A model generated the notes under the pieces. It was not told the DNA's origin. It saw nothing but the letters and a program-made list of their open reading frames with translations, and searched no databases. The translations under genes were made by a program, and so were the position numbers. A DNA stretch of 64,000 nucleotides from Maribacter sp. MJ134 (GTDB lineage Bacteria; Bacteroidota; Bacteroidia; Flavobacteriales; Flavobacteriaceae), in NCBI RefSeq assembly GCF_003970695.1, contig NZ_CP034570.1, forward strand, positions 2,294,001 to 2,358,000, given 5' to 3'. Shown here in pieces: positions 1-64,000 of this stretch (position 1 is its first letter; each line of letters opens with the position of its first letter).

Positions 1-2581
1 TCGCATTTTTGTATTTTGCGGTAATTTCCTTCATTTTTTGTTCCGGTAAAGGAAATAACTGCTCTACCCGTACCAAGGCTACATCATTCCTATTCAGCTC
101 TTCCCTAGCAGCAAGCAAATCATAATAAAATTTTCCAGTACAAAAGACCAAGCTTTTAACCTTTTTCTTATCCGCGCCTTCATCATCTATTACTTCTTTA
201 AAAGCTCCGTTAGCCAAGTCGTCTGCGGAAGACACCGCCTTAGGATGCCTTAATAGACTTTTTGGTGTAAATATGATTAAAGGTTTTCTGAAATTGGCCT
301 TCATTTGGCGACGTAAAATATGAAACATCTGTGCCGGAGTGGTAACGTCTGCAATATACATGTTGTCTTTTGCACACAACTGCAAGTAACGTTCCATCCT
401 AGCCGAAGAATGCTCGGCTCCCTGACCTTCGTAACCATGTGGCAGGAGCATAACCAGGCCATTCTGTAATTTCCATTTATCTTCTGCAGCAGATATGTAT
501 TGGTCTATCATAATTTGGGCTCCGTTACTGAAATCCCCAAACTGAGCCTCCCATATGGTCAAGGTATTCGGATTGGCCATAGCATATCCATAATCAAACC
601 CTACCACGCCGTACTCTGACAAAAGCGAATTGTATATCTGAAATCTACCCTGTTTATCGGACAGATGATTGAGCAGCAATACTTCTTCCTCACTCTCCTC
701 TACTTTCATGACCGCATGACGATGTGAAAAAGTACCTCTTTCCACATCCTGTCCGGACATCCTAACTCCGAAACCTTCCTCAAGCAATGTACCATAGGCC
801 AATAATTCTCCCATGGCCCAATCTAGTTTATCGGTCTCGAAGAACATTTTCTTCCTATCTCTAACTAACTTCTCGACCTTTCTCAAAAATTTCTTTCCTT
901 CCGGTAGCTCGGTTATGGTCTTAGCAATAGCGGTAAGCTTCTTTTTATCGAATTTGGTATCAACAGCATCCATCATCTCCCATTCCCTAACATTGGAAAA
1001 ACCTTTCCACTCATCTGCCATAAAAGGGGTAATCACCGTCTTGTCCTCTTTTCTAGAATCTTCCAGCTTCTCCTCTAAAGCTTCTTTATATTGCTTTTCC
1101 AATTCAGAAACATAACCATCATCGATAACACCTTCACTTATCAATTTTTCGGCATAAATGTCTCTGGGGTTTTTGTGCTTAGCGATGGCCTTGTATAATT
1201 TTGGTTGCGTAAAGCGAGGTTCATCACCTTCATTATGTCCATACTTTCTATAACCCAATAAATCGATAAAAACATCACGCTCAAAACGCATTCTGTATTC
1301 CAAGGCGAATAGCGAGGCATGTACTACCGCCTCCGCATCATCCGCATTAACGTGCAATACAGGGCTCAACGTAACTTTGGCCACATCTGTACAATAGGTA
1401 GAAGATCTAGCGTCTAAATAATTGGTGGTAAAACCAATTTGATTGTTTACGACAATATGAATAGTACCTCCTGTTTTATAACCGTCCAAATTTGCCATCT
1501 GCACCACTTCATAAACCAGTCCCTGACCCGCAATTGCAGCATCTCCGTGAACTACTATAGGTAAGACTTTAGAAAAGTTATCTGCAAAATTAGCATCTTG
1601 TTTAGCTCTGGCAATACCTTCGACAACTGCCCCAACGGTTTCCAAATGCGATGGGTTCGGAGCAATATTCATCTTTATTTTATTCCCATTATCGGACATT
1701 CTATCCGATGTCCAACCCAAATGATACTTTACATCACCATCAAAAATCTCCTGCTCGTAATCCTTTCCGTCGAATTCACTGAAAATATCCTTGGCGGACT
1801 TTCCGAAAATATTGGTGAGTACGTTTAACCGTCCCCTATGTGCCATACCCATGACAAATTGCTCTACTCCCATCTCGGCAGCCCTCTCTACAATGGCATC
1901 CAAACCAGGGATTAGCGATTCGTTCCCTTCTAGTGAAAAGCGTTTCTGACCAACATATTTGGTATGCAAAAATCCTTCAAAGGAAACTGCCTGATTCAAT
2001 TTTTTGAGAATATGCTTCTTTCGGTCTGCATTAAAATCCGGGTGATTGTCGTTTACGTTTATCCAATCTTGAATCCATTTAACTCTTTCCGGCTTGCGTA
2101 TGTACATGTATTCTACACCGATGGCGTCGCAGTAAATTCTGGTCAAGTGACTTATAATAGCCTCTAAGGTACTTGGGCCTATGCCAATAATATCTCCGGC
2201 ATTAAAAACAGTACCTAAATCGGCCTTTGTTAGACCAAAGTTCTCAATTTCCAAAGAGGGAACATATTGTCTTCTTTCCCTAACAGGATTAGTTCTTGTG
2301 AACAAATGCCCCCGGCTACGATAACCGTCGATTAATCGAATTACCTGAAATTCTTTTTGCAGAGATTCTGGCATTTCAACCTCACGACCGTTAATAACCG
2401 AGGTTACTCGGTCATCACCGGAAATGTCCAACTCTTCTAAAGAGCTTTCCATTCCAAAATCAAAGCCTTGAAAAAATGCTCTCCAACTCGGTTCTACACT
2501 GTCGGGGTTTTGCAAATACTTGTCATAAAGTTCTGAAAAAAAAGAAGTATGCGCAGTATTTAAAAAGGAATATTTATCCAT
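1..2581 (-). CDS. sucA: 2-oxoglutarate dehydrogenase E1 component, C-terminus beyond window
   Basis: This is the thiamine-diphosphate-dependent E1 subunit of the 2-oxoglutarate dehydrogenase complex. It decarboxylates 2-oxoglutarate and passes the succinyl group to the E2 lipoyl domain in the TCA cycle. The reverse strand reads open from ATG at 2579-2581 to base 1, about 860 codons. It begins MDKYSFLNTAHTSFFSELYD, the typical E1 N-terminal segment. Further on come the E1 blocks VMGMAHRGRLNVL, VHGDAAIAGQGLVYE and LLPHGYEGQGAEHSSARMER. The family is usually about 930 residues, so only the last 60-70 residues are missing. The start is fixed by the conserved N-terminus. sucB would be expected next on this strand, outside the window. 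Confidence 0.97.
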   Translation of the reverse strand, partial: MDKYSFLNTAHTSFFSELYDKYLQNPDSVEPSWRAFFQGFDFGMESSLEELDISGDDRVTSVINGREVEMPESLQKEFQVIRLIDGYRSRGHLFTRTNPVRERRQYVPSLEIENFGLTKADLGTVFNAGDIIGIGPSTLEAIISHLTRIYCDAIGVEYMYIRKPERVKWIQDWINVNDNHPDFNADRKKHILKKLNQAVSFEGFLHTKYVGQKRFSLEGNESLIPGLDAIVERAAEMGVEQFVMGMAHRGRLNVLTNIFGKSAKDIFSEFDGKDYEQEIFDGDVKYHLGWTSDRMSDNGNKIKMNIAPNPSHLETVGAVVEGIARAKQDANFADNFSKVLPIVVHGDAAIAGQGLVYEVVQMANLDGYKTGGTIHIVVNNQIGFTTNYLDARSSTYCTDVAKVTLSPVLHVNADDAEAVVHASLFALEYRMRFERDVFIDLLGYRKYGHNEGDEPRFTQPKLYKAIAKHKNPRDIYAEKLISEGVIDDGYVSELEKQYKEALEEKLEDSRKEDKTVITPFMADEWKGFSNVREWEMMDAVDTKFDKKKLTAIAKTITELPEGKKFLRKVEKLVRDRKKMFFETDKLDWAMGELLAYGTLLEEGFGVRMSGQDVERGTFSHRHAVMKVEESEEEVLLLNHLSDKQGRFQIYNSLLSEYGVVGFDYGYAMANPNTLTIWEAQFGDFSNGAQIMIDQYISAAEDKWKLQNGLVMLLPHGYEGQGAEHSSARMERYLQLCAKDNMYIADVTTPAQMFHILRRQMKANFRKPLIIFTPKSLLRHPKAVSSADDLANGAFKEVIDDEGADKKKVKSLVFCTGKFYYDLLAAREELNRNDVALVRVEQLFPLPEQKMKEITAKYKNA

Positions 2582-2699
2582 GAATTACTTTCTGTATCTT
2601 TAGAATAAACTTAATCAAAAATACAACATTTACGATATCTATAGTAAAGTTGCGCACTATTATTGAGAAAAATGAAATTTCTAACGAAAATCGATAAAA

Positions 2700-3215
2700 A
2701 TGAGCCTAAAAAATACACTTTTATTCATGGCGGTCTGTCTTTTAGTACAGCTCTCTTTTGGACAATTAGGGAGTCAAAAAAGTGATTTCTGGAGACGTGT
2801 GAATTTTGGAGGGGGCCTTGGTTTAGGATTTACCAACGGAGGCTTTAATGCCTCTGTTTCACCTAGTGCTATTTACAATTTCAACAATCAATTTGCTACT
2901 GGGATAAGTCTAAATTTTAACTACGCCAAATTCAATGAAGATAAGTTATTGGCCTATGGGGGTAGTATTTTGTCGCTTTACAATCCAATTCCGCAAATAC
3001 AACTATCAGCCGAGTTAGAACAACTACGGATAAACAGAACATTACAAGGATTTCCAGATGATATCAAAGATAATTATTGGTCGCCTGCACTATTTCTAGG
3101 TATTGGTTACCGCACCAATAATATTACCGTAGGCCTGCGTTATGATATTCTATATGACGACGAAAGGAGCATTTACGCCAATGCACTGCTCCCCTTTGTA
3201 AGGGTATATTTTTAA
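2700..3215 (+). CDS. Small outer-membrane beta-barrel-like protein
   Basis: A 171-residue protein with a Sec signal peptide (about residues 1-21, ending SFGQ). Alternating hydrophobic and polar strands rich in Gly, Asn and Tyr follow, and it ends in an aromatic residue (VRVYF), as outer-membrane barrels often do. It is divergent from sucA, 118 nt away. From general knowledge, Flavobacteriia genomes often carry such a protein here, sometimes mislabelled alpha-ketoglutarate decarboxylase because of its neighbour. Nothing in the sequence supports an enzymatic role. Function unknown; the barrel assignment is inferred from composition. Confidence 0.75.
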   Translation: MSLKNTLLFMAVCLLVQLSFGQLGSQKSDFWRRVNFGGGLGLGFTNGGFNASVSPSAIYNFNNQFATGISLNFNYAKFNEDKLLAYGGSILSLYNPIPQIQLSAELEQLRINRTLQGFPDDIKDNYWSPALFLGIGYRTNNITVGLRYDILYDDERSIYANALLPFVRVYF

Positions 3216-3217
3216 AA

Positions 3218-3580
3218 TCAGGAGTTGTATTTTTCCCTTAATTCTACTTTTTGAAGTTCTCGCTCCAAGATAAAAAATGTAATTTGTTTTGAAACATCTA
3301 CCGCATCCATAACTTCAATCTTTTCAAAGACTGATTCCGGAATATCTATGGCGTATAGTAAATTGAGATAGTCCGGAAAGCGCTCCATAAGCAAAAAATA
3401 GATTTTTTCATTAAGAGTAGTTTCTAGTTCTTCTGCGTTAATTCCATCAGGGATTTTTATTGGCACATTTATCCGTTCAAAATCTTTTTGAAGCTGCACT
3501 ACCAATTTTCCGTAAAGATGGTTTTCATTAGCCTTTTTCAATAAATGTACACTTTCAGAAACTTCCTTCTTCATGTTCAT
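3218..3580 (-). CDS. Conserved hypothetical protein, 120 aa
   Basis: A soluble-looking acidic protein without signal peptide or membrane segment, rich in predicted helix. Its stop lies 3 nt from the convergent barrel gene's stop, and its start lies 8 nt downstream of the amidohydrolase stop on the same strand, so the two are probably cotranscribed. Translation could begin at Met1 or Met3. I do not recognise the family and assign no function. Confidence 0.6.
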   Translation of the reverse strand: MNMKKEVSESVHLLKKANENHLYGKLVVQLQKDFERINVPIKIPDGINAEELETTLNEKIYFLLMERFPDYLNLLYAIDIPESVFEKIEVMDAVDVSKQITFFILERELQKVELREKYNS

Positions 3581-3588
3581 CTAAAAAA

Positions 3589-4875
3589 TCATTGCTTATA
3601 CACAACGCCTTCCTTCATTACAAAACTTACATTTTCGAGGGTGCCAACTTTTTTTAACGGATTTTCTTCTACAGCAATTATATCCGCTGTAAAACCCTCT
3701 TCAATTTTTCCCAGTTCATTCTCCATCCCCAATAACTGGGCGTTTATAATGGTCGCAGCCTTAAGTGATTCTTTAACAGGAATACCGGCTTCTAACAAAT
3801 AACCAAATTCAATGGCATTCTTGCCATGCGGAAAAACGCCTGCATCAGTTCCGAAACCCATGGGCACTCCTTTCTTATAAGCTTTTGCCATCGTAGATTG
3901 GTGTATAGGACCAATTTCTAAAGCTTTCCTCGCCACAACTTCCGGAAAAAATCCGGGTTCTTTTGCCTTTTCTGCAACCTGCTTTCCTGCACTTATGGTC
4001 GGTATCAAATAACAATTATTTTCGACCATAAGTGCCATAGTTTCTTCGCTCATAAAAGAACCATGTTCTATGGTATTTACGCCACCTAATATAGCCAGTT
4101 TCATACCCTCGTCGCCATGCGCATGTGCTGCAACACTAAAACCATAATTTTTTGCCGTACTTGTAATAGCTTGGATTTCCTCTAAAGTAAATTGCGGGTT
4201 ATTACCACTCTTTGCTACACTCAACACTCCTCCTGTAGCGGTTATTTTTATAACGTCCGCACCATTTTTATAACGCTGTCTCACTGCTTTTTTTGCATCA
4301 TCTATCGAGTTCACGACCCCTTCCTTGGGTCCAGGGTCTCCCATCAATTCTCGCTTTCTACCATTGGTGGGGTCTGCATGTCCACCTGTTGTTGCCAGAG
4401 CCATTCCTGAAGTAAATATTCGAGGCCCGTCTACCAATCCTTTATTAATGGCTTTCTTTAGAGCGATATTTACACCTGTACCGCCAAGATCACGGACCGT
4501 GGTGAAGCCTGCCATGAGTGTTTTTTTCGCATATACGGTAGACTCTAAAGCAATATCGGCCTCATTTTGGGTAAACTCTTTCATATAACTTCCCTTGTTA
4601 TATTCACCTTCTATATGCACATGCATATCAATAAGTCCGGGGAGAACTATCCTATTTTTAAGGTCAATAGTCCTATCTGAAGCAGTTCCTGAAACAAAAC
4701 CATTTTCAATACGCTTTATTTTAGAACCGGAAACTATAATTGTTCTTTCCGTATTCATTTTTCCAGTGGACACATCGTAAATACTGCCACATTGTAGATA
4801 AGTGTCTTGAGCACTCACTAGATTTACAATTAGCAGTAAAAGGGATAGAATAGCATTTCTCATACGAATTGGCAT
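3589..4875 (-). CDS. Secreted amidohydrolase (imidazolonepropionase-like)
   Basis: A metal-dependent amidohydrolase of 428 residues. A Sec signal peptide ends near VSAQ (about residue 23), so it should act in the periplasm or on the surface. The metal-binding HxH is in LIDMHVHIEG (His85 and His87). The GADVIKITATGG block carries the lysine that is often carboxylated, followed by VAAHAHG and FGTDAG, in family order. These secreted enzymes include Xaa-Pro and Xaa-Arg type dipeptidases, but the substrate cannot be read here. A second in-frame ATG at 4863 gives MRNAILSLLLL, an equally good signal peptide, and may be the true start. Confidence 0.88.
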   Translation of the reverse strand: MPIRMRNAILSLLLLIVNLVSAQDTYLQCGSIYDVSTGKMNTERTIIVSGSKIKRIENGFVSGTASDRTIDLKNRIVLPGLIDMHVHIEGEYNKGSYMKEFTQNEADIALESTVYAKKTLMAGFTTVRDLGGTGVNIALKKAINKGLVDGPRIFTSGMALATTGGHADPTNGRKRELMGDPGPKEGVVNSIDDAKKAVRQRYKNGADVIKITATGGVLSVAKSGNNPQFTLEEIQAITSTAKNYGFSVAAHAHGDEGMKLAILGGVNTIEHGSFMSEETMALMVENNCYLIPTISAGKQVAEKAKEPGFFPEVVARKALEIGPIHQSTMAKAYKKGVPMGFGTDAGVFPHGKNAIEFGYLLEAGIPVKESLKAATIINAQLLGMENELGKIEEGFTADIIAVEENPLKKVGTLENVSFVMKEGVVYKQ

Positions 4876-4939
4876 TAAAGTAAATAAGGGAGAAATATAC
4901 CATATTTCTCCCTTATTCAGAATTTTGATCGTAACTATA

Positions 4940-5956
4940 TCAATCTCGTATCTTCTGTTCCCAGACCCAAGCCGATTTCATGGCGTCGTCCAAGGTATAT
5001 TCCGATTTCCACCCTAAAACGGTATTGGCTTTTGTAGTGTCCGCATAGGCACTAGTAATATCACCGGGGCGTCTATCAACAATTTTATAATTTAATTTTT
5101 TGCCAGAGACTTTTTCAAAACTTTGAATAGCCTCCAAAACCGAACTGCCCTTTCCGGTACCCACATTGAAAACTTCATAATTCTCATCGTTCTTACCTGC
5201 TAAAAGTCTTTCTAAGGCAACTACATGAGCCTTGGCCAAATCCACCACATAAATATAATCCCTGATACATGTACCATCCGGAGTCGGATAGTCATCTCCA
5301 AAAACGGAAAGTTCTTTTCGTAATCCAATTCCCGTTTGGGTAATGAAAGGCACTAGATTTTGAGGAACTCCTATAGGAAGTTCTCCAATCTCGGCACTAG
5401 GGTGCGACCCCATCGGATTAAAATAACGTAAAGCTATAGCACTGATACCGGGAGTAACCTTGCAAGTATCCGCGATGATTTCCTCACCCATTTGCTTTGT
5501 ATTACCATAAGGAGATTCCGCAATCTTTACGGGAGCATCTTCTGTTATCGGCATCTTATCGGCTTGGCCATATACCGTGCAAGAAGAACTAAAGATGAAG
5601 CTTGCTTTTTCCTTTTTACTTAGTTCTTGAAGGATGTAAACTAAGGTGCCAATATTGTTCTCATAGTACAATAGTGGTTTTTCTACACTTTCCCCTACCG
5701 CCTTTGAAGCAGCAAAATGAATAACACCCTTAATATCTTGATGTCTTTTAAAAAAATCACTGACTTTCTCCTTTTCCCTAAGGTCCAGTTTTTCGAATAT
5801 GGGAGTTTTCCCAGAGATTTTAGTGATTCCGTCTAAAACGGACTCACTAGAATTAGAACAATTATCTATAATAACGACTTCAAAACCTTTGCTCTGTAGT
5901 TCTACAACCGTATGTGAACCTATAAATCCGAGTCCACCTGTAACTAATATTTTCAT
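4940..5956 (-). CDS. galE: UDP-glucose 4-epimerase
   Basis: An NAD-dependent short-chain dehydrogenase-type epimerase that interconverts UDP-glucose and UDP-galactose in the cytoplasm. It has the Rossmann motif TGGLGFIGS (residues 6-14), the catalytic Ser region SSSCTVYG (about 123-130), and Tyr150 and Lys154 in SPYGNTKQMGE. It also has the GalE-specific segments ALRYFNPMGSHPSAEIGE and PDGTCIRDYIYVVDLA. At 338 residues it is normal length. It lies 42 nt downstream of a DegT-family aminotransferase on the same strand, consistent with nucleotide-sugar supply for surface glycans. Confidence 0.96.
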   Translation of the reverse strand: MKILVTGGLGFIGSHTVVELQSKGFEVVIIDNCSNSSESVLDGITKISGKTPIFEKLDLREKEKVSDFFKRHQDIKGVIHFAASKAVGESVEKPLLYYENNIGTLVYILQELSKKEKASFIFSSSCTVYGQADKMPITEDAPVKIAESPYGNTKQMGEEIIADTCKVTPGISAIALRYFNPMGSHPSAEIGELPIGVPQNLVPFITQTGIGLRKELSVFGDDYPTPDGTCIRDYIYVVDLAKAHVVALERLLAGKNDENYEVFNVGTGKGSSVLEAIQSFEKVSGKKLNYKIVDRRPGDITSAYADTTKANTVLGWKSEYTLDDAMKSAWVWEQKIRD

Positions 5957-5998
5957 GTACTATTTTTAAGGTGTGCCAAATATATACACTAAACTGGC

Positions 5999-7153
5999 TT
6001 AGCCATTTACAAATTCGATAACCCTAGACGTAATATAGTTTAACTGCTCATCGTCAAGTTCCGTATGCATAGGCAATGAAATAACCTCCTTTACCAATTG
6101 GTTCGTATGAGGGAAATCTTCCTCCTGATATCGCTCATCTACGTAAGCCTTTTGTTTGTGCAGGGGAATGGGGTAATACACTCCGCATGGAATACCGTGC
6201 TCATTTAAATGTGCCACTAAAGCGTCTCGCTTACCATTCGTAATTCTTAAGGTATACTGATGAAAAACGTGACAATCACAAACATCACAAATACCATCAC
6301 AACCATTAACAGTTTTAGGTACTATGATGTTGGTCCTACCTGCAAAAGCCATATTATATTTCCTTGCAGCAGCTCGTCTGGCGTTGCAATAACTATTCAA
6401 CTTTGGGAGCTTAGCCCTTAGTACCGCCGCTTGTATAGAATCTAATCTAGAGTTAACTCCGACCACATCGTGGTGGTAACGCTCGTACATTCCGTGATTT
6501 ACGATACCCCGCAGTGTATGTGCCAAATCGTCATCATTCGTAAAAATAGCACCTCCATCACCATAGGCACCCAAATTTTTAGAGGGAAAGAATGATGTTG
6601 CACCAACATGACCTATAGTACCTGCCATAGCCTTTTCCCCTGTTTTTGAACGATATTTAGCGCCAATTGCCTGTGCGTTATCCTCAATTACGAATAAATC
6701 ATGTTCTTTGGCTAAACTCATAATGGCATCCATATCAGAACATTGTCCGAACAAATGCACTGGTACTATTGCCTTGGTCTTTGGGGTAATGGCCTTTTCT
6801 ATGGCATCAATACTAATATTGAAGGTGTCCAAATCTACATCTACCAAAACCGGAGTTAATTGTAATAAGGCAATCACCTCAACGGTAGCCGCAAAGGTAA
6901 AATCCGCAGTGATGACCTCATCGCCCGGAGCCAGACCTAGGCCCATCATAGCGATCTGCAAAGCATCCGTTCCGTTTGCGCAGGGGATAACATGTTTCAC
7001 GCCAAGATAAGTTTCCAAATCTTTTTGGAAGGAGTGTACCTCTGGCCCGTTAATGAAGCTTGATGTTTCCAAAATTTGGGCGATAGAGGCGTTAACCTGC
7101 TCTTTTATTTCCTGGTATTGACCACCAAGGTCTACCATTTGAATTTTTTTCAT
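5999..7153 (-). CDS. DegT/DnrJ/EryC1/StrS-family PLP sugar aminotransferase
   Basis: A 384-residue PLP-dependent aminotransferase of the type that acts on nucleotide-activated keto-sugars during surface polysaccharide synthesis. The PLP lysine is Lys192 in FFPSKNLGAYGDGGA. EDNAQAIGA (about 157-165) carries the conserved Asp/Gln pair, and FINGPEV and VNSRLDSIQAA are standard family blocks. Unusual is a cysteine cluster at residues 285, 289, 292 and 294 just before the VFHQYTLR block. Upstream of galE (42 nt) and divergent from waaA, in a lipopolysaccharide and nucleotide-sugar context. The exact sugar substrate is not decidable. Confidence 0.92.
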   Translation of the reverse strand: MKKIQMVDLGGQYQEIKEQVNASIAQILETSSFINGPEVHSFQKDLETYLGVKHVIPCANGTDALQIAMMGLGLAPGDEVITADFTFAATVEVIALLQLTPVLVDVDLDTFNISIDAIEKAITPKTKAIVPVHLFGQCSDMDAIMSLAKEHDLFVIEDNAQAIGAKYRSKTGEKAMAGTIGHVGATSFFPSKNLGAYGDGGAIFTNDDDLAHTLRGIVNHGMYERYHHDVVGVNSRLDSIQAAVLRAKLPKLNSYCNARRAAARKYNMAFAGRTNIIVPKTVNGCDGICDVCDCHVFHQYTLRITNGKRDALVAHLNEHGIPCGVYYPIPLHKQKAYVDERYQEEDFPHTNQLVKEVISLPMHTELDDEQLNYITSRVIEFVNG

Positions 7154-7244
7154 TTTTCTACATTAGGTGAAGCACCACAAAAATACGAAACGTCTGACAA
7201 TGAATTTCTGGAAAGAAACGTAATTTAGCTTCAAATAAAAGAGT

Positions 7245-8483
7245 TTGCTTTCAATTTATAATATTGTCGTCTCCATCACCTGGCAGCTGCTAAAACTACT
7301 AGCGCTGGTTAACACAAAACTCTCGCTTTTTGTAAAAGGAAGGAAACAAACCTTTGCAACACTAAAAAAGCATATTAATGAGACGGACAAAACTATTTGG
7401 CTACATGCGGCATCTTTGGGTGAGTATGAACAAGGATTACCTATTCTAGAACGGTTACGATTGGAATATCCCGACCATAAATTAGTGTTGACCTTCTTCT
7501 CCCCCTCCGGTTATGAAATCAAGAAAAATACAAAAGCGGCAGATGTGGTAACCTATTTGCCAATGGACACCCAGAAGAAAGTCGTTCAGTTTTTAGACAC
7601 CGTACATCCTGAACTTGCTGTTTTTGTTAAGTATGAAATATGGCCCAACTACCTTGCTGAATTGGGCAAAAGAAAAATACCCGCGGTACTTATTTCGGGG
7701 CTTTTCAGAAAATCACAAATCTTTTTCAAAGCTCATGGAGGTTTTATGCGAAAGAGTTTAGGTAATTTTTCCCATTTCTATGTACAGGATAGTGTATCCA
7801 AAGAACTACTGAAATCCATTAAGTTAACCAACACGGATATTAGCGGCGATACGAGGTTTGACAGGGTTTCCGAAATACTGGAACGCGATAACAATCTAGG
7901 GTTCATGAATAGTTTTTCTAAAAATTATACTTGTTTTGCAGCAGGAAGTACATGGCCGGAAGACGAAGAAGTACTAGTGGATTTCATGAATACCTCGCCC
8001 TCCACAACAAAGTTTGTCATTGCACCACATAATATCAAAAGGAATCATATATCAAACTTAAAAGCTTCCATTACCAAAAGTACAGTGCTATTTTCCGAAA
8101 TTGAGCATATAGATTTAAAAACAACCCAGGTACTTATTATAGACACTATAGGGCTTTTGACCAAAATATATAGTTATGCGGATATTGCCTACGTGGGCGG
8201 CGGCTTCGTGACTGGCCTACATAACACCTTGGAACCCGCCGTGTTTGGTGTACCGGTTATCATAGGTCCTAATTACAACGGCTTTCTAGAAGCGGAAAAA
8301 CTGGTAGAACTGGGAGGTGTTCTACCTGTTTCCAATAAGCGTGAGTTTTGTTCAATCGCTGAAATGCTTATTACAAGCGAGGATAAAAGCGCTGAATTGG
8401 GTCAAATAAACAGTACTTACATTGAAAAGAATAAAGGAGCGAGCGTCCGAATAATGGATGGTATACGTACTTTATTAAAGTAG
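7245..8483 (+). CDS. waaA: 3-deoxy-D-manno-octulosonic acid (Kdo) transferase
   Basis: Transfers Kdo from CMP-Kdo to the lipid A precursor at the inner membrane. At 412 residues the length is normal. The N-terminal hydrophobic anchor (IYNIVVSITWQLLKLLALV) is followed by WLHAASLGEYEQGLPI and, near the C-terminus, YVGGGFVTGLHNTLEPA, the GT30 signature. The open frame starts at a TTG codon (7245). No ATG gives the membrane anchor intact, so TTG is the likely start. It is divergent from the aminotransferase and followed 15 nt later by a small lipoprotein gene. Confidence 0.95.
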   Translation: MLSIYNIVVSITWQLLKLLALVNTKLSLFVKGRKQTFATLKKHINETDKTIWLHAASLGEYEQGLPILERLRLEYPDHKLVLTFFSPSGYEIKKNTKAADVVTYLPMDTQKKVVQFLDTVHPELAVFVKYEIWPNYLAELGKRKIPAVLISGLFRKSQIFFKAHGGFMRKSLGNFSHFYVQDSVSKELLKSIKLTNTDISGDTRFDRVSEILERDNNLGFMNSFSKNYTCFAAGSTWPEDEEVLVDFMNTSPSTTKFVIAPHNIKRNHISNLKASITKSTVLFSEIEHIDLKTTQVLIIDTIGLLTKIYSYADIAYVGGGFVTGLHNTLEPAVFGVPVIIGPNYNGFLEAEKLVELGGVLPVSNKREFCSIAEMLITSEDKSAELGQINSTYIEKNKGASVRIMDGIRTLLK

Positions 8484-8498
8484 ACAATATACTCGCTT

Positions 8499-8771
8499 AT
8501 GAAATTGCCCAAGAACCTTATGCTAATGGTTGCCCTACTATTCCTTTTCTCTTGCGGGGAGACGACATCAAAATCTGGTCAAAAGTCTCCAGCCGAGAAT
8601 CAAAAAAAGGGCAGTGACATACCACTTAGAGATCAACGAAAAGATTCCATACTACACGAACCCATTAAAAAAACTAAAAAGCAAAAATCCAGGGACACCC
8701 TAAAACCCAGAATCGCAACCGATTTAGATTTCCCTGAAAAAAACGAAGTTTCAGAACCTTTATCAAAATAG
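8499..8771 (+). CDS. Small lysine-rich lipoprotein
   Basis: A 90-residue protein with a lipoprotein signal (MKLPKNLMLMVALLFLFSCG; lipobox LFSC, Cys19). The mature part is very polar, rich in Lys, Ser, Asp and Glu, with no recognisable domain. It sits 15 nt after waaA in the same direction, so probably in the same transcript. Function unknown. Confidence 0.65.
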   Translation: MKLPKNLMLMVALLFLFSCGETTSKSGQKSPAENQKKGSDIPLRDQRKDSILHEPIKKTKKQKSRDTLKPRIATDLDFPEKNEVSEPLSK

Positions 8772-8909
8772 TCATTCAACTTTATTGTGATTATAAAGAA
8801 TTGTAGCTATTTTTTACTTCATAGCGACTTTTAGGCGTTTGGTCGATTTCAAAATGCTTTTTCGAAGAACTTAATTTCATAATCCATATATTAGACGAAA
8901 CAACACTAT

Positions 8910-9044
8910 ATGATTATGGAACAGGAACTTACATCAGGAGTTAGACTCCTTAATGGTTTTTTAAAATTAATGATTGCATGCTTAGTTGGTATTCTAGTAG
9001 CCATTCCGATAGCATTGATATTGGATTTCTTGGGCGTAATATAG
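8910..9044 (+). CDS. Putative 44-aa single-pass membrane protein
   Basis: The short open frame begins MIMEQELTSGVRLLNG and continues into one strongly hydrophobic helix (about residues 20-38) ending LDFLGVI. A rho-independent terminator follows 36 nt after the stop, as expected for a real transcript. A second tiny membrane ORF lies 264 nt downstream with the same layout: polar N-terminus, one helix, then a terminator. I know no named family. Met1 or Met3 could be the start. Confidence 0.45.
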   Translation: MIMEQELTSGVRLLNGFLKLMIACLVGILVAIPIALILDFLGVI

Positions 9045-9080
9045 AAAAGCGAACTACTCTAAAATATTCTAAAGATTACT

Positions 9081-9112
9081 AAAAAGCATGCTTTTGGACA
9101 AGTGTGCTTTTT
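9081..9112 (+). terminator. Rho-independent terminator after the 44-aa ORF
   Basis: The 8-bp stem AAAAAGCA (9081-9088) pairs with TGCTTTTT (9105-9112), and the run of T continues to about 9114. It lies 36 nt past the stop of the 44-residue ORF. Confidence 0.6.
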
Positions 9113-9308
9113 TTATTCAAATCTAAACAAGCTAAGTAGTCCCAGCTCGATGAAATCCAAGTTTTGTCGTTAAAAAGCGTATTTCGTTTTGTTCAAACCA
9201 CAAAAATATACGGTTTTACCACATTATTGTAAGATTTTACAACATTTATTAAATCAGACCACCAACAATATCTAATTTGAAAATTATAACTTTAAAGTAG
9301 GTAATGTT

Positions 9309-9431
9309 ATGAAAGATTTATCATTTAAAACAGGGGTAGATTCTTATCTATCCGTTCTAATTATTGCGATGAACGCCTTTTTGGCTGTCGTTGCGGTAGG
9401 AACCTTCATGTCCTTAATTGGACTAATCTAA
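9309..9431 (+). CDS. Putative 40-aa single-pass membrane protein
   Basis: The short frame begins MKDLSFKTGVDSYLS and has one hydrophobic helix (about residues 14-40) ending FMSLIGLI. A strong terminator (9476-9502) lies 45 nt downstream. Its layout matches the 44-residue ORF just upstream. Hydrophobicity, a clean start and the following terminator support expression. No family recognised. Confidence 0.45.
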   Translation: MKDLSFKTGVDSYLSVLIIAMNAFLAVVAVGTFMSLIGLI

Positions 9432-9475
9432 AATCAATTTTAAACAATTGTTTATCGATTAAAAATTACTTTAGG

Positions 9476-9502
9476 AAAACCTCTCTTTTGAGAGGTTTTT
9501 TA
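9476..9502 (+). terminator. Strong rho-independent terminator
   Basis: A perfect 10-bp stem, AAAACCTCTC (9476-9485) with GAGAGGTTTT (9490-9499), a TTTT loop and a trailing T run. It ends the transcript of the 40-residue ORF. Confidence 0.85.
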
Positions 9503-9544
9503 TTTTCCTCACTTAGCTAAGACCTATTCAAAAATCAACATAGC

Positions 9545-9592
9545 TTTGGCTCTTTGGCTCTTTGGCTCTTTGGCTCTTTGGCTCTTTGGCTC
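9545..9592 (+). repeat. Octamer tandem repeat, six perfect copies of TTTGGCTC
   Basis: Six head-to-tail exact copies of TTTGGCTC. The last base (9592) is also the final base of the TAG stop of the convergent DUF1501 gene (stop on the reverse strand, 9592-9594), so the array lies in its 3' untranslated region. Such perfect octamer arrays change copy number by slippage. Here a change would alter the spacer between the terminator and the DUF1501 stop, not the protein. Confidence 0.95.
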
Positions 9593-10782
9593 TAAATGAA
9601 ATCTAAGATTTCGCCTTTATAATTTAAAATTTCTTTGGTGTCTACCTTCAACCACTTTGAGAGTATTGTGGCGTAAACTGAGCGAAAATCAATAGAATAT
9701 TTAAGATCCTTATTCGTATCCAAATCGTCCAAATTAGGAGCTTCGTTATATAATCCGGGTTTTTTCAGGTTTTTCCCAATAACAAATACATTATTTGCCG
9801 CGCCATGATCCGTTCCGTTGGCGGCATTCTGTTCTACGCGTCTTCCAAATTCCGAAAAAGTTAATATCAAGGTATCCTCTAGATTCCCTTGTTCATCAAT
9901 ATCTTTTACGAAGACTTCCATAGCCTTGCTGTAAACATCCAGTAATCTGGCTTGGGAGTTAATTTGATTGGCATGTGTATCAAAACCTCCCATGGACACA
10001 TAATAAACCTTTGTCTCTAATCCAGAATTAATGAACTCGGCCGTGGTTTTCAATTGTTTCCCAAATGGATTTTGAGGATATTCTATTTTGGCTCTGGCAG
10101 TTTTAGAAGTTTCATAGATGTACTTGGCAGATGATTTTGTTTCAATCATCGTCTTGTACAAATAACCCAAATTGTGCTCACTTAGATGTCTATCCGTCTG
10201 CTGTTTTAGCACTTTATTAAAGTAGGGTGTATTCATATTGTTATGGAGCAACTTTGGATTTTTAGTAGCTATTCCGTTTATTTCCCTTCCTTTGAGCATT
10301 AGGGAGAGGCTATCGTCTATTTCAATTGCAGAAAATGGTTTTTTCCCGTTTTGCTCTATGAAGCGTCCAATCCATCCCGATGTCAAATAATCATTACTAT
10401 CACTGGCCGTATGCCAAATATCCGTTGCCCTAAAATGGGAACGACTGGGGTTAGGGTAGCCAACATTGTTAATAATGGAAAGATAACCCTTATCATATAG
10501 TCGCTGCATTGGTAGAAGACCTGGATGAAACCCCAAAGTATTGTTTATTGGGCGGACCTCAGATGCCTTAATAGCAATTTTAGGCCTGCTCTTATAATAT
10601 ACATCATTCGTGTATGGCACGATGGTGTTCAAACCATCGTTACCACCGGAAAGCTGAACAATTACCAATTTTTTAAAACTACGTTCATTAAGAATAGAAC
10701 CCTCAAAAGCCTTAATAAAGTTAGGCACCATTAAAAGACTAGTGGCCAAACTGCTTTGCTGTATAAAATCTCTTCTTTTCAT
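9592..10782 (-). CDS. DUF1501 family secreted protein
   Basis: A 396-residue protein of the DUF1501 family, related to the alkaline phosphatase/sulfatase fold. The N-terminus has a twin-arginine-like start (MKRRDFIQQSS), implying export. Diagnostic blocks are VQLSGGNDGLNTIVPY near residues 43-58, SRSHFRATDIWHTA, YVSMGGFDTHANQ, LTFSEFGRRVEQN and GTDHGAANNVFV near the C-terminus. The DUF1800 gene begins the unit and ends 10 nt upstream of this start, so the two are cotranscribed. From general knowledge, this pair recurs across Bacteroidetes and Planctomycetes with no settled function. A link to the adjacent PUL is not shown. Confidence 0.9.
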   Translation of the reverse strand: MKRRDFIQQSSLATSLLMVPNFIKAFEGSILNERSFKKLVIVQLSGGNDGLNTIVPYTNDVYYKSRPKIAIKASEVRPINNTLGFHPGLLPMQRLYDKGYLSIINNVGYPNPSRSHFRATDIWHTASDSNDYLTSGWIGRFIEQNGKKPFSAIEIDDSLSLMLKGREINGIATKNPKLLHNNMNTPYFNKVLKQQTDRHLSEHNLGYLYKTMIETKSSAKYIYETSKTARAKIEYPQNPFGKQLKTTAEFINSGLETKVYYVSMGGFDTHANQINSQARLLDVYSKAMEVFVKDIDEQGNLEDTLILTFSEFGRRVEQNAANGTDHGAANNVFVIGKNLKKPGLYNEAPNLDDLDTNKDLKYSIDFRSVYATILSKWLKVDTKEILNYKGEILDFI

Positions 10783-10792
10783 ACTCTTGATT

Positions 10793-12175
10793 TTAACATA
10801 GTTGATATTCTGGCAATGACATTAGCTGCACTAGGTACTCTTTTTTACCCACTACCGCCAAAGAATCCAAAAACGCTTTAGTGTCCTTTTCTATGGGACT
10901 CAAAATTAAAATTTCACGTAATTCTTTATCGGATAGCAACAAGAATTCACGGTTAAAAATAGCCCAGTTCCTAGTAATCTTTATGTATCGATTCGTCTTT
11001 TTTGTTTTCGCATAATAGGCATCAAATGAATCTTCGAATTCTCCTTTTTGATTCACTTGAATCACGGCATTGTTCAAAAGAACGGACGGAAGTTTCATTC
11101 TGAACAACAAGGTATTACTATCTATCCAGTTCTTGTCTTGAAGCCAACCAGCCACATTGGGTGGATTGAATAGTATTTGACCCATTACTTTTTGCAGATA
11201 TAATAGTTGCTTCCTTTTCTCAAAATTCAATGGCACTATTCTTAAGATGCCTACTAAAAGCTCTATGGGAGATTTTATTTTAGCACCAATATTTGCTTCT
11301 GCGTAAAACCAATCGGTCATTAATATATAGTTCATAAGCGACGCCACATCGTAGTCCTTATAAAAGAAGTCCGTTAGTTCGTTAAGCCTTGTTTCATTTA
11401 TTTCCGGATGAATGAAATACCTATAAATTTTACTGCAGATAAAGCGGGCACATTGTTTTTGCTCCAATATAATATCTATGATGTCCTCTCCTTCAAAATT
11501 TCCCGTTTTGCCCATAAATGTCTTAACACCGTAGTCATGTTTCTTTTGACGCAGATAAAAGTCGCCATTGGGTTTAAACGACCACCCCGTAAAAGCGCGC
11601 GCCGCTTCCTTAATGTCCTTTTCCGTATAGTTACCTTCGCCTAGAGTAAAAAGTTCCATTAATTCACGAGCAAAGTTTTCGTTTGGTCTCTCCTTTAGAT
11701 TCTGTCGGTTATTAAGATATTTACTCATAGCTGCCTCCCTGGCTATTGCCTTTACAAAAGTTCTGAAATCTCCTAGTGAGTGTCTTCTCAGGGTGTTATT
11801 ATACCGTTGTACGTGAAAAATATTATTGTCCCTACATACGAAAACATTGGCCCAAAAAAGCGTCATTTTTTCTCTCAAAAGTTGATCGGTCTCTGCGAGT
11901 CTTTCAATCCATAACTGATTGTAAGCTTCGATCTTCTTGCGACTGATCTTTTGAAGCTCCATCCGCTTCTTTTTGTCCATTGCAACCCTGTTTTTTTCAG
12001 AAGTAAGTGCTTCCAAATCGGATAAATCCATTTCAAGGGGCACTATTTTTTCGGACTGTTCCATTATTCTGGCCACTACTTTTCTCCTATCGAAATTCGA
12101 AAACAGTTTAATATCACTGGGCAACGCGCCAAAACCAATTCTACTGTAAACATGCTGTAAATGCTTTGTTTTCAT
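10793..12175 (-). CDS. DUF1800 domain protein
   Basis: A 460-residue DUF1800 protein. The N-terminal segment HVYSRIGFGALPSDI and the core blocks EKMTLFWANVFV, NFARELMELFTLGEGNYTEKD, AARAFTGWSF and FNPPNVAGWLQDKNW are family hallmarks. No convincing signal peptide is visible. It is the first gene of a two-gene unit with the DUF1501 gene 10 nt downstream. It reads away from the sulfatase operon that starts at 12559. Function unknown. Confidence 0.9.
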   Translation of the reverse strand: MKTKHLQHVYSRIGFGALPSDIKLFSNFDRRKVVARIMEQSEKIVPLEMDLSDLEALTSEKNRVAMDKKKRMELQKISRKKIEAYNQLWIERLAETDQLLREKMTLFWANVFVCRDNNIFHVQRYNNTLRRHSLGDFRTFVKAIAREAAMSKYLNNRQNLKERPNENFARELMELFTLGEGNYTEKDIKEAARAFTGWSFKPNGDFYLRQKKHDYGVKTFMGKTGNFEGEDIIDIILEQKQCARFICSKIYRYFIHPEINETRLNELTDFFYKDYDVASLMNYILMTDWFYAEANIGAKIKSPIELLVGILRIVPLNFEKRKQLLYLQKVMGQILFNPPNVAGWLQDKNWIDSNTLLFRMKLPSVLLNNAVIQVNQKGEFEDSFDAYYAKTKKTNRYIKITRNWAIFNREFLLLSDKELREILILSPIEKDTKAFLDSLAVVGKKEYLVQLMSLPEYQLC

Positions 12176-12359
12176 AAGACCATAAGGAGTATAGTGATGT
12201 ATTTAGGACAAGATAAGACATAAATGGTTTAATCTTGGAGAAGCACAAGAGTTGCAAATAAGATTTTATAGTACCAAAAATAAAGTATGGAATCTGCAAA
12301 ATATATGTTATCCGATCTATTATAATTGGCACAGAACTTTGCTTAACCCAAGTTTTCCA

Positions 12360-12404
12360 CCGTACACTACAGGATGCTAATCTTTGAAAACACTGGTATA
12401 CTTG
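12360..12404 (+). promoter_or_regulatory. PUL promoter A: triple pentamer box and -7 box
   Basis: The box at 12360-12376 (CCGTACACTACAGGATG) matches the consensus CAGTACAGTACAGGATG at 14 of 17 bases. Exactly 23 nt after ACAGG comes TATACTTG (12397-12404), one mismatch from the Bacteroidetes -7 consensus TAnnTTTG. It points toward the sulfatase at 12559 and leaves a leader of roughly 150 nt. The rest of the 12176-12558 interval holds no gene I can support. Confidence 0.7.
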
Positions 12405-12558
12405 TTAAGGAATAGGTTGCTTTGTTTTAAATCCTAATAAATTTAGCTTAAACACCTCATCTCCTGTATCTCAAACCAATCATATAGAACCATAATGCAT
12501 TATTAGACCTTCATTTTTTAAAAGGATTATAAAAAAGCTTATTATATACCACACTACA

Positions 12559-13905
12559 ATGAAAACACTTTTCAAATCGACCTTTATAGCATTTACACTA
12601 CTCTTCTGTTTCTCCTGCAAGCAAACAAGGCCCGAACGCTCAGAGGAACCGAACACAGAGAAACCACCGAACATTGTTTTTATCTTATCGGACGATCAAG
12701 CATGGACCGATTATGGTTTTATGGGGCATGAACATATTCAGACCCCAAATCTAGATAAGCTAGCTAACGAAAGTTTAACTTTTACAAGAGGATATGTCCC
12801 CACCTCCTTATGTGCTCCATCCCTAGCCTCTATAATAACTGGGGTATATCCAAGAAAACATGGCGTATTGGGTAATGATAGGGTGCTACCAGATAACGTA
12901 AGAGATAAGGGTGGGGAAAATGATTGGCGAAAAACGTGGAGGCCAAAAAATTACGCTACTGTCATTGACAATTTCGACAAGCTAAAAACAACACTTCCCA
13001 AATTATTAAAGGAAAAAGGATATCTATCGTTCCAGACCGGTAAATGGTGGTTGGGTAATTACAAAAATGGAGGTTTTGACTCTGGTATGACCCACGGTGA
13101 TCCGGAACGTGGCGGTAGGCATGGCGATTATGGATTAGAAATCGGTCGCGAGGGAATGGATACCCTATACAGCTACATAGACGTGGCCATGGAAAAAGAG
13201 AAGCCCTTCTTCATGTGGTACGCGCCATTTTTACCGCATTCACCCCATAATCCACCAGATAGTCTTTTACAAAAATACCTACCTAAGGCACCTACCGAAT
13301 ATGTTGCAAAATACTGGGCCATGTGCGAATGGTTTGATATCACTTGCGGCCAATTGATGGATTATATAGAGGATAAAGGCGAAACAGAAAATACCCTGTT
13401 TGTTTATGTCTGTGATAATGGTTGGGTACAAAACGAAACGAATGCTACCTACAACAAAATATCCAAGCGATCTCCTTACGATTATGGTCTTAGAACACCA
13501 ATAATGTACAAGTGGAAAGGAAAAATCACACCGGTTATGGATACCCTTTCCCTTACCAGTAGCTTGGATATGGTGCCAACCGTATTGAGTTTATTGGATA
13601 TGGAGTTACCCGAGGAATTGGACGGCATCAATATTTTGGATAAAAATGCACGAACAGAAAGGGATGCCCTTTTCGGAGAAATATATGCCCACGATTTTAA
13701 TACCATAGACGAAAGCCTGTTTTACAGAATGGCGATGACCCATCCGTTCAAACTGATTCTGCCGGATGAAACCAATAAACCCAACGAAAAGGCTCAACTG
13801 TTCAACATCTATGAGGATCCTTACGAACAAAACGATATTTCCGAAGAGTACCCCGAAATCGTAGAGACACTAAGACAAAAAATAGAGGCCTCTTGGGTAA
13901 AATAA
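12559..13905 (+). CDS. S1-type sulfatase-like lipoprotein with atypical active-site signature
   Basis: A 448-residue member of the formylglycine sulfatase family, with a lipoprotein signal (Cys20, LFCFSCK) placing it on an outer or periplasmic membrane face. Metal-binding Asp residues are in IVFILSDDQAWTD (45-46), and CDNGW supplies the later metal ligands. The signature reads CAPSLASIITG (Cys85 onward): the Arg of the CxPxR motif recognised by the formylglycine-generating enzyme is replaced by Leu89. Either maturation tolerates this, or the protein is a non-canonical or inactive member. First gene after promoter A; the next sulfatase follows 21 nt later. Confidence 0.85.
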   Translation: MKTLFKSTFIAFTLLFCFSCKQTRPERSEEPNTEKPPNIVFILSDDQAWTDYGFMGHEHIQTPNLDKLANESLTFTRGYVPTSLCAPSLASIITGVYPRKHGVLGNDRVLPDNVRDKGGENDWRKTWRPKNYATVIDNFDKLKTTLPKLLKEKGYLSFQTGKWWLGNYKNGGFDSGMTHGDPERGGRHGDYGLEIGREGMDTLYSYIDVAMEKEKPFFMWYAPFLPHSPHNPPDSLLQKYLPKAPTEYVAKYWAMCEWFDITCGQLMDYIEDKGETENTLFVYVCDNGWVQNETNATYNKISKRSPYDYGLRTPIMYKWKGKITPVMDTLSLTSSLDMVPTVLSLLDMELPEELDGINILDKNARTERDALFGEIYAHDFNTIDESLFYRMAMTHPFKLILPDETNKPNEKAQLFNIYEDPYEQNDISEEYPEIVETLRQKIEASWVK

Positions 13906-13926
13906 TTTTGAGTTAAGAGGAAAGTT

Positions 13927-15441
13927 ATGAAATTTAAAGCACTTCTTTTGTTAGGATGTATTGCCATTCTTTCTTTGGGCTGCAAAGAACATGGCCAGGA
14001 AAAAGAGAAATCTGCAAAACGCCCCCCAAATATCCTTTTCATTGCCGTAGACGACCTGAACACCATGTTGGGAAGTTTCGATGGACCGGCAAGAACACCA
14101 AACATAGATCGGTTAGCTGCGATGGGAGTCTCCTTTACGGATGCACATTGCCAAGCCCCATTATGTGGTCCGTCAAGAGCATCTGTGATGACCGGTTTAC
14201 GACCATCTACCACAGGGATATACGGCATGATACCCGATGATAAAATACGTTCGGAAAATCCAGCAACCAAGGACATTATTATGCTGCCGGAATACTTTAA
14301 ACAGCATGGTTACCATACTATGGGAATCGGGAAATTATTCCACATCCATTCCCCAGAAGATATGTTCGATGACTCTGGAGGACGTGTTAAAGGGTTTGGT
14401 CCCCTACCTAAAGAGCGCTTTGTTTGGGATGGTTTTGGAACATCGGACAGAAAAAAATATGGTAAAACAAGCACCGACTGGGGCGCTTTCCCAGAGAACG
14501 ATTCGCTAATGCCCGACCATAAATCTGTTAATTGGGCCATGGAACGTTTAAACCGAAAACAGGATAAACCTTTTTTTATGGGCGTTGGTTTTTTACGCGT
14601 TCATGTACCGCTATATGTACCTCAAAAGTGGTTTGACCTTTATCCTTTGGATAGTATTAAAACTATGCCATATAGACCTGACGATTTAGATGATGTTCCT
14701 GTCGTAGCAAAAATGATAAACGACTTACCAATGATGCCCTCAACGGATTGGGCCATTGAAAGTGGCGAATGGCCAAAAATCATTCAAGCGTATCTTGCAT
14801 GCATTAGTTTTGTAGATTATGAAATTGGGCGTCTCTTAGATACTTTAGAAAAGAGCGAATATGCAGATAATACCATAATCGTATTGTGGTCAGACCATGG
14901 TTATCGTTTAGGCGAAAAAAGCACTTTTGCCAAGCATGCACTTTGGAATGTAGCCACAAAGGTCCCACTCATATTCGCCGCTCCTCAACTACCAAAGGGC
15001 AAAAAAATTGACCGTCCAGCTGAATTGCTTTCCGTATATCCAACGCTCTTGGAATTGGCCGATCTACCTGCTTATGATCGTAACGAAGGTAAAAGTTTAG
15101 TCCCTACCATGTTAGGAAATGACGAGAAACCCTCATTTGCTATTACAACTTTTGGAATGAACAATCATACTATAAAATCGGAACGCTATAGATACATACG
15201 TTATGAGGACGGTAAAGAGGAATTGTATGATCATAAAAATGATCCTAATGAACATACCAATCTGGCAGGACAACAGCAATACAATCAGGAAATTGATAGG
15301 TTAAAATCGCTGTTACCTAAAGGGAACGCTATTTGGGACCAAAATTCCTCTTACACCTTTCAACCTTACTTTGTTGAACAGAAAGCTCGCGTTAACGGTC
15401 TAAGCAAAGAGACTAGGAAACCTACAGAGGCAGATAAATGA
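13927..15441 (+). CDS. Sulfatase, iduronate-2-sulfatase-like lipoprotein
   Basis: A 504-residue S1 sulfatase with a lipobox (LSLGC, Cys19). The metal-site block [10 protein letters not shown] (about 36-45) and the signature CGPSRASVMTG (catalytic Cys80, Arg84) are intact. SDHGYRLGEKSTFAKHALWN is typical of the iduronate-2-sulfatase-like branch. It should hydrolyse sulfate esters from polysaccharide fragments once Cys80 is converted to formylglycine. Second gene of the promoter A unit. The sulfate position cleaved cannot be read from sequence. Confidence 0.92.
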   Translation: MKFKALLLLGCIAILSLGCKEHGQEKEKSAKRPPNILFIAVDDLNTMLGSFDGPARTPNIDRLAAMGVSFTDAHCQAPLCGPSRASVMTGLRPSTTGIYGMIPDDKIRSENPATKDIIMLPEYFKQHGYHTMGIGKLFHIHSPEDMFDDSGGRVKGFGPLPKERFVWDGFGTSDRKKYGKTSTDWGAFPENDSLMPDHKSVNWAMERLNRKQDKPFFMGVGFLRVHVPLYVPQKWFDLYPLDSIKTMPYRPDDLDDVPVVAKMINDLPMMPSTDWAIESGEWPKIIQAYLACISFVDYEIGRLLDTLEKSEYADNTIIVLWSDHGYRLGEKSTFAKHALWNVATKVPLIFAAPQLPKGKKIDRPAELLSVYPTLLELADLPAYDRNEGKSLVPTMLGNDEKPSFAITTFGMNNHTIKSERYRYIRYEDGKEELYDHKNDPNEHTNLAGQQQYNQEIDRLKSLLPKGNAIWDQNSSYTFQPYFVEQKARVNGLSKETRKPTEADK

Positions 15442-15852
15442 AAAAACCAGTCAAAAAACCGTAGATCTAAGCTTAAGATACGCTGGCACGGGTATAATCA
15501 TTTGCTTCTGATAAGTCCTTGTAAGCGTTAAGACCTTTTCAAAAAATAACCTCTGGACGGGCACACAAGGCATTTGATGAATAGTCAACATTTATTTGGA
15601 CGCAAGTGTCGGCGCACTATAAATCTCAATTATCAATTAAGATTTCAAATAAAACAGTGCTAAATAGGCTAAAATTCTATTCAACTAGAGCGCTATTCAC
15701 GGAAACACTATTGCCTATCTCCTCAGTAAATTCCTAAAAAAATAACTATCTGAAAAATTTTTATAGCAATTTTTAATTAATTCTTAATAAAGCAGCAATC
15801 CCAATGAATACAGACGATAACAAGAATTTTTGTTCCAAAATAAGATACCCTA
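15442..15852. other. Gene-free AT-rich interval before susC
   Basis: No convincing reading frame, RNA gene or terminator seen in this stretch between the sulfatase pair and the susC promoter. Stop codons are frequent in all frames. Confidence 0.6.
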
Positions 15853-15897
15853 CAGTACAGTACAGGATGACCTAAAAAAACCTTAACGATAATTTAA
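15853..15897 (+). promoter_or_regulatory. PUL promoter B (susC): perfect triple pentamer box
   Basis: The box CAGTACAGTACAGGATG (15853-15869) is the perfect form: CAGTA, CAGTA, CAGGA head to tail. After 23 nt comes TAATTTAA (15890-15897) at the -7 position. Transcription would start near 15904, about 36 nt before the susC ATG. Confidence 0.78.
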
Positions 15898-15939
15898 CAA
15901 CGTTTAAAAGAATTTACAACTGTATGAAACAACAACCTT

Positions 15940-18900
15940 ATGGAAAAAATTAAACTAAAATCAAACAAACTAAAATCTAGGGTATGTACTTTACTATTTA
16001 CCCTTGGATGCTTAACGGCCTGGTCACAACAGACGGTGACTGGCACAGTATCCGATGAAGATGGCCCATTGCCGGGAGCATCTGTGGTCGTAAAAGGAAC
16101 CACTACTGGCGTCAGCACAGATTTTGATGGTAATTTCACTATTGAAGCGAACACCGATGATACGCTCATGTTCTCTTATATAGGGTATGCCGGTCAAGAA
16201 ATTCGGGTAGGAAACCAAAGTACAATCAACGTAATTCTAGCGGCAGACAACAAACTCGATGAAGTTGTAGTAATTGGTTATGGTACCTCAACTAAAAAAG
16301 ACCTTACAGGATCTGTATCATCCGTAAGTTCCGAAGAAATCACACAGATACCCGCTTCAAGGGTTGACCAAGTTTTACAAGGTAGGGCCGCAGGGGTTCA
16401 GGTTACCCAAGCAAGTGGTGCGCCCGGTGCGGGGACGACTATACGTGTAAGGGGTGGTAACTCTATTACCGGTAGTAACGAACCTCTTTTCGTTATTGAT
16501 GGGATTGTAGTTGGGACCAATTTTAACTTGAACAATATCAACCCCAGCGATATTCAGTCCCTTGAAATTTTAAAGGATGCCTCTTCTATTGCCATATATG
16601 GTTCTAGAGGTGCAAATGGGGTGGTTTTGGTTACGACCAAAAGTGGTCGTGGTACAGGAACCGGTAAACCTGAAGTGAGTGTTAATTTATTCACCAGTAT
16701 GCAAATGTTGCCTGAACTTCCAGATATATTAACTCGCGAGGAACAAATTGCTTTTACTAATGAACATAATACTTTTAGAGGCGTGGCGATACCATTTCCA
16801 GATGATCCATCTACCTACCCTGATAATGATTGGGTTGATTTAACGACGGGCCCCGCTCCAATTTATAATGCGGACGTATCCATTTCAGGATCATCAGAAA
16901 ATGTGAACTATTACAACTCTATCAATTACTTTAATCAAGAAGGTATTGTAAATAGTACGGGTATCGAAAAATTTATTTTCAGATCCAATTTAGATATTAA
17001 TCTAAGTGATAAATTAAAAGCAGGTTTCCGTATCAATTATTCAAGACTAAAAAATAATAATGGCCTTACCTCCTTTGGCGGGAATTTGTTCGGAACTTTA
17101 CGTACACAACCGGCATTTAATGAGGACGGCACTTTTAATGGGTTTAATGATGTCGTTGGTTCTCCATTCAACAACCCGCTTGCAAATTTTGAATTGAATA
17201 CCAATGAAACCTTTACCAATAACTTATTGGGCACGGCGTATTTAGAATACAAACCAGCACCCGGTTGGATCATTCGTTCAACGTTCAGTCCAGAATTCAA
17301 TAATGTTAAACGAAACAGATTCAATTCTAGCCAATTACCGGGCAACCTTGCCGTAGGTATAACAGATGGCGGCAATGCAAGCGTTAGAACTGTAGCTAGT
17401 GTGGGTTGGAACAATGAAAACACCATACAGTACAATACCCAATTGGGAGAAAATCACAGCTTAACCGTTCTTGGAGGTGCTTCTTTCCAAAAAGTAGAAA
17501 CAGAGATTACAGAGGCGGAAGCGGCAGGTATCACCAGTGATGCCACAGGCTTTAATAACTTAGGTAATTCAGACCCAATAAGATCGGTCGTAACTAGTGA
17601 TTATAACGGATTTCAAATTGCCTCTTTTTTTGGAAGGATAAACTATGACTACAAAGACAAATACCTGCTGACCTTAGTAGGAAGAACAGATGGTAGTTCT
17701 GTTTTTGCCCCAGGTAACAAGTATAATTTTTATCCCTCTGTGGCAGCGGCCTGGAACATCAATGAAGAGGAGTTCATGCAGAATCAGAGCTTATTCAGTA
17801 ATTTAAAATTAAGGGCTAGTTGGGGTAAATCTGGTAACCAAGCAATAGGACCATATAGAACATTGGGTGTTCTAACCGAAGCGAACACGACACTTAACGG
17901 TGCCGAGGTACCAGGTTTAACCTTGGGTAGGCCTTCCAACCCTAATCTACAATGGGAAACCACCACTTCATTGGATATCGCTTTGGAAGCATCACTATTT
18001 GGCGGTAGGATATTTACCGAATTCAACTACTACCAAAAGGAGACCAACGACCTACTATTGGATGTGACCATACCAAGACAAACCGGTTTTACAAGCCAAT
18101 TGCAAAATGTTGGCGCACTTGAAAATAGAGGATGGGAATTGTTGATTAATTCAACCAATATATCCAACGATAACTTCAATTGGAATAGCACCGTAACCTT
18201 GGCTAGAAATAAGAATGAAATTTTAGATCTTGGGGGCCAAGATTTTATTGATCTTGTCGTGGATCCTATTATAGGTTCGGGTAATACGCGATTAATTGTT
18301 GGTGAATCGGTTCCTGTTTTCACGGGAGTAAATTATTTAGGTACTTGGAAAAGTCAAGAGGAAATTGATGCCTCAGGTTTAACATCACAAGTTGTCGGTG
18401 GGTCAAGATTCGAAGATTTGAATGGCGATGGTATTATATCGACAGAAGACAATGTGGTTTTGGGAAGTCCTTTCCCGGATTTAATTTTCGGTTTCGAAAA
18501 CTCATTTTCATATAAGAATGTTGATTTTTCCTTTTTCTTTCAAGGTACCACAGGCAATGAGGTATTTAACTTAAGAATGCGAAATCACTATTTTAATCGT
18601 GCCGAAACAGTAAAATTTGGAGATTTACGGGATCGTTGGACGCCGGATAACCCTACCTCAAATATTCCTAGGGCAGGAAGTGATTCTGTAACCAATACGC
18701 CTATTAATTCGGAGTATGTAGAAGATGGTTCGCACATTCGTCTTAAAGCGGTACGTTTGGCCTATAATTTCCCTACCGATAAAATGGGCTTGGATGGAGT
18801 GAAAAATGCAACTATATACTTAAACGGTAGCAACTTATTATTGTTCTCCAAAACTCGTTTGATCGAACCTGAAGCCAATAATTTTAACGAAGGTAATAAC

Positions 18901-18987
18901 CAATTTGGCAATATAGCACTTGGATTTTTAGATGCGAATTATCCTAATCCTCGGATTATTACACTTGGTCTTAATGTAACTTTCTAA
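15940..18987 (+). CDS. SusC/RagA-type TonB-dependent outer-membrane transporter
   Basis: A 1015-residue TonB-linked glycan importer. After the signal peptide (ending TAWSQ, about residue 30) comes the carboxypeptidase-regulatory-like domain (about 33-110, GTVSDEDGPLPGASVVVKGT). Then come the TonB-box-like LDEVVVIGYGT, the plug (about 125-235, with FVIDGIVVG and IAIYGSRGANGVVLVTTKSG) and a 22-strand barrel ending GLNVTF. It is the only SusC in the window. susD follows after 16 nt. Promoter B lies directly upstream. It should import oligosaccharides released by the surface enzymes of this PUL. Confidence 0.97.
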   Translation: MEKIKLKSNKLKSRVCTLLFTLGCLTAWSQQTVTGTVSDEDGPLPGASVVVKGTTTGVSTDFDGNFTIEANTDDTLMFSYIGYAGQEIRVGNQSTINVILAADNKLDEVVVIGYGTSTKKDLTGSVSSVSSEEITQIPASRVDQVLQGRAAGVQVTQASGAPGAGTTIRVRGGNSITGSNEPLFVIDGIVVGTNFNLNNINPSDIQSLEILKDASSIAIYGSRGANGVVLVTTKSGRGTGTGKPEVSVNLFTSMQMLPELPDILTREEQIAFTNEHNTFRGVAIPFPDDPSTYPDNDWVDLTTGPAPIYNADVSISGSSENVNYYNSINYFNQEGIVNSTGIEKFIFRSNLDINLSDKLKAGFRINYSRLKNNNGLTSFGGNLFGTLRTQPAFNEDGTFNGFNDVVGSPFNNPLANFELNTNETFTNNLLGTAYLEYKPAPGWIIRSTFSPEFNNVKRNRFNSSQLPGNLAVGITDGGNASVRTVASVGWNNENTIQYNTQLGENHSLTVLGGASFQKVETEITEAEAAGITSDATGFNNLGNSDPIRSVVTSDYNGFQIASFFGRINYDYKDKYLLTLVGRTDGSSVFAPGNKYNFYPSVAAAWNINEEEFMQNQSLFSNLKLRASWGKSGNQAIGPYRTLGVLTEANTTLNGAEVPGLTLGRPSNPNLQWETTTSLDIALEASLFGGRIFTEFNYYQKETNDLLLDVTIPRQTGFTSQLQNVGALENRGWELLINSTNISNDNFNWNSTVTLARNKNEILDLGGQDFIDLVVDPIIGSGNTRLIVGESVPVFTGVNYLGTWKSQEEIDASGLTSQVVGGSRFEDLNGDGIISTEDNVVLGSPFPDLIFGFENSFSYKNVDFSFFFQGTTGNEVFNLRMRNHYFNRAETVKFGDLRDRWTPDNPTSNIPRAGSDSVTNTPINSEYVEDGSHIRLKAVRLAYNFPTDKMGLDGVKNATIYLNGSNLLLFSKTRLIEPEANNFNEGNNQFGNIALGFLDANYPNPRIITLGLNVTF

Positions 18988-19003
18988 AAAAAAAGAATTA
19001 GAT

Positions 19004-20572
19004 ATGAAAACAAAGAACATTTATTTATTCGTCTTCATCATTTTCACAATCGTAAGTTGTGAGAAGTTTTTGGAAGAGGATCCTAGAGCAGTTATTGCCC
19101 CGGAGACATTTTTTGCATCTGATAATGATGCTAGGCAAGCCATACAAGGCACATACGCCATATTAAAGAACAATTCAATTTACGGTCAGGTAGGCCTCGA
19201 CCATTTTTATGACAATGGTGCGGATATCATAGAACCGAACAGACCTGCCAATTTTGTACAGCCTATTGGTGATTATATTTTAGACGAGGCTCTGGCCGAT
19301 GTATCCGTTCAAAAAATGAGTGTGTCCGATACCTGGAAAGACCTCTACCGAGTAATCTTTAACGCTAATTTCATCATTGATAGAGTTACGGATAATGAAG
19401 CCATACTTGAAGAAGTGCGTACCGAGGTTATTGCTGAAGCTAGGTTTCTTCGCGCTTTAAGTTATTGGCATATCACCAATCTTTGGGGTAATGCACCCTA
19501 TTACACCGAAGCTTTGACCCTCGATGAAGTAAGGGTTTTAGGTAGAACTGATGAGGCAACTATTCTAGAGGGAGTAATAGCCGATTTACAATTTGCGCAA
19601 GGAGTCTTACCCTCCACGTATCCTGACGACCAAAGAGGTCGTGCATCAAGATGGGCAGCTGCTATTATTGAGGCAAAAATTTATATGAAGCAGCAAAACT
19701 GGCAAGCCGGTCTCACCAAGTGTTTAGAAATTATTAATGAATCTCCTCACGTATTGTTGCCGACCTATGAAGAGGTATTTGATCCAGCTAACGAATATAA
19801 TGCGGAGATTATTTGGTCATTGGATTTTGCAAGAGATATTGAAGGTATATTTGACCCCGCTTTCCCAGGAAGATCTTTTGCGGGTAATAATAGCTGGAGA
19901 CCGAGTATGTTCAACCCTCGTTTACGGGATGAACCTGCCAATTCGGACGAAAGAGGCGCTTTAAGGGAGGCATTATCCGCAAGAGGAGAGGCTTTCAATG
20001 GTACAGGTTTACAGGTAGCCGCAAAAGACTTTGCAGAGACATTTCCTTTAAATGATTTGAGAAGACCACTAAATATAGTGGATAACTACCTAGGGTTCGA
20101 GCTTAATTTTCCCTATATGGCAAAATTCTGGAATTTAGATTTAGCAACATCGCCACGTTTCAATCATGAAGATAATCGTATGGTTTTTCGATTGGCGGAC
20201 GTATACTTAATGGCTGCAGAATGTGAAAACGAAGCTAATGGACCCGGAGGAGCATATCAATATATTGAGCCCATACGCCAACGAGCTTATGCTACCCAAG
20301 CCGAGTGGGAATTGGTAGGTTTGAGCCAACAAGAGTTCAGAGAAGCTATTTATGACGAGCGTAAGTGGGAACTGGCGGCTGAAGCTCATAGAAGATATGA
20401 TTTAATCCGTTGGGGAATTTTGTTCGATGTAATGGAAAACATTGAATACAGGTTTTGGAGCCCAGCACAGAATATTAGACCTTGGCACGTATTGTTGCCC
20501 ATTCCCTTGCAGGAATTGGAACAGAACCCAGCTTTATTGGAATCAGACCCAACCAATAACGGCTACCGTTAA
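19004..20572 (+). CDS. SusD/RagB-type glycan-binding lipoprotein
   Basis: A 522-residue surface lipoprotein (lipobox IVSCEKF) that captures glycan over the SusC channel. The N-terminal FLEEDPRAVIAPETFF block, the TPR-like helical body and the C-terminal RLADVYLMAAECENEA, IYDERKWELAAEAHRRYDLIRWG and LLPIPLQELEQNP segments are typical of SusD. It sits 16 nt after susC. The unit ends at a strong terminator at 20626-20659. Confidence 0.96.
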   Translation: MKTKNIYLFVFIIFTIVSCEKFLEEDPRAVIAPETFFASDNDARQAIQGTYAILKNNSIYGQVGLDHFYDNGADIIEPNRPANFVQPIGDYILDEALADVSVQKMSVSDTWKDLYRVIFNANFIIDRVTDNEAILEEVRTEVIAEARFLRALSYWHITNLWGNAPYYTEALTLDEVRVLGRTDEATILEGVIADLQFAQGVLPSTYPDDQRGRASRWAAAIIEAKIYMKQQNWQAGLTKCLEIINESPHVLLPTYEEVFDPANEYNAEIIWSLDFARDIEGIFDPAFPGRSFAGNNSWRPSMFNPRLRDEPANSDERGALREALSARGEAFNGTGLQVAAKDFAETFPLNDLRRPLNIVDNYLGFELNFPYMAKFWNLDLATSPRFNHEDNRMVFRLADVYLMAAECENEANGPGGAYQYIEPIRQRAYATQAEWELVGLSQQEFREAIYDERKWELAAEAHRRYDLIRWGILFDVMENIEYRFWSPAQNIRPWHVLLPIPLQELEQNPALLESDPTNNGYR

Positions 20573-20625
20573 TAAGTAATAAAAACGTGTAAAGACTTAA
20601 AGAAAGTTGTTTGAGTTAGTTTGAA

Positions 20626-20659
20626 AATGGGGTAAGCATCGTGCTTGCCCCATTTTTTT
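20626..20659 (+). terminator. Rho-independent terminator after susCD
   Basis: A 13-bp stem (20626-20638 with 20642-20654, one U-G wobble), a 3-nt loop and a run of seven T (20653-20659). It closes the susC-susD transcript, so the following GH5-like gene needs its own promoter. Confidence 0.88.
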
Positions 20660-20743
20660 AGCCTTAAACTCGTTTTGAGATTATATCAATAATTGAAACT
20701 ACACACTGCTTGAAACTTTTATTCAACCATTAAACCAAAACCC

Positions 20744-22153
20744 ATGAAAACTACTTACCTCACCTATTTGCTGTTGTTATTTACATTTACCATGCAGTCA
20801 CAAATTAAACATGGCCTTAGGGATGCACAAGGACGCCATGTAGTGTCCAGAGGATTTGTAATAAATACCAATGACCATAAGGGAGAAGTTTTCTTTAATT
20901 CGGATGATTATACACGGATGGTTAGGCTCGGTGCCAATTCACAAGTGATTCGGCTGGAACTCGGAAGACTAAGTACCTTTCCCGGAGGTCGCGTGGAAGA
21001 GAACTATCTTAGAAAATTGGATACGCTTGTGGCACATGGCAAAAACGCTGGTATGAAAACCGTATTTAAAATGACGGTATATGGTGTAGATAGTTTTGAA
21101 TGGGAAGTGTTCTGGCAGAACAAGAAGAAGGAGTATGATACTTATATCGATGCTTGGAAAGTGATATGGAACCGATTTGCTGACGAAAGCTCTGTATTGG
21201 GCTACGATATAGTTAACGAACCGCGAAAACTGACCATGGATATTTCCTATACCGACCTTACCAACACCTATTTAATTCCTTTATATCAAAAAATTATAGA
21301 CGAAAGTCAAAAGATAAATCCGAGTAAAAAGATTCTTCTTCAATCCATTTTTATGAACAAGGGAGAAGGAATAGACAACAATCAATATGCAGAGATTACT
21401 TCTTCGGTCAATAGAAAAAACATTGTTTTTGCACCTCATATCTATCAAGACAAAATCGACTTTATAAAACCTGTTATGGACCGTTTTGACAAGGAATCCG
21501 AACTGCTACAAGCACCCATCTTTATTGGAGAATGGGGGTTCCCCACATTCACATCTACAGATACCCTAATCTCGGGCGACCTAGGACAGTTAAGGTATAG
21601 AGAGCTTTATATCAAAACCGCAGAAGTGTTCGACAAAATGGGCGTAGGCAGTATCAAAGCATGGTTTTTAGGGAATAGAACGATGCAGAACTTTCTACCG
21701 GGCGGACCCTCTACCTGGGCCATTTTCAGCGACAAAAAAGCGGCAGGCACAGTAGAACGAAAATATATTACTGATATTATTGCCAGACCGTATCCTCAAA
21801 CCATTGCAGGGGATATCCACAGCTTTCTGTTCAACCACGCTACAAGAAGTCTAGATTTGAAAATTCATCCTGACAACACAAAAGGAGCGTCTACCATTTT
21901 CATCGGTGCCAACAGGCATTATCCAGACGGATTCTCGATTCTTATTGATGATGATGTTATCATATACCGTGACCCACTCAAAAATGTAGGCCTAGAAATT
22001 TATAAACTTCCCAAAAATGTAAATCCAAAAGATTTTATCTGGGATGAGTACACGCAGAGGCTAACCATTTTAAAATGGCCAGGGAACAGAACGGATTTAC
22101 ATATTCAAATTGTACCGGGAATTCGTGATTTTGAAGAATTGAAAAACAAGTAA
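20744..22153 (+). CDS. GH5-like glycoside hydrolase (cellulase superfamily)
   Basis: A 469-residue secreted enzyme (signal peptide to about residue 19, ending MQSQ). The (beta/alpha)8 domain has the clan GH-A acid/base in YDIVNEPRK (Glu159), the conserved HxY in FAPHIYQ (His232, Tyr234) and the nucleophile in FIGEWGFP (Glu263). A beta-rich C-terminal domain (about 360-469) resembles that of endoglycosylceramidase-type GH5 enzymes. The subfamily and linkage are not decidable. It lies between susCD and a plug-domain protein and has no copy of the PUL box upstream, so its control may differ from its neighbours. Confidence 0.85.
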   Translation: MKTTYLTYLLLLFTFTMQSQIKHGLRDAQGRHVVSRGFVINTNDHKGEVFFNSDDYTRMVRLGANSQVIRLELGRLSTFPGGRVEENYLRKLDTLVAHGKNAGMKTVFKMTVYGVDSFEWEVFWQNKKKEYDTYIDAWKVIWNRFADESSVLGYDIVNEPRKLTMDISYTDLTNTYLIPLYQKIIDESQKINPSKKILLQSIFMNKGEGIDNNQYAEITSSVNRKNIVFAPHIYQDKIDFIKPVMDRFDKESELLQAPIFIGEWGFPTFTSTDTLISGDLGQLRYRELYIKTAEVFDKMGVGSIKAWFLGNRTMQNFLPGGPSTWAIFSDKKAAGTVERKYITDIIARPYPQTIAGDIHSFLFNHATRSLDLKIHPDNTKGASTIFIGANRHYPDGFSILIDDDVIIYRDPLKNVGLEIYKLPKNVNPKDFIWDEYTQRLTILKWPGNRTDLHIQIVPGIRDFEELKNK

Positions 22154-22301
22154 CAATCTGCGGCATAATACGCTCCTCCTAGTATGTATTAACATGCTTA
22201 AAGAAAAATGTTTAGACCTGAAAATAACTTTTATTTAAGAGATTAAATTTCCACTATAGTTTGATATACAGTAATTTAACAAAGGTTCTAGAAAACTCAT
22301 T

Positions 22302-24845
22302 ATGCTAAAATCTACACAACGTACTGCGCTTCTATGTATGGGTTTTCTGTTGTGCCTTGTATCCGAAATTTCTGCACAGCATAGTATGCAGCAAATACTG
22401 GGGAAACTTACCAGTCATACTACTAGGATTCCTGTTGAAAAAGTATACCTCCAGACCGATAAAGACAGCTACACCAAAGGGGAGACTATTTGGTTCAAAA
22501 CCTATCTGTTAAACGGAACCACACATATCGCCAGTGCTATGAGCAGCGTGATTTATGTGGAACTGCTAGATGCAAATGAAAACATAGTAGCGCAACAAAA
22601 ATTAGTTATGGAATCCGTAGGTGCGGCGGGTGATATTACGCTTTCTGATAAAATGGAGGTAGGAACCTATACACTGCGCGCATACACGAAATATATGCTG
22701 AACGACAAAGAACCAATTCTTTTTCAAAAGGAAATTTCCATTTCCGCATCGCAGCCCGAGTCGAATGGTAAGGGTGCTACGGAACTAAGGAATAATAAAC
22801 GAAAGGATAAGTCTTCAAAAGCAGATTCAGAAATAATAAAACAGACCAAGCCTATTGTCCAATTCTTTCCGGAAGGGGGTGAACTCGTAACCGGTATAGA
22901 ATGTGTCTTGGCCACAAAGATTACCGATGCTGAGGGTAACGGTCTCGCTCTAAAGGGTAAAATATTGGACCAAGATTGCCATTTGGTTTCCCTTTTCGAT
23001 AGTTATGAATTTGGATTGGGCTGGTCCTCTTTGAAACCAGAACCCAATACCGATTATTATTTACACATTCCTATCGATGGAACAATGGTGAAGTACCCGG
23101 TTCCCCAACCTGTTGAAAAAGGTTATGCTTTGCGTGTCATGAACAGGGGAAGCCATATCATGATTACCGCTTCCACAACTATTACCAACGGCCTTCAAAA
23201 CGCGATGCTCGTAGGGCACACCCGGGGTGATGTCATCTTCAAGCAAGTCTTGAAGGGCAATAATGAAAACAGCACTACCATAAAATTGCTTACTTCAAAG
23301 CTACAAGATGGAATTGCCCATTTTACCTTGTTCACCCCAAACAAGGAACCCGTATGTGAGCGCCTGACCTTTATCGAAAACCCTGAGAACAACCTGGATT
23401 TGTTCATAGAAACGAACAAATCCAACTATGGCTTACGTGAAAAAATGAGTGTGGACCTTGCCGTGGTTGATACGGATGCAAAACCCCTTGAAGGCGACTT
23501 TTCCATGAGCGTCTTTGCCAAGAGTGAAATGCAGGAAGGTACAGAGAACATCAAGAGTTGGTTGTTGTTGAACTCAGATCTGGGCAGTACTATTTCAAAC
23601 CCAATCTTCTTTTTTAAAGAGGAGATCAACGGCCGGGAGTACCTGTTGGACCTGTTGATGCTCACTCATGGCTGGCGGAGGTTCACCTGGAAGTCAATTT
23701 TGAAGGATAGCGTCCGCAAAGAAATAGCCTTTCCTCCGGAAAAGGGCATTATGATAACGGGTACGACAACAGCCTTCAACAATAAATACAAGCCTAAAAA
23801 AACACTTGCGACCTTGAATATTGTTGCAAATGAATTGATACAAGAAAAGAGAGTGACCGATACCTTGGGTAGGTTCAGTTTCGGGCCCTTTGTTTTTAAG
23901 GATAGCATCACGGCAGTGTTGAACGCGAACAGCTGGCCCCTATTCAAAAAGAGAAAAGACCGATTCTCCATCTATCTGGATTCATATTTCCCTGAAGTAA
24001 AGGTCAAAAATAACGAGGAGATAGATGGTGGCAGTACAAAAAAGGTAACTAATACCGTTACAAAATCCTATCCTAGTGTGGTGAGGCAAAAAGCAGTGCC
24101 CGATTTCGAATACGACCCCGATGTCACTTATTTGAACGAGGTAGTTGTAAAGGATAGAAAAATAAATAAGCAAGCCCTACTTGATAAAAAACTCAACGCT
24201 AGAACAATATATGGATATCCATCAACCAGACTTATGCCCGACTCTATTCCTGGTTTGGGGAATGGAGTGGTTAATGCTTTCAATGTTTTAAGGCGTGACC
24301 CCAGTGTTAGGGTTCTTGGTACCTTTCCAAACCAACAGGCGTTTATCAGACCAATATTTGGCGAAGCAGGCGGAGCTCCACCTCTTTACTTACTAGACGG
24401 CACACCTGTATCCGCAGGTCAAATTCAAAGTATTCGGGTTACCGATATTTTGTTCATAGATATACTAAAGGGTGCGGATGCATCGATTTATGGGGGGCGG
24501 GCTGCTGGTGGCGTAGTGGCCGTTTATATGAAAACAGGTGAATTTACCGAGGAAAAACCGAAAGAAAATTCAAATTATATCAACGCGACCATTCCCGGTT
24601 TTTACAAGGCGAGGGAATTCTACAGGCCCAACTACGCAATTGAAAAACCTGAACATAAAAAACTGGACTACCGCAGAACGTTGCACTGGGAACCGAACAT
24701 TGAGCTAAAGGATGATTCAGTCGCCAACTTGAACTTTTACACGGGTGATATCGAAAGTGAATACGTTATACGTATCGAGGGTATTACTACTGACGGTAGA
24801 CCGGTGAGCAAACTATATAATTTTAATGTGGTAGACCCGAATTAG
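22302..24845 (+). CDS. MG2-like and TonB plug-domain protein
   Basis: An 847-residue secreted protein (signal peptide ending EISAQ, about residue 25). The N-terminal region (about 45-140, VYLQTDKDSYTKGETIWFKTYLL) is a macroglobulin MG2-type domain. The C-terminal third contains a TonB-receptor plug-like domain (LYLLDGTPVSAGQIQSIRV, ADASIYGGRAAGGVVAVYMKTG) preceded by YLNEVVVKDRK. No transporter barrel follows, so it is not a transporter by itself. From general knowledge, such proteins are common in Bacteroidetes, with unknown role. No PUL box lies upstream. It faces the convergent sulfatase at 24963. Confidence 0.85.
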   Translation: MLKSTQRTALLCMGFLLCLVSEISAQHSMQQILGKLTSHTTRIPVEKVYLQTDKDSYTKGETIWFKTYLLNGTTHIASAMSSVIYVELLDANENIVAQQKLVMESVGAAGDITLSDKMEVGTYTLRAYTKYMLNDKEPILFQKEISISASQPESNGKGATELRNNKRKDKSSKADSEIIKQTKPIVQFFPEGGELVTGIECVLATKITDAEGNGLALKGKILDQDCHLVSLFDSYEFGLGWSSLKPEPNTDYYLHIPIDGTMVKYPVPQPVEKGYALRVMNRGSHIMITASTTITNGLQNAMLVGHTRGDVIFKQVLKGNNENSTTIKLLTSKLQDGIAHFTLFTPNKEPVCERLTFIENPENNLDLFIETNKSNYGLREKMSVDLAVVDTDAKPLEGDFSMSVFAKSEMQEGTENIKSWLLLNSDLGSTISNPIFFFKEEINGREYLLDLLMLTHGWRRFTWKSILKDSVRKEIAFPPEKGIMITGTTTAFNNKYKPKKTLATLNIVANELIQEKRVTDTLGRFSFGPFVFKDSITAVLNANSWPLFKKRKDRFSIYLDSYFPEVKVKNNEEIDGGSTKKVTNTVTKSYPSVVRQKAVPDFEYDPDVTYLNEVVVKDRKINKQALLDKKLNARTIYGYPSTRLMPDSIPGLGNGVVNAFNVLRRDPSVRVLGTFPNQQAFIRPIFGEAGGAPPLYLLDGTPVSAGQIQSIRVTDILFIDILKGADASIYGGRAAGGVVAVYMKTGEFTEEKPKENSNYINATIPGFYKAREFYRPNYAIEKPEHKKLDYRRTLHWEPNIELKDDSVANLNFYTGDIESEYVIRIEGITTDGRPVSKLYNFNVVDPN

Positions 24846-24962
24846 GTATGGAATAATAAAGCAATCAACTTTAGCACTGTTTTTTATCATAGCGCCTATG
24901 TATTCAAGAAAAACCTACAAGGTATTCAACAAGTAGATTATCACCCTAAAAGTAACACCTAA

Positions 24963-26738
24963 CTACATTTCTACCACGGTACTAGATAAATAGCCAATTC
25001 GGTGCGCCTTAACGATAAGCTTAGCCCCGTTAGGCAAATCAAATGGTTTTTTATAAACGGACCAAGCCGTTGGCATAGGTGCATCGGGAAAGAGAATTTT
25101 ATACCCTATGGAGGCACCTGCTGTTGCAGAGCTCAGTGAGACAGCCCCATCGGTTGCGCTTATCACCGGGTCAGCGGTGACGGGTTGTTTTTCCGCGCCT
25201 TTCCATAATTGACTTAACAGTTCCTTTTCAGGCAAATTGGGCTGGTCTCCAATTTCGGCAATCCAATGATCCATTTCATTTTGGAGCTCCTTAAGCTTCG
25301 CGGCATATTTGGGGTCGTTAGCCAAATTATGCAACTCGTACGGGTCGTTCAGACAATCGAATAATTCCTCTTGATCCTTGGTCTTGCGAAACCACTGCAT
25401 TTGAACACTATCCAGTTCGCCAGCATCGCGCAAACGCAATAACTCCTGCATGGTCGGTATTTTTTCCCGGTAATCAATAGGCAAATAATAGCCCTGGTCC
25501 GGCCTGTAATTTCGAATGTACTTAAAGCGTTCATCACGAACGGCACGTATAGCATCGGTATACCCATCGAAGCGATCCGCAGCCGCATGAATATATTTTC
25601 GTTCTTCACTGGCTTTATACTTACCTAAAAAAGCTTGCCCCTGGATATGTGCCGGTGGATTGGTTCCCGTAAGGGATAATAGTGTAGGTGCAAAATCAAT
25701 AAAACTGACCAATTCCTCATCTTTTGTTCCTGCGTTCGTTTTATTTGGAAATCTTACTATCAGAGGCGTGTTTAAACCAGAATCATAAATCAGCCTTTTT
25801 TCCCTAGGTAAAGGACCGCCATGATCTCCGTAGAAAAATATGATGGTATTTTCCAATAGTCCGTCTTCCTCCAACTGCTTTAAAACCGCCCCAACCTGGG
25901 CGTCCATTTCGACAATGTTATTATACAACTTCCACATGTCCCTGCGAACGACTTCCGTATCCGGCAAATAAGGTGGAATGGTAAACTTGGTATCTCTGGA
26001 TAAATGTTTTGGCGTTTCCGCTTCGGACATTCTGTTTTTGGCGTGTGAGCCTTCAAAATTTTTCCACTTATAATCCCTATCTCCGGAATGGTAATGTCTG
26101 GTTTCGATTTCCCTAAGGCCATAGGGCTCGAACAATCCCGATTCATGCGTATCGGTAAAATTCATCACCGAGAAAAAAGGTTGCCCTGCTCCCCTATTTC
26201 TCCAGTGCGCATACGGACTACTCTCGTCCCAGGCCGTCATGGGTGCTTGAAACTGATAATCAGTCTTATAATTGTTGGTACAGTAATATCCATTTGCCCG
26301 TAACAGTTCGCTTATCATTTTTACCTCTGGTGGTGGTACAGCTCCATATTTTGGTAAACCGGTAACTTCAGTATAGCTGGTGGTACGCATATGGTTGGCA
26401 CCAATACTGGACGGATACATTCCCGTAGCAATTGCGGCCCTACTAGGAGCGCAAACGCCAGAAGTAGAATAGAGGTTGGGATACACCACACCTTCCGCTG
26501 CCAGCCGACTTATATTGGGCGTCACGATGGTAGAGTCCCCAAAGGAAGGAATATAAGCCCCCATATCCTCGGTCACCAACCACAGAATATTGGGCCGTTC
26601 GGGGAGTACGGCTGCAGCTTTTTCTTTAGAAACATCCTTCTCTTTTTTGGTTTTCATATTACATCCTACAAGCAGTATTACTAATAGAAAAATTGAAGCG
26701 AATGAATTTTTTAAACGAAGAAAAGAATCTGTGACCAT
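24963..26738 (-). CDS. S1 sulfatase lipoprotein with C-terminal Fn3-like extension
   Basis: A 591-residue sulfatase. The metal block is ILWLVTEDMGAY (about 51-62), the signature CAPSRAAIATG starts at catalytic Cys96, and FYGDHGGPLPREKRL carries the later ligands. The text SSIGANHMRTTSY following the signature marks a distinct S1 branch. After residue 510 a small beta domain (VSLSSATAGASIGYKI to the end) looks like a chitobiase-C or Fn3-associated module. An in-frame ATG at 26759 exists, but promoter C predicts a transcript start at about that base. I therefore choose 26738, which gives a compact lipoprotein signal (LLVGC, Cys26). Confidence 0.9.
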   Translation of the reverse strand: MVTDSFLRLKNSFASIFLLVILLVGCNMKTKKEKDVSKEKAAAVLPERPNILWLVTEDMGAYIPSFGDSTIVTPNISRLAAEGVVYPNLYSTSGVCAPSRAAIATGMYPSSIGANHMRTTSYTEVTGLPKYGAVPPPEVKMISELLRANGYYCTNNYKTDYQFQAPMTAWDESSPYAHWRNRGAGQPFFSVMNFTDTHESGLFEPYGLREIETRHYHSGDRDYKWKNFEGSHAKNRMSEAETPKHLSRDTKFTIPPYLPDTEVVRRDMWKLYNNIVEMDAQVGAVLKQLEEDGLLENTIIFFYGDHGGPLPREKRLIYDSGLNTPLIVRFPNKTNAGTKDEELVSFIDFAPTLLSLTGTNPPAHIQGQAFLGKYKASEERKYIHAAADRFDGYTDAIRAVRDERFKYIRNYRPDQGYYLPIDYREKIPTMQELLRLRDAGELDSVQMQWFRKTKDQEELFDCLNDPYELHNLANDPKYAAKLKELQNEMDHWIAEIGDQPNLPEKELLSQLWKGAEKQPVTADPVISATDGAVSLSSATAGASIGYKILFPDAPMPTAWSVYKKPFDLPNGAKLIVKAHRIGYLSSTVVEM

Positions 26739-26765
26739 AGTTATTTTGTAAATTAACATGTATTA

Positions 26766-26810
26766 CAATATTAAGGGTATTTCTTCTTAGGCGTACCCTG
26801 TACTATACTG
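26766..26810 (-). promoter_or_regulatory. PUL promoter C, reverse strand
   Basis: On the reverse strand, CAGTATAGTACAGGGTA (26810 to 26794) is followed after exactly 23 nt by TAATATTG (26773 to 26766), one mismatch from TAnnTTTG. It points to the sulfatase starting at 26738, leaving a leader of about 20 nt. The divergent esterase gene starts at 26818, only 8 nt from the box on the other side. Confidence 0.72.
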
Positions 26811-26817
26811 AAAACTC

Positions 26818-28284
26818 ATGAAAAAAGCCAATTTAGCCTTGCAAGACGCTCACAAGAACATCCTACGTCTAGCATTAGTATTAATCTGTATATTTCAAGG
26901 CAGCCCCATTTTTTGCCAAATTGAATTACCCACTTTCTTTGCGGACAATATGGTGCTACAGCAAAATGAAACGGTAGCTATTTGGGGGCGTGACCTTCCT
27001 AATACCGAAGTAAGCTTAAAGACCAGCTGGGGAGAAAGCAAAACAACCAAAACTAATTCGGAAGGCTCTTGGAAAACCCAATTAAAAACAATTAAAGCTT
27101 CTTTTACGCCTTATGAAATAAAAATTGAGGGAAGTACCACAAGAACCTTGAAAAATATATTGCTTGGAGAGGTTTGGTTTTGTTCCGGACAGTCGAATAT
27201 GGAAATGCCTATAAAAGGTTTGGGAGCATCACCTGTAAACGGTGCCAATGAATTTATCCTAAATGCAAAAAACCCGAACATTCGCTTGTTCAATACAGAA
27301 CGAGCCGGCAGCTTGGAGCCCGAAAGTGATGTTGTCGGTACTTGGGAAGAGGCAAATGGAGCATCGGTTTCTGACTTTAGCGCCATTGGTTACTTGTTCG
27401 GTAAAAAGTTATTCGAGCAACTACATATTCCCATAGGTATTATTGAATCTTCATGGGGCGGCACGCGCATTGAAGCGTGGCTACCGAAAGATTCCTTGTC
27501 CGTTTATAGCAATGTGAAAATTGCGAATACCTTACCCGAAGACCCAAATCAAAGAAAACAGCCCTCGCAGATTTTCAATGCTATGATACATCCTTTTCAA
27601 GATTATAGCATTAAAGGATATTTATGGTATCAGGGCGAAAGCAACAGGGCAAATCCAAAACCCTATAAACGCTACATGCATACATTGGTGCATGCTTGGC
27701 GCTCGCAATGGAACAACGATAACCTTCCTTTTTATTTCGTGCAAATTGCGCCTTATGCTTACGAACAACTGCGTAATACCGAAGCCACCAAGGCCGATTT
27801 AATTCGTGAAGCACAAGTATTAGCCTCCCTAGAAATTCCGCACACGGGATTGGTGGTCACATCCGATGTTGGAAAATGTGATGATATCCATCCCCCGGAA
27901 AAGAAAACTATTGCGGACCGATTGGCATATTGGGCCTTGGCAAAACAATACGGTTATGAACATATACGGTACGCAGCACCTGTATTTGATTTCATGGAGA
28001 TAGAAACCAACACCGCAAAACTCTCCTTTAAATCCATACAAGGTGATGACACCATTAAGCTGTCTAGTTTTGGCGCAAAACTTACGGGCTTTACTATAGC
28101 AGGAAAGGATAAGATATTTTACCCTGCCAATGCCACAATAAACCGCAATGGGACCATAAGCGTTCATAGTATAAAAGTACCAGAACCCGTTGCTGTTAGA
28201 TACGGTTTTGAAGATTGTTTTAATGCTAGTCTGTACGACCTAGCAAAAATACCGGTATCTCCTTTTAGAACGGATAGCTGGTAA
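26818..28284 (+). CDS. SGNH-type carbohydrate esterase (sialate O-acetylesterase-like)
   Basis: A 488-residue secreted esterase with a signal peptide ending near residue 34 (SPIFCQ). Block I is FCSGQSNMEMP with nucleophile Ser126. Block III-like LWYQGESN and the Asp356/His358 pair in CDDIHPPE complete the SGNH triad. WGGTRIEAWLP is also characteristic. It is expected to remove acetyl groups from polysaccharide fragments. It lies between the divergent sulfatase and the promoter D operon and has no plus-strand PUL box of its own, so it may share the site C control region. The annotated family name does not prove sialic acid as substrate. Confidence 0.88.
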   Translation: MKKANLALQDAHKNILRLALVLICIFQGSPIFCQIELPTFFADNMVLQQNETVAIWGRDLPNTEVSLKTSWGESKTTKTNSEGSWKTQLKTIKASFTPYEIKIEGSTTRTLKNILLGEVWFCSGQSNMEMPIKGLGASPVNGANEFILNAKNPNIRLFNTERAGSLEPESDVVGTWEEANGASVSDFSAIGYLFGKKLFEQLHIPIGIIESSWGGTRIEAWLPKDSLSVYSNVKIANTLPEDPNQRKQPSQIFNAMIHPFQDYSIKGYLWYQGESNRANPKPYKRYMHTLVHAWRSQWNNDNLPFYFVQIAPYAYEQLRNTEATKADLIREAQVLASLEIPHTGLVVTSDVGKCDDIHPPEKKTIADRLAYWALAKQYGYEHIRYAAPVFDFMEIETNTAKLSFKSIQGDDTIKLSSFGAKLTGFTIAGKDKIFYPANATINRNGTISVHSIKVPEPVAVRYGFEDCFNASLYDLAKIPVSPFRTDSW

Positions 28285-28289
28285 TTGTT

Positions 28290-28334
28290 CAGGACAGAAC
28301 AGGATGGATAAAACCCCCTCTAAACCTATGTTTG
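28290..28334 (+). promoter_or_regulatory. PUL promoter D with consensus -7 box
   Basis: CAGGACAGAACAGGATG (28290-28306) is followed after exactly 23 nt by TATGTTTG (28327-28334), a perfect TAnnTTTG. Transcription would start near 28341. It drives a five-gene unit running to 39916. Confidence 0.78.
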
Positions 28335-28407
28335 GTTGTACGAGAAAAATAATCGGCATGGCACTTTATCTATCGTCGATGCAATCCACTTTAAAATAGT
28401 TATTTTG

Positions 28408-31400
28408 ATGAAAATGAGACTTTTAGCCCTAGCTTTCCTTTGTTTTTCCAGCAGTTTAATACGAGCGCAGAAAAAGACCCAGGAAACAAAAAAACCTAAT
28501 ATCATTTTTATTCTTACCGATGACCAACGCTTTGATGCGATAGGATATGCGGGGAACAAATTGATTACGACCCCTGAAATGGACAAACTGGCCAAAGAGG
28601 GCACCTATTTTAAAAACGCCATGGTCACCACACCAATTTGTGCAGCAAGTAGGGCCAGTATACTTACCGGACTCTACGAACGAACCCACAATTTCAACTT
28701 TCAAACAGGGAATATCCGGGAATCTTATATGGCGGATTCTTATCCAAGAATCTTAAAAGAAAATGGATATAAAACAGGTTTCTTCGGAAAATACGGAGTA
28801 CGCTATAATGATTTGGACAAACAGTTTGATGAATACGAATCTTATGACCGTAATAACGGGTATAAGGACAGGCGTGGATATTATTATAAGACCTTGGGCA
28901 AGGACACCGTACACCTTACCCGCTACACTGGCCAAAAAGCATTGGATTTTATAACAAACGCCGATGGTGACGAACCCTTTTGTCTTTCCCTTAGCTTCAG
29001 CGCCCCACACGCGCATGACCCAGCGGAGGACCAATATTTCTGGCAGCAAGAGTCGGACGCCTTATTACAAAACATGAGCATGCCCGGACCAGCCCTGGGA
29101 GAGGACAAATATTTTGAGGCGCAACCAAAAATTGTACGCGATGGCTTTAATCGCTTACGCTGGACATGGCGCTACGATACACCCGAAAAATATCAGCATA
29201 GCGTAAAAGGCTACTACAGAATGCTCTCGGGAATAGACCGAGAAATTGCAAAAATCAGAGCAACACTTGAGAAAAAAGGATTGGCAGATAATACCGTTAT
29301 CATCCTTATGGGAGATAACGGCTACTTTTTAGGTGAACGTCAACTGGCGGGCAAATGGTTGTTGTACGACAACTCCGTCCGTGTGCCACTAATCGTTTTT
29401 GACCCAAGACAAAAGAAACAAAAGGATAGCGATGTATTGGCATTGAACGTTGATGTGCCCGCCACTATTCTCGATTTAGCAAATATTCCAGCACCTGAGG
29501 GATGGCATGGAAAAAGTTTGATGCCCATAGCCAATAACAGAACAAAAAACTTTGAACGGGATACCGTTTTAATAGAGCATATTTGGGATTTTGAGAACAT
29601 ACCCCCAAGCGAAGGCGTGCGTACCAAAGACTGGAAATACTTTCGCTACGTAAACGACAAGACCATTGAGGAACTTTATGATTTAAGCAAAGACCCTCAG
29701 GAAATCAACAATCTTGCGAAAGACCCTGCATACGCAAACAAAATGGAGGCTTTTAGAAAGACTACCGATGGTTTAATCGCAAAAAATAGTGATACCTACC
29801 GAGCTGCTCCGACCGACCTTACCGTAGAATTGATACGCTCTCCAGAAACCGAAGTGGAAATCTACGACCTACAACCGGAGTTTGGTTGGACGGTTCCACT
29901 TGGAGCTAAATTTCAATCAGGATATCAGATTTTACTGGCCTCTAGTAAAGCCAGTATCGATGCCAATAACGGCGATGTTTGGGACAGTCAACGTGTGGGC
30001 TCAAACGCATCTACCAATGTGGAATATACCGGAACGCCGCTGGAAGTTGGAAAAACCTACTATTGGAAAGTCCGTATCTGGGACCAGGACAACCGATTGG
30101 TGGACTATTCCGAAACACAACAATTTACGACAGGCAAAAGCGATAGTTATATCATATCCACCGAAAACAAATTCATAACTACCAAAGTAAAACCAAAGGT
30201 ATTTGAAAAACGGGGTGATTTCTATTTTATAGATTTTGGAAAAGCTGCTTTTGCGACAATGAATTTCTCTTACGAAGCCAAAACACCGCACACCTTAACC
30301 ATAAGGGTTGGTGAAATGGTGAATGACAAGGGGAATGTAAATAGAACTCCTCCGGCAAAAAGTAATATTCGCTATCAAGAACTAAAGGTTGATGTAAAAC
30401 CAGGGCAGACGCAATATCAAATAGAGGTACAGAAGAATGAACGCAATACCAGGCCCAATCAAGCCGTACCACTTCCAGATGGTTTTCCACCATTGGTGCC
30501 TTTTAGATATGCCGAAGTAGAAGGAGCGCAAGAACCAATCTCAGCTGAAGATTTTGAACAACTGGCCTTTCATACCTACTGGGATGAAGAGGCGAGTGAT
30601 TTTGCAAGTAACAACGACATCCTGAACCAAGTTTGGGACTTATGCAAATATTCCATTAAGGCAACAACCTTTAATGGCTTATATGTAGATGGGGATAGGG
30701 AACGTATTCCTTATGAAGCGGATGCCTACCTGAACCAGTTAAGTCATTATACCACGGATAGGGAATTTGCCATGGCAAGACGTACTATAGAGTATTTCAT
30801 GAAAAACCCAACCTGGCCAACAGAATGGCAGCAGCATGTTGCATTGTTAATACACGCAGATTTTATGTACACGGGCAATACCGAAGTCATAGAACGCTAC
30901 TACGAGCCACTAAAACACAAGACACTTTTTGAACTATCCAATGAAGATGGCTTAATAACCTCAACTAAGGTAGATGCAGAATTTATGCGTAAACTAGGTT
31001 TTCCTGACGGATATAAAAAACCCTTGACTGATATTGTAGATTGGCCACCGGCGAATTTCAACCGCAGTACAACCCCTGGGGAACGAGACGGTTTTGTCTT
31101 TAAACCGTACAGCACCGTTATCAATTCTTTCTTCTATGAGAATATGAAGATTATGGCGCAATTTGCAAAAATACTGGGCAAAACTCAAGATGTATTGGAT
31201 TTTGAGCTGCGGGCCGCGAAAGCCAAAAAAGCGGTAAACGAACAAATGTTCGATAAAGAAAGAGGTATTTATGTAGATGGTATAGGTACGGACCATGCTT
31301 CGTTACATGCCAATATGATGCCGTTGGCCTTTGGTTTGGTTCCTGAGGAGCATTATGAGTCTGTTGTAAACTTTGTGAAATCTCGTGGAATGGCCTGTAG

Positions 31401-31929
31401 TGTATACGGCTCTCAATTTTTGATGGACGGGCTATATAATGCAGGGGAAGAAGATTATGCCTTAGACCTCTTAGTGGATACCAGTGATAGAAGTTGGTAC
31501 AATATGATACGTATAGGTTCTACCATCACTTTAGAAGCTTGGGACAATAAGTATAAGAACAATCTAGACTGGAACCATGCGTGGGGTGCCGTACCTGCAA
31601 ATGTAATTCCAAGGGGACTATGGGGTATAAAACCAAAAACGCCCGGATTTGGAATTGCAACCATCAAACCACAAATGAGCAAGCTTAAATCCAGTAGTAT
31701 TGAAGTGCCTACCGTAAGAGGGACTATAAAAGGAACCTTTACGCATAATGGACCTCGACTTCAGACGTATGAGATAGAAATACCCGGTAATATGGTCGCG
31801 GAGTTTTCTTTGAACAATCTAGACGGTAAGGACTTTATTCATAACGGCGAAAAAGTACCATCTGCTTTTGAATATATCAGGTTAGACCCGGGTAAACATA
31901 CCATTCAATTAAAAATCAATTCATTTTAA
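28408..31929 (+). CDS. Sulfatase-GH78 alpha-L-rhamnosidase fusion
   Basis: A 1173-residue bifunctional enzyme with a signal peptide ending LIRAQ (residue 21). Residues about 28-465 are an S1 sulfatase: [10 protein letters not shown], signature [11 protein letters not shown] (Cys78) and [12 protein letters not shown]. Residues about 470-1173 form a GH78 rhamnosidase with a Fn3-like start ([20 protein letters not shown]), beta-sandwich domains and an alpha/alpha-barrel with [18 protein letters not shown] (acidic residues Asp763 and Glu765) and [11 protein letters not shown]. It could desulfate and then release rhamnose from the same end. The frame is open from a TTG at 28336, but that precedes the predicted transcript start (about 28341); the ATG at 28408 begins the signal peptide. 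Confidence 0.93.
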
Positions 31930-31961
31930 ACACTTACCATTAGCTATAATCTGCGGTACCT

Positions 31962-33827
31962 ATGAAATCATTTAAAATTTTACTTTTAAATCTTGTTTTC
32001 ATCGGTGCTGCTTCGTTTATGGTCAATTGTGATAAGAAGACAGCTCCTTTAATTGACGGAGAGCTCAAAAAATGGCATCGCATCACCTTAAACTTTGTTG
32101 GGCCACAGACCGATGAACTTTCGGAGGTGAATCCCTTTTTAGACTATCGGCTTGATGTGACCTTTACAAACGGAGATACGAGCTATGTAATTCCCGGATT
32201 TTATGCCGCCGATGGAAATGCTGCGGAAACCAGTGCTACCAGCGGTAAGATATGGCAGGTACGTTTTACTCCTGATGCCGTTGGCGAATGGTCGTACACA
32301 ACATCCTTAAAAAAAGGGGACGAAATTGCGGTTGCCGATAACGCAACAGGTGCCGAATCTGGCGGATTTATGGACGGACAAACCGGAACTTTTACCATTA
32401 CAGCATCGGATAAATCGGGACGGGACAATAGAGCAAAAGGACGCCTACAATACATTGGGGAATCCTACTTGCAGTTTGAGGAAAGTAAAAAGTATTTCAT
32501 TAAACTTGGGGTAGATGCACCAGAAAATTTATTGGGTTATGCTGATTTTGATGCAGCGACCAATGTCCTCGATTTTTTAAAGGAATGGCAACCCCATGCC
32601 CAAGATTTTACAGCAGATGCACAAGCCTTTGTATGGAAAGAAAACAAAGGAAAAAATCTTTTGGGTGCGATTAACTATCTAGCCGCTGAAGAACTGAACG
32701 TCTTTTCTTTTTTGACTTTTAACGTGGATGGTGATGACCGTAATATTTTTCCTTACCTCCTGAAAAAACCGGTAGCGGAATACGAAACCTACGCCAGCAA
32801 TAAAAAGAATTTGGAGGCATGGGAAAACTTCTTCCATAAAACCAGATTGGATGTTTCCAAGTTGGACCAATGGGAACGTATTTTTGAATATGCTGAGACC
32901 TTGGGTATGTTCCTTCATTTTAAGACCAATGAAACGGAGACCGACCATCTCATGGACAAAGGTGTTTTTGGAACAGAAGGAAAATTATACTACAGAGAAT
33001 TGATAGCCCGTTTTGGCCACCATCTCTCCATGAACTGGAATCTAGGGGAAGAGAACGACCAACCTACCGAGGAGGTATTAAAAGTCGCCAACTACATTAA
33101 AAAATTAGATGCTTACAGCAATCACTTGGTCATGCATACCTTTCCCAACAAGGACGACCGATACAATGATTTTATCGGCGACCAATCTCCCTTGACAGGG
33201 GCATCCTTACAGTTGAGCGACCCTGAATTTAAGGACGTAAGTCCTAGGGTTCTTAAATGGCGTGAAAAATCAAATGCAACTGGTAGAAAGTGGGCCTTAT
33301 CCGTAGACGAACCCGGCAAGGCCAATATTGCCCTGTTACCTGACGATGAAGACCCAGAACATAATTTAGCGCGGGGAAACGCCCTTTGGGGAACCCTGCT
33401 CGCAGGTGGTTTTGGCGTAGAATGGTACTTTGGCTATGCTAGCCCCAACTCCGACCTTACCTGTGAAGATTTTAGAAGTCGGGATTTGTTCTGGGACCAA
33501 AATAAACATGCCCTACATTTCTTTGAAAACTATATTCCTTTTTGGGAAATGGAACCGGCCAACGAACTCATCGCTACAGATAGCGGTTACTGTTTTGCCA
33601 AAAAAGGAGAAACCTATACCATTTATCTGTCTATGGAAAAAGAAACGACAACCCTAGAACTGGGCACCTCGGGTGACGAATTTTCCATCGCTTGGTACGA
33701 CCCAAGAAATGGCGGCGATTTGCAAGAGGGTTCTATACAAAGCATAAAAGCAAAAGGAATAGTTACTGTAGGATATCCCCCATCCAACAAAAATAAGGAT
33801 TGGGTCATCCTGATAAAGAAAAAATAA
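31962..33827 (+). CDS. DUF5060 glycoside hydrolase-like lipoprotein
   Basis: A 621-residue lipoprotein (FMVNCDK). Residues about 35-150 match DUF5060, a beta-sandwich (LKKWHRITLNFVGP, WQVRFTPDAVGEWSYTTS). The middle is a TIM-barrel-like region with NWNLGEEND (Glu363/Glu364) and LSVDEPGKAN (Glu450) at positions expected for acid/base and nucleophile. The C-terminus (IAWYDPRNGG onward) resembles a putative collagen-binding beta domain. This architecture occurs in apiosidase-like and other clan GH-A enzymes. Activity is not assigned. Second gene of the promoter D unit, 32 nt after the fusion enzyme. Confidence 0.78.
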   Translation: MKSFKILLLNLVFIGAASFMVNCDKKTAPLIDGELKKWHRITLNFVGPQTDELSEVNPFLDYRLDVTFTNGDTSYVIPGFYAADGNAAETSATSGKIWQVRFTPDAVGEWSYTTSLKKGDEIAVADNATGAESGGFMDGQTGTFTITASDKSGRDNRAKGRLQYIGESYLQFEESKKYFIKLGVDAPENLLGYADFDAATNVLDFLKEWQPHAQDFTADAQAFVWKENKGKNLLGAINYLAAEELNVFSFLTFNVDGDDRNIFPYLLKKPVAEYETYASNKKNLEAWENFFHKTRLDVSKLDQWERIFEYAETLGMFLHFKTNETETDHLMDKGVFGTEGKLYYRELIARFGHHLSMNWNLGEENDQPTEEVLKVANYIKKLDAYSNHLVMHTFPNKDDRYNDFIGDQSPLTGASLQLSDPEFKDVSPRVLKWREKSNATGRKWALSVDEPGKANIALLPDDEDPEHNLARGNALWGTLLAGGFGVEWYFGYASPNSDLTCEDFRSRDLFWDQNKHALHFFENYIPFWEMEPANELIATDSGYCFAKKGETYTIYLSMEKETTTLELGTSGDEFSIAWYDPRNGGDLQEGSIQSIKAKGIVTVGYPPSNKNKDWVILIKKK

Positions 33828-33853
33828 CAATGCTCGAACAAGTACATTTTGCA

Positions 33854-35857
33854 ATGAAATCAATATTTAGCTTATTCCTTCTGCTAATTTTAGGAGGCTA
33901 CCAGCTACATGCCCAAGCATCAAAATTAAACCTCCCCATTATTGATGAAACCAATATTTTTAAAGAGAAAAACGGTATCGTTGCGGTAGAGGCGGAATAC
34001 TTTTACAAACAGACCAAAACCGATACCCGAAGTTGGTATCGGGTAAATAAGCACGAAACTCCAGATAACGTAGCGGACCAAGACCCAAACCATAGTACGG
34101 GTGCAAGCAATAATGGCTATCTTGAAATTCTCCCGGATACGAGAGTAACACATGATGACAAACTCATTCACGGTGAAAATTTTTCAAACGAGCCGGGTAA
34201 ACTTGCTATAGCACATTATCGAGTAAAAATCGATACCCCTGGTCGTTATTACATATGGGTAAGAGCCTACAGCACGGGTGGTGAGGACAATGGAATTCAT
34301 GTGGGGCTTAATGGAACGTGGCCGGATAGTGGTCAGCGGATGCAATGGTGCGACGGAAAAAACGAATGGACTTGGGCAAGCAAACAACGCACTAACGAAG
34401 AACACTGTGGCGTACCTTATAAAATTTATTTAGACATTGACAAAGCCGGTATTCATGACATTCAATTTAGCATGCGTGAAGATGGGTTTGAATTCGATAA
34501 ATTTCTATTGACCAACGACAAGAATTTCATCCCAAAGGATATGGGTACCAGAGTGGTCATCACGTGGCCGGAACCTTCGTATTATGAGGCCATCAGCACC
34601 TCGGTGGTCGAAAATAAAACCTTGCCCGTGGCCGATTTTCCCGTAAAGGGCACAGGCTACTACAAGGACGCGGGCGGACGTTGGTTGGCCATCAATCCTA
34701 ACCAAAGAAAAGAGGCCAGCACCACAACCGATTTCAATTTTAAAAGTGACCACTATGATGTGGTTTTTATAGGCGTGGGAGAAAATGACGGACAATCCAC
34801 TTTCACCATTTTAGTAAACAATAAAGAATTGGGTTCCTACTCACCGGCACTCACACAAAAAATGTTTGCAGAAGGCGAGAAATCAAATACCGTTTGGGAA
34901 AATGTATACCTAAAAAAGGGGGATAAAATTACCGTACGTTCCAAGATAGGAAGTGCCGACGGAAAAGAATATGCCAGAGCGCGTTGGGCTGGTCTTATTT
35001 TTGCCCCAGTGGGAAAAGGCAAAATCGTAAGTGCCGCATCAGGAATTCCCGTAGCTAATAAAGCAGTGGCGGCACCTAAAATAAACCCACCAAAAGGGCG
35101 TATCGCCATTGTTGCCGATGGTAATTCCCCCGATCCGGACGATTTGGGTGGAACGGCAGTTTCCATTTCGTTATTGAAAGCATCGGGACTAGCCGATAGG
35201 TTGGTTCATTATTCCCATAGCTGTGATTTGGAACGAGTAGAACGTATATCGGAACGGGCGGAACGAGAACGTCACGCATTAATGCAAACCGCATCCGATG
35301 TCACCGCAAGACGCTGGGGAGGATTTGATGACCTCACCTTCTTTGATGCCAAATGGCAACAGAAAGAAACAGTGACCGATTTGGCCAAAGCTATCAACGC
35401 ATCTACTGCCAATGACCCCCTTTGGATTATAGAGGCCGGAGAACCCGATATCATTGGTTTAGCCTTAGATGCTAGTTCCAAGAGCAAGCATAAACATGTA
35501 AAAGTGGTCACGCACCATTCCGCAAACGACGACGCCGGAGATTTCTACACCTGGCAGCAAATTTTAGACTATGGAGTAGAAGAGGTTCGTATTCCGGACC
35601 AAAATGTAAACTTAAAAGTGAACCTCGAAAAATGGGATTGGGCAAAAAATCATCCAGATCCACGAGTGCAATGGGTCTGGCTACAAGGGAAAATTGCAGA
35701 GGTAGATGATGTGGTAAAATTCCAAAAAGGAAAATGGGACTGCTCCGATGCCGGTATGGTTTTGTACTGGATAACAGGAGCTACCAACGGTGGACTGAAA
35801 ACAGGCGGAGTCGAGGATGTAAAAAAACTGCTTTTGGATTATATTGAAATGAACTAA
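33854..35857 (+). CDS. Secreted protein: CBM-like beta domains and nucleoside-hydrolase-like domain
   Basis: A 667-residue protein starting at the ATG that gives a clean signal peptide (MKSIFSLFLLLILGGYQLHAQ, cut just after the final Gln). Longer in-frame starts exist at 33800 and 33830. Residues about 25-225 are a beta-sandwich resembling GH115 C-terminal or CBM modules (IVAVEAEYFYKQ, GRYYIWVRAYSTGGEDNGIHV). A second sandwich follows. From about 415, VADGNSPDPDDLGG (acidic cluster Asp422 to Asp430) resembles the calcium-binding start of the nucleoside hydrolase/DUF1593 fold. The carbohydrate role is inferred from context only. Confidence 0.7.
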   Translation: MKSIFSLFLLLILGGYQLHAQASKLNLPIIDETNIFKEKNGIVAVEAEYFYKQTKTDTRSWYRVNKHETPDNVADQDPNHSTGASNNGYLEILPDTRVTHDDKLIHGENFSNEPGKLAIAHYRVKIDTPGRYYIWVRAYSTGGEDNGIHVGLNGTWPDSGQRMQWCDGKNEWTWASKQRTNEEHCGVPYKIYLDIDKAGIHDIQFSMREDGFEFDKFLLTNDKNFIPKDMGTRVVITWPEPSYYEAISTSVVENKTLPVADFPVKGTGYYKDAGGRWLAINPNQRKEASTTTDFNFKSDHYDVVFIGVGENDGQSTFTILVNNKELGSYSPALTQKMFAEGEKSNTVWENVYLKKGDKITVRSKIGSADGKEYARARWAGLIFAPVGKGKIVSAASGIPVANKAVAAPKINPPKGRIAIVADGNSPDPDDLGGTAVSISLLKASGLADRLVHYSHSCDLERVERISERAERERHALMQTASDVTARRWGGFDDLTFFDAKWQQKETVTDLAKAINASTANDPLWIIEAGEPDIIGLALDASSKSKHKHVKVVTHHSANDDAGDFYTWQQILDYGVEEVRIPDQNVNLKVNLEKWDWAKNHPDPRVQWVWLQGKIAEVDDVVKFQKGKWDCSDAGMVLYWITGATNGGLKTGGVEDVKKLLLDYIEMN

Positions 35858-35885
35858 GAACACTTAAGAATAATACGGTTAAGTC

Positions 35886-38429
35886 ATGATAAAAAGAACA
35901 GTTTTTACCTTTATAATCGTTCTCCTGCTAGCACTTAACGGTACCGCCCAAGAACGCGAACGCCCGTTTATATGGGTAACTACCTCAGAACGAAATACTA
36001 TTCTACAAAAAATTGAGGATAACACTTGGGCAGCGAAGTATTACGATGGATTAAAGAAAAAAGTTGACCAACAGATAAGCGAACATCAAAATGACCCTCA
36101 GGCTTTTTTGAGAGGAATGCCGTTGGATTGGGAGAAAGAAATAAATGGCAATATCCCACCTCTAACCTACACCACTACGGGCAAAAAAGGGAAACACGAA
36201 AATTTAGACAATGCCAGTGATGAAGAAATGGCCAACTTTAATATGTTGTCGGATTATCTCCAAACCGCTATTGATTGTGGCGTACTCTACTACCTAACTC
36301 AAGAAGAAGCCTATGCACAATGTGCTACGGATATTCTTCACACCGCAATAAACGGACTCATACAATTGAAACCGTCCGACTGGAAACCGAGAGGAGGCTG
36401 GTTATGTCCGGATGATATTCTTAGGGAATCCAGGGTCATCGGGGAAAAATATCCTATTGCATATGATTTTGTAGCACCCTTTCTTAACAAAGGGGGCATG
36501 GCTTACGATATCGGAAAGAAAAAGAAAGTTGATTTCCCCATGGAAAAAGCCCAAACAGTATTTAGAACCTACGCTCAACTCGTGATAGATAACGGAATGG
36601 TCAATTCCAATCACCCCGTATTAGAATCCAATTGTTTGGTGTACAATACGTTGGCTTTGAATGATTTGAAAAAACGAAATAGCTTTTTGGAATATTACTT
36701 GACAAAAAACACATCCAATCAGGATGCGCTCGCTAAAGTGGCTGAATTTTATAAGAACGAAGGTGATATTTGGCCAGAATCTTCGCAATACACCAATGAT
36801 GTTGCTGAGCGTTCTACGAAATTGATGTTTCTTTTGACAAAGTATGACCCAAACTTAAAATTGGGTAGAACTTATCCTAATATTCCGTGGGCCATACAAA
36901 GACTAGATTATTTGGTGAATCCCAATGGAGAATTGTTGTTATGGGGTGATGGCCACCGCAAATACAAAACGCCCTATGAGGCATTTGAACTGGCATACAA
37001 TCTTGGTAAGTTAGATAGCGTGCCCGGGCTCGAAAAGCAATTTTCAACTTTACTGGGAGCGGCCATGAGCGAAGGAAAGTATCATCGTGAAGGTTTAGAG
37101 GCACTACTTTGGTTTCATCAAGATTTTGAAAAAAATGATATTGAAATTAACTTACCCAGAACGGACGAACAACCCCATGCCGGTATATTTCTGCAACGCA
37201 ATTTAAGTAGTACAAATAATCCTGATGACGGGTTAATGTGCTTTGTTGGTGGAGCTTCCATGGTGCATGGCCATGCTTCTGGAATGTATATGGAACTATA
37301 CGGGGAAGGTGTAGTACTGGGAGTGGACAATGGTCGTGGAAAGTACGCCCAAGACATTCATGAAAACTATTCGAGAATTTTTGCTGCGCACAATACCGTT
37401 ATTGTAAACGGGGCTTCACAGGGCGAAGGTGAATGGGTAAACTTGGGAATGGAGACGGTAACTTTAGCATCTATGGAGCCCATGCCAACGCAAGAAGCCG
37501 TATCCCCTAACTATTCATTTACCACTACCAATTTTTATGATGGTGGCGGAGACAAAGCAGAGGCAGAACAACAAAGAACTATGGCTTTGGTTCGCACATC
37601 GCCAACAACCGGCTATTATTTGGATATTTTTCGTTCTAAATCGGCCCTGCCGAACGAATTTCATGATTACCTCTACCATAATCTAGGGGAATCACTCAAT
37701 TTCTTAAATGAAGACCTCATCCTAAAACCCGAACCGCAACGGTACATGGCAAATGCCAATGGCGAATGGAAACGAAATCGCATTTTTAGAAATCCGGGAT
37801 GGCACTTTTTTGAGGACGTAATGACTTCCAAACCCTATAACAAGGACATTCAAGTACTTTTTAAGTCGGAAGGTTTTCAGGGCAAAAAACGTTATATGAA
37901 AATGTTCATGCCCGGTTTTGCTGGTCGTACCTATACGAAGGTAAAAGCACCCAAAACATTCGAGGCACCTGCTCCCTACGATGAAATGCCTACACCCACC
38001 TTGGTCGTGCGACAAAACGGCGAGGCTTATACCAAACCCTTTGTTGCGGTATACGAACCCTTTGCGACCAGTGAAACTAATGGGTCGGTAATAGCCGTTG
38101 AGAAATTGGAACAGAACGGAATCCTTAAGGGTGTCAAAGTAACGAGCTCTGTTGATGAAGAGCAGCTTGTACAGTATATCATTACCAGTACGGAGAACGG
38201 TTTTCTTTCACTGCCAGAAAAAGACATGAGCTTTCAGGGCCACTTTGCCATTATTACCTACGATACGGATGACAAGCTAAAAGATATCTACATTGGGAAC
38301 GGTGAACGCTTGGAAGTCGACCAACATATTATAAAAACCATGAATACAGATTCAAGAGCGGGTTACATTAATTTTTCAGCCGATACGCCCAGTATACGTG
38401 GAAACATAAGTTTGATGCCTAAAGAATAA
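35886..38429 (+). CDS. Heparinase II/III-like polysaccharide lyase (copy 1)
   Basis: An 847-residue secreted enzyme (signal peptide ending GTAQ, residue 22). An alpha/alpha toroid (about 25-400) precedes a beta-sandwich with the superfamily motifs [15 protein letters not shown] (His461, His463) and AHNTVIVNG (His502). Such lyases cleave uronic acid-containing chains by beta-elimination. A paralogue at 47736 shares RTSxTTGYYLDxFRSKS and [10 protein letters not shown]. Related toroid lyases are reported from ulvan PULs (from memory, unverified), so an ulvan-lyase role is plausible. It lies 28 nt after the previous gene and 5 nt before the next sulfatase, inside the promoter D operon. Confidence 0.85.
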
Positions 38430-38434
38430 ATTAT

Positions 38435-39916
38435 ATGAACTTAAGAAAAAATGCGACTTCGTTCGCTGCAAAAATCACCTGTGGTGTGCTTTGCTCATTG
38501 TTGTTACTTTCCTGCAAATCGGGACAAAAACAGGAAACCAAAAACCAAGAAAAGCAAAAACCCAATATCCTTTTTATCGCCGTGGATGATTTAAGACCTG
38601 AGCTTAATTTTTATGGCGCGGAACATATCAGCTCCCCAAATCTTGATGCGCTTGCAGCGGAGAGTTTGGTTTTTGACAGGGCCTATTGCAGTGTTCCAAC
38701 CTGCGGTGCATCCAGAGCAAGTATTCTCACAGGAACTCGCCCTACGCGCTACCGTTTCTTGACCCACGACGTTAAAGTGGACGAAGAGATACCGGAGGCC
38801 ATTACCCTACCCGAGCTTTTTAAAGCCAACGGATACACCACCATATCCAACGGAAAAGTGTTGCATCATAAGAACGATAGAAAAAAAGCATGGGACGAAA
38901 TCTGGCGGCCTGAAAAAGGAACCGTAAATTATTTCACCGAAGAAAACAAAAATCTGATTGCATCACCTGAATCACGTGGTAATCCTTTTGAAACCTCCAC
39001 GGTAGATGAAAATGAATATTTAGATGGTAAGATTGCCGCCAAGAGTATTGCCGACCTCAAAAAACTAAAGCAAGACGGTAAACCCTTTTTCTTGGCCATG
39101 GGTTTTATGAAACCCCACCTACCCTTTAATGCACCACAAAAATACTGGGACAAATACCCTATTGAAAACATTACCCTTCCTGAAAGTTATGTACAGCCCA
39201 AAACTACGCCGTCTAAGGCATTCCATAAGTTTGGGGAACTCCGCAACTACCACAGCGTTCCTCAAAAAGGGCCGGTTACGGATGAAATGGCAAAAAAGCT
39301 TATCCAAGGGTATTTTGCCTGTGTAAGCTTTGTTGATGCCCAAATTGGTAAGGTACTGCAAGAGTTGGAAGACTCGGGCATGGCAGAAAACACCATTGTT
39401 GTCTTATGGGGCGACCACGGTTGGAATTTAGGAGAACACCAACTATGGTGCAAGCATTGCACCTTTGAAACGTCCTTACATAGTCCGCTTATCATTAAGG
39501 TACCGGGCAAAACAAAAGGAGAGCACACGGCTAATATCACAGAGTTTATTGATGTGTATCCTAGTCTGGCAGAATTAGCAGGGTTAGATGTTCCTGAAAA
39601 TCAATTGGAAGGAGAAAGTTTTGTGTCCCTCATTAACGGCACACCTGAAAAGCGACAAAAAGACTATGCCGTTTCTAAATTCAAAGATGCGGTTACGCTA
39701 ATACAAGGGGACTATTTCTATACCGAATGGACAGACAACGAAGGAATCGCCTATGCCAGAATGTTGTTTGACCACCGTACCGACCCTATGGAACTGGACA
39801 ACCTAGCGGAAAAAGAATCACACCAAACTATCGTTAAGGAAATGGCTGCTGCACTTCGTGAGAAATGGGGTGCTAATTTTTTGGTGAATACGGTTGCTCC
39901 TGCTAATACACACTAA
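38435..39916 (+). CDS. Sulfatase, iduronate-2-sulfatase-like lipoprotein
   Basis: A 493-residue S1 sulfatase with lipobox LLSC (Cys27). [17 protein letters not shown] supplies the first metal ligands, the signature [11 protein letters not shown] starts at catalytic Cys90, and [18 protein letters not shown] is diagnostic of the iduronate-2-sulfatase-like branch. The Lys/His residues of the substrate pocket appear intact. Last gene of the promoter D unit, 5 nt after the lyase, ending at a bidirectional terminator. It probably desulfates lyase products. Confidence 0.93.
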
Positions 39917-39966
39917 TTAGAATTCCGTTCGTTAATAAAACATGCAACAAAACTCTATTGAATTAA

Positions 39967-39995
39967 AAATCCCCGAGCTAAAAACTCGGGGATTT
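39967..39995. terminator. Bidirectional terminator between convergent PUL operons
   Basis: A perfect 11-bp stem, AAATCCCCGAG (39967-39977) and CTCGGGGATTT (39985-39995), with a 7-nt loop. T-rich tracts on each side let it act for both the promoter D operon and the convergent oxidoreductase/DUF1080 operon, whose last stop is at 40000. Confidence 0.9.
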
Positions 39996-39999
39996 ATTA

Positions 40000-41343
40000 T
40001 TACATCATAAACTTAGACTTCCAAGACTCTTCATAAGGCTTGCCCCAATGTTGCATCGCCTCTCTATTGTACATGATTCCTGTTTTACTGTCTATTTCAA
40101 AGTTTTGGTTGATGCGTGAAGATACGTTCGCATAATGTACCATGGCCATTGAAATGTTGGCATCGTCTATAGGCGCCATTGCCTTTTCCTTGCCCCTAAT
40201 GGTCTCAAAGAAATTCATTACATGTATGGTGGACATATCACCACCGCCACCGAGCGCAACTCCGCCTTCTTCGCCTCCGCTGGACACTTCTTCAATCAAC
40301 TTCCCTTTTCTATCGAATAATTTATAATGGCCACGATTCACAAAAACGGTCCCCTCGGTACCGTAAACAATCACTCCTCTACCACTTCCGTAGGTATTAT
40401 AAGCATTCCTGCTTTTACCGTCCCATTCTATTTGTTTGTTTTTGTCAAAAGTAAATTTCGCCATCATGGTATCGTACATTTCCCAGCCATCGTCCACAAA
40501 ATGTCTTTTGGTAGCATCGACCTCTACTTTTTGGGGAAAACCAACATCAAGCGCCCAACGAGCAACGTCCAATTCGTGGGTGGCATTGTTGCCCATTTCT
40601 GCCGTACCATAATTCCATCCGTACCAATGCCAATTGTAATCCCAGGTTTCGGAAGTATACTCCCTGTGCACCGCTGGTCCCTGCCACAGGTTCCAATCCA
40701 GACCTTCCGGCACGGCGGCTGCTTTTTGGTGCGGTACCTCGCCACGTCCATTGCTGTAAAAAGCAACCGCTTTGTAAGCATCGCCGATGGCGCCTTCATG
40801 AATCTTTTTTACAATCTGTATGGTGTGTGCAGAGGAACGTTGTTGATTCCCCATCTGCACCACTTTACCGTATTGTTTGGCTGCGTCTACAATCATCTCG
40901 TTCTCCTCCATGGTACAGCTACTCGGCTTCTCTACATATACATGCTTGCCCGCTTTCATGGCCATAATGGACCCCGGGGTATGCCAATGGTCGGGCATAG
41001 CGTTAATGAGTACATCGACCTTATCATCTGCCATCACCTTAAAAATATCTTGCTCCAGTTTTGGCTTATAGTTGATATGTTTTTCAAAGTTACCGGCCGC
41101 TTTGGTCATTTGGCTCTGCTTGGCATCGCATAAATACACTAATCTAACATTACTTTTCTTATGGGCGATGGGCGCATAGAAGGCTCCTAGCCTACGCCCT
41201 AGTCCGGCTATGGCCACGTTCAAACGGTCATTAGCACCGATAATATTGTTATAGCTTTTGGCACTCATGGCCATGGAGGAGGATGCCGCCAAGCCAACAC
41301 TGCCCAAAGCTGTTTTCTTTATAAAACTTCTACGATTTGTCAT
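40000..41343 (-). CDS. Gfo/Idh/MocA-family oxidoreductase, exported
   Basis: A 447-residue NAD(P)-dependent sugar oxidoreductase with a twin-arginine-type leader (NRRSFIKK, residues 3-10), so probably exported with its cofactor bound. The Rossmann block is VAIAGLGRRLGAFY, the catalytic lysine motif is VYVEKPSSC, and MGNNATHELDVARWAL carries the substrate-side residues. It follows the DUF1080 gene by 5 nt. This family can make 3-keto sugars, and DUF1080 proteins act on 3-keto-glycosides, so the pair suggests oxidation followed by elimination of a glycosidic bond. That link is inference from family knowledge. Confidence 0.92.
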   Translation of the reverse strand: MTNRRSFIKKTALGSVGLAASSSMAMSAKSYNNIIGANDRLNVAIAGLGRRLGAFYAPIAHKKSNVRLVYLCDAKQSQMTKAAGNFEKHINYKPKLEQDIFKVMADDKVDVLINAMPDHWHTPGSIMAMKAGKHVYVEKPSSCTMEENEMIVDAAKQYGKVVQMGNQQRSSAHTIQIVKKIHEGAIGDAYKAVAFYSNGRGEVPHQKAAAVPEGLDWNLWQGPAVHREYTSETWDYNWHWYGWNYGTAEMGNNATHELDVARWALDVGFPQKVEVDATKRHFVDDGWEMYDTMMAKFTFDKNKQIEWDGKSRNAYNTYGSGRGVIVYGTEGTVFVNRGHYKLFDRKGKLIEEVSSGGEEGGVALGGGGDMSTIHVMNFFETIRGKEKAMAPIDDANISMAMVHYANVSSRINQNFEIDSKTGIMYNREAMQHWGKPYEESWKSKFMM

Positions 41344-41348
41344 TACTC

Positions 41349-42734
41349 TTAGTTTTCTGTTTTTATTTTGATATTTCTGAAAGAAACGAGGTCGCCATGG
41401 TCTTGGAGAAGTATATTACCCTTTTCCAACAACCCAAAATTGGGCCAGTCCTTATACTTGCTTTCGCTTACCAATTGTAAAAAGTCTTCGCTACCACGCT
41501 CGTATTCCAAAATCTTAACACCGTTTAACCAATGTTCCACTTGGTTGTTTTTGGATACGATATGTGCTGTATTCCATTCCCCTATCGGATGCATATGTTT
41601 ACTGGTGTCCGCCTGAATTAAATCATAAAGGGACCCGACGGTTCTACTACCCTCGTGACTTCCCAATTTCGCATCGGGATGGCGTTCATCGTCCAAAATC
41701 TGAAACTCTAATCCTATGGAGGAGCCTTCACCCTTATTCAGCTCGGTATCTACGTAATATTTGATACCGCTATTGGCACCTTCGGTTATCTTAAAATCGA
41801 CCTTCACTTCAAAATTATCATACATTTTCTCGGTAACGATATCGCCACCTGCAGTAGATTCGCCACCGCCACTAGCAAGCACGCTTAGGACACCATCCTT
41901 AATTTCCCAGCCTTTTTCGGGAAAGGTTTCCAACTTGGCACCTCTCCAACCTTTGGTAGTCTCACCGTCCCAGAGCATTTCCCAACCTGCCTTCTTTTCA
42001 TCGTAGGTCAGTTGGTTTTTTGTAACCACCGGAGTTAAAGGAGACGGTGTACTGTACTGCGCTAGATTCTCGGTAATGAATTCAATATTCCTCCATTTGA
42101 TTTCCACGTCGGGCTTTCCGTTTTTCCCAATACTATGTACTTGCAGGGCTATAAATCCTTCTGCCGTCATATCGTCTATAACATAAGCCGCTGGCACCTT
42201 ATTGAGCCATGTTTTTATAGTGTCACCAATGGCCTCGATACGAAAATGATTCCAGTCATTGGGTTTGTAGGCTTTTTGCGCCGCAGGATTATCTACAAGC
42301 GGATTCAACCACTTTCTTCTTTTCTCATCGTACAGACCGCCACTCCATGCTCTTTTGGAAGGGTCTATCTCTACTTGATAGCCGTGTACCATACCATCTC
42401 TGTACCAAGGCAGACTATTACTTCTTATCTGCACGCCGGAATTAGACACGGAATCCGTCTTAAAATCCAGCTCCAATATAAAATCCGAATAATTTGAATC
42501 CGTTGCCAAAAAGGTATTGGGTGTATTGGCGACGGTTGTACCAATAATTTCACCGTTTTCAACTTTGTAGGTAGCCTCCCCACCGATGGTATGCCAGCCG
42601 TCTAAGTTCTCTCCATTGAATATGGGTGTAAGGTGGTCCTTACTGGTATCCTCACAACTGGTTGACCCTAGCACTATTGAAAGTACTACAATAATCTTAA
42701 ACGTTGGTAGGGAGGTAAAAAAGTGTCTTTTCAT
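41349..42734 (-). CDS. Tandem DUF1080 (3-keto-disaccharide hydrolase-like) lipoprotein
   Basis: A 461-residue lipoprotein (lipobox region LGSTSCED). It holds two DUF1080 jelly-roll domains, about 30-215 (LTPIFNGENLDGWHTIGG, FILELDFKT, NSGVQIRS) and about 245-460 (WEMLWDGETTKGWRGA, NFEVKVDFKITEGANSGIKYYV). DUF1080 enzymes are linked to cleavage of 3-keto-glycosides. Having two copies in one chain suggests either two specificities or one catalytic and one binding domain. First gene of the promoter E unit, leader about 14 nt, followed by the oxidoreductase after 5 nt. Confidence 0.9.
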   Translation of the reverse strand: MKRHFFTSLPTFKIIVVLSIVLGSTSCEDTSKDHLTPIFNGENLDGWHTIGGEATYKVENGEIIGTTVANTPNTFLATDSNYSDFILELDFKTDSVSNSGVQIRSNSLPWYRDGMVHGYQVEIDPSKRAWSGGLYDEKRRKWLNPLVDNPAAQKAYKPNDWNHFRIEAIGDTIKTWLNKVPAAYVIDDMTAEGFIALQVHSIGKNGKPDVEIKWRNIEFITENLAQYSTPSPLTPVVTKNQLTYDEKKAGWEMLWDGETTKGWRGAKLETFPEKGWEIKDGVLSVLASGGGESTAGGDIVTEKMYDNFEVKVDFKITEGANSGIKYYVDTELNKGEGSSIGLEFQILDDERHPDAKLGSHEGSRTVGSLYDLIQADTSKHMHPIGEWNTAHIVSKNNQVEHWLNGVKILEYERGSEDFLQLVSESKYKDWPNFGLLEKGNILLQDHGDLVSFRNIKIKTEN

Positions 42735-42754
42735 TTTATATCTAGTTTATGTTT

Positions 42755-42798
42755 TAAAATTACAGTTTACACAGGTTAAACCGTCCTGTACTGCCCCG
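42755..42798 (-). promoter_or_regulatory. PUL promoter E, reverse strand
   Basis: On the reverse strand, CGGGGCAGTACAGGACG (42798 to 42782) is followed after 22 nt by TAATTTTA (42762 to 42755). It points to the DUF1080 gene (start 42734). With promoter F it forms a back-to-back pair 104 nt apart. Confidence 0.7.
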
Positions 42799-42902
42799 TT
42801 ACATTTCAGCGAATGTTGACGTCTATAAATTCTTGACCGTAATAGACAATAGTTGAACCCGCTAAACACGAAGTTAGACGACTTGAATATAAGAAAAGTA
42901 CA

Positions 42903-42947
42903 CCATATAGTACAGGATGGTACATTTCAACGCTTGGTTTAGTTTTA
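42903..42947 (+). promoter_or_regulatory. PUL promoter F for the right-hand operon
   Basis: CCATATAGTACAGGATG (42903-42919) is followed after exactly 23 nt by TAGTTTTA (42940-42947). The predicted transcript start is near 42954, 32 nt before the ATG at 42986. It would drive the compact operon that runs to about 61.1 kb. Confidence 0.75.
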
Positions 42948-42985
42948 GAGAGGAATCTTGGTATATACCATTTCAAATCACGAAA

Positions 42986-44896
42986 ATGAAAAGACGCTCT
43001 TTCACTCAACTCACGGCGATGGCCGGCTTGAGTTTTATATTACCACACTATGGGTGCAAGAATAGTAGTCATAAATCACCTAATCATGCGGAGCTCAAGG
43101 CCTTCGGCGAATCCTCTTTGAGCTTGTTGACCACTTGGTGCGATGCGATGATAAGAGACCAAATAAATGACCCTAATGATTCGGTTATGCATGGCGCTTT
43201 GTACTGCCATGCCTGCGATTTAATTCACGGTAGATGCCCTGATGCCGTATATCCCTTTTTATATATGGCCGATACCACTGGTGAACAGAAATATCTGGAT
43301 GCCGCAATTAAGGTGATGGACTGGTCCGAAAATGTGGATAAACCCGACGGCAGCTGGACAAACATGTTGGACCCAAAATCTTGGAACGGTACTACTGTTT
43401 TTGGAGCCATTGCTCTTGGAGAGGCATTACACCACCATGGGCATATTTTGCCAAACGACATTAAGGAGAAATGGGAAAAACGTTTAAAACGTGCCATTGA
43501 ATATGTGTACCAAAAATTTGATATGCACTTTAGCCATATCAACTATAGGTTCACGGCAATCTACGCCCTGTACTTTTTAGGAAAGCACTTTAACGAAGAT
43601 AAATATATTACAAGAAGTAAAGAGTTTGCGGCAGAAATACCAAAATGGCTTACCGAACCCAACAAACTACTTTTTGGTGAGGACAAACCGGATAACGACA
43701 AAAGCGCAAAAGGTCTATACCCTATTGACTTGGGCTACAACGTAGAGGAGACATTGAATGCCATGGTACAATATGCGGTACTTGAAAAGGATGAGGAATT
43801 ACTGGAATTACTGACGCAATCCTTGAATGGACATTTAGCGTTTATGCTACCGGATGGTGCTTGGGACAATAGCTATGGAACGCGACAGAACAAATGGACC
43901 TATTGGGGCAGCAGAACTACGGATGGGTGCCAACCCGCCTTTAGTTTAATGGCCGATAGAAATCCAGCTTTTGGAACGGCCGCCGTTTTAAGTACGGAAC
44001 TGTTGGAACGCTGCACCGTAAACGGACTTCTAGCAGGGGGGCTGCATTATACATCACATGGTGTAAAACCCTGTATGCACCATACCTTTGCACATGCTAA
44101 AAACTTGACCTTTGTGCTGGATAATATGGAACAACTGCAGCAGGTAAATAAAAAAACACCCTTACCTAGAAGTACCCAAGATGGCGTGAAACATTTCCCG
44201 GAATTGGATGTTTGGTTGGGTGCAAGAGGCCCTTGGCGAAATACCGTTTCTTCTTACGACCAAATTTGGAAAAAACCCTACTCTGTAGCTGCAACAGGCG
44301 GGTCCTTGGCCGTACTATGGCATGAAAAAGTGGGTCCCGTATTTACGGCCAGTATGGTAGAATATATAGAAGTGGAACCCGCAAACCAACAACCGCAACC
44401 GGGAGAGGATTTTTGTCTTACGCCACGAGTAGAACGTTATGTAGATGGGGTGCAGTTTACGAACGTACAGGATTTAAAAGCCAAAGTTTCGGTAACGGAT
44501 ACCGACGGTGTAATTGATTTTGCTATTTCGACCGCCCTTACCAATCGGGAAAAAGAAACCCTAAAAACGGATGGAGATTTTCAGTTAAACTATAGTATCG
44601 ATTCTGATACCACCACCATAAAGGCCTTGCGCACGGGAACCGCCGAAAATGGAGACGCCTTGGTGCTTCCCGTAATTTCTCCGACAGGGGAAAAAGTAGT
44701 CATATCCTCTGAAAACCAAATTAAAATCCATAAACCAGAAGGCATTGTGACTATCACTTCAAATGTACCTATGCAGATTAAAGAAATGGAGAAAGAACGT
44801 ATCTTCAATCAAGTTCCCGGTATGGAGGTAGTACCCATAATGGTCAGTTTTCCAGAGGGAATAAAAGAAGTTATCTGTACCCTAGCCATCATTTGA
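42986..44896 (+). CDS. Exported alpha-toroid protein, lyase- or dehydratase-like, family uncertain
   Basis: A 636-residue protein with a KRRSFTQ leader and a lipobox-like Cys (HYGCKN). The first two thirds are helical with repeated Trp, Tyr and His (VMHGALYCHACDLIHGRCPD, GSWTNMLDPKSWNGTTVFGA, HFSHINYRFTAIYALYFLG), as in (alpha/alpha) toroids. The last third is beta-rich (VEYIEVEP onward), the layout of heparinase-like lyases. The HNTV motif is absent, so it is not a standard heparinase II/III enzyme. It could be a lyase or an oligosaccharide dehydratase, but this is a guess. The frame extends to an ATG at 42917, which lies inside promoter F. Confidence 0.7.
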   Translation: MKRRSFTQLTAMAGLSFILPHYGCKNSSHKSPNHAELKAFGESSLSLLTTWCDAMIRDQINDPNDSVMHGALYCHACDLIHGRCPDAVYPFLYMADTTGEQKYLDAAIKVMDWSENVDKPDGSWTNMLDPKSWNGTTVFGAIALGEALHHHGHILPNDIKEKWEKRLKRAIEYVYQKFDMHFSHINYRFTAIYALYFLGKHFNEDKYITRSKEFAAEIPKWLTEPNKLLFGEDKPDNDKSAKGLYPIDLGYNVEETLNAMVQYAVLEKDEELLELLTQSLNGHLAFMLPDGAWDNSYGTRQNKWTYWGSRTTDGCQPAFSLMADRNPAFGTAAVLSTELLERCTVNGLLAGGLHYTSHGVKPCMHHTFAHAKNLTFVLDNMEQLQQVNKKTPLPRSTQDGVKHFPELDVWLGARGPWRNTVSSYDQIWKKPYSVAATGGSLAVLWHEKVGPVFTASMVEYIEVEPANQQPQPGEDFCLTPRVERYVDGVQFTNVQDLKAKVSVTDTDGVIDFAISTALTNREKETLKTDGDFQLNYSIDSDTTTIKALRTGTAENGDALVLPVISPTGEKVVISSENQIKIHKPEGIVTITSNVPMQIKEMEKERIFNQVPGMEVVPIMVSFPEGIKEVICTLAII

Positions 44897-44959
44897 TGGT
44901 GCAACCTAAAAATTGCAAAGTTTAAATTGATACACAACCCATACCGATAATAACACATT

Positions 44960-47731
44960 ATGAATTTTAAGTCGATCATACAACATAGCATTCCCCTTCT
45001 AGCTATCTTATTCTTCACCTCTTGCGCACCGGAAGTCATTGAAAAACCAACAGCTTTGACCTTATCAGAAGGTTTTGAAAACCCGATGGGATTTTACGAT
45101 GCTACGCCCACTTTTTCTTGGCAACTACCGGTTGCTAAGGACGTATCCAGTCAAACGGCCTATCGCATAGTTACTGCGAGCAGTCCGGATTTGTTACCGG
45201 AAAATGCAGACCTTTGGGATTCTAAAAAGCAGGAAACGAGTCAGTCTACATGGGTTAATTACAATGGGAAACCCTTAACATCCCGTCAAAAAGTATATTG
45301 GCAGGTAAGGTATTGGAATCAAGATGGCGCGCCTTCTGCATGGAGCGAGACACAGCACTTTGAATTGGGATTGCTGAACAATAGCGATTGGCAAGCCAAA
45401 TGGGTTGGACTAAATACCGCAAAGGATAGTGTCAGGGGACGTGGAAAAGTATTAATCCACAAACCCCAATACCTAAGAAAAAGCTTTGAAGTACCCGATA
45501 AAGTAGCATCCGCTAGATTATACATCACTTCCAAAGGTGTTTTCGATGTTTCCGTGAACGGAACAGATGTTTCGGATGACGTAATGTCTCCTGGCTTTAC
45601 CACATATGATAAGCGCATAGAGACCTTATCTTACGATGTGACCGATTTATTGGTATCCGGACAGAATGCTATAGGTATAGAATTAGCAGCTGGTTGGTAT
45701 TCTGGGAGACTATTATGGGGCAACACTCCTTGGGACAATACCATTTCACCAAAGATATTGGCTCAATTAGAAATCACTATGGGTGATGGCTCAAAAAAGC
45801 TTATACTTTCGGACAGTAGCTGGAAGGGAATGACCAACGGCCCTTTAGAATTTGCAGAAATCTATGATGGGGAAATCTACAACGCCAACTTGGAGCTGCC
45901 CAATTGGACCACAGCTGATTTTGATGATGCGGATTGGACTTCTGTAACGACTTCCGAAATTGATGCCGGCGTGAAGCTAGAACCCAAAAGACATACCGCG
46001 GTAAAGGATAAAATCAAGCTAACGACAAAGGAAATCACTAAAAAGGATGGAGCGGTCATCTTCGACTTAAAACAGAACATGGTGGGCGTTCCATTAGTTC
46101 AAGCACCTATGAAAAAAGGCGACACGCTTAAAATAAGGTTTGCCGAGATGTTATCCCCGGACGGTACTTTTTACACTAAAAATTACAGAAGTGCGCATTC
46201 TACGGATTACTATATTGCCGCCGAAGATGGTAACATTACCTATAAACCTAAGTTTACTTTTCACGGTTTCAGATATGTAGAATTGAGCGGTTTTGACCCG
46301 TCCAAAGAACCCACTAAAGATTGGGTCACCGGTATTGTGCAATATTCCGATTTTGATGAAAACGGCACTTTCACCTCATCTCATGACAAATTAAACCAAC
46401 TACAAAGCAACATTGTTTGGGGTCTACGTGGTAATTTTTTGGATATCCCTACGGATTGTCCACAACGTGACGAGCGTTTAGGATGGACAGGTGATGCACA
46501 GGTATTTGGCCCCACCTCCATGTTCAATTCGGATGTGTACAAATTCTGGGCCAGTTGGTTACAAAGTGTACGCGAGGCACAATTGGAAGATGGTGCCATT
46601 CCTTGGACGGTACCAGACGCCCGCGGTAATAAAATTGCAAGTTCTGGCTGGGGAGATGTATGTACCATTATCCCTTGGAAAATATATAGACGTACCGGGG
46701 ATATTGGGTTTTTAGAAGCTAACTATGAAATGATGAAGAAATGGGTAGCACATCATGAATTGAAATCGGAAAACTATATATCTAATATGATGTCTTTTTC
46801 GGATTGGTTACAGCCTTTTCCCGAGAATGGCGACAATAGGGGCGATACCTCAAAAAATTTAATTGGTACGGCATTTTTTGCGCACTCGGCCAAACTAACC
46901 GCCCAAACAGCCGCAGTATTAGGCAAAAAAGAGGAGCAGGCTACGTATGATGCTTTATACGAAACCGTTGCACAAGCCTTTGATGAAAAATACTTTGACG
47001 AGACCGGTAAAGTGAAGGAAGTACCAGAAACCCAAACCTCTTATCTGTTGGCATTGGCCTTTGATTTGCTTCCCGAAAATAAACGAAAAAATGCCCAGGC
47101 CAATTTATTACGAAAACTAAATGATGCCGACAACCATTTACGCACCGGCTTTTTAGGAACACCGCTACTATCGGAAGTTTTAGATGAAATGGGCGAAATA
47201 GATTTAATGTACAAACTACTTTTTAATGAAAGTTATCCCTCTTGGTTTTATTCTATCAATCAAGGCGCTACCACTATTTGGGAGCGTTGGAACAGTTATA
47301 GTAAAGAAGAAGGATACAACCCTAAGAGCATGAATAGCTTAAACCATTATGCATACGGAGCCATTGGGGAGTGGATGTACGAGCGTATAGCAGGTATTGC
47401 ACCTTTGGAGGCAGGTTACAAAACCATCAAAATTGCGCCACAGTCCAACACACCACTTACATCTGCATCTGCAACGTATGAGACGCCCTTTGGACAAGTG
47501 GCATCTTCATGGACTATAGAAGACAATTTATTTACACTTAAAACTACGATTCCACCGAACACAACAGCAACAGTAATTTTACCTGGAGATAAAGAAAAGG
47601 AACTCCTTTTGGATGGTGCCCCAATTAAAAATAAAAACAGCGTACAGCTCATCAAAACGAGCATCGATTCCTTTGAACTACTAGTAAGACCCGGTACGTA
47701 TAATTTTCAAACCATACTGAAAACTAGATAG
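44960..47731 (+). CDS. GH78 alpha-L-rhamnosidase lipoprotein
   Basis: A 923-residue complete GH78 enzyme with lipobox FFTSCAPE. Fn3-like and lectin-like N-terminal domains (about 35-400) precede the alpha/alpha-barrel. The catalytic signature is DCPQRDERLGWTGDAQ (Asp499, Asp504, Glu505) and the second acid is Glu775 in GATTIWERWNSY. It inverts anomeric configuration and releases terminal alpha-L-rhamnose. It is the third rhamnosidase-type gene family member in the locus. Only 4 nt separate it from the following lyase, so the two are almost certainly translated together. Confidence 0.96.
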   Translation: MNFKSIIQHSIPLLAILFFTSCAPEVIEKPTALTLSEGFENPMGFYDATPTFSWQLPVAKDVSSQTAYRIVTASSPDLLPENADLWDSKKQETSQSTWVNYNGKPLTSRQKVYWQVRYWNQDGAPSAWSETQHFELGLLNNSDWQAKWVGLNTAKDSVRGRGKVLIHKPQYLRKSFEVPDKVASARLYITSKGVFDVSVNGTDVSDDVMSPGFTTYDKRIETLSYDVTDLLVSGQNAIGIELAAGWYSGRLLWGNTPWDNTISPKILAQLEITMGDGSKKLILSDSSWKGMTNGPLEFAEIYDGEIYNANLELPNWTTADFDDADWTSVTTSEIDAGVKLEPKRHTAVKDKIKLTTKEITKKDGAVIFDLKQNMVGVPLVQAPMKKGDTLKIRFAEMLSPDGTFYTKNYRSAHSTDYYIAAEDGNITYKPKFTFHGFRYVELSGFDPSKEPTKDWVTGIVQYSDFDENGTFTSSHDKLNQLQSNIVWGLRGNFLDIPTDCPQRDERLGWTGDAQVFGPTSMFNSDVYKFWASWLQSVREAQLEDGAIPWTVPDARGNKIASSGWGDVCTIIPWKIYRRTGDIGFLEANYEMMKKWVAHHELKSENYISNMMSFSDWLQPFPENGDNRGDTSKNLIGTAFFAHSAKLTAQTAAVLGKKEEQATYDALYETVAQAFDEKYFDETGKVKEVPETQTSYLLALAFDLLPENKRKNAQANLLRKLNDADNHLRTGFLGTPLLSEVLDEMGEIDLMYKLLFNESYPSWFYSINQGATTIWERWNSYSKEEGYNPKSMNSLNHYAYGAIGEWMYERIAGIAPLEAGYKTIKIAPQSNTPLTSASATYETPFGQVASSWTIEDNLFTLKTTIPPNTTATVILPGDKEKELLLDGAPIKNKNSVQLIKTSIDSFELLVRPGTYNFQTILKTR

Positions 47732-47735
47732 GACT

Positions 47736-50210
47736 ATGAACAAATGGAACAAAGCACTACTAGGGCTTCTACTATTGATATTCACGGAACCGCTAGTTGC
47801 CCAATCCTTACCCCATCCTGTTATATTTACGACCGCTGATGAAAGACCCCAACTATTACAAACTATAGCTACGTATGATTGGGCCCAAGCCATGGTTGCC
47901 GAGTTGCACGGGCGAATAGACAGCATTGCCGATGTGCATAAAAAACGGCCCCAAGCCTTTCTTACAACACTGCCCCCCTTTAGTTTTGACCATGGCGGTC
48001 ACAGTGAGCAGGAGGCCACGTTCTTGGCAAATGCCCATAATAGAGTTTTAATGATAGCCTCTGAATCGGGCATGCTCTATTACATCACAAAAAACGATAA
48101 GTACGCCCAACTATCCGCAGATATATTAATGGCCTATATTGAGAAGCTCGCGCCAGAAACCCCACAGACGACCACCATTTGTGGCAATGAATTTTATGAT
48201 CCCAGAACTACATATCCTCATTTTGCTTTGGCGTACGATTTCGTATACGACTTCTTAAAAAAAGAAAATACCATGACCTACAGCTCAAAACTGAAAAAAC
48301 AGGTCCGTTTTGATAATGCCATGGCGCAAAAAGCATTACAGCATATGATAGGCAGTGTATTACAAGAGTACGGAAAACCGGATAAGCATGGCCAAAGGGT
48401 CTCCAACCATCCCATACTTACGGCGCCTGGAGCACTTTTTATGATACTTTGTATTGAAAATGATACGGAGCGGGAACGTCTTTTCAATATTTTCTGGGAG
48501 GAAGGCACCGCACATCAAAACTCCTTTAAAAATACAATTTTACCCCTATTTTCCAATCAGGGACTGTGGCCAGAATCCCTGAGTTATGGTTTTATGCCCA
48601 TCGTAAGTATGGTACTGAACATCGTAGACCGCATTAAACCGGAGATGGAAGTTACCAAAAGTTCAAAACATATTTTTAACGGTAATTTCCTATATGATTA
48701 TTTACGGTATCCGGATAGGCGATTTGTACGCTATGGCGATTCTAAAAGAAACAATGACTTTACCGAAAACAATTACAGGTATGCCCTACATATTGCAGCT
48801 CGCCATGGCTATACCGATATAGCGCAAAAGGCACAATTGGCATTACATCAGGCGTATGAGGCAAAAGGCGGATACGACCCGAACCTTAAGAGCACATCAC
48901 CATACGACCAATACCAACATTTACAATTGTTTTGGGGTATAGATGTTCCCAGACAATTGGAGAGCAGCATCGATTTCAACAAAAAAACTGTGATTATAGA
49001 ACATGCTGGAGTGGGGCTGCAAAGGAATGCTGTAGACAAGAACAATGAATTATATGGCCTCTGTGGTATCATCGGTGGCGCCCACTACGTTCATTCCCAT
49101 GTCACTGGGATTTCCATGGAACTCTATGGCGCAGGTTATGTGATGGCTCCCAATGCCGGCCTACCGCCAACCGTCCCGGAAAGACAGATACCCCTTCATG
49201 AACATTATTTTAGGTTGTATGCCGGTAACAATACGGTGGTAGTAAACGGAACTTCACATGGGTTGGACGAAGGCTCTTGGAAACGCAGGGCCAACGTCTG
49301 GCAGAACACCGTGATGAACGTTGCCGCGGAGCCCAAACATTTGCAAGACGGTATTGCAGAGGAATTCAGTTTTGCGACGCAGTTTTTAGACGATACCGTC
49401 AACAATGCCAGGCAAGAACGCACGCTAAGCACCATTAGGACCAGTGAGACCACAGGATATTATTTGGATGTTTTTCGTTCCAAGTCAAATGGCGATAATA
49501 ACTTTCATGATTACCTCTATCACAACTTGGGGGATGCCACGTATATTTTGGATGGGAAAGAGCAGGAATTACCTCTGAAACCAACGGACCGTTATCAAAA
49601 TGATATTGGGGATACCGTTAAATCTCCGGGTTGGCGTTATTTTGAGGATACCATGACTACTGAGATGACGAAGGAAGGCGTCAAAGTGCGTTTTGATATC
49701 ACATACGACGACCGATACATGCACCTTTTTATACCTGAGGGTATTTCAAGGGCCTATACAAAAGCCTTGGCACCTCCAACTAGAGAAGCCAAAAATGGGT
49801 ATGTAGATAAAAAAACACAAGTGTTGGCAATACGCCAAAATGGCGAAGCTTGGGAAAATCCTTTTTTAGTAGTTCTGGAACCTTCACTAGAGAAATCATC
49901 AAGTGTTCAAAAAGTGGTGCCGTTGACCGATGGGGTCACAACTATTGGTGTGATTGTTCATTCACAGATTGTTGATGCCGAAATCACGGATTATATCATT
50001 TCACTGGACACTGAAAATTCAAATTATGTAAATGAATCTTTGGGCCTTGCCTTTACAGGGCGGTTTGGTATCGTTCGAGAAACCAAGAAAAAAGAAGGCG
50101 TGCAAATGACCCTCTACATTGGTGAAGGCGAGCGTTTGATTTGGGGCGATAAAAAATTGGAGGCCGATGGGGCAGGAAAGGGTATACGTTATTTCAATTA
50201 TAAAAAATAG
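47736..50210 (+). CDS. Heparinase II/III-like lyase (copy 2), with HNTV changed to NNTV
   Basis: An 824-residue paralogue of the 35886 lyase (signal peptide ending LVAQ). The toroid and beta-sandwich are conserved, including YVHSHVTGISMELYG (His453, His455). The superfamily HNTVxVxG motif reads NNTVVVNG (Asn498 where copy 1 has His502), so substrate or mechanism may differ. RTSETTGYYLDVFRSKS and [10 protein letters not shown] match copy 1. It lies 4 nt after GH78 and 1 nt before the next sulfatase. Prediction: a second lyase with a different cleavage site, or a binding paralogue. Confidence 0.83.
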   Translation: MNKWNKALLGLLLLIFTEPLVAQSLPHPVIFTTADERPQLLQTIATYDWAQAMVAELHGRIDSIADVHKKRPQAFLTTLPPFSFDHGGHSEQEATFLANAHNRVLMIASESGMLYYITKNDKYAQLSADILMAYIEKLAPETPQTTTICGNEFYDPRTTYPHFALAYDFVYDFLKKENTMTYSSKLKKQVRFDNAMAQKALQHMIGSVLQEYGKPDKHGQRVSNHPILTAPGALFMILCIENDTERERLFNIFWEEGTAHQNSFKNTILPLFSNQGLWPESLSYGFMPIVSMVLNIVDRIKPEMEVTKSSKHIFNGNFLYDYLRYPDRRFVRYGDSKRNNDFTENNYRYALHIAARHGYTDIAQKAQLALHQAYEAKGGYDPNLKSTSPYDQYQHLQLFWGIDVPRQLESSIDFNKKTVIIEHAGVGLQRNAVDKNNELYGLCGIIGGAHYVHSHVTGISMELYGAGYVMAPNAGLPPTVPERQIPLHEHYFRLYAGNNTVVVNGTSHGLDEGSWKRRANVWQNTVMNVAAEPKHLQDGIAEEFSFATQFLDDTVNNARQERTLSTIRTSETTGYYLDVFRSKSNGDNNFHDYLYHNLGDATYILDGKEQELPLKPTDRYQNDIGDTVKSPGWRYFEDTMTTEMTKEGVKVRFDITYDDRYMHLFIPEGISRAYTKALAPPTREAKNGYVDKKTQVLAIRQNGEAWENPFLVVLEPSLEKSSSVQKVVPLTDGVTTIGVIVHSQIVDAEITDYIISLDTENSNYVNESLGLAFTGRFGIVRETKKKEGVQMTLYIGEGERLIWGDKKLEADGAGKGIRYFNYKK

Positions 50211-50211
50211 C

Positions 50212-51780
50212 ATGGAGCAAAACCTTTGGATACCATTATTGTTATTGTTTCTGATGCTGGGTTGTAAGAAGTCCGTCGAACCAAAAAATGTGCTGTTGAT
50301 TTTGGTCGATGATTATGGATACAACGACATGAGTTTTAGAAACAACAGTTTCTATGAAACTCCGAGTATTGACCAATTGGCAAGCGAAAGCACCGTATTT
50401 AAAGAAGGTTATGCCAACTCTAGGGTCTGCAGCCCTTCCAGGGCCAGTATCATGACGGGGAAATTTACTGCACGGCATGGTATTACGGATTGGATAGGAG
50501 CGCCAGCAGGGGAGGAATGGCGAAAGAAAAAAAGGTTCAACCAGCTGCTGCCACCAGAATATTCACGTCAGTTGCCCTCAGAGGATATTTCCCTGGCAGA
50601 AGCTTTAAAGAAACAAGGGTACACCACTTTTTTTGCGGGCAAATGGCACTTGGGTAGCAAAGGCTCTTGGCCAGAGGACCATGGATTTGACCACAATATA
50701 GGTGGTTGGGACTCCGGTAGTCCAAATGGGGGATTTTTTGCCCCTTATAACAATCCAAATCTAAAGAACGGACAGCCTGGTGAAAATTTAAGTATGCGGT
50801 TGGCAAAAGAAACCGTAGCCTTTATGAAAGACAATACAAAGCAGCCCTTTTTTGCCTTTTTGTCCTTTTATGCCGTTCATGCACCCTTACAGACCACCCA
50901 ACCAAAATGGAACAAATACAGGGATAAGGCAGTGGCCAGTGGGTTGGCAGAGGCGGGATACGGAATGGAAGCAGTGCTGCCCATACGCCAGGTTCAAGAC
51001 AATCCCATTTACGCAGGACTGGTAGAAAGTATGGACGATGCCGTGGGTCATGTTTTAGATGCCCTAAGGGAAATGGGCTTGGAGGAAAACACCATGGTGG
51101 TATTTACCTCAGATAATGGTGGCGTGGCTTCTGGGGATAATTATGCCACATCCAACCTTCCGTTACGTGGGGGTAAGGGCTACCCTTTTGAAGGGGGCAT
51201 CAAAGAGCCCTACCTAATAAAAATTCCTTGGCTGGAAAATCAGACGGCAGAAACCGACGTGCCGGTTACCGGAGCCGATATCTATCCCACCATTTTAGAT
51301 GCAGTTGAAGTGGAATTGATACCTGGACAACATCAAGACGGAATAAGCCTTCTTCCGCTGATGGGCGGATTGCCCGCAAAGGAGAGAAGTTTAATCTGGC
51401 ATTATCCACATTACGGAAATCAAGGTGGGCAACCTTCCTCCATCATTAGAAAAGGGAAATGGAAATTGATTCATTACTATGAAGATGGTCGGGACGAATT
51501 GTATGATTTGGAAATTGATATTTCCGAAAAAAATAATGTTGCCGGCAAGCACCAAGAATTAACCAGTGCCCTGTTAGCGGAGCTTATGGATTTTTTAAAC
51601 GGAGTAGATGCTAAGTTTCCTAAACAAGACCCGCTTTACGATGCTGAAAAGGAACGGGTTTATTTAGAGCGAATGGCTACAGAAAAGCGGAAAGCTTTGG
51701 AGCAACAACGTTTGGAAATACTACAACCCAACTTTCAACCCAATGCAGATTGGTGGGGGAGTCAAACCACAAAAGATTGA
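50212..51780 (+). CDS. Arylsulfatase-type S1 sulfatase lipoprotein
   Basis: A 522-residue sulfatase starting one nt after the preceding stop, which gives a compact lipoprotein signal (LMLGC, Cys18). Metal ligands are in LILVDDYGYND, the signature CSPSRASIMTGK starts at catalytic Cys73, GKWHLG is the conserved lysine/histidine block and FTSDNGG completes the metal site. This is the arylsulfatase A-like layout. A longer frame to 50167 would overlap the lyase and is unnecessary. Its TGA overlaps the next gene's ATG (TGATG). Confidence 0.94.
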   Translation: MEQNLWIPLLLLFLMLGCKKSVEPKNVLLILVDDYGYNDMSFRNNSFYETPSIDQLASESTVFKEGYANSRVCSPSRASIMTGKFTARHGITDWIGAPAGEEWRKKKRFNQLLPPEYSRQLPSEDISLAEALKKQGYTTFFAGKWHLGSKGSWPEDHGFDHNIGGWDSGSPNGGFFAPYNNPNLKNGQPGENLSMRLAKETVAFMKDNTKQPFFAFLSFYAVHAPLQTTQPKWNKYRDKAVASGLAEAGYGMEAVLPIRQVQDNPIYAGLVESMDDAVGHVLDALREMGLEENTMVVFTSDNGGVASGDNYATSNLPLRGGKGYPFEGGIKEPYLIKIPWLENQTAETDVPVTGADIYPTILDAVEVELIPGQHQDGISLLPLMGGLPAKERSLIWHYPHYGNQGGQPSSIIRKGKWKLIHYYEDGRDELYDLEIDISEKNNVAGKHQELTSALLAELMDFLNGVDAKFPKQDPLYDAEKERVYLERMATEKRKALEQQRLEILQPNFQPNADWWGSQTTKD

Positions 51781-54065
51781 TGATGTACAAATCGGTATGC
51801 TTAAAATATTGGCTATGCTTCCTCATGCTGGGAATGGTCCTCCTATCATGTGATAAAGCAAATAATACCTTGCCAAAATCGCTTATTGAAGATTTTAAAA
51901 ATCCACCTAAGGCCTTTAAACCCATGCCTTTTTGGCACATTAATGGGGAATTGACCACCGATGGCATTCGTCAACAGATGAAAGATGCCAAGGAATTAGG
52001 TGGTTTTAGCGGCATTAGCGTTTTACCCCTTGCGCCCAAAAAAAATGGACGGCCAGGTACAACACCTAAGTTTCTTTCCAAGGAGTACTTGGAACGATTC
52101 CAAGATGTTTTGAATATCGCCGAGGAATTGGATATGGAGGTGATTTTATATGACGATAATGATTTTCCCAGTGGTATGGCGGGCGGAAAATTGGGCGAGC
52201 TATATCCCGAGCATACCATGAAACGCCTGGACAACGTAGAATCAACCGTCCAAGGTCCGGCTGTTTTAAAAGAAAAATTGCCCGATGGCGAATTGCTTGC
52301 TGCGGTGGCCATGAATCCAAAAACCTTGGAACGTCTTGACCTTAGTGAGTACATTAAAGACAATACCATCAATTGGCAGGTTCCTGCGGGCGAATGGAAG
52401 GTCATGTATTTTGTTTTAGTAAAGGATAGTTATCACAAAGCTTATCCCGTTGTCGATTATTTGGATACCACTGCGGTGCGTAAACTAATGGAATTGACTT
52501 ACGAGGTGCATGAAGAAAACTTTGGTTCCTACTTTGGGAATACCATAAAAAAAGTCTTTTTTGATGATGTGGGTTTTTGGAAACACCCACGAACCTGGAC
52601 CGGTCGTTTCAATCAAAAATTCAAAGAACTCAACGGTTATGACCCCGAACCCTATTACCCTGCACTTTGGTACGATATAGGACCAGAAACGGAATCGGTA
52701 CGTCATGCATTTTTTAAAACGAGGGCCGAACTATTGGCCGAAGGGTTTCCGAAACTGGTCGGGAAATGGGCCCAAGAAAACGGCTTGAAGGATACGGGGC
52801 ACCCGCCAGGTAATTACGACCCCACCCCCATAGACATGAACGCCGATATTTTTAAGTTCTACAGGCATATGGCCATACCATTGACCGACGCCATCATTGG
52901 CTATCAGTTTGGTCAAAATGGGCACAAACTCATCAGTTCTGCGGCCGATTATTATGATAGACCCATGGTTTCCACGGAAATCTACGGCGCCTATAAGGAA
53001 GAAACCATGGATTCCTTAATGCTCTATCGCTCGGCGATGGACCTCTTCTCCCGCGGTGTAAATTTTGTAGTGCCGCATGGCCTCTGGTACCATCCGGAAC
53101 AAGTTTATATTTCCCCTTTGGTATCGCCCTACAGTGAAAAATTGGCCGCTGCATTACCCGGCTACTCAGAGTTTGTAGGCCGCGCTTGTATGTTGTTGCA
53201 AGGTGGAAAACGAGTTTCGGAAATAGGGGTTTTTTATCCGTTTGAAGAATTGGCGGGCTGGTACCGATTTGAAGACCCAGCTAACCCTCGGCAAGGGTTT
53301 TTTATATCCCCAGAAACTAATTATATGGAAATCAGTGGAATGCTCACCAACGATTTACGGCAAGATTTCACCTTTATCCACCCCGAATTCTTTTTAGGGG
53401 ACAAATATGCGCTTCACAACGGTGCCGTAACCCTAAGTAATCTTGAAAACAAACAAACTTATAAAGCCCTTATCCTAACCGGTTGCAAAGTGATATCGGT
53501 AAAGACATTGGAAAAGCTAAAAGCCTATTATGACCAAGGCGGCTTGGTGATTTCCACAGGCCAACTGCCATATAAATCCTCCGAAATGGGAAAAGACGAG
53601 CAGGTAAAAACCCTGATAAAGGAGCTGTTTGGAGTGGATGCAAATGCCCCTTTGGATGGCAACCCGCACATAAACCAGAACAACTCCGGTGGCAGGGCCA
53701 TTCATTTGGCAGATGCCAATGAAGCTGAGCTATCCAAGGCCTTGGTCATGGGCCTCACGCCCGATGTGGCCTTTTCTCCCAATCCAATACTTGGTTCGGA
53801 TTTTGGCAAGTTCAACTACATCCACAAAATAAAGGAAGGTAGGCATATCTACTTTTTCTCCAATTCCAGTGATGAAGCCATCCAGACCGAAGTGACCCTC
53901 AAAGGTGATTTTAAGCTCTTTGAAGCGAATCCCCATACAGGGAATATCACACCAATTAAAAACTCAAAAAAGGTAAGTATAGAAAATCAATCCTATACAA
54001 AAGCCAGTCTGAACTTGCCTCCGGTGGGTGCTGTTTTTTGGATATCAAATGAAGACCTGAAATGA
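51780..54065 (+). CDS. GH106-like glycoside hydrolase lipoprotein
   Basis: A 761-residue lipoprotein (VLLSCDK) that begins one base inside the preceding stop. The N-terminal FKNPPKAFKPMPFWHINGELTTDGI resembles the FKNPP..TWWHWLSG..GITADLEAM start of the GH106 enzyme at 55581. FFDDVGFWKHPRTWTGRFN and STEIYGAYKEE look like barrel active-site segments. The C-terminus includes a flavodoxin-like segment (ALILTGCKVISVKTLEKLKAYYDQGG) and a beta tail (about 637-761). Part of that tail is duplicated near-identically in the chimera at 59096. A rhamnosidase role is plausible, not shown. Confidence 0.75.
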   Translation: MMYKSVCLKYWLCFLMLGMVLLSCDKANNTLPKSLIEDFKNPPKAFKPMPFWHINGELTTDGIRQQMKDAKELGGFSGISVLPLAPKKNGRPGTTPKFLSKEYLERFQDVLNIAEELDMEVILYDDNDFPSGMAGGKLGELYPEHTMKRLDNVESTVQGPAVLKEKLPDGELLAAVAMNPKTLERLDLSEYIKDNTINWQVPAGEWKVMYFVLVKDSYHKAYPVVDYLDTTAVRKLMELTYEVHEENFGSYFGNTIKKVFFDDVGFWKHPRTWTGRFNQKFKELNGYDPEPYYPALWYDIGPETESVRHAFFKTRAELLAEGFPKLVGKWAQENGLKDTGHPPGNYDPTPIDMNADIFKFYRHMAIPLTDAIIGYQFGQNGHKLISSAADYYDRPMVSTEIYGAYKEETMDSLMLYRSAMDLFSRGVNFVVPHGLWYHPEQVYISPLVSPYSEKLAAALPGYSEFVGRACMLLQGGKRVSEIGVFYPFEELAGWYRFEDPANPRQGFFISPETNYMEISGMLTNDLRQDFTFIHPEFFLGDKYALHNGAVTLSNLENKQTYKALILTGCKVISVKTLEKLKAYYDQGGLVISTGQLPYKSSEMGKDEQVKTLIKELFGVDANAPLDGNPHINQNNSGGRAIHLADANEAELSKALVMGLTPDVAFSPNPILGSDFGKFNYIHKIKEGRHIYFFSNSSDEAIQTEVTLKGDFKLFEANPHTGNITPIKNSKKVSIENQSYTKASLNLPPVGAVFWISNEDLK
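53686..53806 (+). repeat. Duplicated 121-bp segment, copy 1
   Basis: Coding for GGRAIHLADANEAELSKAL and what follows. It matches 60432-60552 with two mismatches over 121 nt. Similarity continues at a lower level to the end of both genes. Confidence 0.97.
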
Positions 54066-55546
54066 ATATAATGAAGCGAACACTTTTATTGACTACCCTG
54101 TTTATAAGCCTTTTTAGCTGCAAACAAGATGAAAAGAAAGAAACAAAAAAAGCGAACACAAAACCGAACATCGTTTACATATTGACCGACCAATGGCGCG
54201 GTGATGCTTTGGGCTACGCGGGCGACCCCAATGTAAAAACACCAAATCTGGACCAGTTTGCCAAAGAGTCCGTCAACTTTACCAATGCCATATCCGTAGC
54301 ACCCGTCTGTACACCGCACAGAGCGGCATTGTTGACCGGTAAATTCCCGACTACTACGGGCATGTTCGTCAATGACCTTTATCTACCCAAAGAAGAAGTG
54401 ACCATGGCCGAAATTTTTAAGGGTGCAGGCTACAAAACAGGGTTTTGGGGAAAATGGCACTTAGATGGTCATGGCCGTTCTACCTATATCCCGGAAGAAC
54501 GAAGACAAGGTTTTGAATATTGGAAGGGCTTGGAATGTTCTCATGCCTATAATAAAATGCCTTACTATGATAATAATGATACCATTTTAAGGTATTGGCC
54601 AGAATATTCGCCATTTGCCATCACGAAGGATGCCAACCAATATATGGCGGATAACGCCAATAGCGAACAGCCTTTTTTCATGCTGGTTTCCATAGCTACT
54701 CCGCACTACCCGCATAACAGTGCTCCCAAGAAATATAAGGAAATGTATCCGCAGGATAGCCTTGTGCTTCCTCCGAATATTCCAAAGTCATTGGAGCCAA
54801 GGGTTCGGAAAGAGCTGCAAGGCTATTACGCCCATGCAACCGCGACCGATGAGGCTATTGGGAATATGCTCAACCAACTAAAAGAGCTGGATTTACTGGA
54901 AAATACCATTGTGGTCTTTTCTGCCGACCACGGAGAGATGATGGGTGCCCACGGGGTAAGACCTTTTGTAAAACAACTGGCATGGGATGAAGCGCTTCGA
55001 ATACCATTTTTAATTCGATATCCCCAAATTGATGCCAACGCGGGAACGGTAGTAAATGCCCCATTGACCACACCCGATATACTCCCCTCGCTCTTAGGTT
55101 TGACCGATATTCAGATTCCCAAAGACGTAGAAGGTGAAAATTTGGCCAATCTCATTAAAAATCCCAATCCAGATGTAGATAGAGCTGCACTGGCGATGGG
55201 CGTCGCTCCTTTTGGGGCCAATGTAAAAGACCCAGCCTACAGGGCCATAAAAACCAAGCAATATACCTACGTGAAAACCCCAGAAGGTGCCAGTCATTTA
55301 TTCGATAATCTGGATGACCCGTTTCAAATGCAAAATTTGGTACATAAAACGGAGTATGCGAAAGTCCAGCAAAAGTTAGATGACGAATTGGTCGGTCAGC
55401 TCAATAAAATAGGGGACGAATTTGGTGATAGGGATTACTACCTTAAAAAATGGAACTACATTTTTGATAAAAAAAGGAAAGCCATTGATTGGTGGAGTTT
55501 TGATGAGGGAAAGGGTGTGGTACAGTCGCCTAAACCAGTTCAATAA
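54062..55546 (+). CDS. S1 sulfatase lipoprotein with CTPHR signature
   Basis: A 494-residue sulfatase whose ATG overlaps the previous stop (ATGA), with lipobox LFSC (Cys20). Ligand block IVYILTDQWRGDALGYAG, signature CTPHRAALLTGK from catalytic Cys83, GKWHLDG and FSADHGEMMGAHG are all present. The DQWRGD variant is shared with a branch that includes phosphonate monoester hydrolases, so sulfate specificity is likely but not certain. Met4 at 54071 is an alternative start. Next gene follows after 34 nt. Confidence 0.92.
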   Translation: MNIMKRTLLLTTLFISLFSCKQDEKKETKKANTKPNIVYILTDQWRGDALGYAGDPNVKTPNLDQFAKESVNFTNAISVAPVCTPHRAALLTGKFPTTTGMFVNDLYLPKEEVTMAEIFKGAGYKTGFWGKWHLDGHGRSTYIPEERRQGFEYWKGLECSHAYNKMPYYDNNDTILRYWPEYSPFAITKDANQYMADNANSEQPFFMLVSIATPHYPHNSAPKKYKEMYPQDSLVLPPNIPKSLEPRVRKELQGYYAHATATDEAIGNMLNQLKELDLLENTIVVFSADHGEMMGAHGVRPFVKQLAWDEALRIPFLIRYPQIDANAGTVVNAPLTTPDILPSLLGLTDIQIPKDVEGENLANLIKNPNPDVDRAALAMGVAPFGANVKDPAYRAIKTKQYTYVKTPEGASHLFDNLDDPFQMQNLVHKTEYAKVQQKLDDELVGQLNKIGDEFGDRDYYLKKWNYIFDKKRKAIDWWSFDEGKGVVQSPKPVQ

Positions 55547-55580
55547 TTTTTAAGACCCAACCTAAGGTACGAAGTAACTA

Positions 55581-58500
55581 ATGAAAATAGTTAAAAACAC
55601 ATACAAACCCTTTATAAGTATTATTATGCTGCTCTTGATGAGCAGCACAATCTTGTGGAGTCAAGAGGTGAAAAGGGTAGTGTCTACGGAATTAGAAGTG
55701 GGCTTCAAAAATCCACCAAATGAAGCCAAAGCCCGTACATGGTGGCATTGGTTGAGCGGTCATGTTTCCATGAAAGGAATTACGGCCGATTTGGAGGCCA
55801 TGAAACAGGTAGGTATTCAAGAGGCACAACTGTTCAATGTGCATTTGGATATTCCCCATGGTCCAGTAACCTATTTAAGTGAAGAATGGCTGGAACTATT
55901 TCATTTTGCAGCGAAGGAGGCAAAGCGATTGGACTTGGAACTAGGATTTCATAACGGACCCGGATGGTCTTCCAGCGGAGGGCCTTGGGTAACGCCAGAA
56001 CAGGCCATGCAGACCGTGGTATTCAGTGAAATTGAAGTTGAAGGTAGACAAAGCTTTAATAACCAATTGCCTCAGCCGCAAACCAAATTGGGGTACTATC
56101 AAGATATTGCCGTGCTGGCTTTTCCAAAACCTAAAAAAGACATCAAAATAGACGGATTGGATTACAAAAACCTATCCGAGCGTATTCGGAATCACCTATT
56201 GCCCGATGCCAAACCTATTGATGAGGCGGCCATTGTAAAAAAAGAAGCAATCATTGAGCTTACTTCAAGATTTTCTGAAGACGGAATTCTGGAGTGGAAA
56301 GTACCCAAGGGCGATTGGATAATTTTGAGGTTAGGGCACACACCCACCGGGATGAAAAACCGCCCTGCACCGGAAGACGGTAGCGGTTTGGAAGTGGACA
56401 AAATGAGTAAAAAGGCCTTGGACGCTTACTGGGCAGCGGGTATTCAACCCATCATCAACAAATTGGGCGATTTGATAGGTACTACGGTAAATAATTGCAT
56501 TATTGATAGTTACGAGGTGGAAACCACGAACTGGACCCTTGGTTTTGATAACGAATTTAAAAATCTAAGGGGCTATGACCTCAGCTCGTATTTACCCACC
56601 TTGGCCGGATATTACGTAGATAGCGGTGAAGTTACGGAACGCTTTTTATGGGATTTCAGAAGAACCATTGGCGACCTCATTGCTAAAAATTACTATGAGC
56701 ATTTTGGAGAATTATGCCGTAAAAACGGAATGAAATTTTCCGTGGAGCCCTATTGGGGTCCTTTTGACAATATGCAGGTGGGCGCCACCGGAGATATTGT
56801 AATGTGTGAGTTTTGGAGCGGTGGTTATCCGTTTTTTGACTCCCCAAAATTTGTGTCCTCCATTGCGCATTTAAATGGTAGTCCCATCGTGGGGGCAGAA
56901 TCTTTTACGGGTATTGGCGGGTGGAACGTACATCCCGCCATGCTAAAATCCATTGGTGATAGGGCCTGGGCAGAGGGCATTACACGATTTATCTTTCATA
57001 GTTATGTGCATCAACCTTTTGAGGTGGCACCGGGTTTCGCCCTGAGCTATCACGGTACCGAATTCAATCGCCTAAATACGTGGTGGAAACAGAGCAGTGC
57101 TTTTATGGACTACATTGCTCGTTCGCAATTCTTATTGCAGCATGGCAAAAGCGTTGCCGATGTCTTGGTGTTCACAGGCGAATCTTCACCAAATACAGCT
57201 TTCTTAAAACCTGAAATCAAAGCGCTGGGCTATGACTATGATTTATTGGGCTCCAATAAAATAAAGGAGCTTTATGTTAAAGATGGAAAAATCTACACCG
57301 CCCATAGTGGTCCGTATGAAGTTTTGGCACTGACCGATAGCCAATGGATGAAAGCGGAGACCCTGCGCAAAATAAATGGCTTGGTGGCAGATGGGGCAAC
57401 TGTCATTGGCACCAAGCCCAAGAAATCCCCAAGTCTGGAAGACTACACAAATGGAGATACTGAAATTGACCAGCTCGCCAATGCCCTTTGGGAGCGTGGA
57501 GCCGTAAAAGCGACCTCCATTAAAGCCTATTTGGAACAAACGAAAACACCGCCCGATGTAAAACTGGAAGGTGATGATGTATCGGACATCAGTTTTATTC
57601 ATAGAACATCAGAACAAGCGGATATGTATTTCATTGCCAACGCACGAAAGGAAGGACGAGAATTTATTGGGCGTTTCAGGGTTGCAGGCAAACAGCCCGA
57701 ACTTTGGAATACGGAAACAGGGGTTATTAAAGAGGTACCGGTCTTTCAACAACATGAAGATGGCACCACCAGCGTACCCTTAAGATTAGGAATGGAAGAG
57801 GCTGTTTTTGTGGTGTTCCGAAAGCCAATTACAAACGGACATTTTTTGGAAACCAAGGCAAACTTGGAAAAACCCAGTTTAGTCCCACTCTCCAATCTAA
57901 GCATTACCAAAGCGGAATACGGAACATTTTTACAAGAGGGCTTGGTAGATATCACCGATAGGGTATCCAAAGCCATAAAAAATGGAACATTGGACTTTCA
58001 GATGTCCAGGGGGTTTTGTGATTGTGACCCTGCCATGGGCTATAAGAAAAAACTTCGGATGGAATATAGGATTGGTGAGGATACTCATATTTTGAATGCA
58101 GAGGAACGCGAACACATCCATCTAGATGCCGGAGATAAAGAGTTAAAAATCTTGAAAGCGGTATTTGGCAAATTCAAAGCCGAAACCAAAGGGGTACCCG
58201 GAAAGTATAAAATCCATGATATCACCTCAGAGATTAAAGCGATGGTCGCCTCAGGGAATATTGATATTCCTATACGGGACGAATTAATAGGGAACAGGCC
58301 CCTTGACGGAAACAATACAGCCTTACGAATTACCTTTTCCAAAGATGGGGAAGAACAAACCCGTACCATCCCAAAAGGCGGCATGCTTAAATTATCAAAA
58401 GATGTTCCCACAACAGAATTCATGGTTAAGGATAAAAAAGTGTACTGGGCCACACCCTATCCCGGCACCTTGGCCTATACTACCGTAGATGGAAAACAGA

Positions 58501-59099
58501 AATCGGTCGTAGTAAAATCCGTTCCCGCTCCTATGGATTTATCAACGGATTGGGATGTTAGCTTTCCTATTTCCAAGCGTGCGGAAAAAAAGACCACCTT
58601 TTCAAAATTGCAATCCTGGACCACATCTGCCGATACATCCATTCGGTATTTTTCAGGAACCGCTTCCTATAAAAAACAGTTTCAACTTCCTAAAAAGATG
58701 CTGGGTTCGGATACCCGTCTATGGTTAGATTTGGGGAGTGTAGGCGTCATTGCAGAGGTAATCGTAAATGGTAAAAATGCAGGTATCCTGTGGAAAGCAC
58801 CTTTCAGGTTGCCTATTGACAAGTATGTTATCCTAGGCAAGAATACTTTAGAAATAAAGGTTACGAATGTGTGGCCCAATAGGTTGATCGGTGATGAACA
58901 ACTACCGTTGGATTATGAACGGAATGGTAAAAAACTAAAATCCTTACCGGAATGGTTGACCAATAACACCAAAAGGCCCACGGATCGGACTACATTTTCC
59001 TCCTGGAGCCATTGGGAAAAGGACGATACCTTATTGAATTTCGGACTTTTGGGTCCAGTGACCCTGATTCCCATCAAACTAAAAACGCTGCAGCAATGA
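55581..59099 (+). CDS. GH106 alpha-L-rhamnosidase
   Basis: A complete 1172-residue enzyme (signal peptide ending TILWSQ). The N-terminal barrel has the GH106 start FKNPPNEAKARTWWHWLSG (about 41-59), GITADLEAMKQVGIQ, ELGFHNGPGWSSSGGPW, and acidic residues in VEPYWGPFDN (Glu389) and VGAESFTG (Glu440), which are catalytic candidates. C-terminal beta domains (WLDLGSVGVIAEVIVNGK, LEIKVTNVWPNRLIGD) are typical. It removes alpha-L-rhamnose by inversion. It is followed by the GH78 chimera with a 4-nt ATGA overlap. A broken second copy of this gene lies at 60808. Confidence 0.94.
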   Translation: MKIVKNTYKPFISIIMLLLMSSTILWSQEVKRVVSTELEVGFKNPPNEAKARTWWHWLSGHVSMKGITADLEAMKQVGIQEAQLFNVHLDIPHGPVTYLSEEWLELFHFAAKEAKRLDLELGFHNGPGWSSSGGPWVTPEQAMQTVVFSEIEVEGRQSFNNQLPQPQTKLGYYQDIAVLAFPKPKKDIKIDGLDYKNLSERIRNHLLPDAKPIDEAAIVKKEAIIELTSRFSEDGILEWKVPKGDWIILRLGHTPTGMKNRPAPEDGSGLEVDKMSKKALDAYWAAGIQPIINKLGDLIGTTVNNCIIDSYEVETTNWTLGFDNEFKNLRGYDLSSYLPTLAGYYVDSGEVTERFLWDFRRTIGDLIAKNYYEHFGELCRKNGMKFSVEPYWGPFDNMQVGATGDIVMCEFWSGGYPFFDSPKFVSSIAHLNGSPIVGAESFTGIGGWNVHPAMLKSIGDRAWAEGITRFIFHSYVHQPFEVAPGFALSYHGTEFNRLNTWWKQSSAFMDYIARSQFLLQHGKSVADVLVFTGESSPNTAFLKPEIKALGYDYDLLGSNKIKELYVKDGKIYTAHSGPYEVLALTDSQWMKAETLRKINGLVADGATVIGTKPKKSPSLEDYTNGDTEIDQLANALWERGAVKATSIKAYLEQTKTPPDVKLEGDDVSDISFIHRTSEQADMYFIANARKEGREFIGRFRVAGKQPELWNTETGVIKEVPVFQQHEDGTTSVPLRLGMEEAVFVVFRKPITNGHFLETKANLEKPSLVPLSNLSITKAEYGTFLQEGLVDITDRVSKAIKNGTLDFQMSRGFCDCDPAMGYKKKLRMEYRIGEDTHILNAEEREHIHLDAGDKELKILKAVFGKFKAETKGVPGKYKIHDITSEIKAMVASGNIDIPIRDELIGNRPLDGNNTALRITFSKDGEEQTRTIPKGGMLKLSKDVPTTEFMVKDKKVYWATPYPGTLAYTTVDGKQKSVVVKSVPAPMDLSTDWDVSFPISKRAEKKTTFSKLQSWTTSADTSIRYFSGTASYKKQFQLPKKMLGSDTRLWLDLGSVGVIAEVIVNGKNAGILWKAPFRLPIDKYVILGKNTLEIKVTNVWPNRLIGDEQLPLDYERNGKKLKSLPEWLTNNTKRPTDRTTFSSWSHWEKDDTLLNFGLLGPVTLIPIKLKTLQQ

Positions 59100-60811
59100 T
59101 ACCAACCCTAAGAAATACACCCATTAAAATGAAAATGGCAAAATTTGTTATGGCCGCAATGGCATTATTCTTAAGTAGTTGCTCAACGCCCTCTGAATTG
59201 GCGGTGACCGACCTAGAATGCGAGTACAAAAACAACCCCTTGGGCATTGACAACACACAACCTAGATTGAGTTGGAAATTGGTAGCACCCAATTTTGAAA
59301 GAGAGCAAAAACAAACGGCCTATCAAGTATTGGTCGCCAGCAATATAGAGGCTTTGGATAAGAATGCGAGGGATATCTGGGATTCTGGAAAAGTGTCAAG
59401 CAATCAATCGGTCAATGTGGTGTATAATGGCGGGTCATTGCAGTCTACCAAAACCTATTACTGGAAGGTAAAGGTTTGGGATGCAGTCGGTAATCCAACA
59501 GCTTGGAGTCCATCGGCCAAATTCTCCATGGGCTTATTACAGCCCGAGGATTGGCAGGGCGAATGGATCTACAAAGAAGGTCAAAATAAAAAAGACCACA
59601 ACTGGTACAGAAAGAATTTTACCTTGGATACGAATCCAGAATCAGCATATATCTACGTGGCCTCTTTTGGGTATCATGAGGTCTATGTGAACGGCAAAAA
59701 AGTGAGCGATGCGGTGATGAACCCTGTGTTGTCCTATAAGAAAAAAAGACTCCCGTACCTTACCTACGATATTAAGGAACACCTAACAAAAGGCGACAAT
59801 GTCATTAGTATTTGGCATGCCGCAGGTTGGGCAAGATGGGGCAGGATGAAAGAATATTATGATTCTCCTTTCGTATTTAAGGCCCAGGCCCAAATTGAGA
59901 CTGATACCACGAATTTAACTTTGGTGACCGACGATACCTGGAAATGCAAGAAAAGCTATAGTTCATACATCGGTTCTTGGGATATTTTGGATTTTGGCGG
60001 TGAAATCATTGATGAACGTTTACGTGAAGATGACTGGAACACCGTAGGTTACGATGATGATGATTGGGCCAATGCCGTGGTATTTGATAATGACAACGCT
60101 AAAGAAATTGGCTTTACCGATATCAATTTAGGCCCAAAAGGAGCTATTCGCGCTCCCAGTACGGATGCCAATCCGCCCACTACCAAAATCACGGCAACCC
60201 TGAGCGCTCAAATGGTAGAGCCACAGGTGAGGTTCAAAGAAATAAAACCCATTGGCGTTGCGAAGAAGGAAGATGGCAAGTATATCATTGACATGGGCGA
60301 AAATTACACCGGCCATTTTGAAATGAATTTGTTCAATGGAAAAGAGGGTGATACCATCACCTTTGAGGTTGCCGACCATAAAGAAGTAACGTCCCCTTGG
60401 GAGCAACGCAGCCACGACGTTTTTGACAAAACCGGTGGCAGGGCCATTCATTTGGCAGATGCCAATGAAGCTGAGCTATCCAAGGCCTTGGCCATGGGCC
60501 TCACGCCCGATGTGGCCTTTTCTCCCAATCCAACACTTGGTTCGGATTTTGGAAAATTCAATTATATCCACAAAATAAAGGAAGGTAGGCATATTTACTT
60601 TTTCTCCAATTCCAGTGATGAAGACATAGAGACTCAGGTAAGGTTAAAAGGCGATTTTACGTTATTTGAAGCAAACCCACATACCGGCACTATTTCACCC
60701 CTGACCAACACAACAAAAGAGACCCTACAAAAAGAAGTAATTACCAAGGCCAAATTGACCCTACCTGCGGTGAGTGCCGTTTTTTGGAGATCAAATGAAA
60801 TACCCAAATGA
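59096..60811 (+). CDS. Chimeric protein: GH78 N-terminal domains joined to the tail of the GH106-like protein
   Basis: A 571-residue lipoprotein (LSSCSTP). Residues 1 to about 446 are the N-terminal part of a GH78 rhamnosidase (LECEYKNNPLGIDNTQPRLSW, YYWKVKVWD, GYHEVYVNGKKV, IIDMGENYTGHFE). The catalytic alpha/alpha-barrel with DCPQRDERLGW is absent. From Gly447 the sequence is the C-terminal tail of the 51780 gene, in frame (60432-60552 matches 53686-53806 at 119 of 121 bases). So it is a recombinant gene, almost certainly without rhamnosidase activity, though it could still bind carbohydrate. An internal ATG at 59129 is an alternative start. Confidence 0.9.
   Translation: MIPTLRNTPIKMKMAKFVMAAMALFLSSCSTPSELAVTDLECEYKNNPLGIDNTQPRLSWKLVAPNFEREQKQTAYQVLVASNIEALDKNARDIWDSGKVSSNQSVNVVYNGGSLQSTKTYYWKVKVWDAVGNPTAWSPSAKFSMGLLQPEDWQGEWIYKEGQNKKDHNWYRKNFTLDTNPESAYIYVASFGYHEVYVNGKKVSDAVMNPVLSYKKKRLPYLTYDIKEHLTKGDNVISIWHAAGWARWGRMKEYYDSPFVFKAQAQIETDTTNLTLVTDDTWKCKKSYSSYIGSWDILDFGGEIIDERLREDDWNTVGYDDDDWANAVVFDNDNAKEIGFTDINLGPKGAIRAPSTDANPPTTKITATLSAQMVEPQVRFKEIKPIGVAKKEDGKYIIDMGENYTGHFEMNLFNGKEGDTITFEVADHKEVTSPWEQRSHDVFDKTGGRAIHLADANEAELSKALAMGLTPDVAFSPNPTLGSDFGKFNYIHKIKEGRHIYFFSNSSDEDIETQVRLKGDFTLFEANPHTGTISPLTNTTKETLQKEVITKAKLTLPAVSAVFWRSNEIPK
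60432..60552 (+). repeat. Duplicated 121-bp segment, copy 2 (chimera junction)
   Basis: Near-identical to 53686-53806 (two mismatches). Its left edge is the junction where GH78 sequence ends and the GH106-like tail begins. Confidence 0.97.
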
Positions 60812-61336
60812 ACACAAGACCTAACACCATAGTCGTTTTGCTGCTCGTTCAGGCGCTTTTGCTCTCCGGGAACAGTTTTCTGTTGGATCGGTATAATGAA
60901 CCATCTCCGCAGTCCGATGTAATCGAAGGCTTCAAAAATCCGCCCAGTGAAACCAAAGCGCGAAGCTGGTGGCATTGGTTGAGCGGAAATGTTTCCAAAG
61001 AAGGCATTACGGCTGATTTGGAAGCGATGAAGAAAGTGGGGATTCAAGAGGAATCATTATTTAATGTTCAATTGGATTTTCTACAGGGGCCGGTTAGTTA
61101 CCTTAGTGAAGAGTGTTAGACTAATTTCGTTTTCCGACCTAAGAATCCGAACGGCTTAGCTTAGAACAGGCATTCAACAACGGTTCGGGTTGGTTGTCTG
61201 CTCGAGCACATTGTCTTACCGAAACGCATAGCATGCAAACAGCGTTTTTAGTGAACTTGAAGTCAAACTTTCAGAAAAATTACCAAGACTAGAAATCAAA
61301 TTTGACTACTATAAATACATTACTCTTTTGGCTACA
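60808..61336 (+). pseudogene. Decayed GH106 rhamnosidase remnant
   Basis: The first 103 codons (60808-61119) read cleanly and match the start of the intact GH106 gene: FKNPPSETKARSWWHWLSG, GITADLEAMKKVGIQE, GPVSYLSEE. The next codon, a Trp in the intact gene, is Cys, then TAG stops translation. Past the stop, degenerate sequence in shifting frames still aligns: NNGSGWLSA corresponds to HNGPGWSSS, MQTA to MQTV, and FSELEVKLSEKLPRLEIKFDYYKYITLLA to the intact segment ending DIAVLAF. It ends near 61336; the remaining 1000 or so residues are gone. Its ATG overlaps the chimera stop (ATGA). Confidence 0.88.
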
Positions 61337-62123
61337 TGACCTGGTATTCATCTTTTAGATGTTGGTTTAAATAAGTTGAATCAAGGCATTGTACAAATAA
61401 ATGATAGGGCATTGTAACAGACTATTAATAATATGTTTTAACAGCATTTAGGAATTGGGCCTATTATTATACCAATCATTCATATTCAGGACTATCCGTA
61501 CCGGGTATTTTAACAACGGAACATTTTACTGAGCAATAATTATCTACAGCAAGTTAGAAGATGAATTTTACTTAATTGTTTGCTATTTCTCAGCATTGAA
61601 CTCTCCTTTAAAATTTAAACCTATCGTTCTGAACAAAGCGTTAAGAAGTGCTCCTTTACAAGAATATCTAAGGTAGTTTTCTTTTGAATAAAAAGTTTGA
61701 GTCCGGTTTGGCCTGCAATTACGGTACCGCCTCAAGTGCTATGGTATAAGATGGAGAGGTTACCCAGTTGGGGGTGGGGCGTTACTCTCAGCAATTAGTC
61801 TTTTTTGGTTAAGACTGAATTATGATTTTATTAAAAAGTCCTCCAACCTAAAGTTTCCGAGATTCTTCTAGAATATTTTAATACATAAAAAATATGTTTC
61901 TTTTTTGATAATAATTCATAATCGGTTTTGTGCATACCCCTGATCAAGGTATAATTATTGATCGAAGAAAATCAAAGAGTTTTAAGGTTACTCAAAAGTC
62001 ATAACCTCATTTTTTTCTTCCTAGACCTCCTAAAATTGCAGTTTCACAACAAATATTTTCCTTAGAGGAACATAGCTTTAGTTTTGCGGCGTACAAACAT
62101 GCGGTAGTGTTAAACAGTGCAAA
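61337..62123. other. Gene-free interval right of the PUL remnant
   Basis: About 790 bp of AT-rich sequence with short, interrupted frames. No ORF, RNA gene, IS end or PUL box recognised. It may include further decayed coding sequence that I could not place. Confidence 0.55.
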
Positions 62124-64000
62124 ATGAATACATCTACAATGAAAATTAAAGAAAAAAATAATAGGTTCAATAAGAAAATGACAACGTCTTTAATTAGATA
62201 TAGGGTAATTGATAAAAGAATTTTAGTGCTATTTTTATTCCTATCCGGAATCACATTCGCACAGACTAGGGTTGCAATCGGTGACCAATGTAACTGTGAG
62301 GTAATACAAGGCACGGTCGTAGATGCGCCAGGTGCTACAAGTCCAAGCGGGTCGGATCTTGGCGATTTGTATGTAAATACCAATACGGGAACCATCTATT
62401 TTTGGGATGGCACTTCTTGGGAATTGACTTCTACCGATTCCAACACGACCAACGTAGGCCTGAGCGATGACGGCACCAACCTGATATTAACGGACAGTGA
62501 CGGCAACACCGTGACCATGCCCTTGGCGGACATCGCCGCGGCGACGGATACCAACACGACCAATGCGACCTTTGAGGTGGTAGGCTCCGATTTGGTGATC
62601 ACCGACAGTGACGGTGGTACGGTAAGCGTACCCGTAACGGATATCGCCGCCCTCGCAGATACGAACACGACCAACGTAGGCCTGAGCGATGACGGCACAA
62701 ACCTGATATTAACGGACAGTGACGGCAACACCGTGACCATGCCCTTGGCGGACATCGCCGCGGCGACGGATACCAACACGACCAACGCGACCTTTGAGGT
62801 GGTAGGCTCCGATTTGGTGATCACCGACAGTGACGGTGGTACGGTAAGCGTACCCGTAACGGATATCGCCGCCCTCGCAGATACGAACACGACCAACGTA
62901 GGCCTGAGCGATGACGGCACAAACCTGATATTAACGGACAGTGACGGCAACACCGTGACCATGCCCTTGGCGGACATCGCCGCGGCGACGGATACCAACA
63001 CGACCAACGCGACCTTTGAGGTGGTAGGCTCCGATTTGGTGATCACCGACAGTGACGGTGGTACGGTAAGCGTACCCGTAACGGATATCGCCGCCCTCGC
63101 AGATACGAACACGACCAACGTAGGCCTGAGCGATGACGGCACAAACCTGATATTAACGGACAGTGACGGCAACACCGTGACCATGCCCTTGGCGGACATC
63201 GCCGCGGCGACGGATACCAACACGACCAACGCGACCTTTGAGGTGGTAGGCTCCGATTTGGTGATCACCGACAGTGACGGTGGTACGGTAAGCGTACCCG
63301 TAACGGATATCGCCGCCCTCGCAGATACGAACACGACCAACGTAGGCCTGAGCGATGACGGCACAAACCTGATATTAACGGACAGTGACGGCAACACCGT
63401 GACCATGCCCTTGGCGGACATCGCCGCGGCGACGGATACCAACACGACCAACGCGACCTTTGAGGTGGTAGGCTCCGATTTGGTGATCACCGACAGTGAC
63501 GGTGGTACGGTAAGCGTACCCGTAACGGATATCGCCGCCCTCGCAGATACGAACACGACCAACGTAGGCCTGAGCGATGACGGCACAAACCTGATATTAA
63601 CGGACAGTGACGGCAACACCGTGACCATGCCCTTGGCGGACATCGCCGCGGCGACGGATACCAACACGACCAACGCGACCTTTGAGGTGGTAGGCTCCGA
63701 TTTGGTGATCACCGACAGTGACGGTGGTACGGTAAGCGTACCCGTAACGGATATCGCCGCCCTCGCAGATACGAACACGACCAACGTAGGCCTGAGCGAT
63801 GACGGCACAAACCTGATATTAACGGACAGTGACGGCAACACCGTGACCATGCCCTTGGCGGACATCGCCGCGGCGACGGATACCAACACGACCAATGCGA
63901 CCTTTGAGGTGGTAGGCTCCGATTTGGTGATCACCGACAGTGATGGTGGTACGGTAAGCGTGCCCGTAGCGGATATCGCTGCGGCAACGAATACTGATGA
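62124..64000 (+). CDS. Secreted repeat protein of near-identical 74-aa units, C-terminus beyond window
   Basis: A large open frame from ATG 62124 to the window end (at least 625 codons). A long N-terminus leads to a Sec signal (about residues 39-53, ending GITFAQ). A non-repeated region follows (about 54-106), including LYVNTNTGTIYFWDGTSWELT, a short motif common at the head of flavobacterial surface proteins. Then come seven 74-residue repeats (107-624). Each repeat has two related 37-residue halves, with TDSDGNTV or TDSDGGTV cores rich in Asp and Thr. Surface adhesin or structural protein is likely. Met6 and Met19 are alternative starts. The long antisense frame at 62396-63934 is a by-product of the repeats. 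Confidence 0.88.
   Translation, partial: MNTSTMKIKEKNNRFNKKMTTSLIRYRVIDKRILVLFLFLSGITFAQTRVAIGDQCNCEVIQGTVVDAPGATSPSGSDLGDLYVNTNTGTIYFWDGTSWELTSTDSNTTNVGLSDDGTNLILTDSDGNTVTMPLADIAAATDTNTTNATFEVVGSDLVITDSDGGTVSVPVTDIAALADTNTTNVGLSDDGTNLILTDSDGNTVTMPLADIAAATDTNTTNATFEVVGSDLVITDSDGGTVSVPVTDIAALADTNTTNVGLSDDGTNLILTDSDGNTVTMPLADIAAATDTNTTNATFEVVGSDLVITDSDGGTVSVPVTDIAALADTNTTNVGLSDDGTNLILTDSDGNTVTMPLADIAAATDTNTTNATFEVVGSDLVITDSDGGTVSVPVTDIAALADTNTTNVGLSDDGTNLILTDSDGNTVTMPLADIAAATDTNTTNATFEVVGSDLVITDSDGGTVSVPVTDIAALADTNTTNVGLSDDGTNLILTDSDGNTVTMPLADIAAATDTNTTNATFEVVGSDLVITDSDGGTVSVPVTDIAALADTNTTNVGLSDDGTNLILTDSDGNTVTMPLADIAAATDTNTTNATFEVVGSDLVITDSDGGTVSVPVADIAAATNTD
62442..63995 (+). repeat. Seven tandem copies of a 222-bp coding repeat
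   Basis: Units begin with AACACGACCAAC at 62442 and recur every 222 bp exactly (AACGTAGG at 62451, 62673, 62895, 63117, 63339, 63561 and 63783). Copies are almost identical; for example, the first has GGCACC where others have GGCACA. The last unit diverges at its end (GTAGCGGATATCGCTGCGGCAACG), suggesting the array finishes or changes type just beyond the window. Confidence 0.97.

Follow-up and report, generated by a model that had tools for sequence, protein, structure and literature searches.

A direct-repeat box at fixed spacing from the -7 element in a putative ulvan-type locus of Maribacter sp. MJ134 suggests a docking site for a rhamnose-linked GntR-family regulator

In Maribacter sp. 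MJ134, a 17-bp box built of three pentamers lies at a nearly invariant distance from the -7 element of 13 promoters, six of which are located in the window, i.e. the whole 64,000-nucleotide stretch analysed, and the others beyond its end. Comparison with related genomes suggests that a GntR-family regulator linked to rhamnose use, here named RhaR-like, docks on this box. It is likely that this predicted GntR-LacI protein binds the box and activates the 13 promoters, with rhamnose or a product thereof as the signal. The box, its spacing, the set of promoters and the co-occurrence with the regulator gene are established directly by the nucleotide and protein sequences described below.

All six boxes of the original prediction were found in the window sequence at the positions and on the strands given in Table 1, and five boxes with three or fewer mismatches were observed there compared to 0.03 expected from shuffles. 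A predicted gene start lies ahead of each of the six, in agreement with the claim that every box faces the gene it precedes, and the box at 15853 and the -7 element at 28327 are indeed perfect (0 mismatches and 6/6 letters, respectively). If the 17-mer is numbered from its first base, the last base of ACAGG is 14 and the first base of the -7 element is 38, which leaves 23 nt between them; as predicted, this gap separates ACAGG from the TAnnTTTG-like element at five sites, with 22 nt at 42782-42798(-). The proposed shared motif, CAGTA-CAGTA-CAGGA, is complete only at 15853, pentamers 1 and 2 being variable.

Table 1. Boxes and -7 elements of Maribacter sp. MJ134 and the genes they precede (coordinates are those of the window for boxes 1 to 6 and of the genome for the remaining boxes)
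Feature	Sequence	Coordinates	Strand	Match or spacing	Genes preceded
Box 1	CCGTACACTACAGGATG	12360..12376	+	2 mismatches to CAGTACAGTACAGGATG	S1 sulfatase 12559-13905
-7 of box 1	TATACTTG	12397..12404	+	20 nt past box 1	
Box 2	CAGTACAGTACAGGATG	15853..15869	+	0 mismatches	SusC-like 15940-18987, SusD-like 19004-20572
-7 of box 2	TAATTTAA	15890..15897	+	4/6; 20 nt past box 2	
Box 3	CAGTATAGTACAGGGTA	26794..26810	-	3 mismatches to CAGTACAGTACAGGATG	sulfatase 24963-26759(-)
-7 of box 3	TAATATTG	26766..26773	-	20 nt past box 3	
Box 4	CAGGACAGAACAGGATG	28290..28306	+	2 mismatches to CAGTACAGTACAGGATG	sulfatase-GH78 fusion, likely ATG start 28408
-7 of box 4	TATGTTTG	28327..28334	+	6/6; 20 nt past box 4	
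Box 5	CGGGGCAGTACAGGACG	42782..42798	-	4 mismatches to CAGTACAGTACAGGATG	3-keto-disaccharide hydrolase 41349-42734(-), oxidoreductase 40000-41343(-)
-7 of box 5	TAATTTTA	42755..42762	-	19 nt past box 5, the sole odd spacing	
Box 6	CCATATAGTACAGGATG	42903..42919	+	3 mismatches to CAGTACAGTACAGGATG	gene run from ATG 42986: lipoprotein-like, GH78, PL40-like, sulfatases, GH106
-7 of box 6	TAGTTTTA	42940..42947	+	20 nt past box 6	
2368610 box		2368610			GH106 and GH78
2382098 box		2382098			isocitrate/isopropylmalate dehydrogenase-type gene, kinase-like and transporter genes
2393157 box		2393157			cytochrome-type protein
2409527 box		2409527			SDR, sulfatase, UxuA, KduI, DctP set
2418915 box		2418915			GMC oxidoreductase
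2432591 box		2432591			rhamnose operon
2433964 box		2433964			second SusC

The genome of this strain is a single contig of 4.016 Mb, and 184 kb of it, made up of the window and 120 kb on its flanks, were scanned with the ACAGG core and up to five mismatches. Genome-wide, 14 matches with three or fewer mismatches were detected, against 3 for a reversed control pattern; nine of the 14, including all seven with two or fewer mismatches, fall within 2306360-2433980, a region of 128 kb that makes up about 3% of the genome. The 184-kb scan yielded 16 ACAGG-core matches, 13 of which are intergenic and followed by a -7 element, with 34 to 182 nt between the end of the box and the start of the faced gene, whereas the other three are intragenic and have none. 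The latter (2389336, 2422952 and 2454307), located inside predicted genes, were dropped as sites. All 11 boxes with up to four mismatches have a -7 element, and the 2409527 and 2418915 boxes, with five mismatches, were retained as intergenic sites with a -7 element. A matrix trained on the 13 sites additionally produced two weak matches in the 184 kb, at 2277859 and 2451028 (scores of 15.7 and 14.5), with no good -7 element. Of all 10 box-like matches outside the cluster, five from the genome-wide search above and five from a further one, none has a -7 element of at least 5/6 at the fixed place, and nine sit in stop-free frames of at least 190 codons. The set thus comprises 13 boxes over 128 kb, beyond the window, and the refuting case named with the original prediction, a box that occurs equally often at random inside genes, is not borne out, the intragenic matches being weaker and devoid of a -7 element.

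The -7 element starts 20 nt past the 17-mer in 12 of the 13 cases and 19 nt past it in one. At offset 20, ten boxes match 5 or 6 of the 6 letters of the element and two match 4; the remaining box has 3/6 at this offset and 5/6 at offset 19. Summed over the 13 boxes, the -7 score at offset 20 is 62 of 78 compared to 36 for the runner-up offset, and in 5000 shuffles the common-offset alignment averaged 33 and never exceeded 42. A looser triple-pentamer scan gave 23, 18 and 20 matches for spacings of 15, 25 and 20, respectively, which by itself is no proof of the spacing, since a shift of 5 bp brings the repeat back into register.

The anatomy of the site was derived from 113 non-identical sites selected by matrix score and a -7 element of 4/6. 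In these sites, positions 10-14 read CAGGA with almost no exception, positions 0-4 are mostly CAGnA, positions 5-9 mostly YAGTA, and position 14 is followed mostly by TR and then by a strongly preferred G or C. Direct self-identity is highest at period 10 (0.69), followed by period 5 (0.62), with 0.58 for the best inverted reading. An inverted repeat, CnGTA-N3-TACnG, was considered and rejected as only partial, position 3 being T in 59 of the 113 sites. Four loci contain tandem boxes at distances of 10 or 20 bp, which likewise keeps them on the same helix face.

The -33 element of promoters of this type is TTTG. The corresponding slot of the box sites reads GATR or GACA; calibration on 133 box-free TAnnTTTG sites revealed no TTG peak, and a pattern counted over the genome had 473 matches compared to 352 for its control, with places listed for the first 100. 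Every one of the 13 -7 elements of the strain resembles TAnnTTTG, matching 4 to 6 of its 6 letters, that of box 5 at 19 nt. TAnnTTTG is the sigma-A element of a flavobacterium, Flavobacterium psychrophilum, where it spans -12 to -5 (PMC9723704). With these borrowed coordinates, the 17-mer is placed at -49 to -33. The box would then overlap the -35/-33 region at a fixed distance from the -7 element, which is the geometry expected where a class II activator acts on a promoter of the housekeeping type.

The genes behind the boxes, identified in a survey that annotated part of the genes in the 184 kb, place both the rhamnose and the uronate branches of the use of an ulvan-type polysaccharide under boxes. 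The designation “ulvan-type” is a prediction from gene content: the locus encodes GH78, GH106 and sulfatases, and the window segment 47736-50210 matches the PDB chain named Uly1040 (9vtk), which we take to be an ulvan lyase, at 4.6e-86. The long gene run after box 6 is headed by a gene for a 636-aa lipoprotein-like or exported protein (window 42986-44896), for which no Pfam and no PDB sequence match was found. Separately, a long frame of near-identical DDGTNLILTDSDGN repeat units (window 62124-64000 and L024:14-4252) exits the window, and the frame just beyond the window end bears a Peptidase_S74 chaperone domain; the repeat frame resembles a gene for a repetitive surface protein and is surrounded by PUL genes.

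Two regulators stand out among the scanned genes, namely a hybrid two-component regulator (HTCS; 2405258-2409394) and a protein combining GntR and Peripla_BP_3 domains (2432716-2433762). The latter, the candidate RhaR-like protein, consists of 348 aa and is encoded about 75 kb beyond the window end, next to the rhamnose operon and between the box of that operon and the box of the second SusC gene. Its N-terminal GntR winged helix is recognized by PF00392 with 46.2 bits (cut-off 27) and also matches PDB GntR chains, and its C-terminal part is a LacI/periplasmic-binding-type sensor domain, as in the AraR-type GntR-LacI chimeras. Homologues with 90% identity are present in four genomes (G003, G008, G022 and G050). 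Three other genomes (G060, G102 and G210) each encode 3 or 4 GntR regulators of this group, with at least 49% identity, which in G102 and G210 are partly adjacent; these may be duplicated rhamnose regulators that split their targets.

Across 199 genomes of the family, the strict box with its -7 element was found in 37 of the 42 that encode a homologue with at least 46% identity compared to 7 of the 157 without one, the 46% cut-off having been chosen after the tables were seen. When all 74 regulator matches are counted instead, the numbers are 38/74 against 6/125 (p 3e-14), and a reversed control pattern occurs in 2 of the 199 genomes. The five misses all have variant boxes in a looser scan, near the gene in G178, G211, G230 and G241, and farther from the gene as well as before rhaD in G209. 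In a smaller genome set, three genomes without a close homologue (G013, G015 and G025) contain a strict-core match, as chance allows, and in G028, with a 57% homologue, two scans detected no box. In the main clade, 13 of the 89 rows have no box within 3 kb at the cut-off used.

A phylum-wide set comprised the best 80, by similarity (55-90% identity), of at least 591 homologue loci, all 80 in named genomes, including Flavobacteriaceae, Saprospiraceae, Lewinellaceae, Cyclobacteriaceae and others; one locus of this set, L115, comes from the G022 genome. Among these best 80 loci, 76 have boxes somewhere within up to 21 kb and four have none. The 137 matrix matches in the same 80 loci compare with an average of 2 and a maximum of 5 for permuted matrices, and a -7 element of at least 5/6 is found at offset 20 for 94 of 136, with at most 4 at any other offset between 10 and 31. 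At least one of rhaD, rhaI and rhaB is present in 65 of the best 80 loci; the other 15, some of them on short contigs, contain none of the three at 40% identity. Within this set, the box directly precedes 45 of 64 rhaD starts, at a median of 67 nt, and all 45 have a -7 element of at least 4/6 at 20 nt. Of the 19 unboxed rhaD starts in these loci, 18 belong to Flavobacterium and have a box about 1.2 kb upstream, which presumably precedes another first gene.

Given that RhaD is encoded in all 42 genomes with the main-type regulator, co-occurrence alone cannot separate the regulator from the rhamnose operon. The separating cases, few in number, are loci without rha genes and a diverged branch of regulators. 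Regulators of 42-46% identity form this branch of their own and adjoin RhaD-like or rhamnosidase-like genes (some assigned by eye); the boxes here are CAGAA-CAGTA-CAGAA-like, with the -7 element again at 20. The A-type box is found in 5 of the 7 rows of the branch; L218 has both types and L200 none, and two further diverged rows apart from these seven, L196 and L197, have weak boxes only. The L198 and L199 genomes encode RhaD proteins 85-86% identical to that of Maribacter, as close as in many main-type genomes, which provides limited support for the box change following the regulator and not the operon. In five diverged-branch genomes with RhaD, a variant box is located near the regulator in G165 and G095 (in the latter, none was found before rhaD itself), only weak boxes are seen in G122 and G078, and no box was found in G082. 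Homologues of about 40% identity serve as an outgroup, with no box in any of 14 rows (loci of about 2.5 kb on each side). These homologues, L201 and L209 among them, form a sister clade of the GntR protein, and the L201 member adjoins a UDP-galactose epimerase-like gene (by eye).

We infer direct binding of the regulator to the box, rhamnose as the signal, and activation over repression. Under the proposed mechanism, the RhaR-like protein would recognize directly repeated CAGnA units that face the same side of the helix at a distance of 10 bp and immediately precede a -7 element of the housekeeping type; the bound protein would occupy -49 to -33 and contact RNA polymerase as a class II activator, in place of the -33 element. 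The signal would be L-rhamnose or a product or derivative of it freed from the polysaccharide, so that 13 promoters would be turned on jointly, for SusC/SusD transport, sulfatases, rhamnosidases, lyases, and uronate and rhamnose catabolism. The odd spacing of box 5 counts against the proposal, as do the main-clade rows and named loci that have no box, the uneven match in the diverged branch and the missing TTG peak in the -33 calibration. A less probable but credible variant retains the same regulator and box and makes the protein a repressor that covers the -33 region, which the box overlaps, until it is freed by rhamnose or a derivative. There are precedents: FucR is a repressor, AraR, with the same domain make-up, is called a repressor in PDB entries, and alginate use in Zobellia is repressed by the GntR regulator AusR (PMC8286568). 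A repressor, however, needs no fixed spacing, yet the distance is 20 nt in 12 of the 13 Maribacter sites, and the majority of those from other genera share it; furthermore, the GATR/GACA slot fits the TTTG of the -33 element poorly, and the tandem copies run upstream and not across the start.

The HTCS was the first suspect, given that it is encoded inside the boxed region and contains a DNA-binding domain of the AraC type, and that direct repeats are the motifs of HTCS proteins in Bacteroides (PMC3878776). It was dropped because a relative retains the boxes in its absence: no HTCS of at least 40% identity is found in 100 kb of G022, where 12 boxes have a -7 element of at least 4/6 at 20 nt. 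Moreover, orthologues (67-70%) were detected in only G003 and G050 among 60 relatives, with up to 10 candidates scored in each, the HTCS is near only one of the best 80 of at least 591 regulator loci, and the Bacteroides repeats are on average 21 bp apart (PMC3878776), against 10 bp here. The neighbouring SusC/SusD pair beside the HTCS (L026:2484-7053, L026:7258-11394) has no box in the 184-kb scans and may be a separate HTCS-controlled unit within the boxed region. Binding of the box by the HTCS is thus very improbable, and just as improbable is a role of the box as upstream element in promoters of an alternative sigma factor: the fixed distance to the -7 element would be accounted for, but that element is of the sigma-A type, TAnnTTTG, and the box tracks the GntR gene. 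Of the activator site or non-housekeeping promoter initially envisaged for the whole locus, the regulator site is thus supported, and extends past the window, whereas the non-housekeeping promoter is, for the same two reasons, not supported.

The RhaR-like protein resembles several known regulators and differs from each. AraR of Bacillus subtilis shares its domain make-up but acts as a repressor, as opposed to the activation proposed here; the AraR operator is palindromic, whereas direct repeats at one fixed promoter position fit the box better. The HTCS and SusR proteins of Bacteroides sense oligosaccharides. They likewise exert local control of PULs through direct-repeat sites, but the distance between their tandem sites is about 21 bp for HTCS and 67-77 bp for SusR, compared to 10 bp here (PMC3878776 for the Bacteroides values). 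RhaR of Bacteroides thetaiotaomicron (BT3768) also controls rhamnose catabolism; unlike the GntR protein described here, it belongs to the AraC family, with a predicted regulon of a single operon (PMC3878776). AusR of the marine flavobacterium Zobellia galactanivorans is also of the GntR family and controls most alginate-use genes, including PUL genes, but it represses and is released by oligosaccharides (PMC8286568). Accordingly, GntR control of a flavobacterial PUL (AusR, PMC8286568) is already known, and so is the control of rhamnose use in Bacteroides by a protein of the AraC family (PMC3878776). In the open literature searched, no account of a regulator of a flavobacterial ulvan locus was found, nor was the combination of this regulator, direct-repeat site, promoter place and target set. 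The original prediction knew of no PUL regulator with this site; the site was indeed not found in that literature, but a GntR candidate can now be named.

One regulator, its site and a set of 13 promoters are now directly testable, and the entire region may be under the control of a single protein that senses a sugar. Whether GntR-LacI proteins that read 10-bp direct repeats and not a palindrome act, from one fixed place, as class II activators and monosaccharide master switches of a whole polysaccharide region in several Bacteroidota families is, in our estimate, evenly balanced. The box may allow the rhamnose regulons of many Bacteroidota to be read from sequence alone. These observations suggest that the use of a green-algal polysaccharide may be set by a monosaccharide and not by HTCS or SusR proteins.
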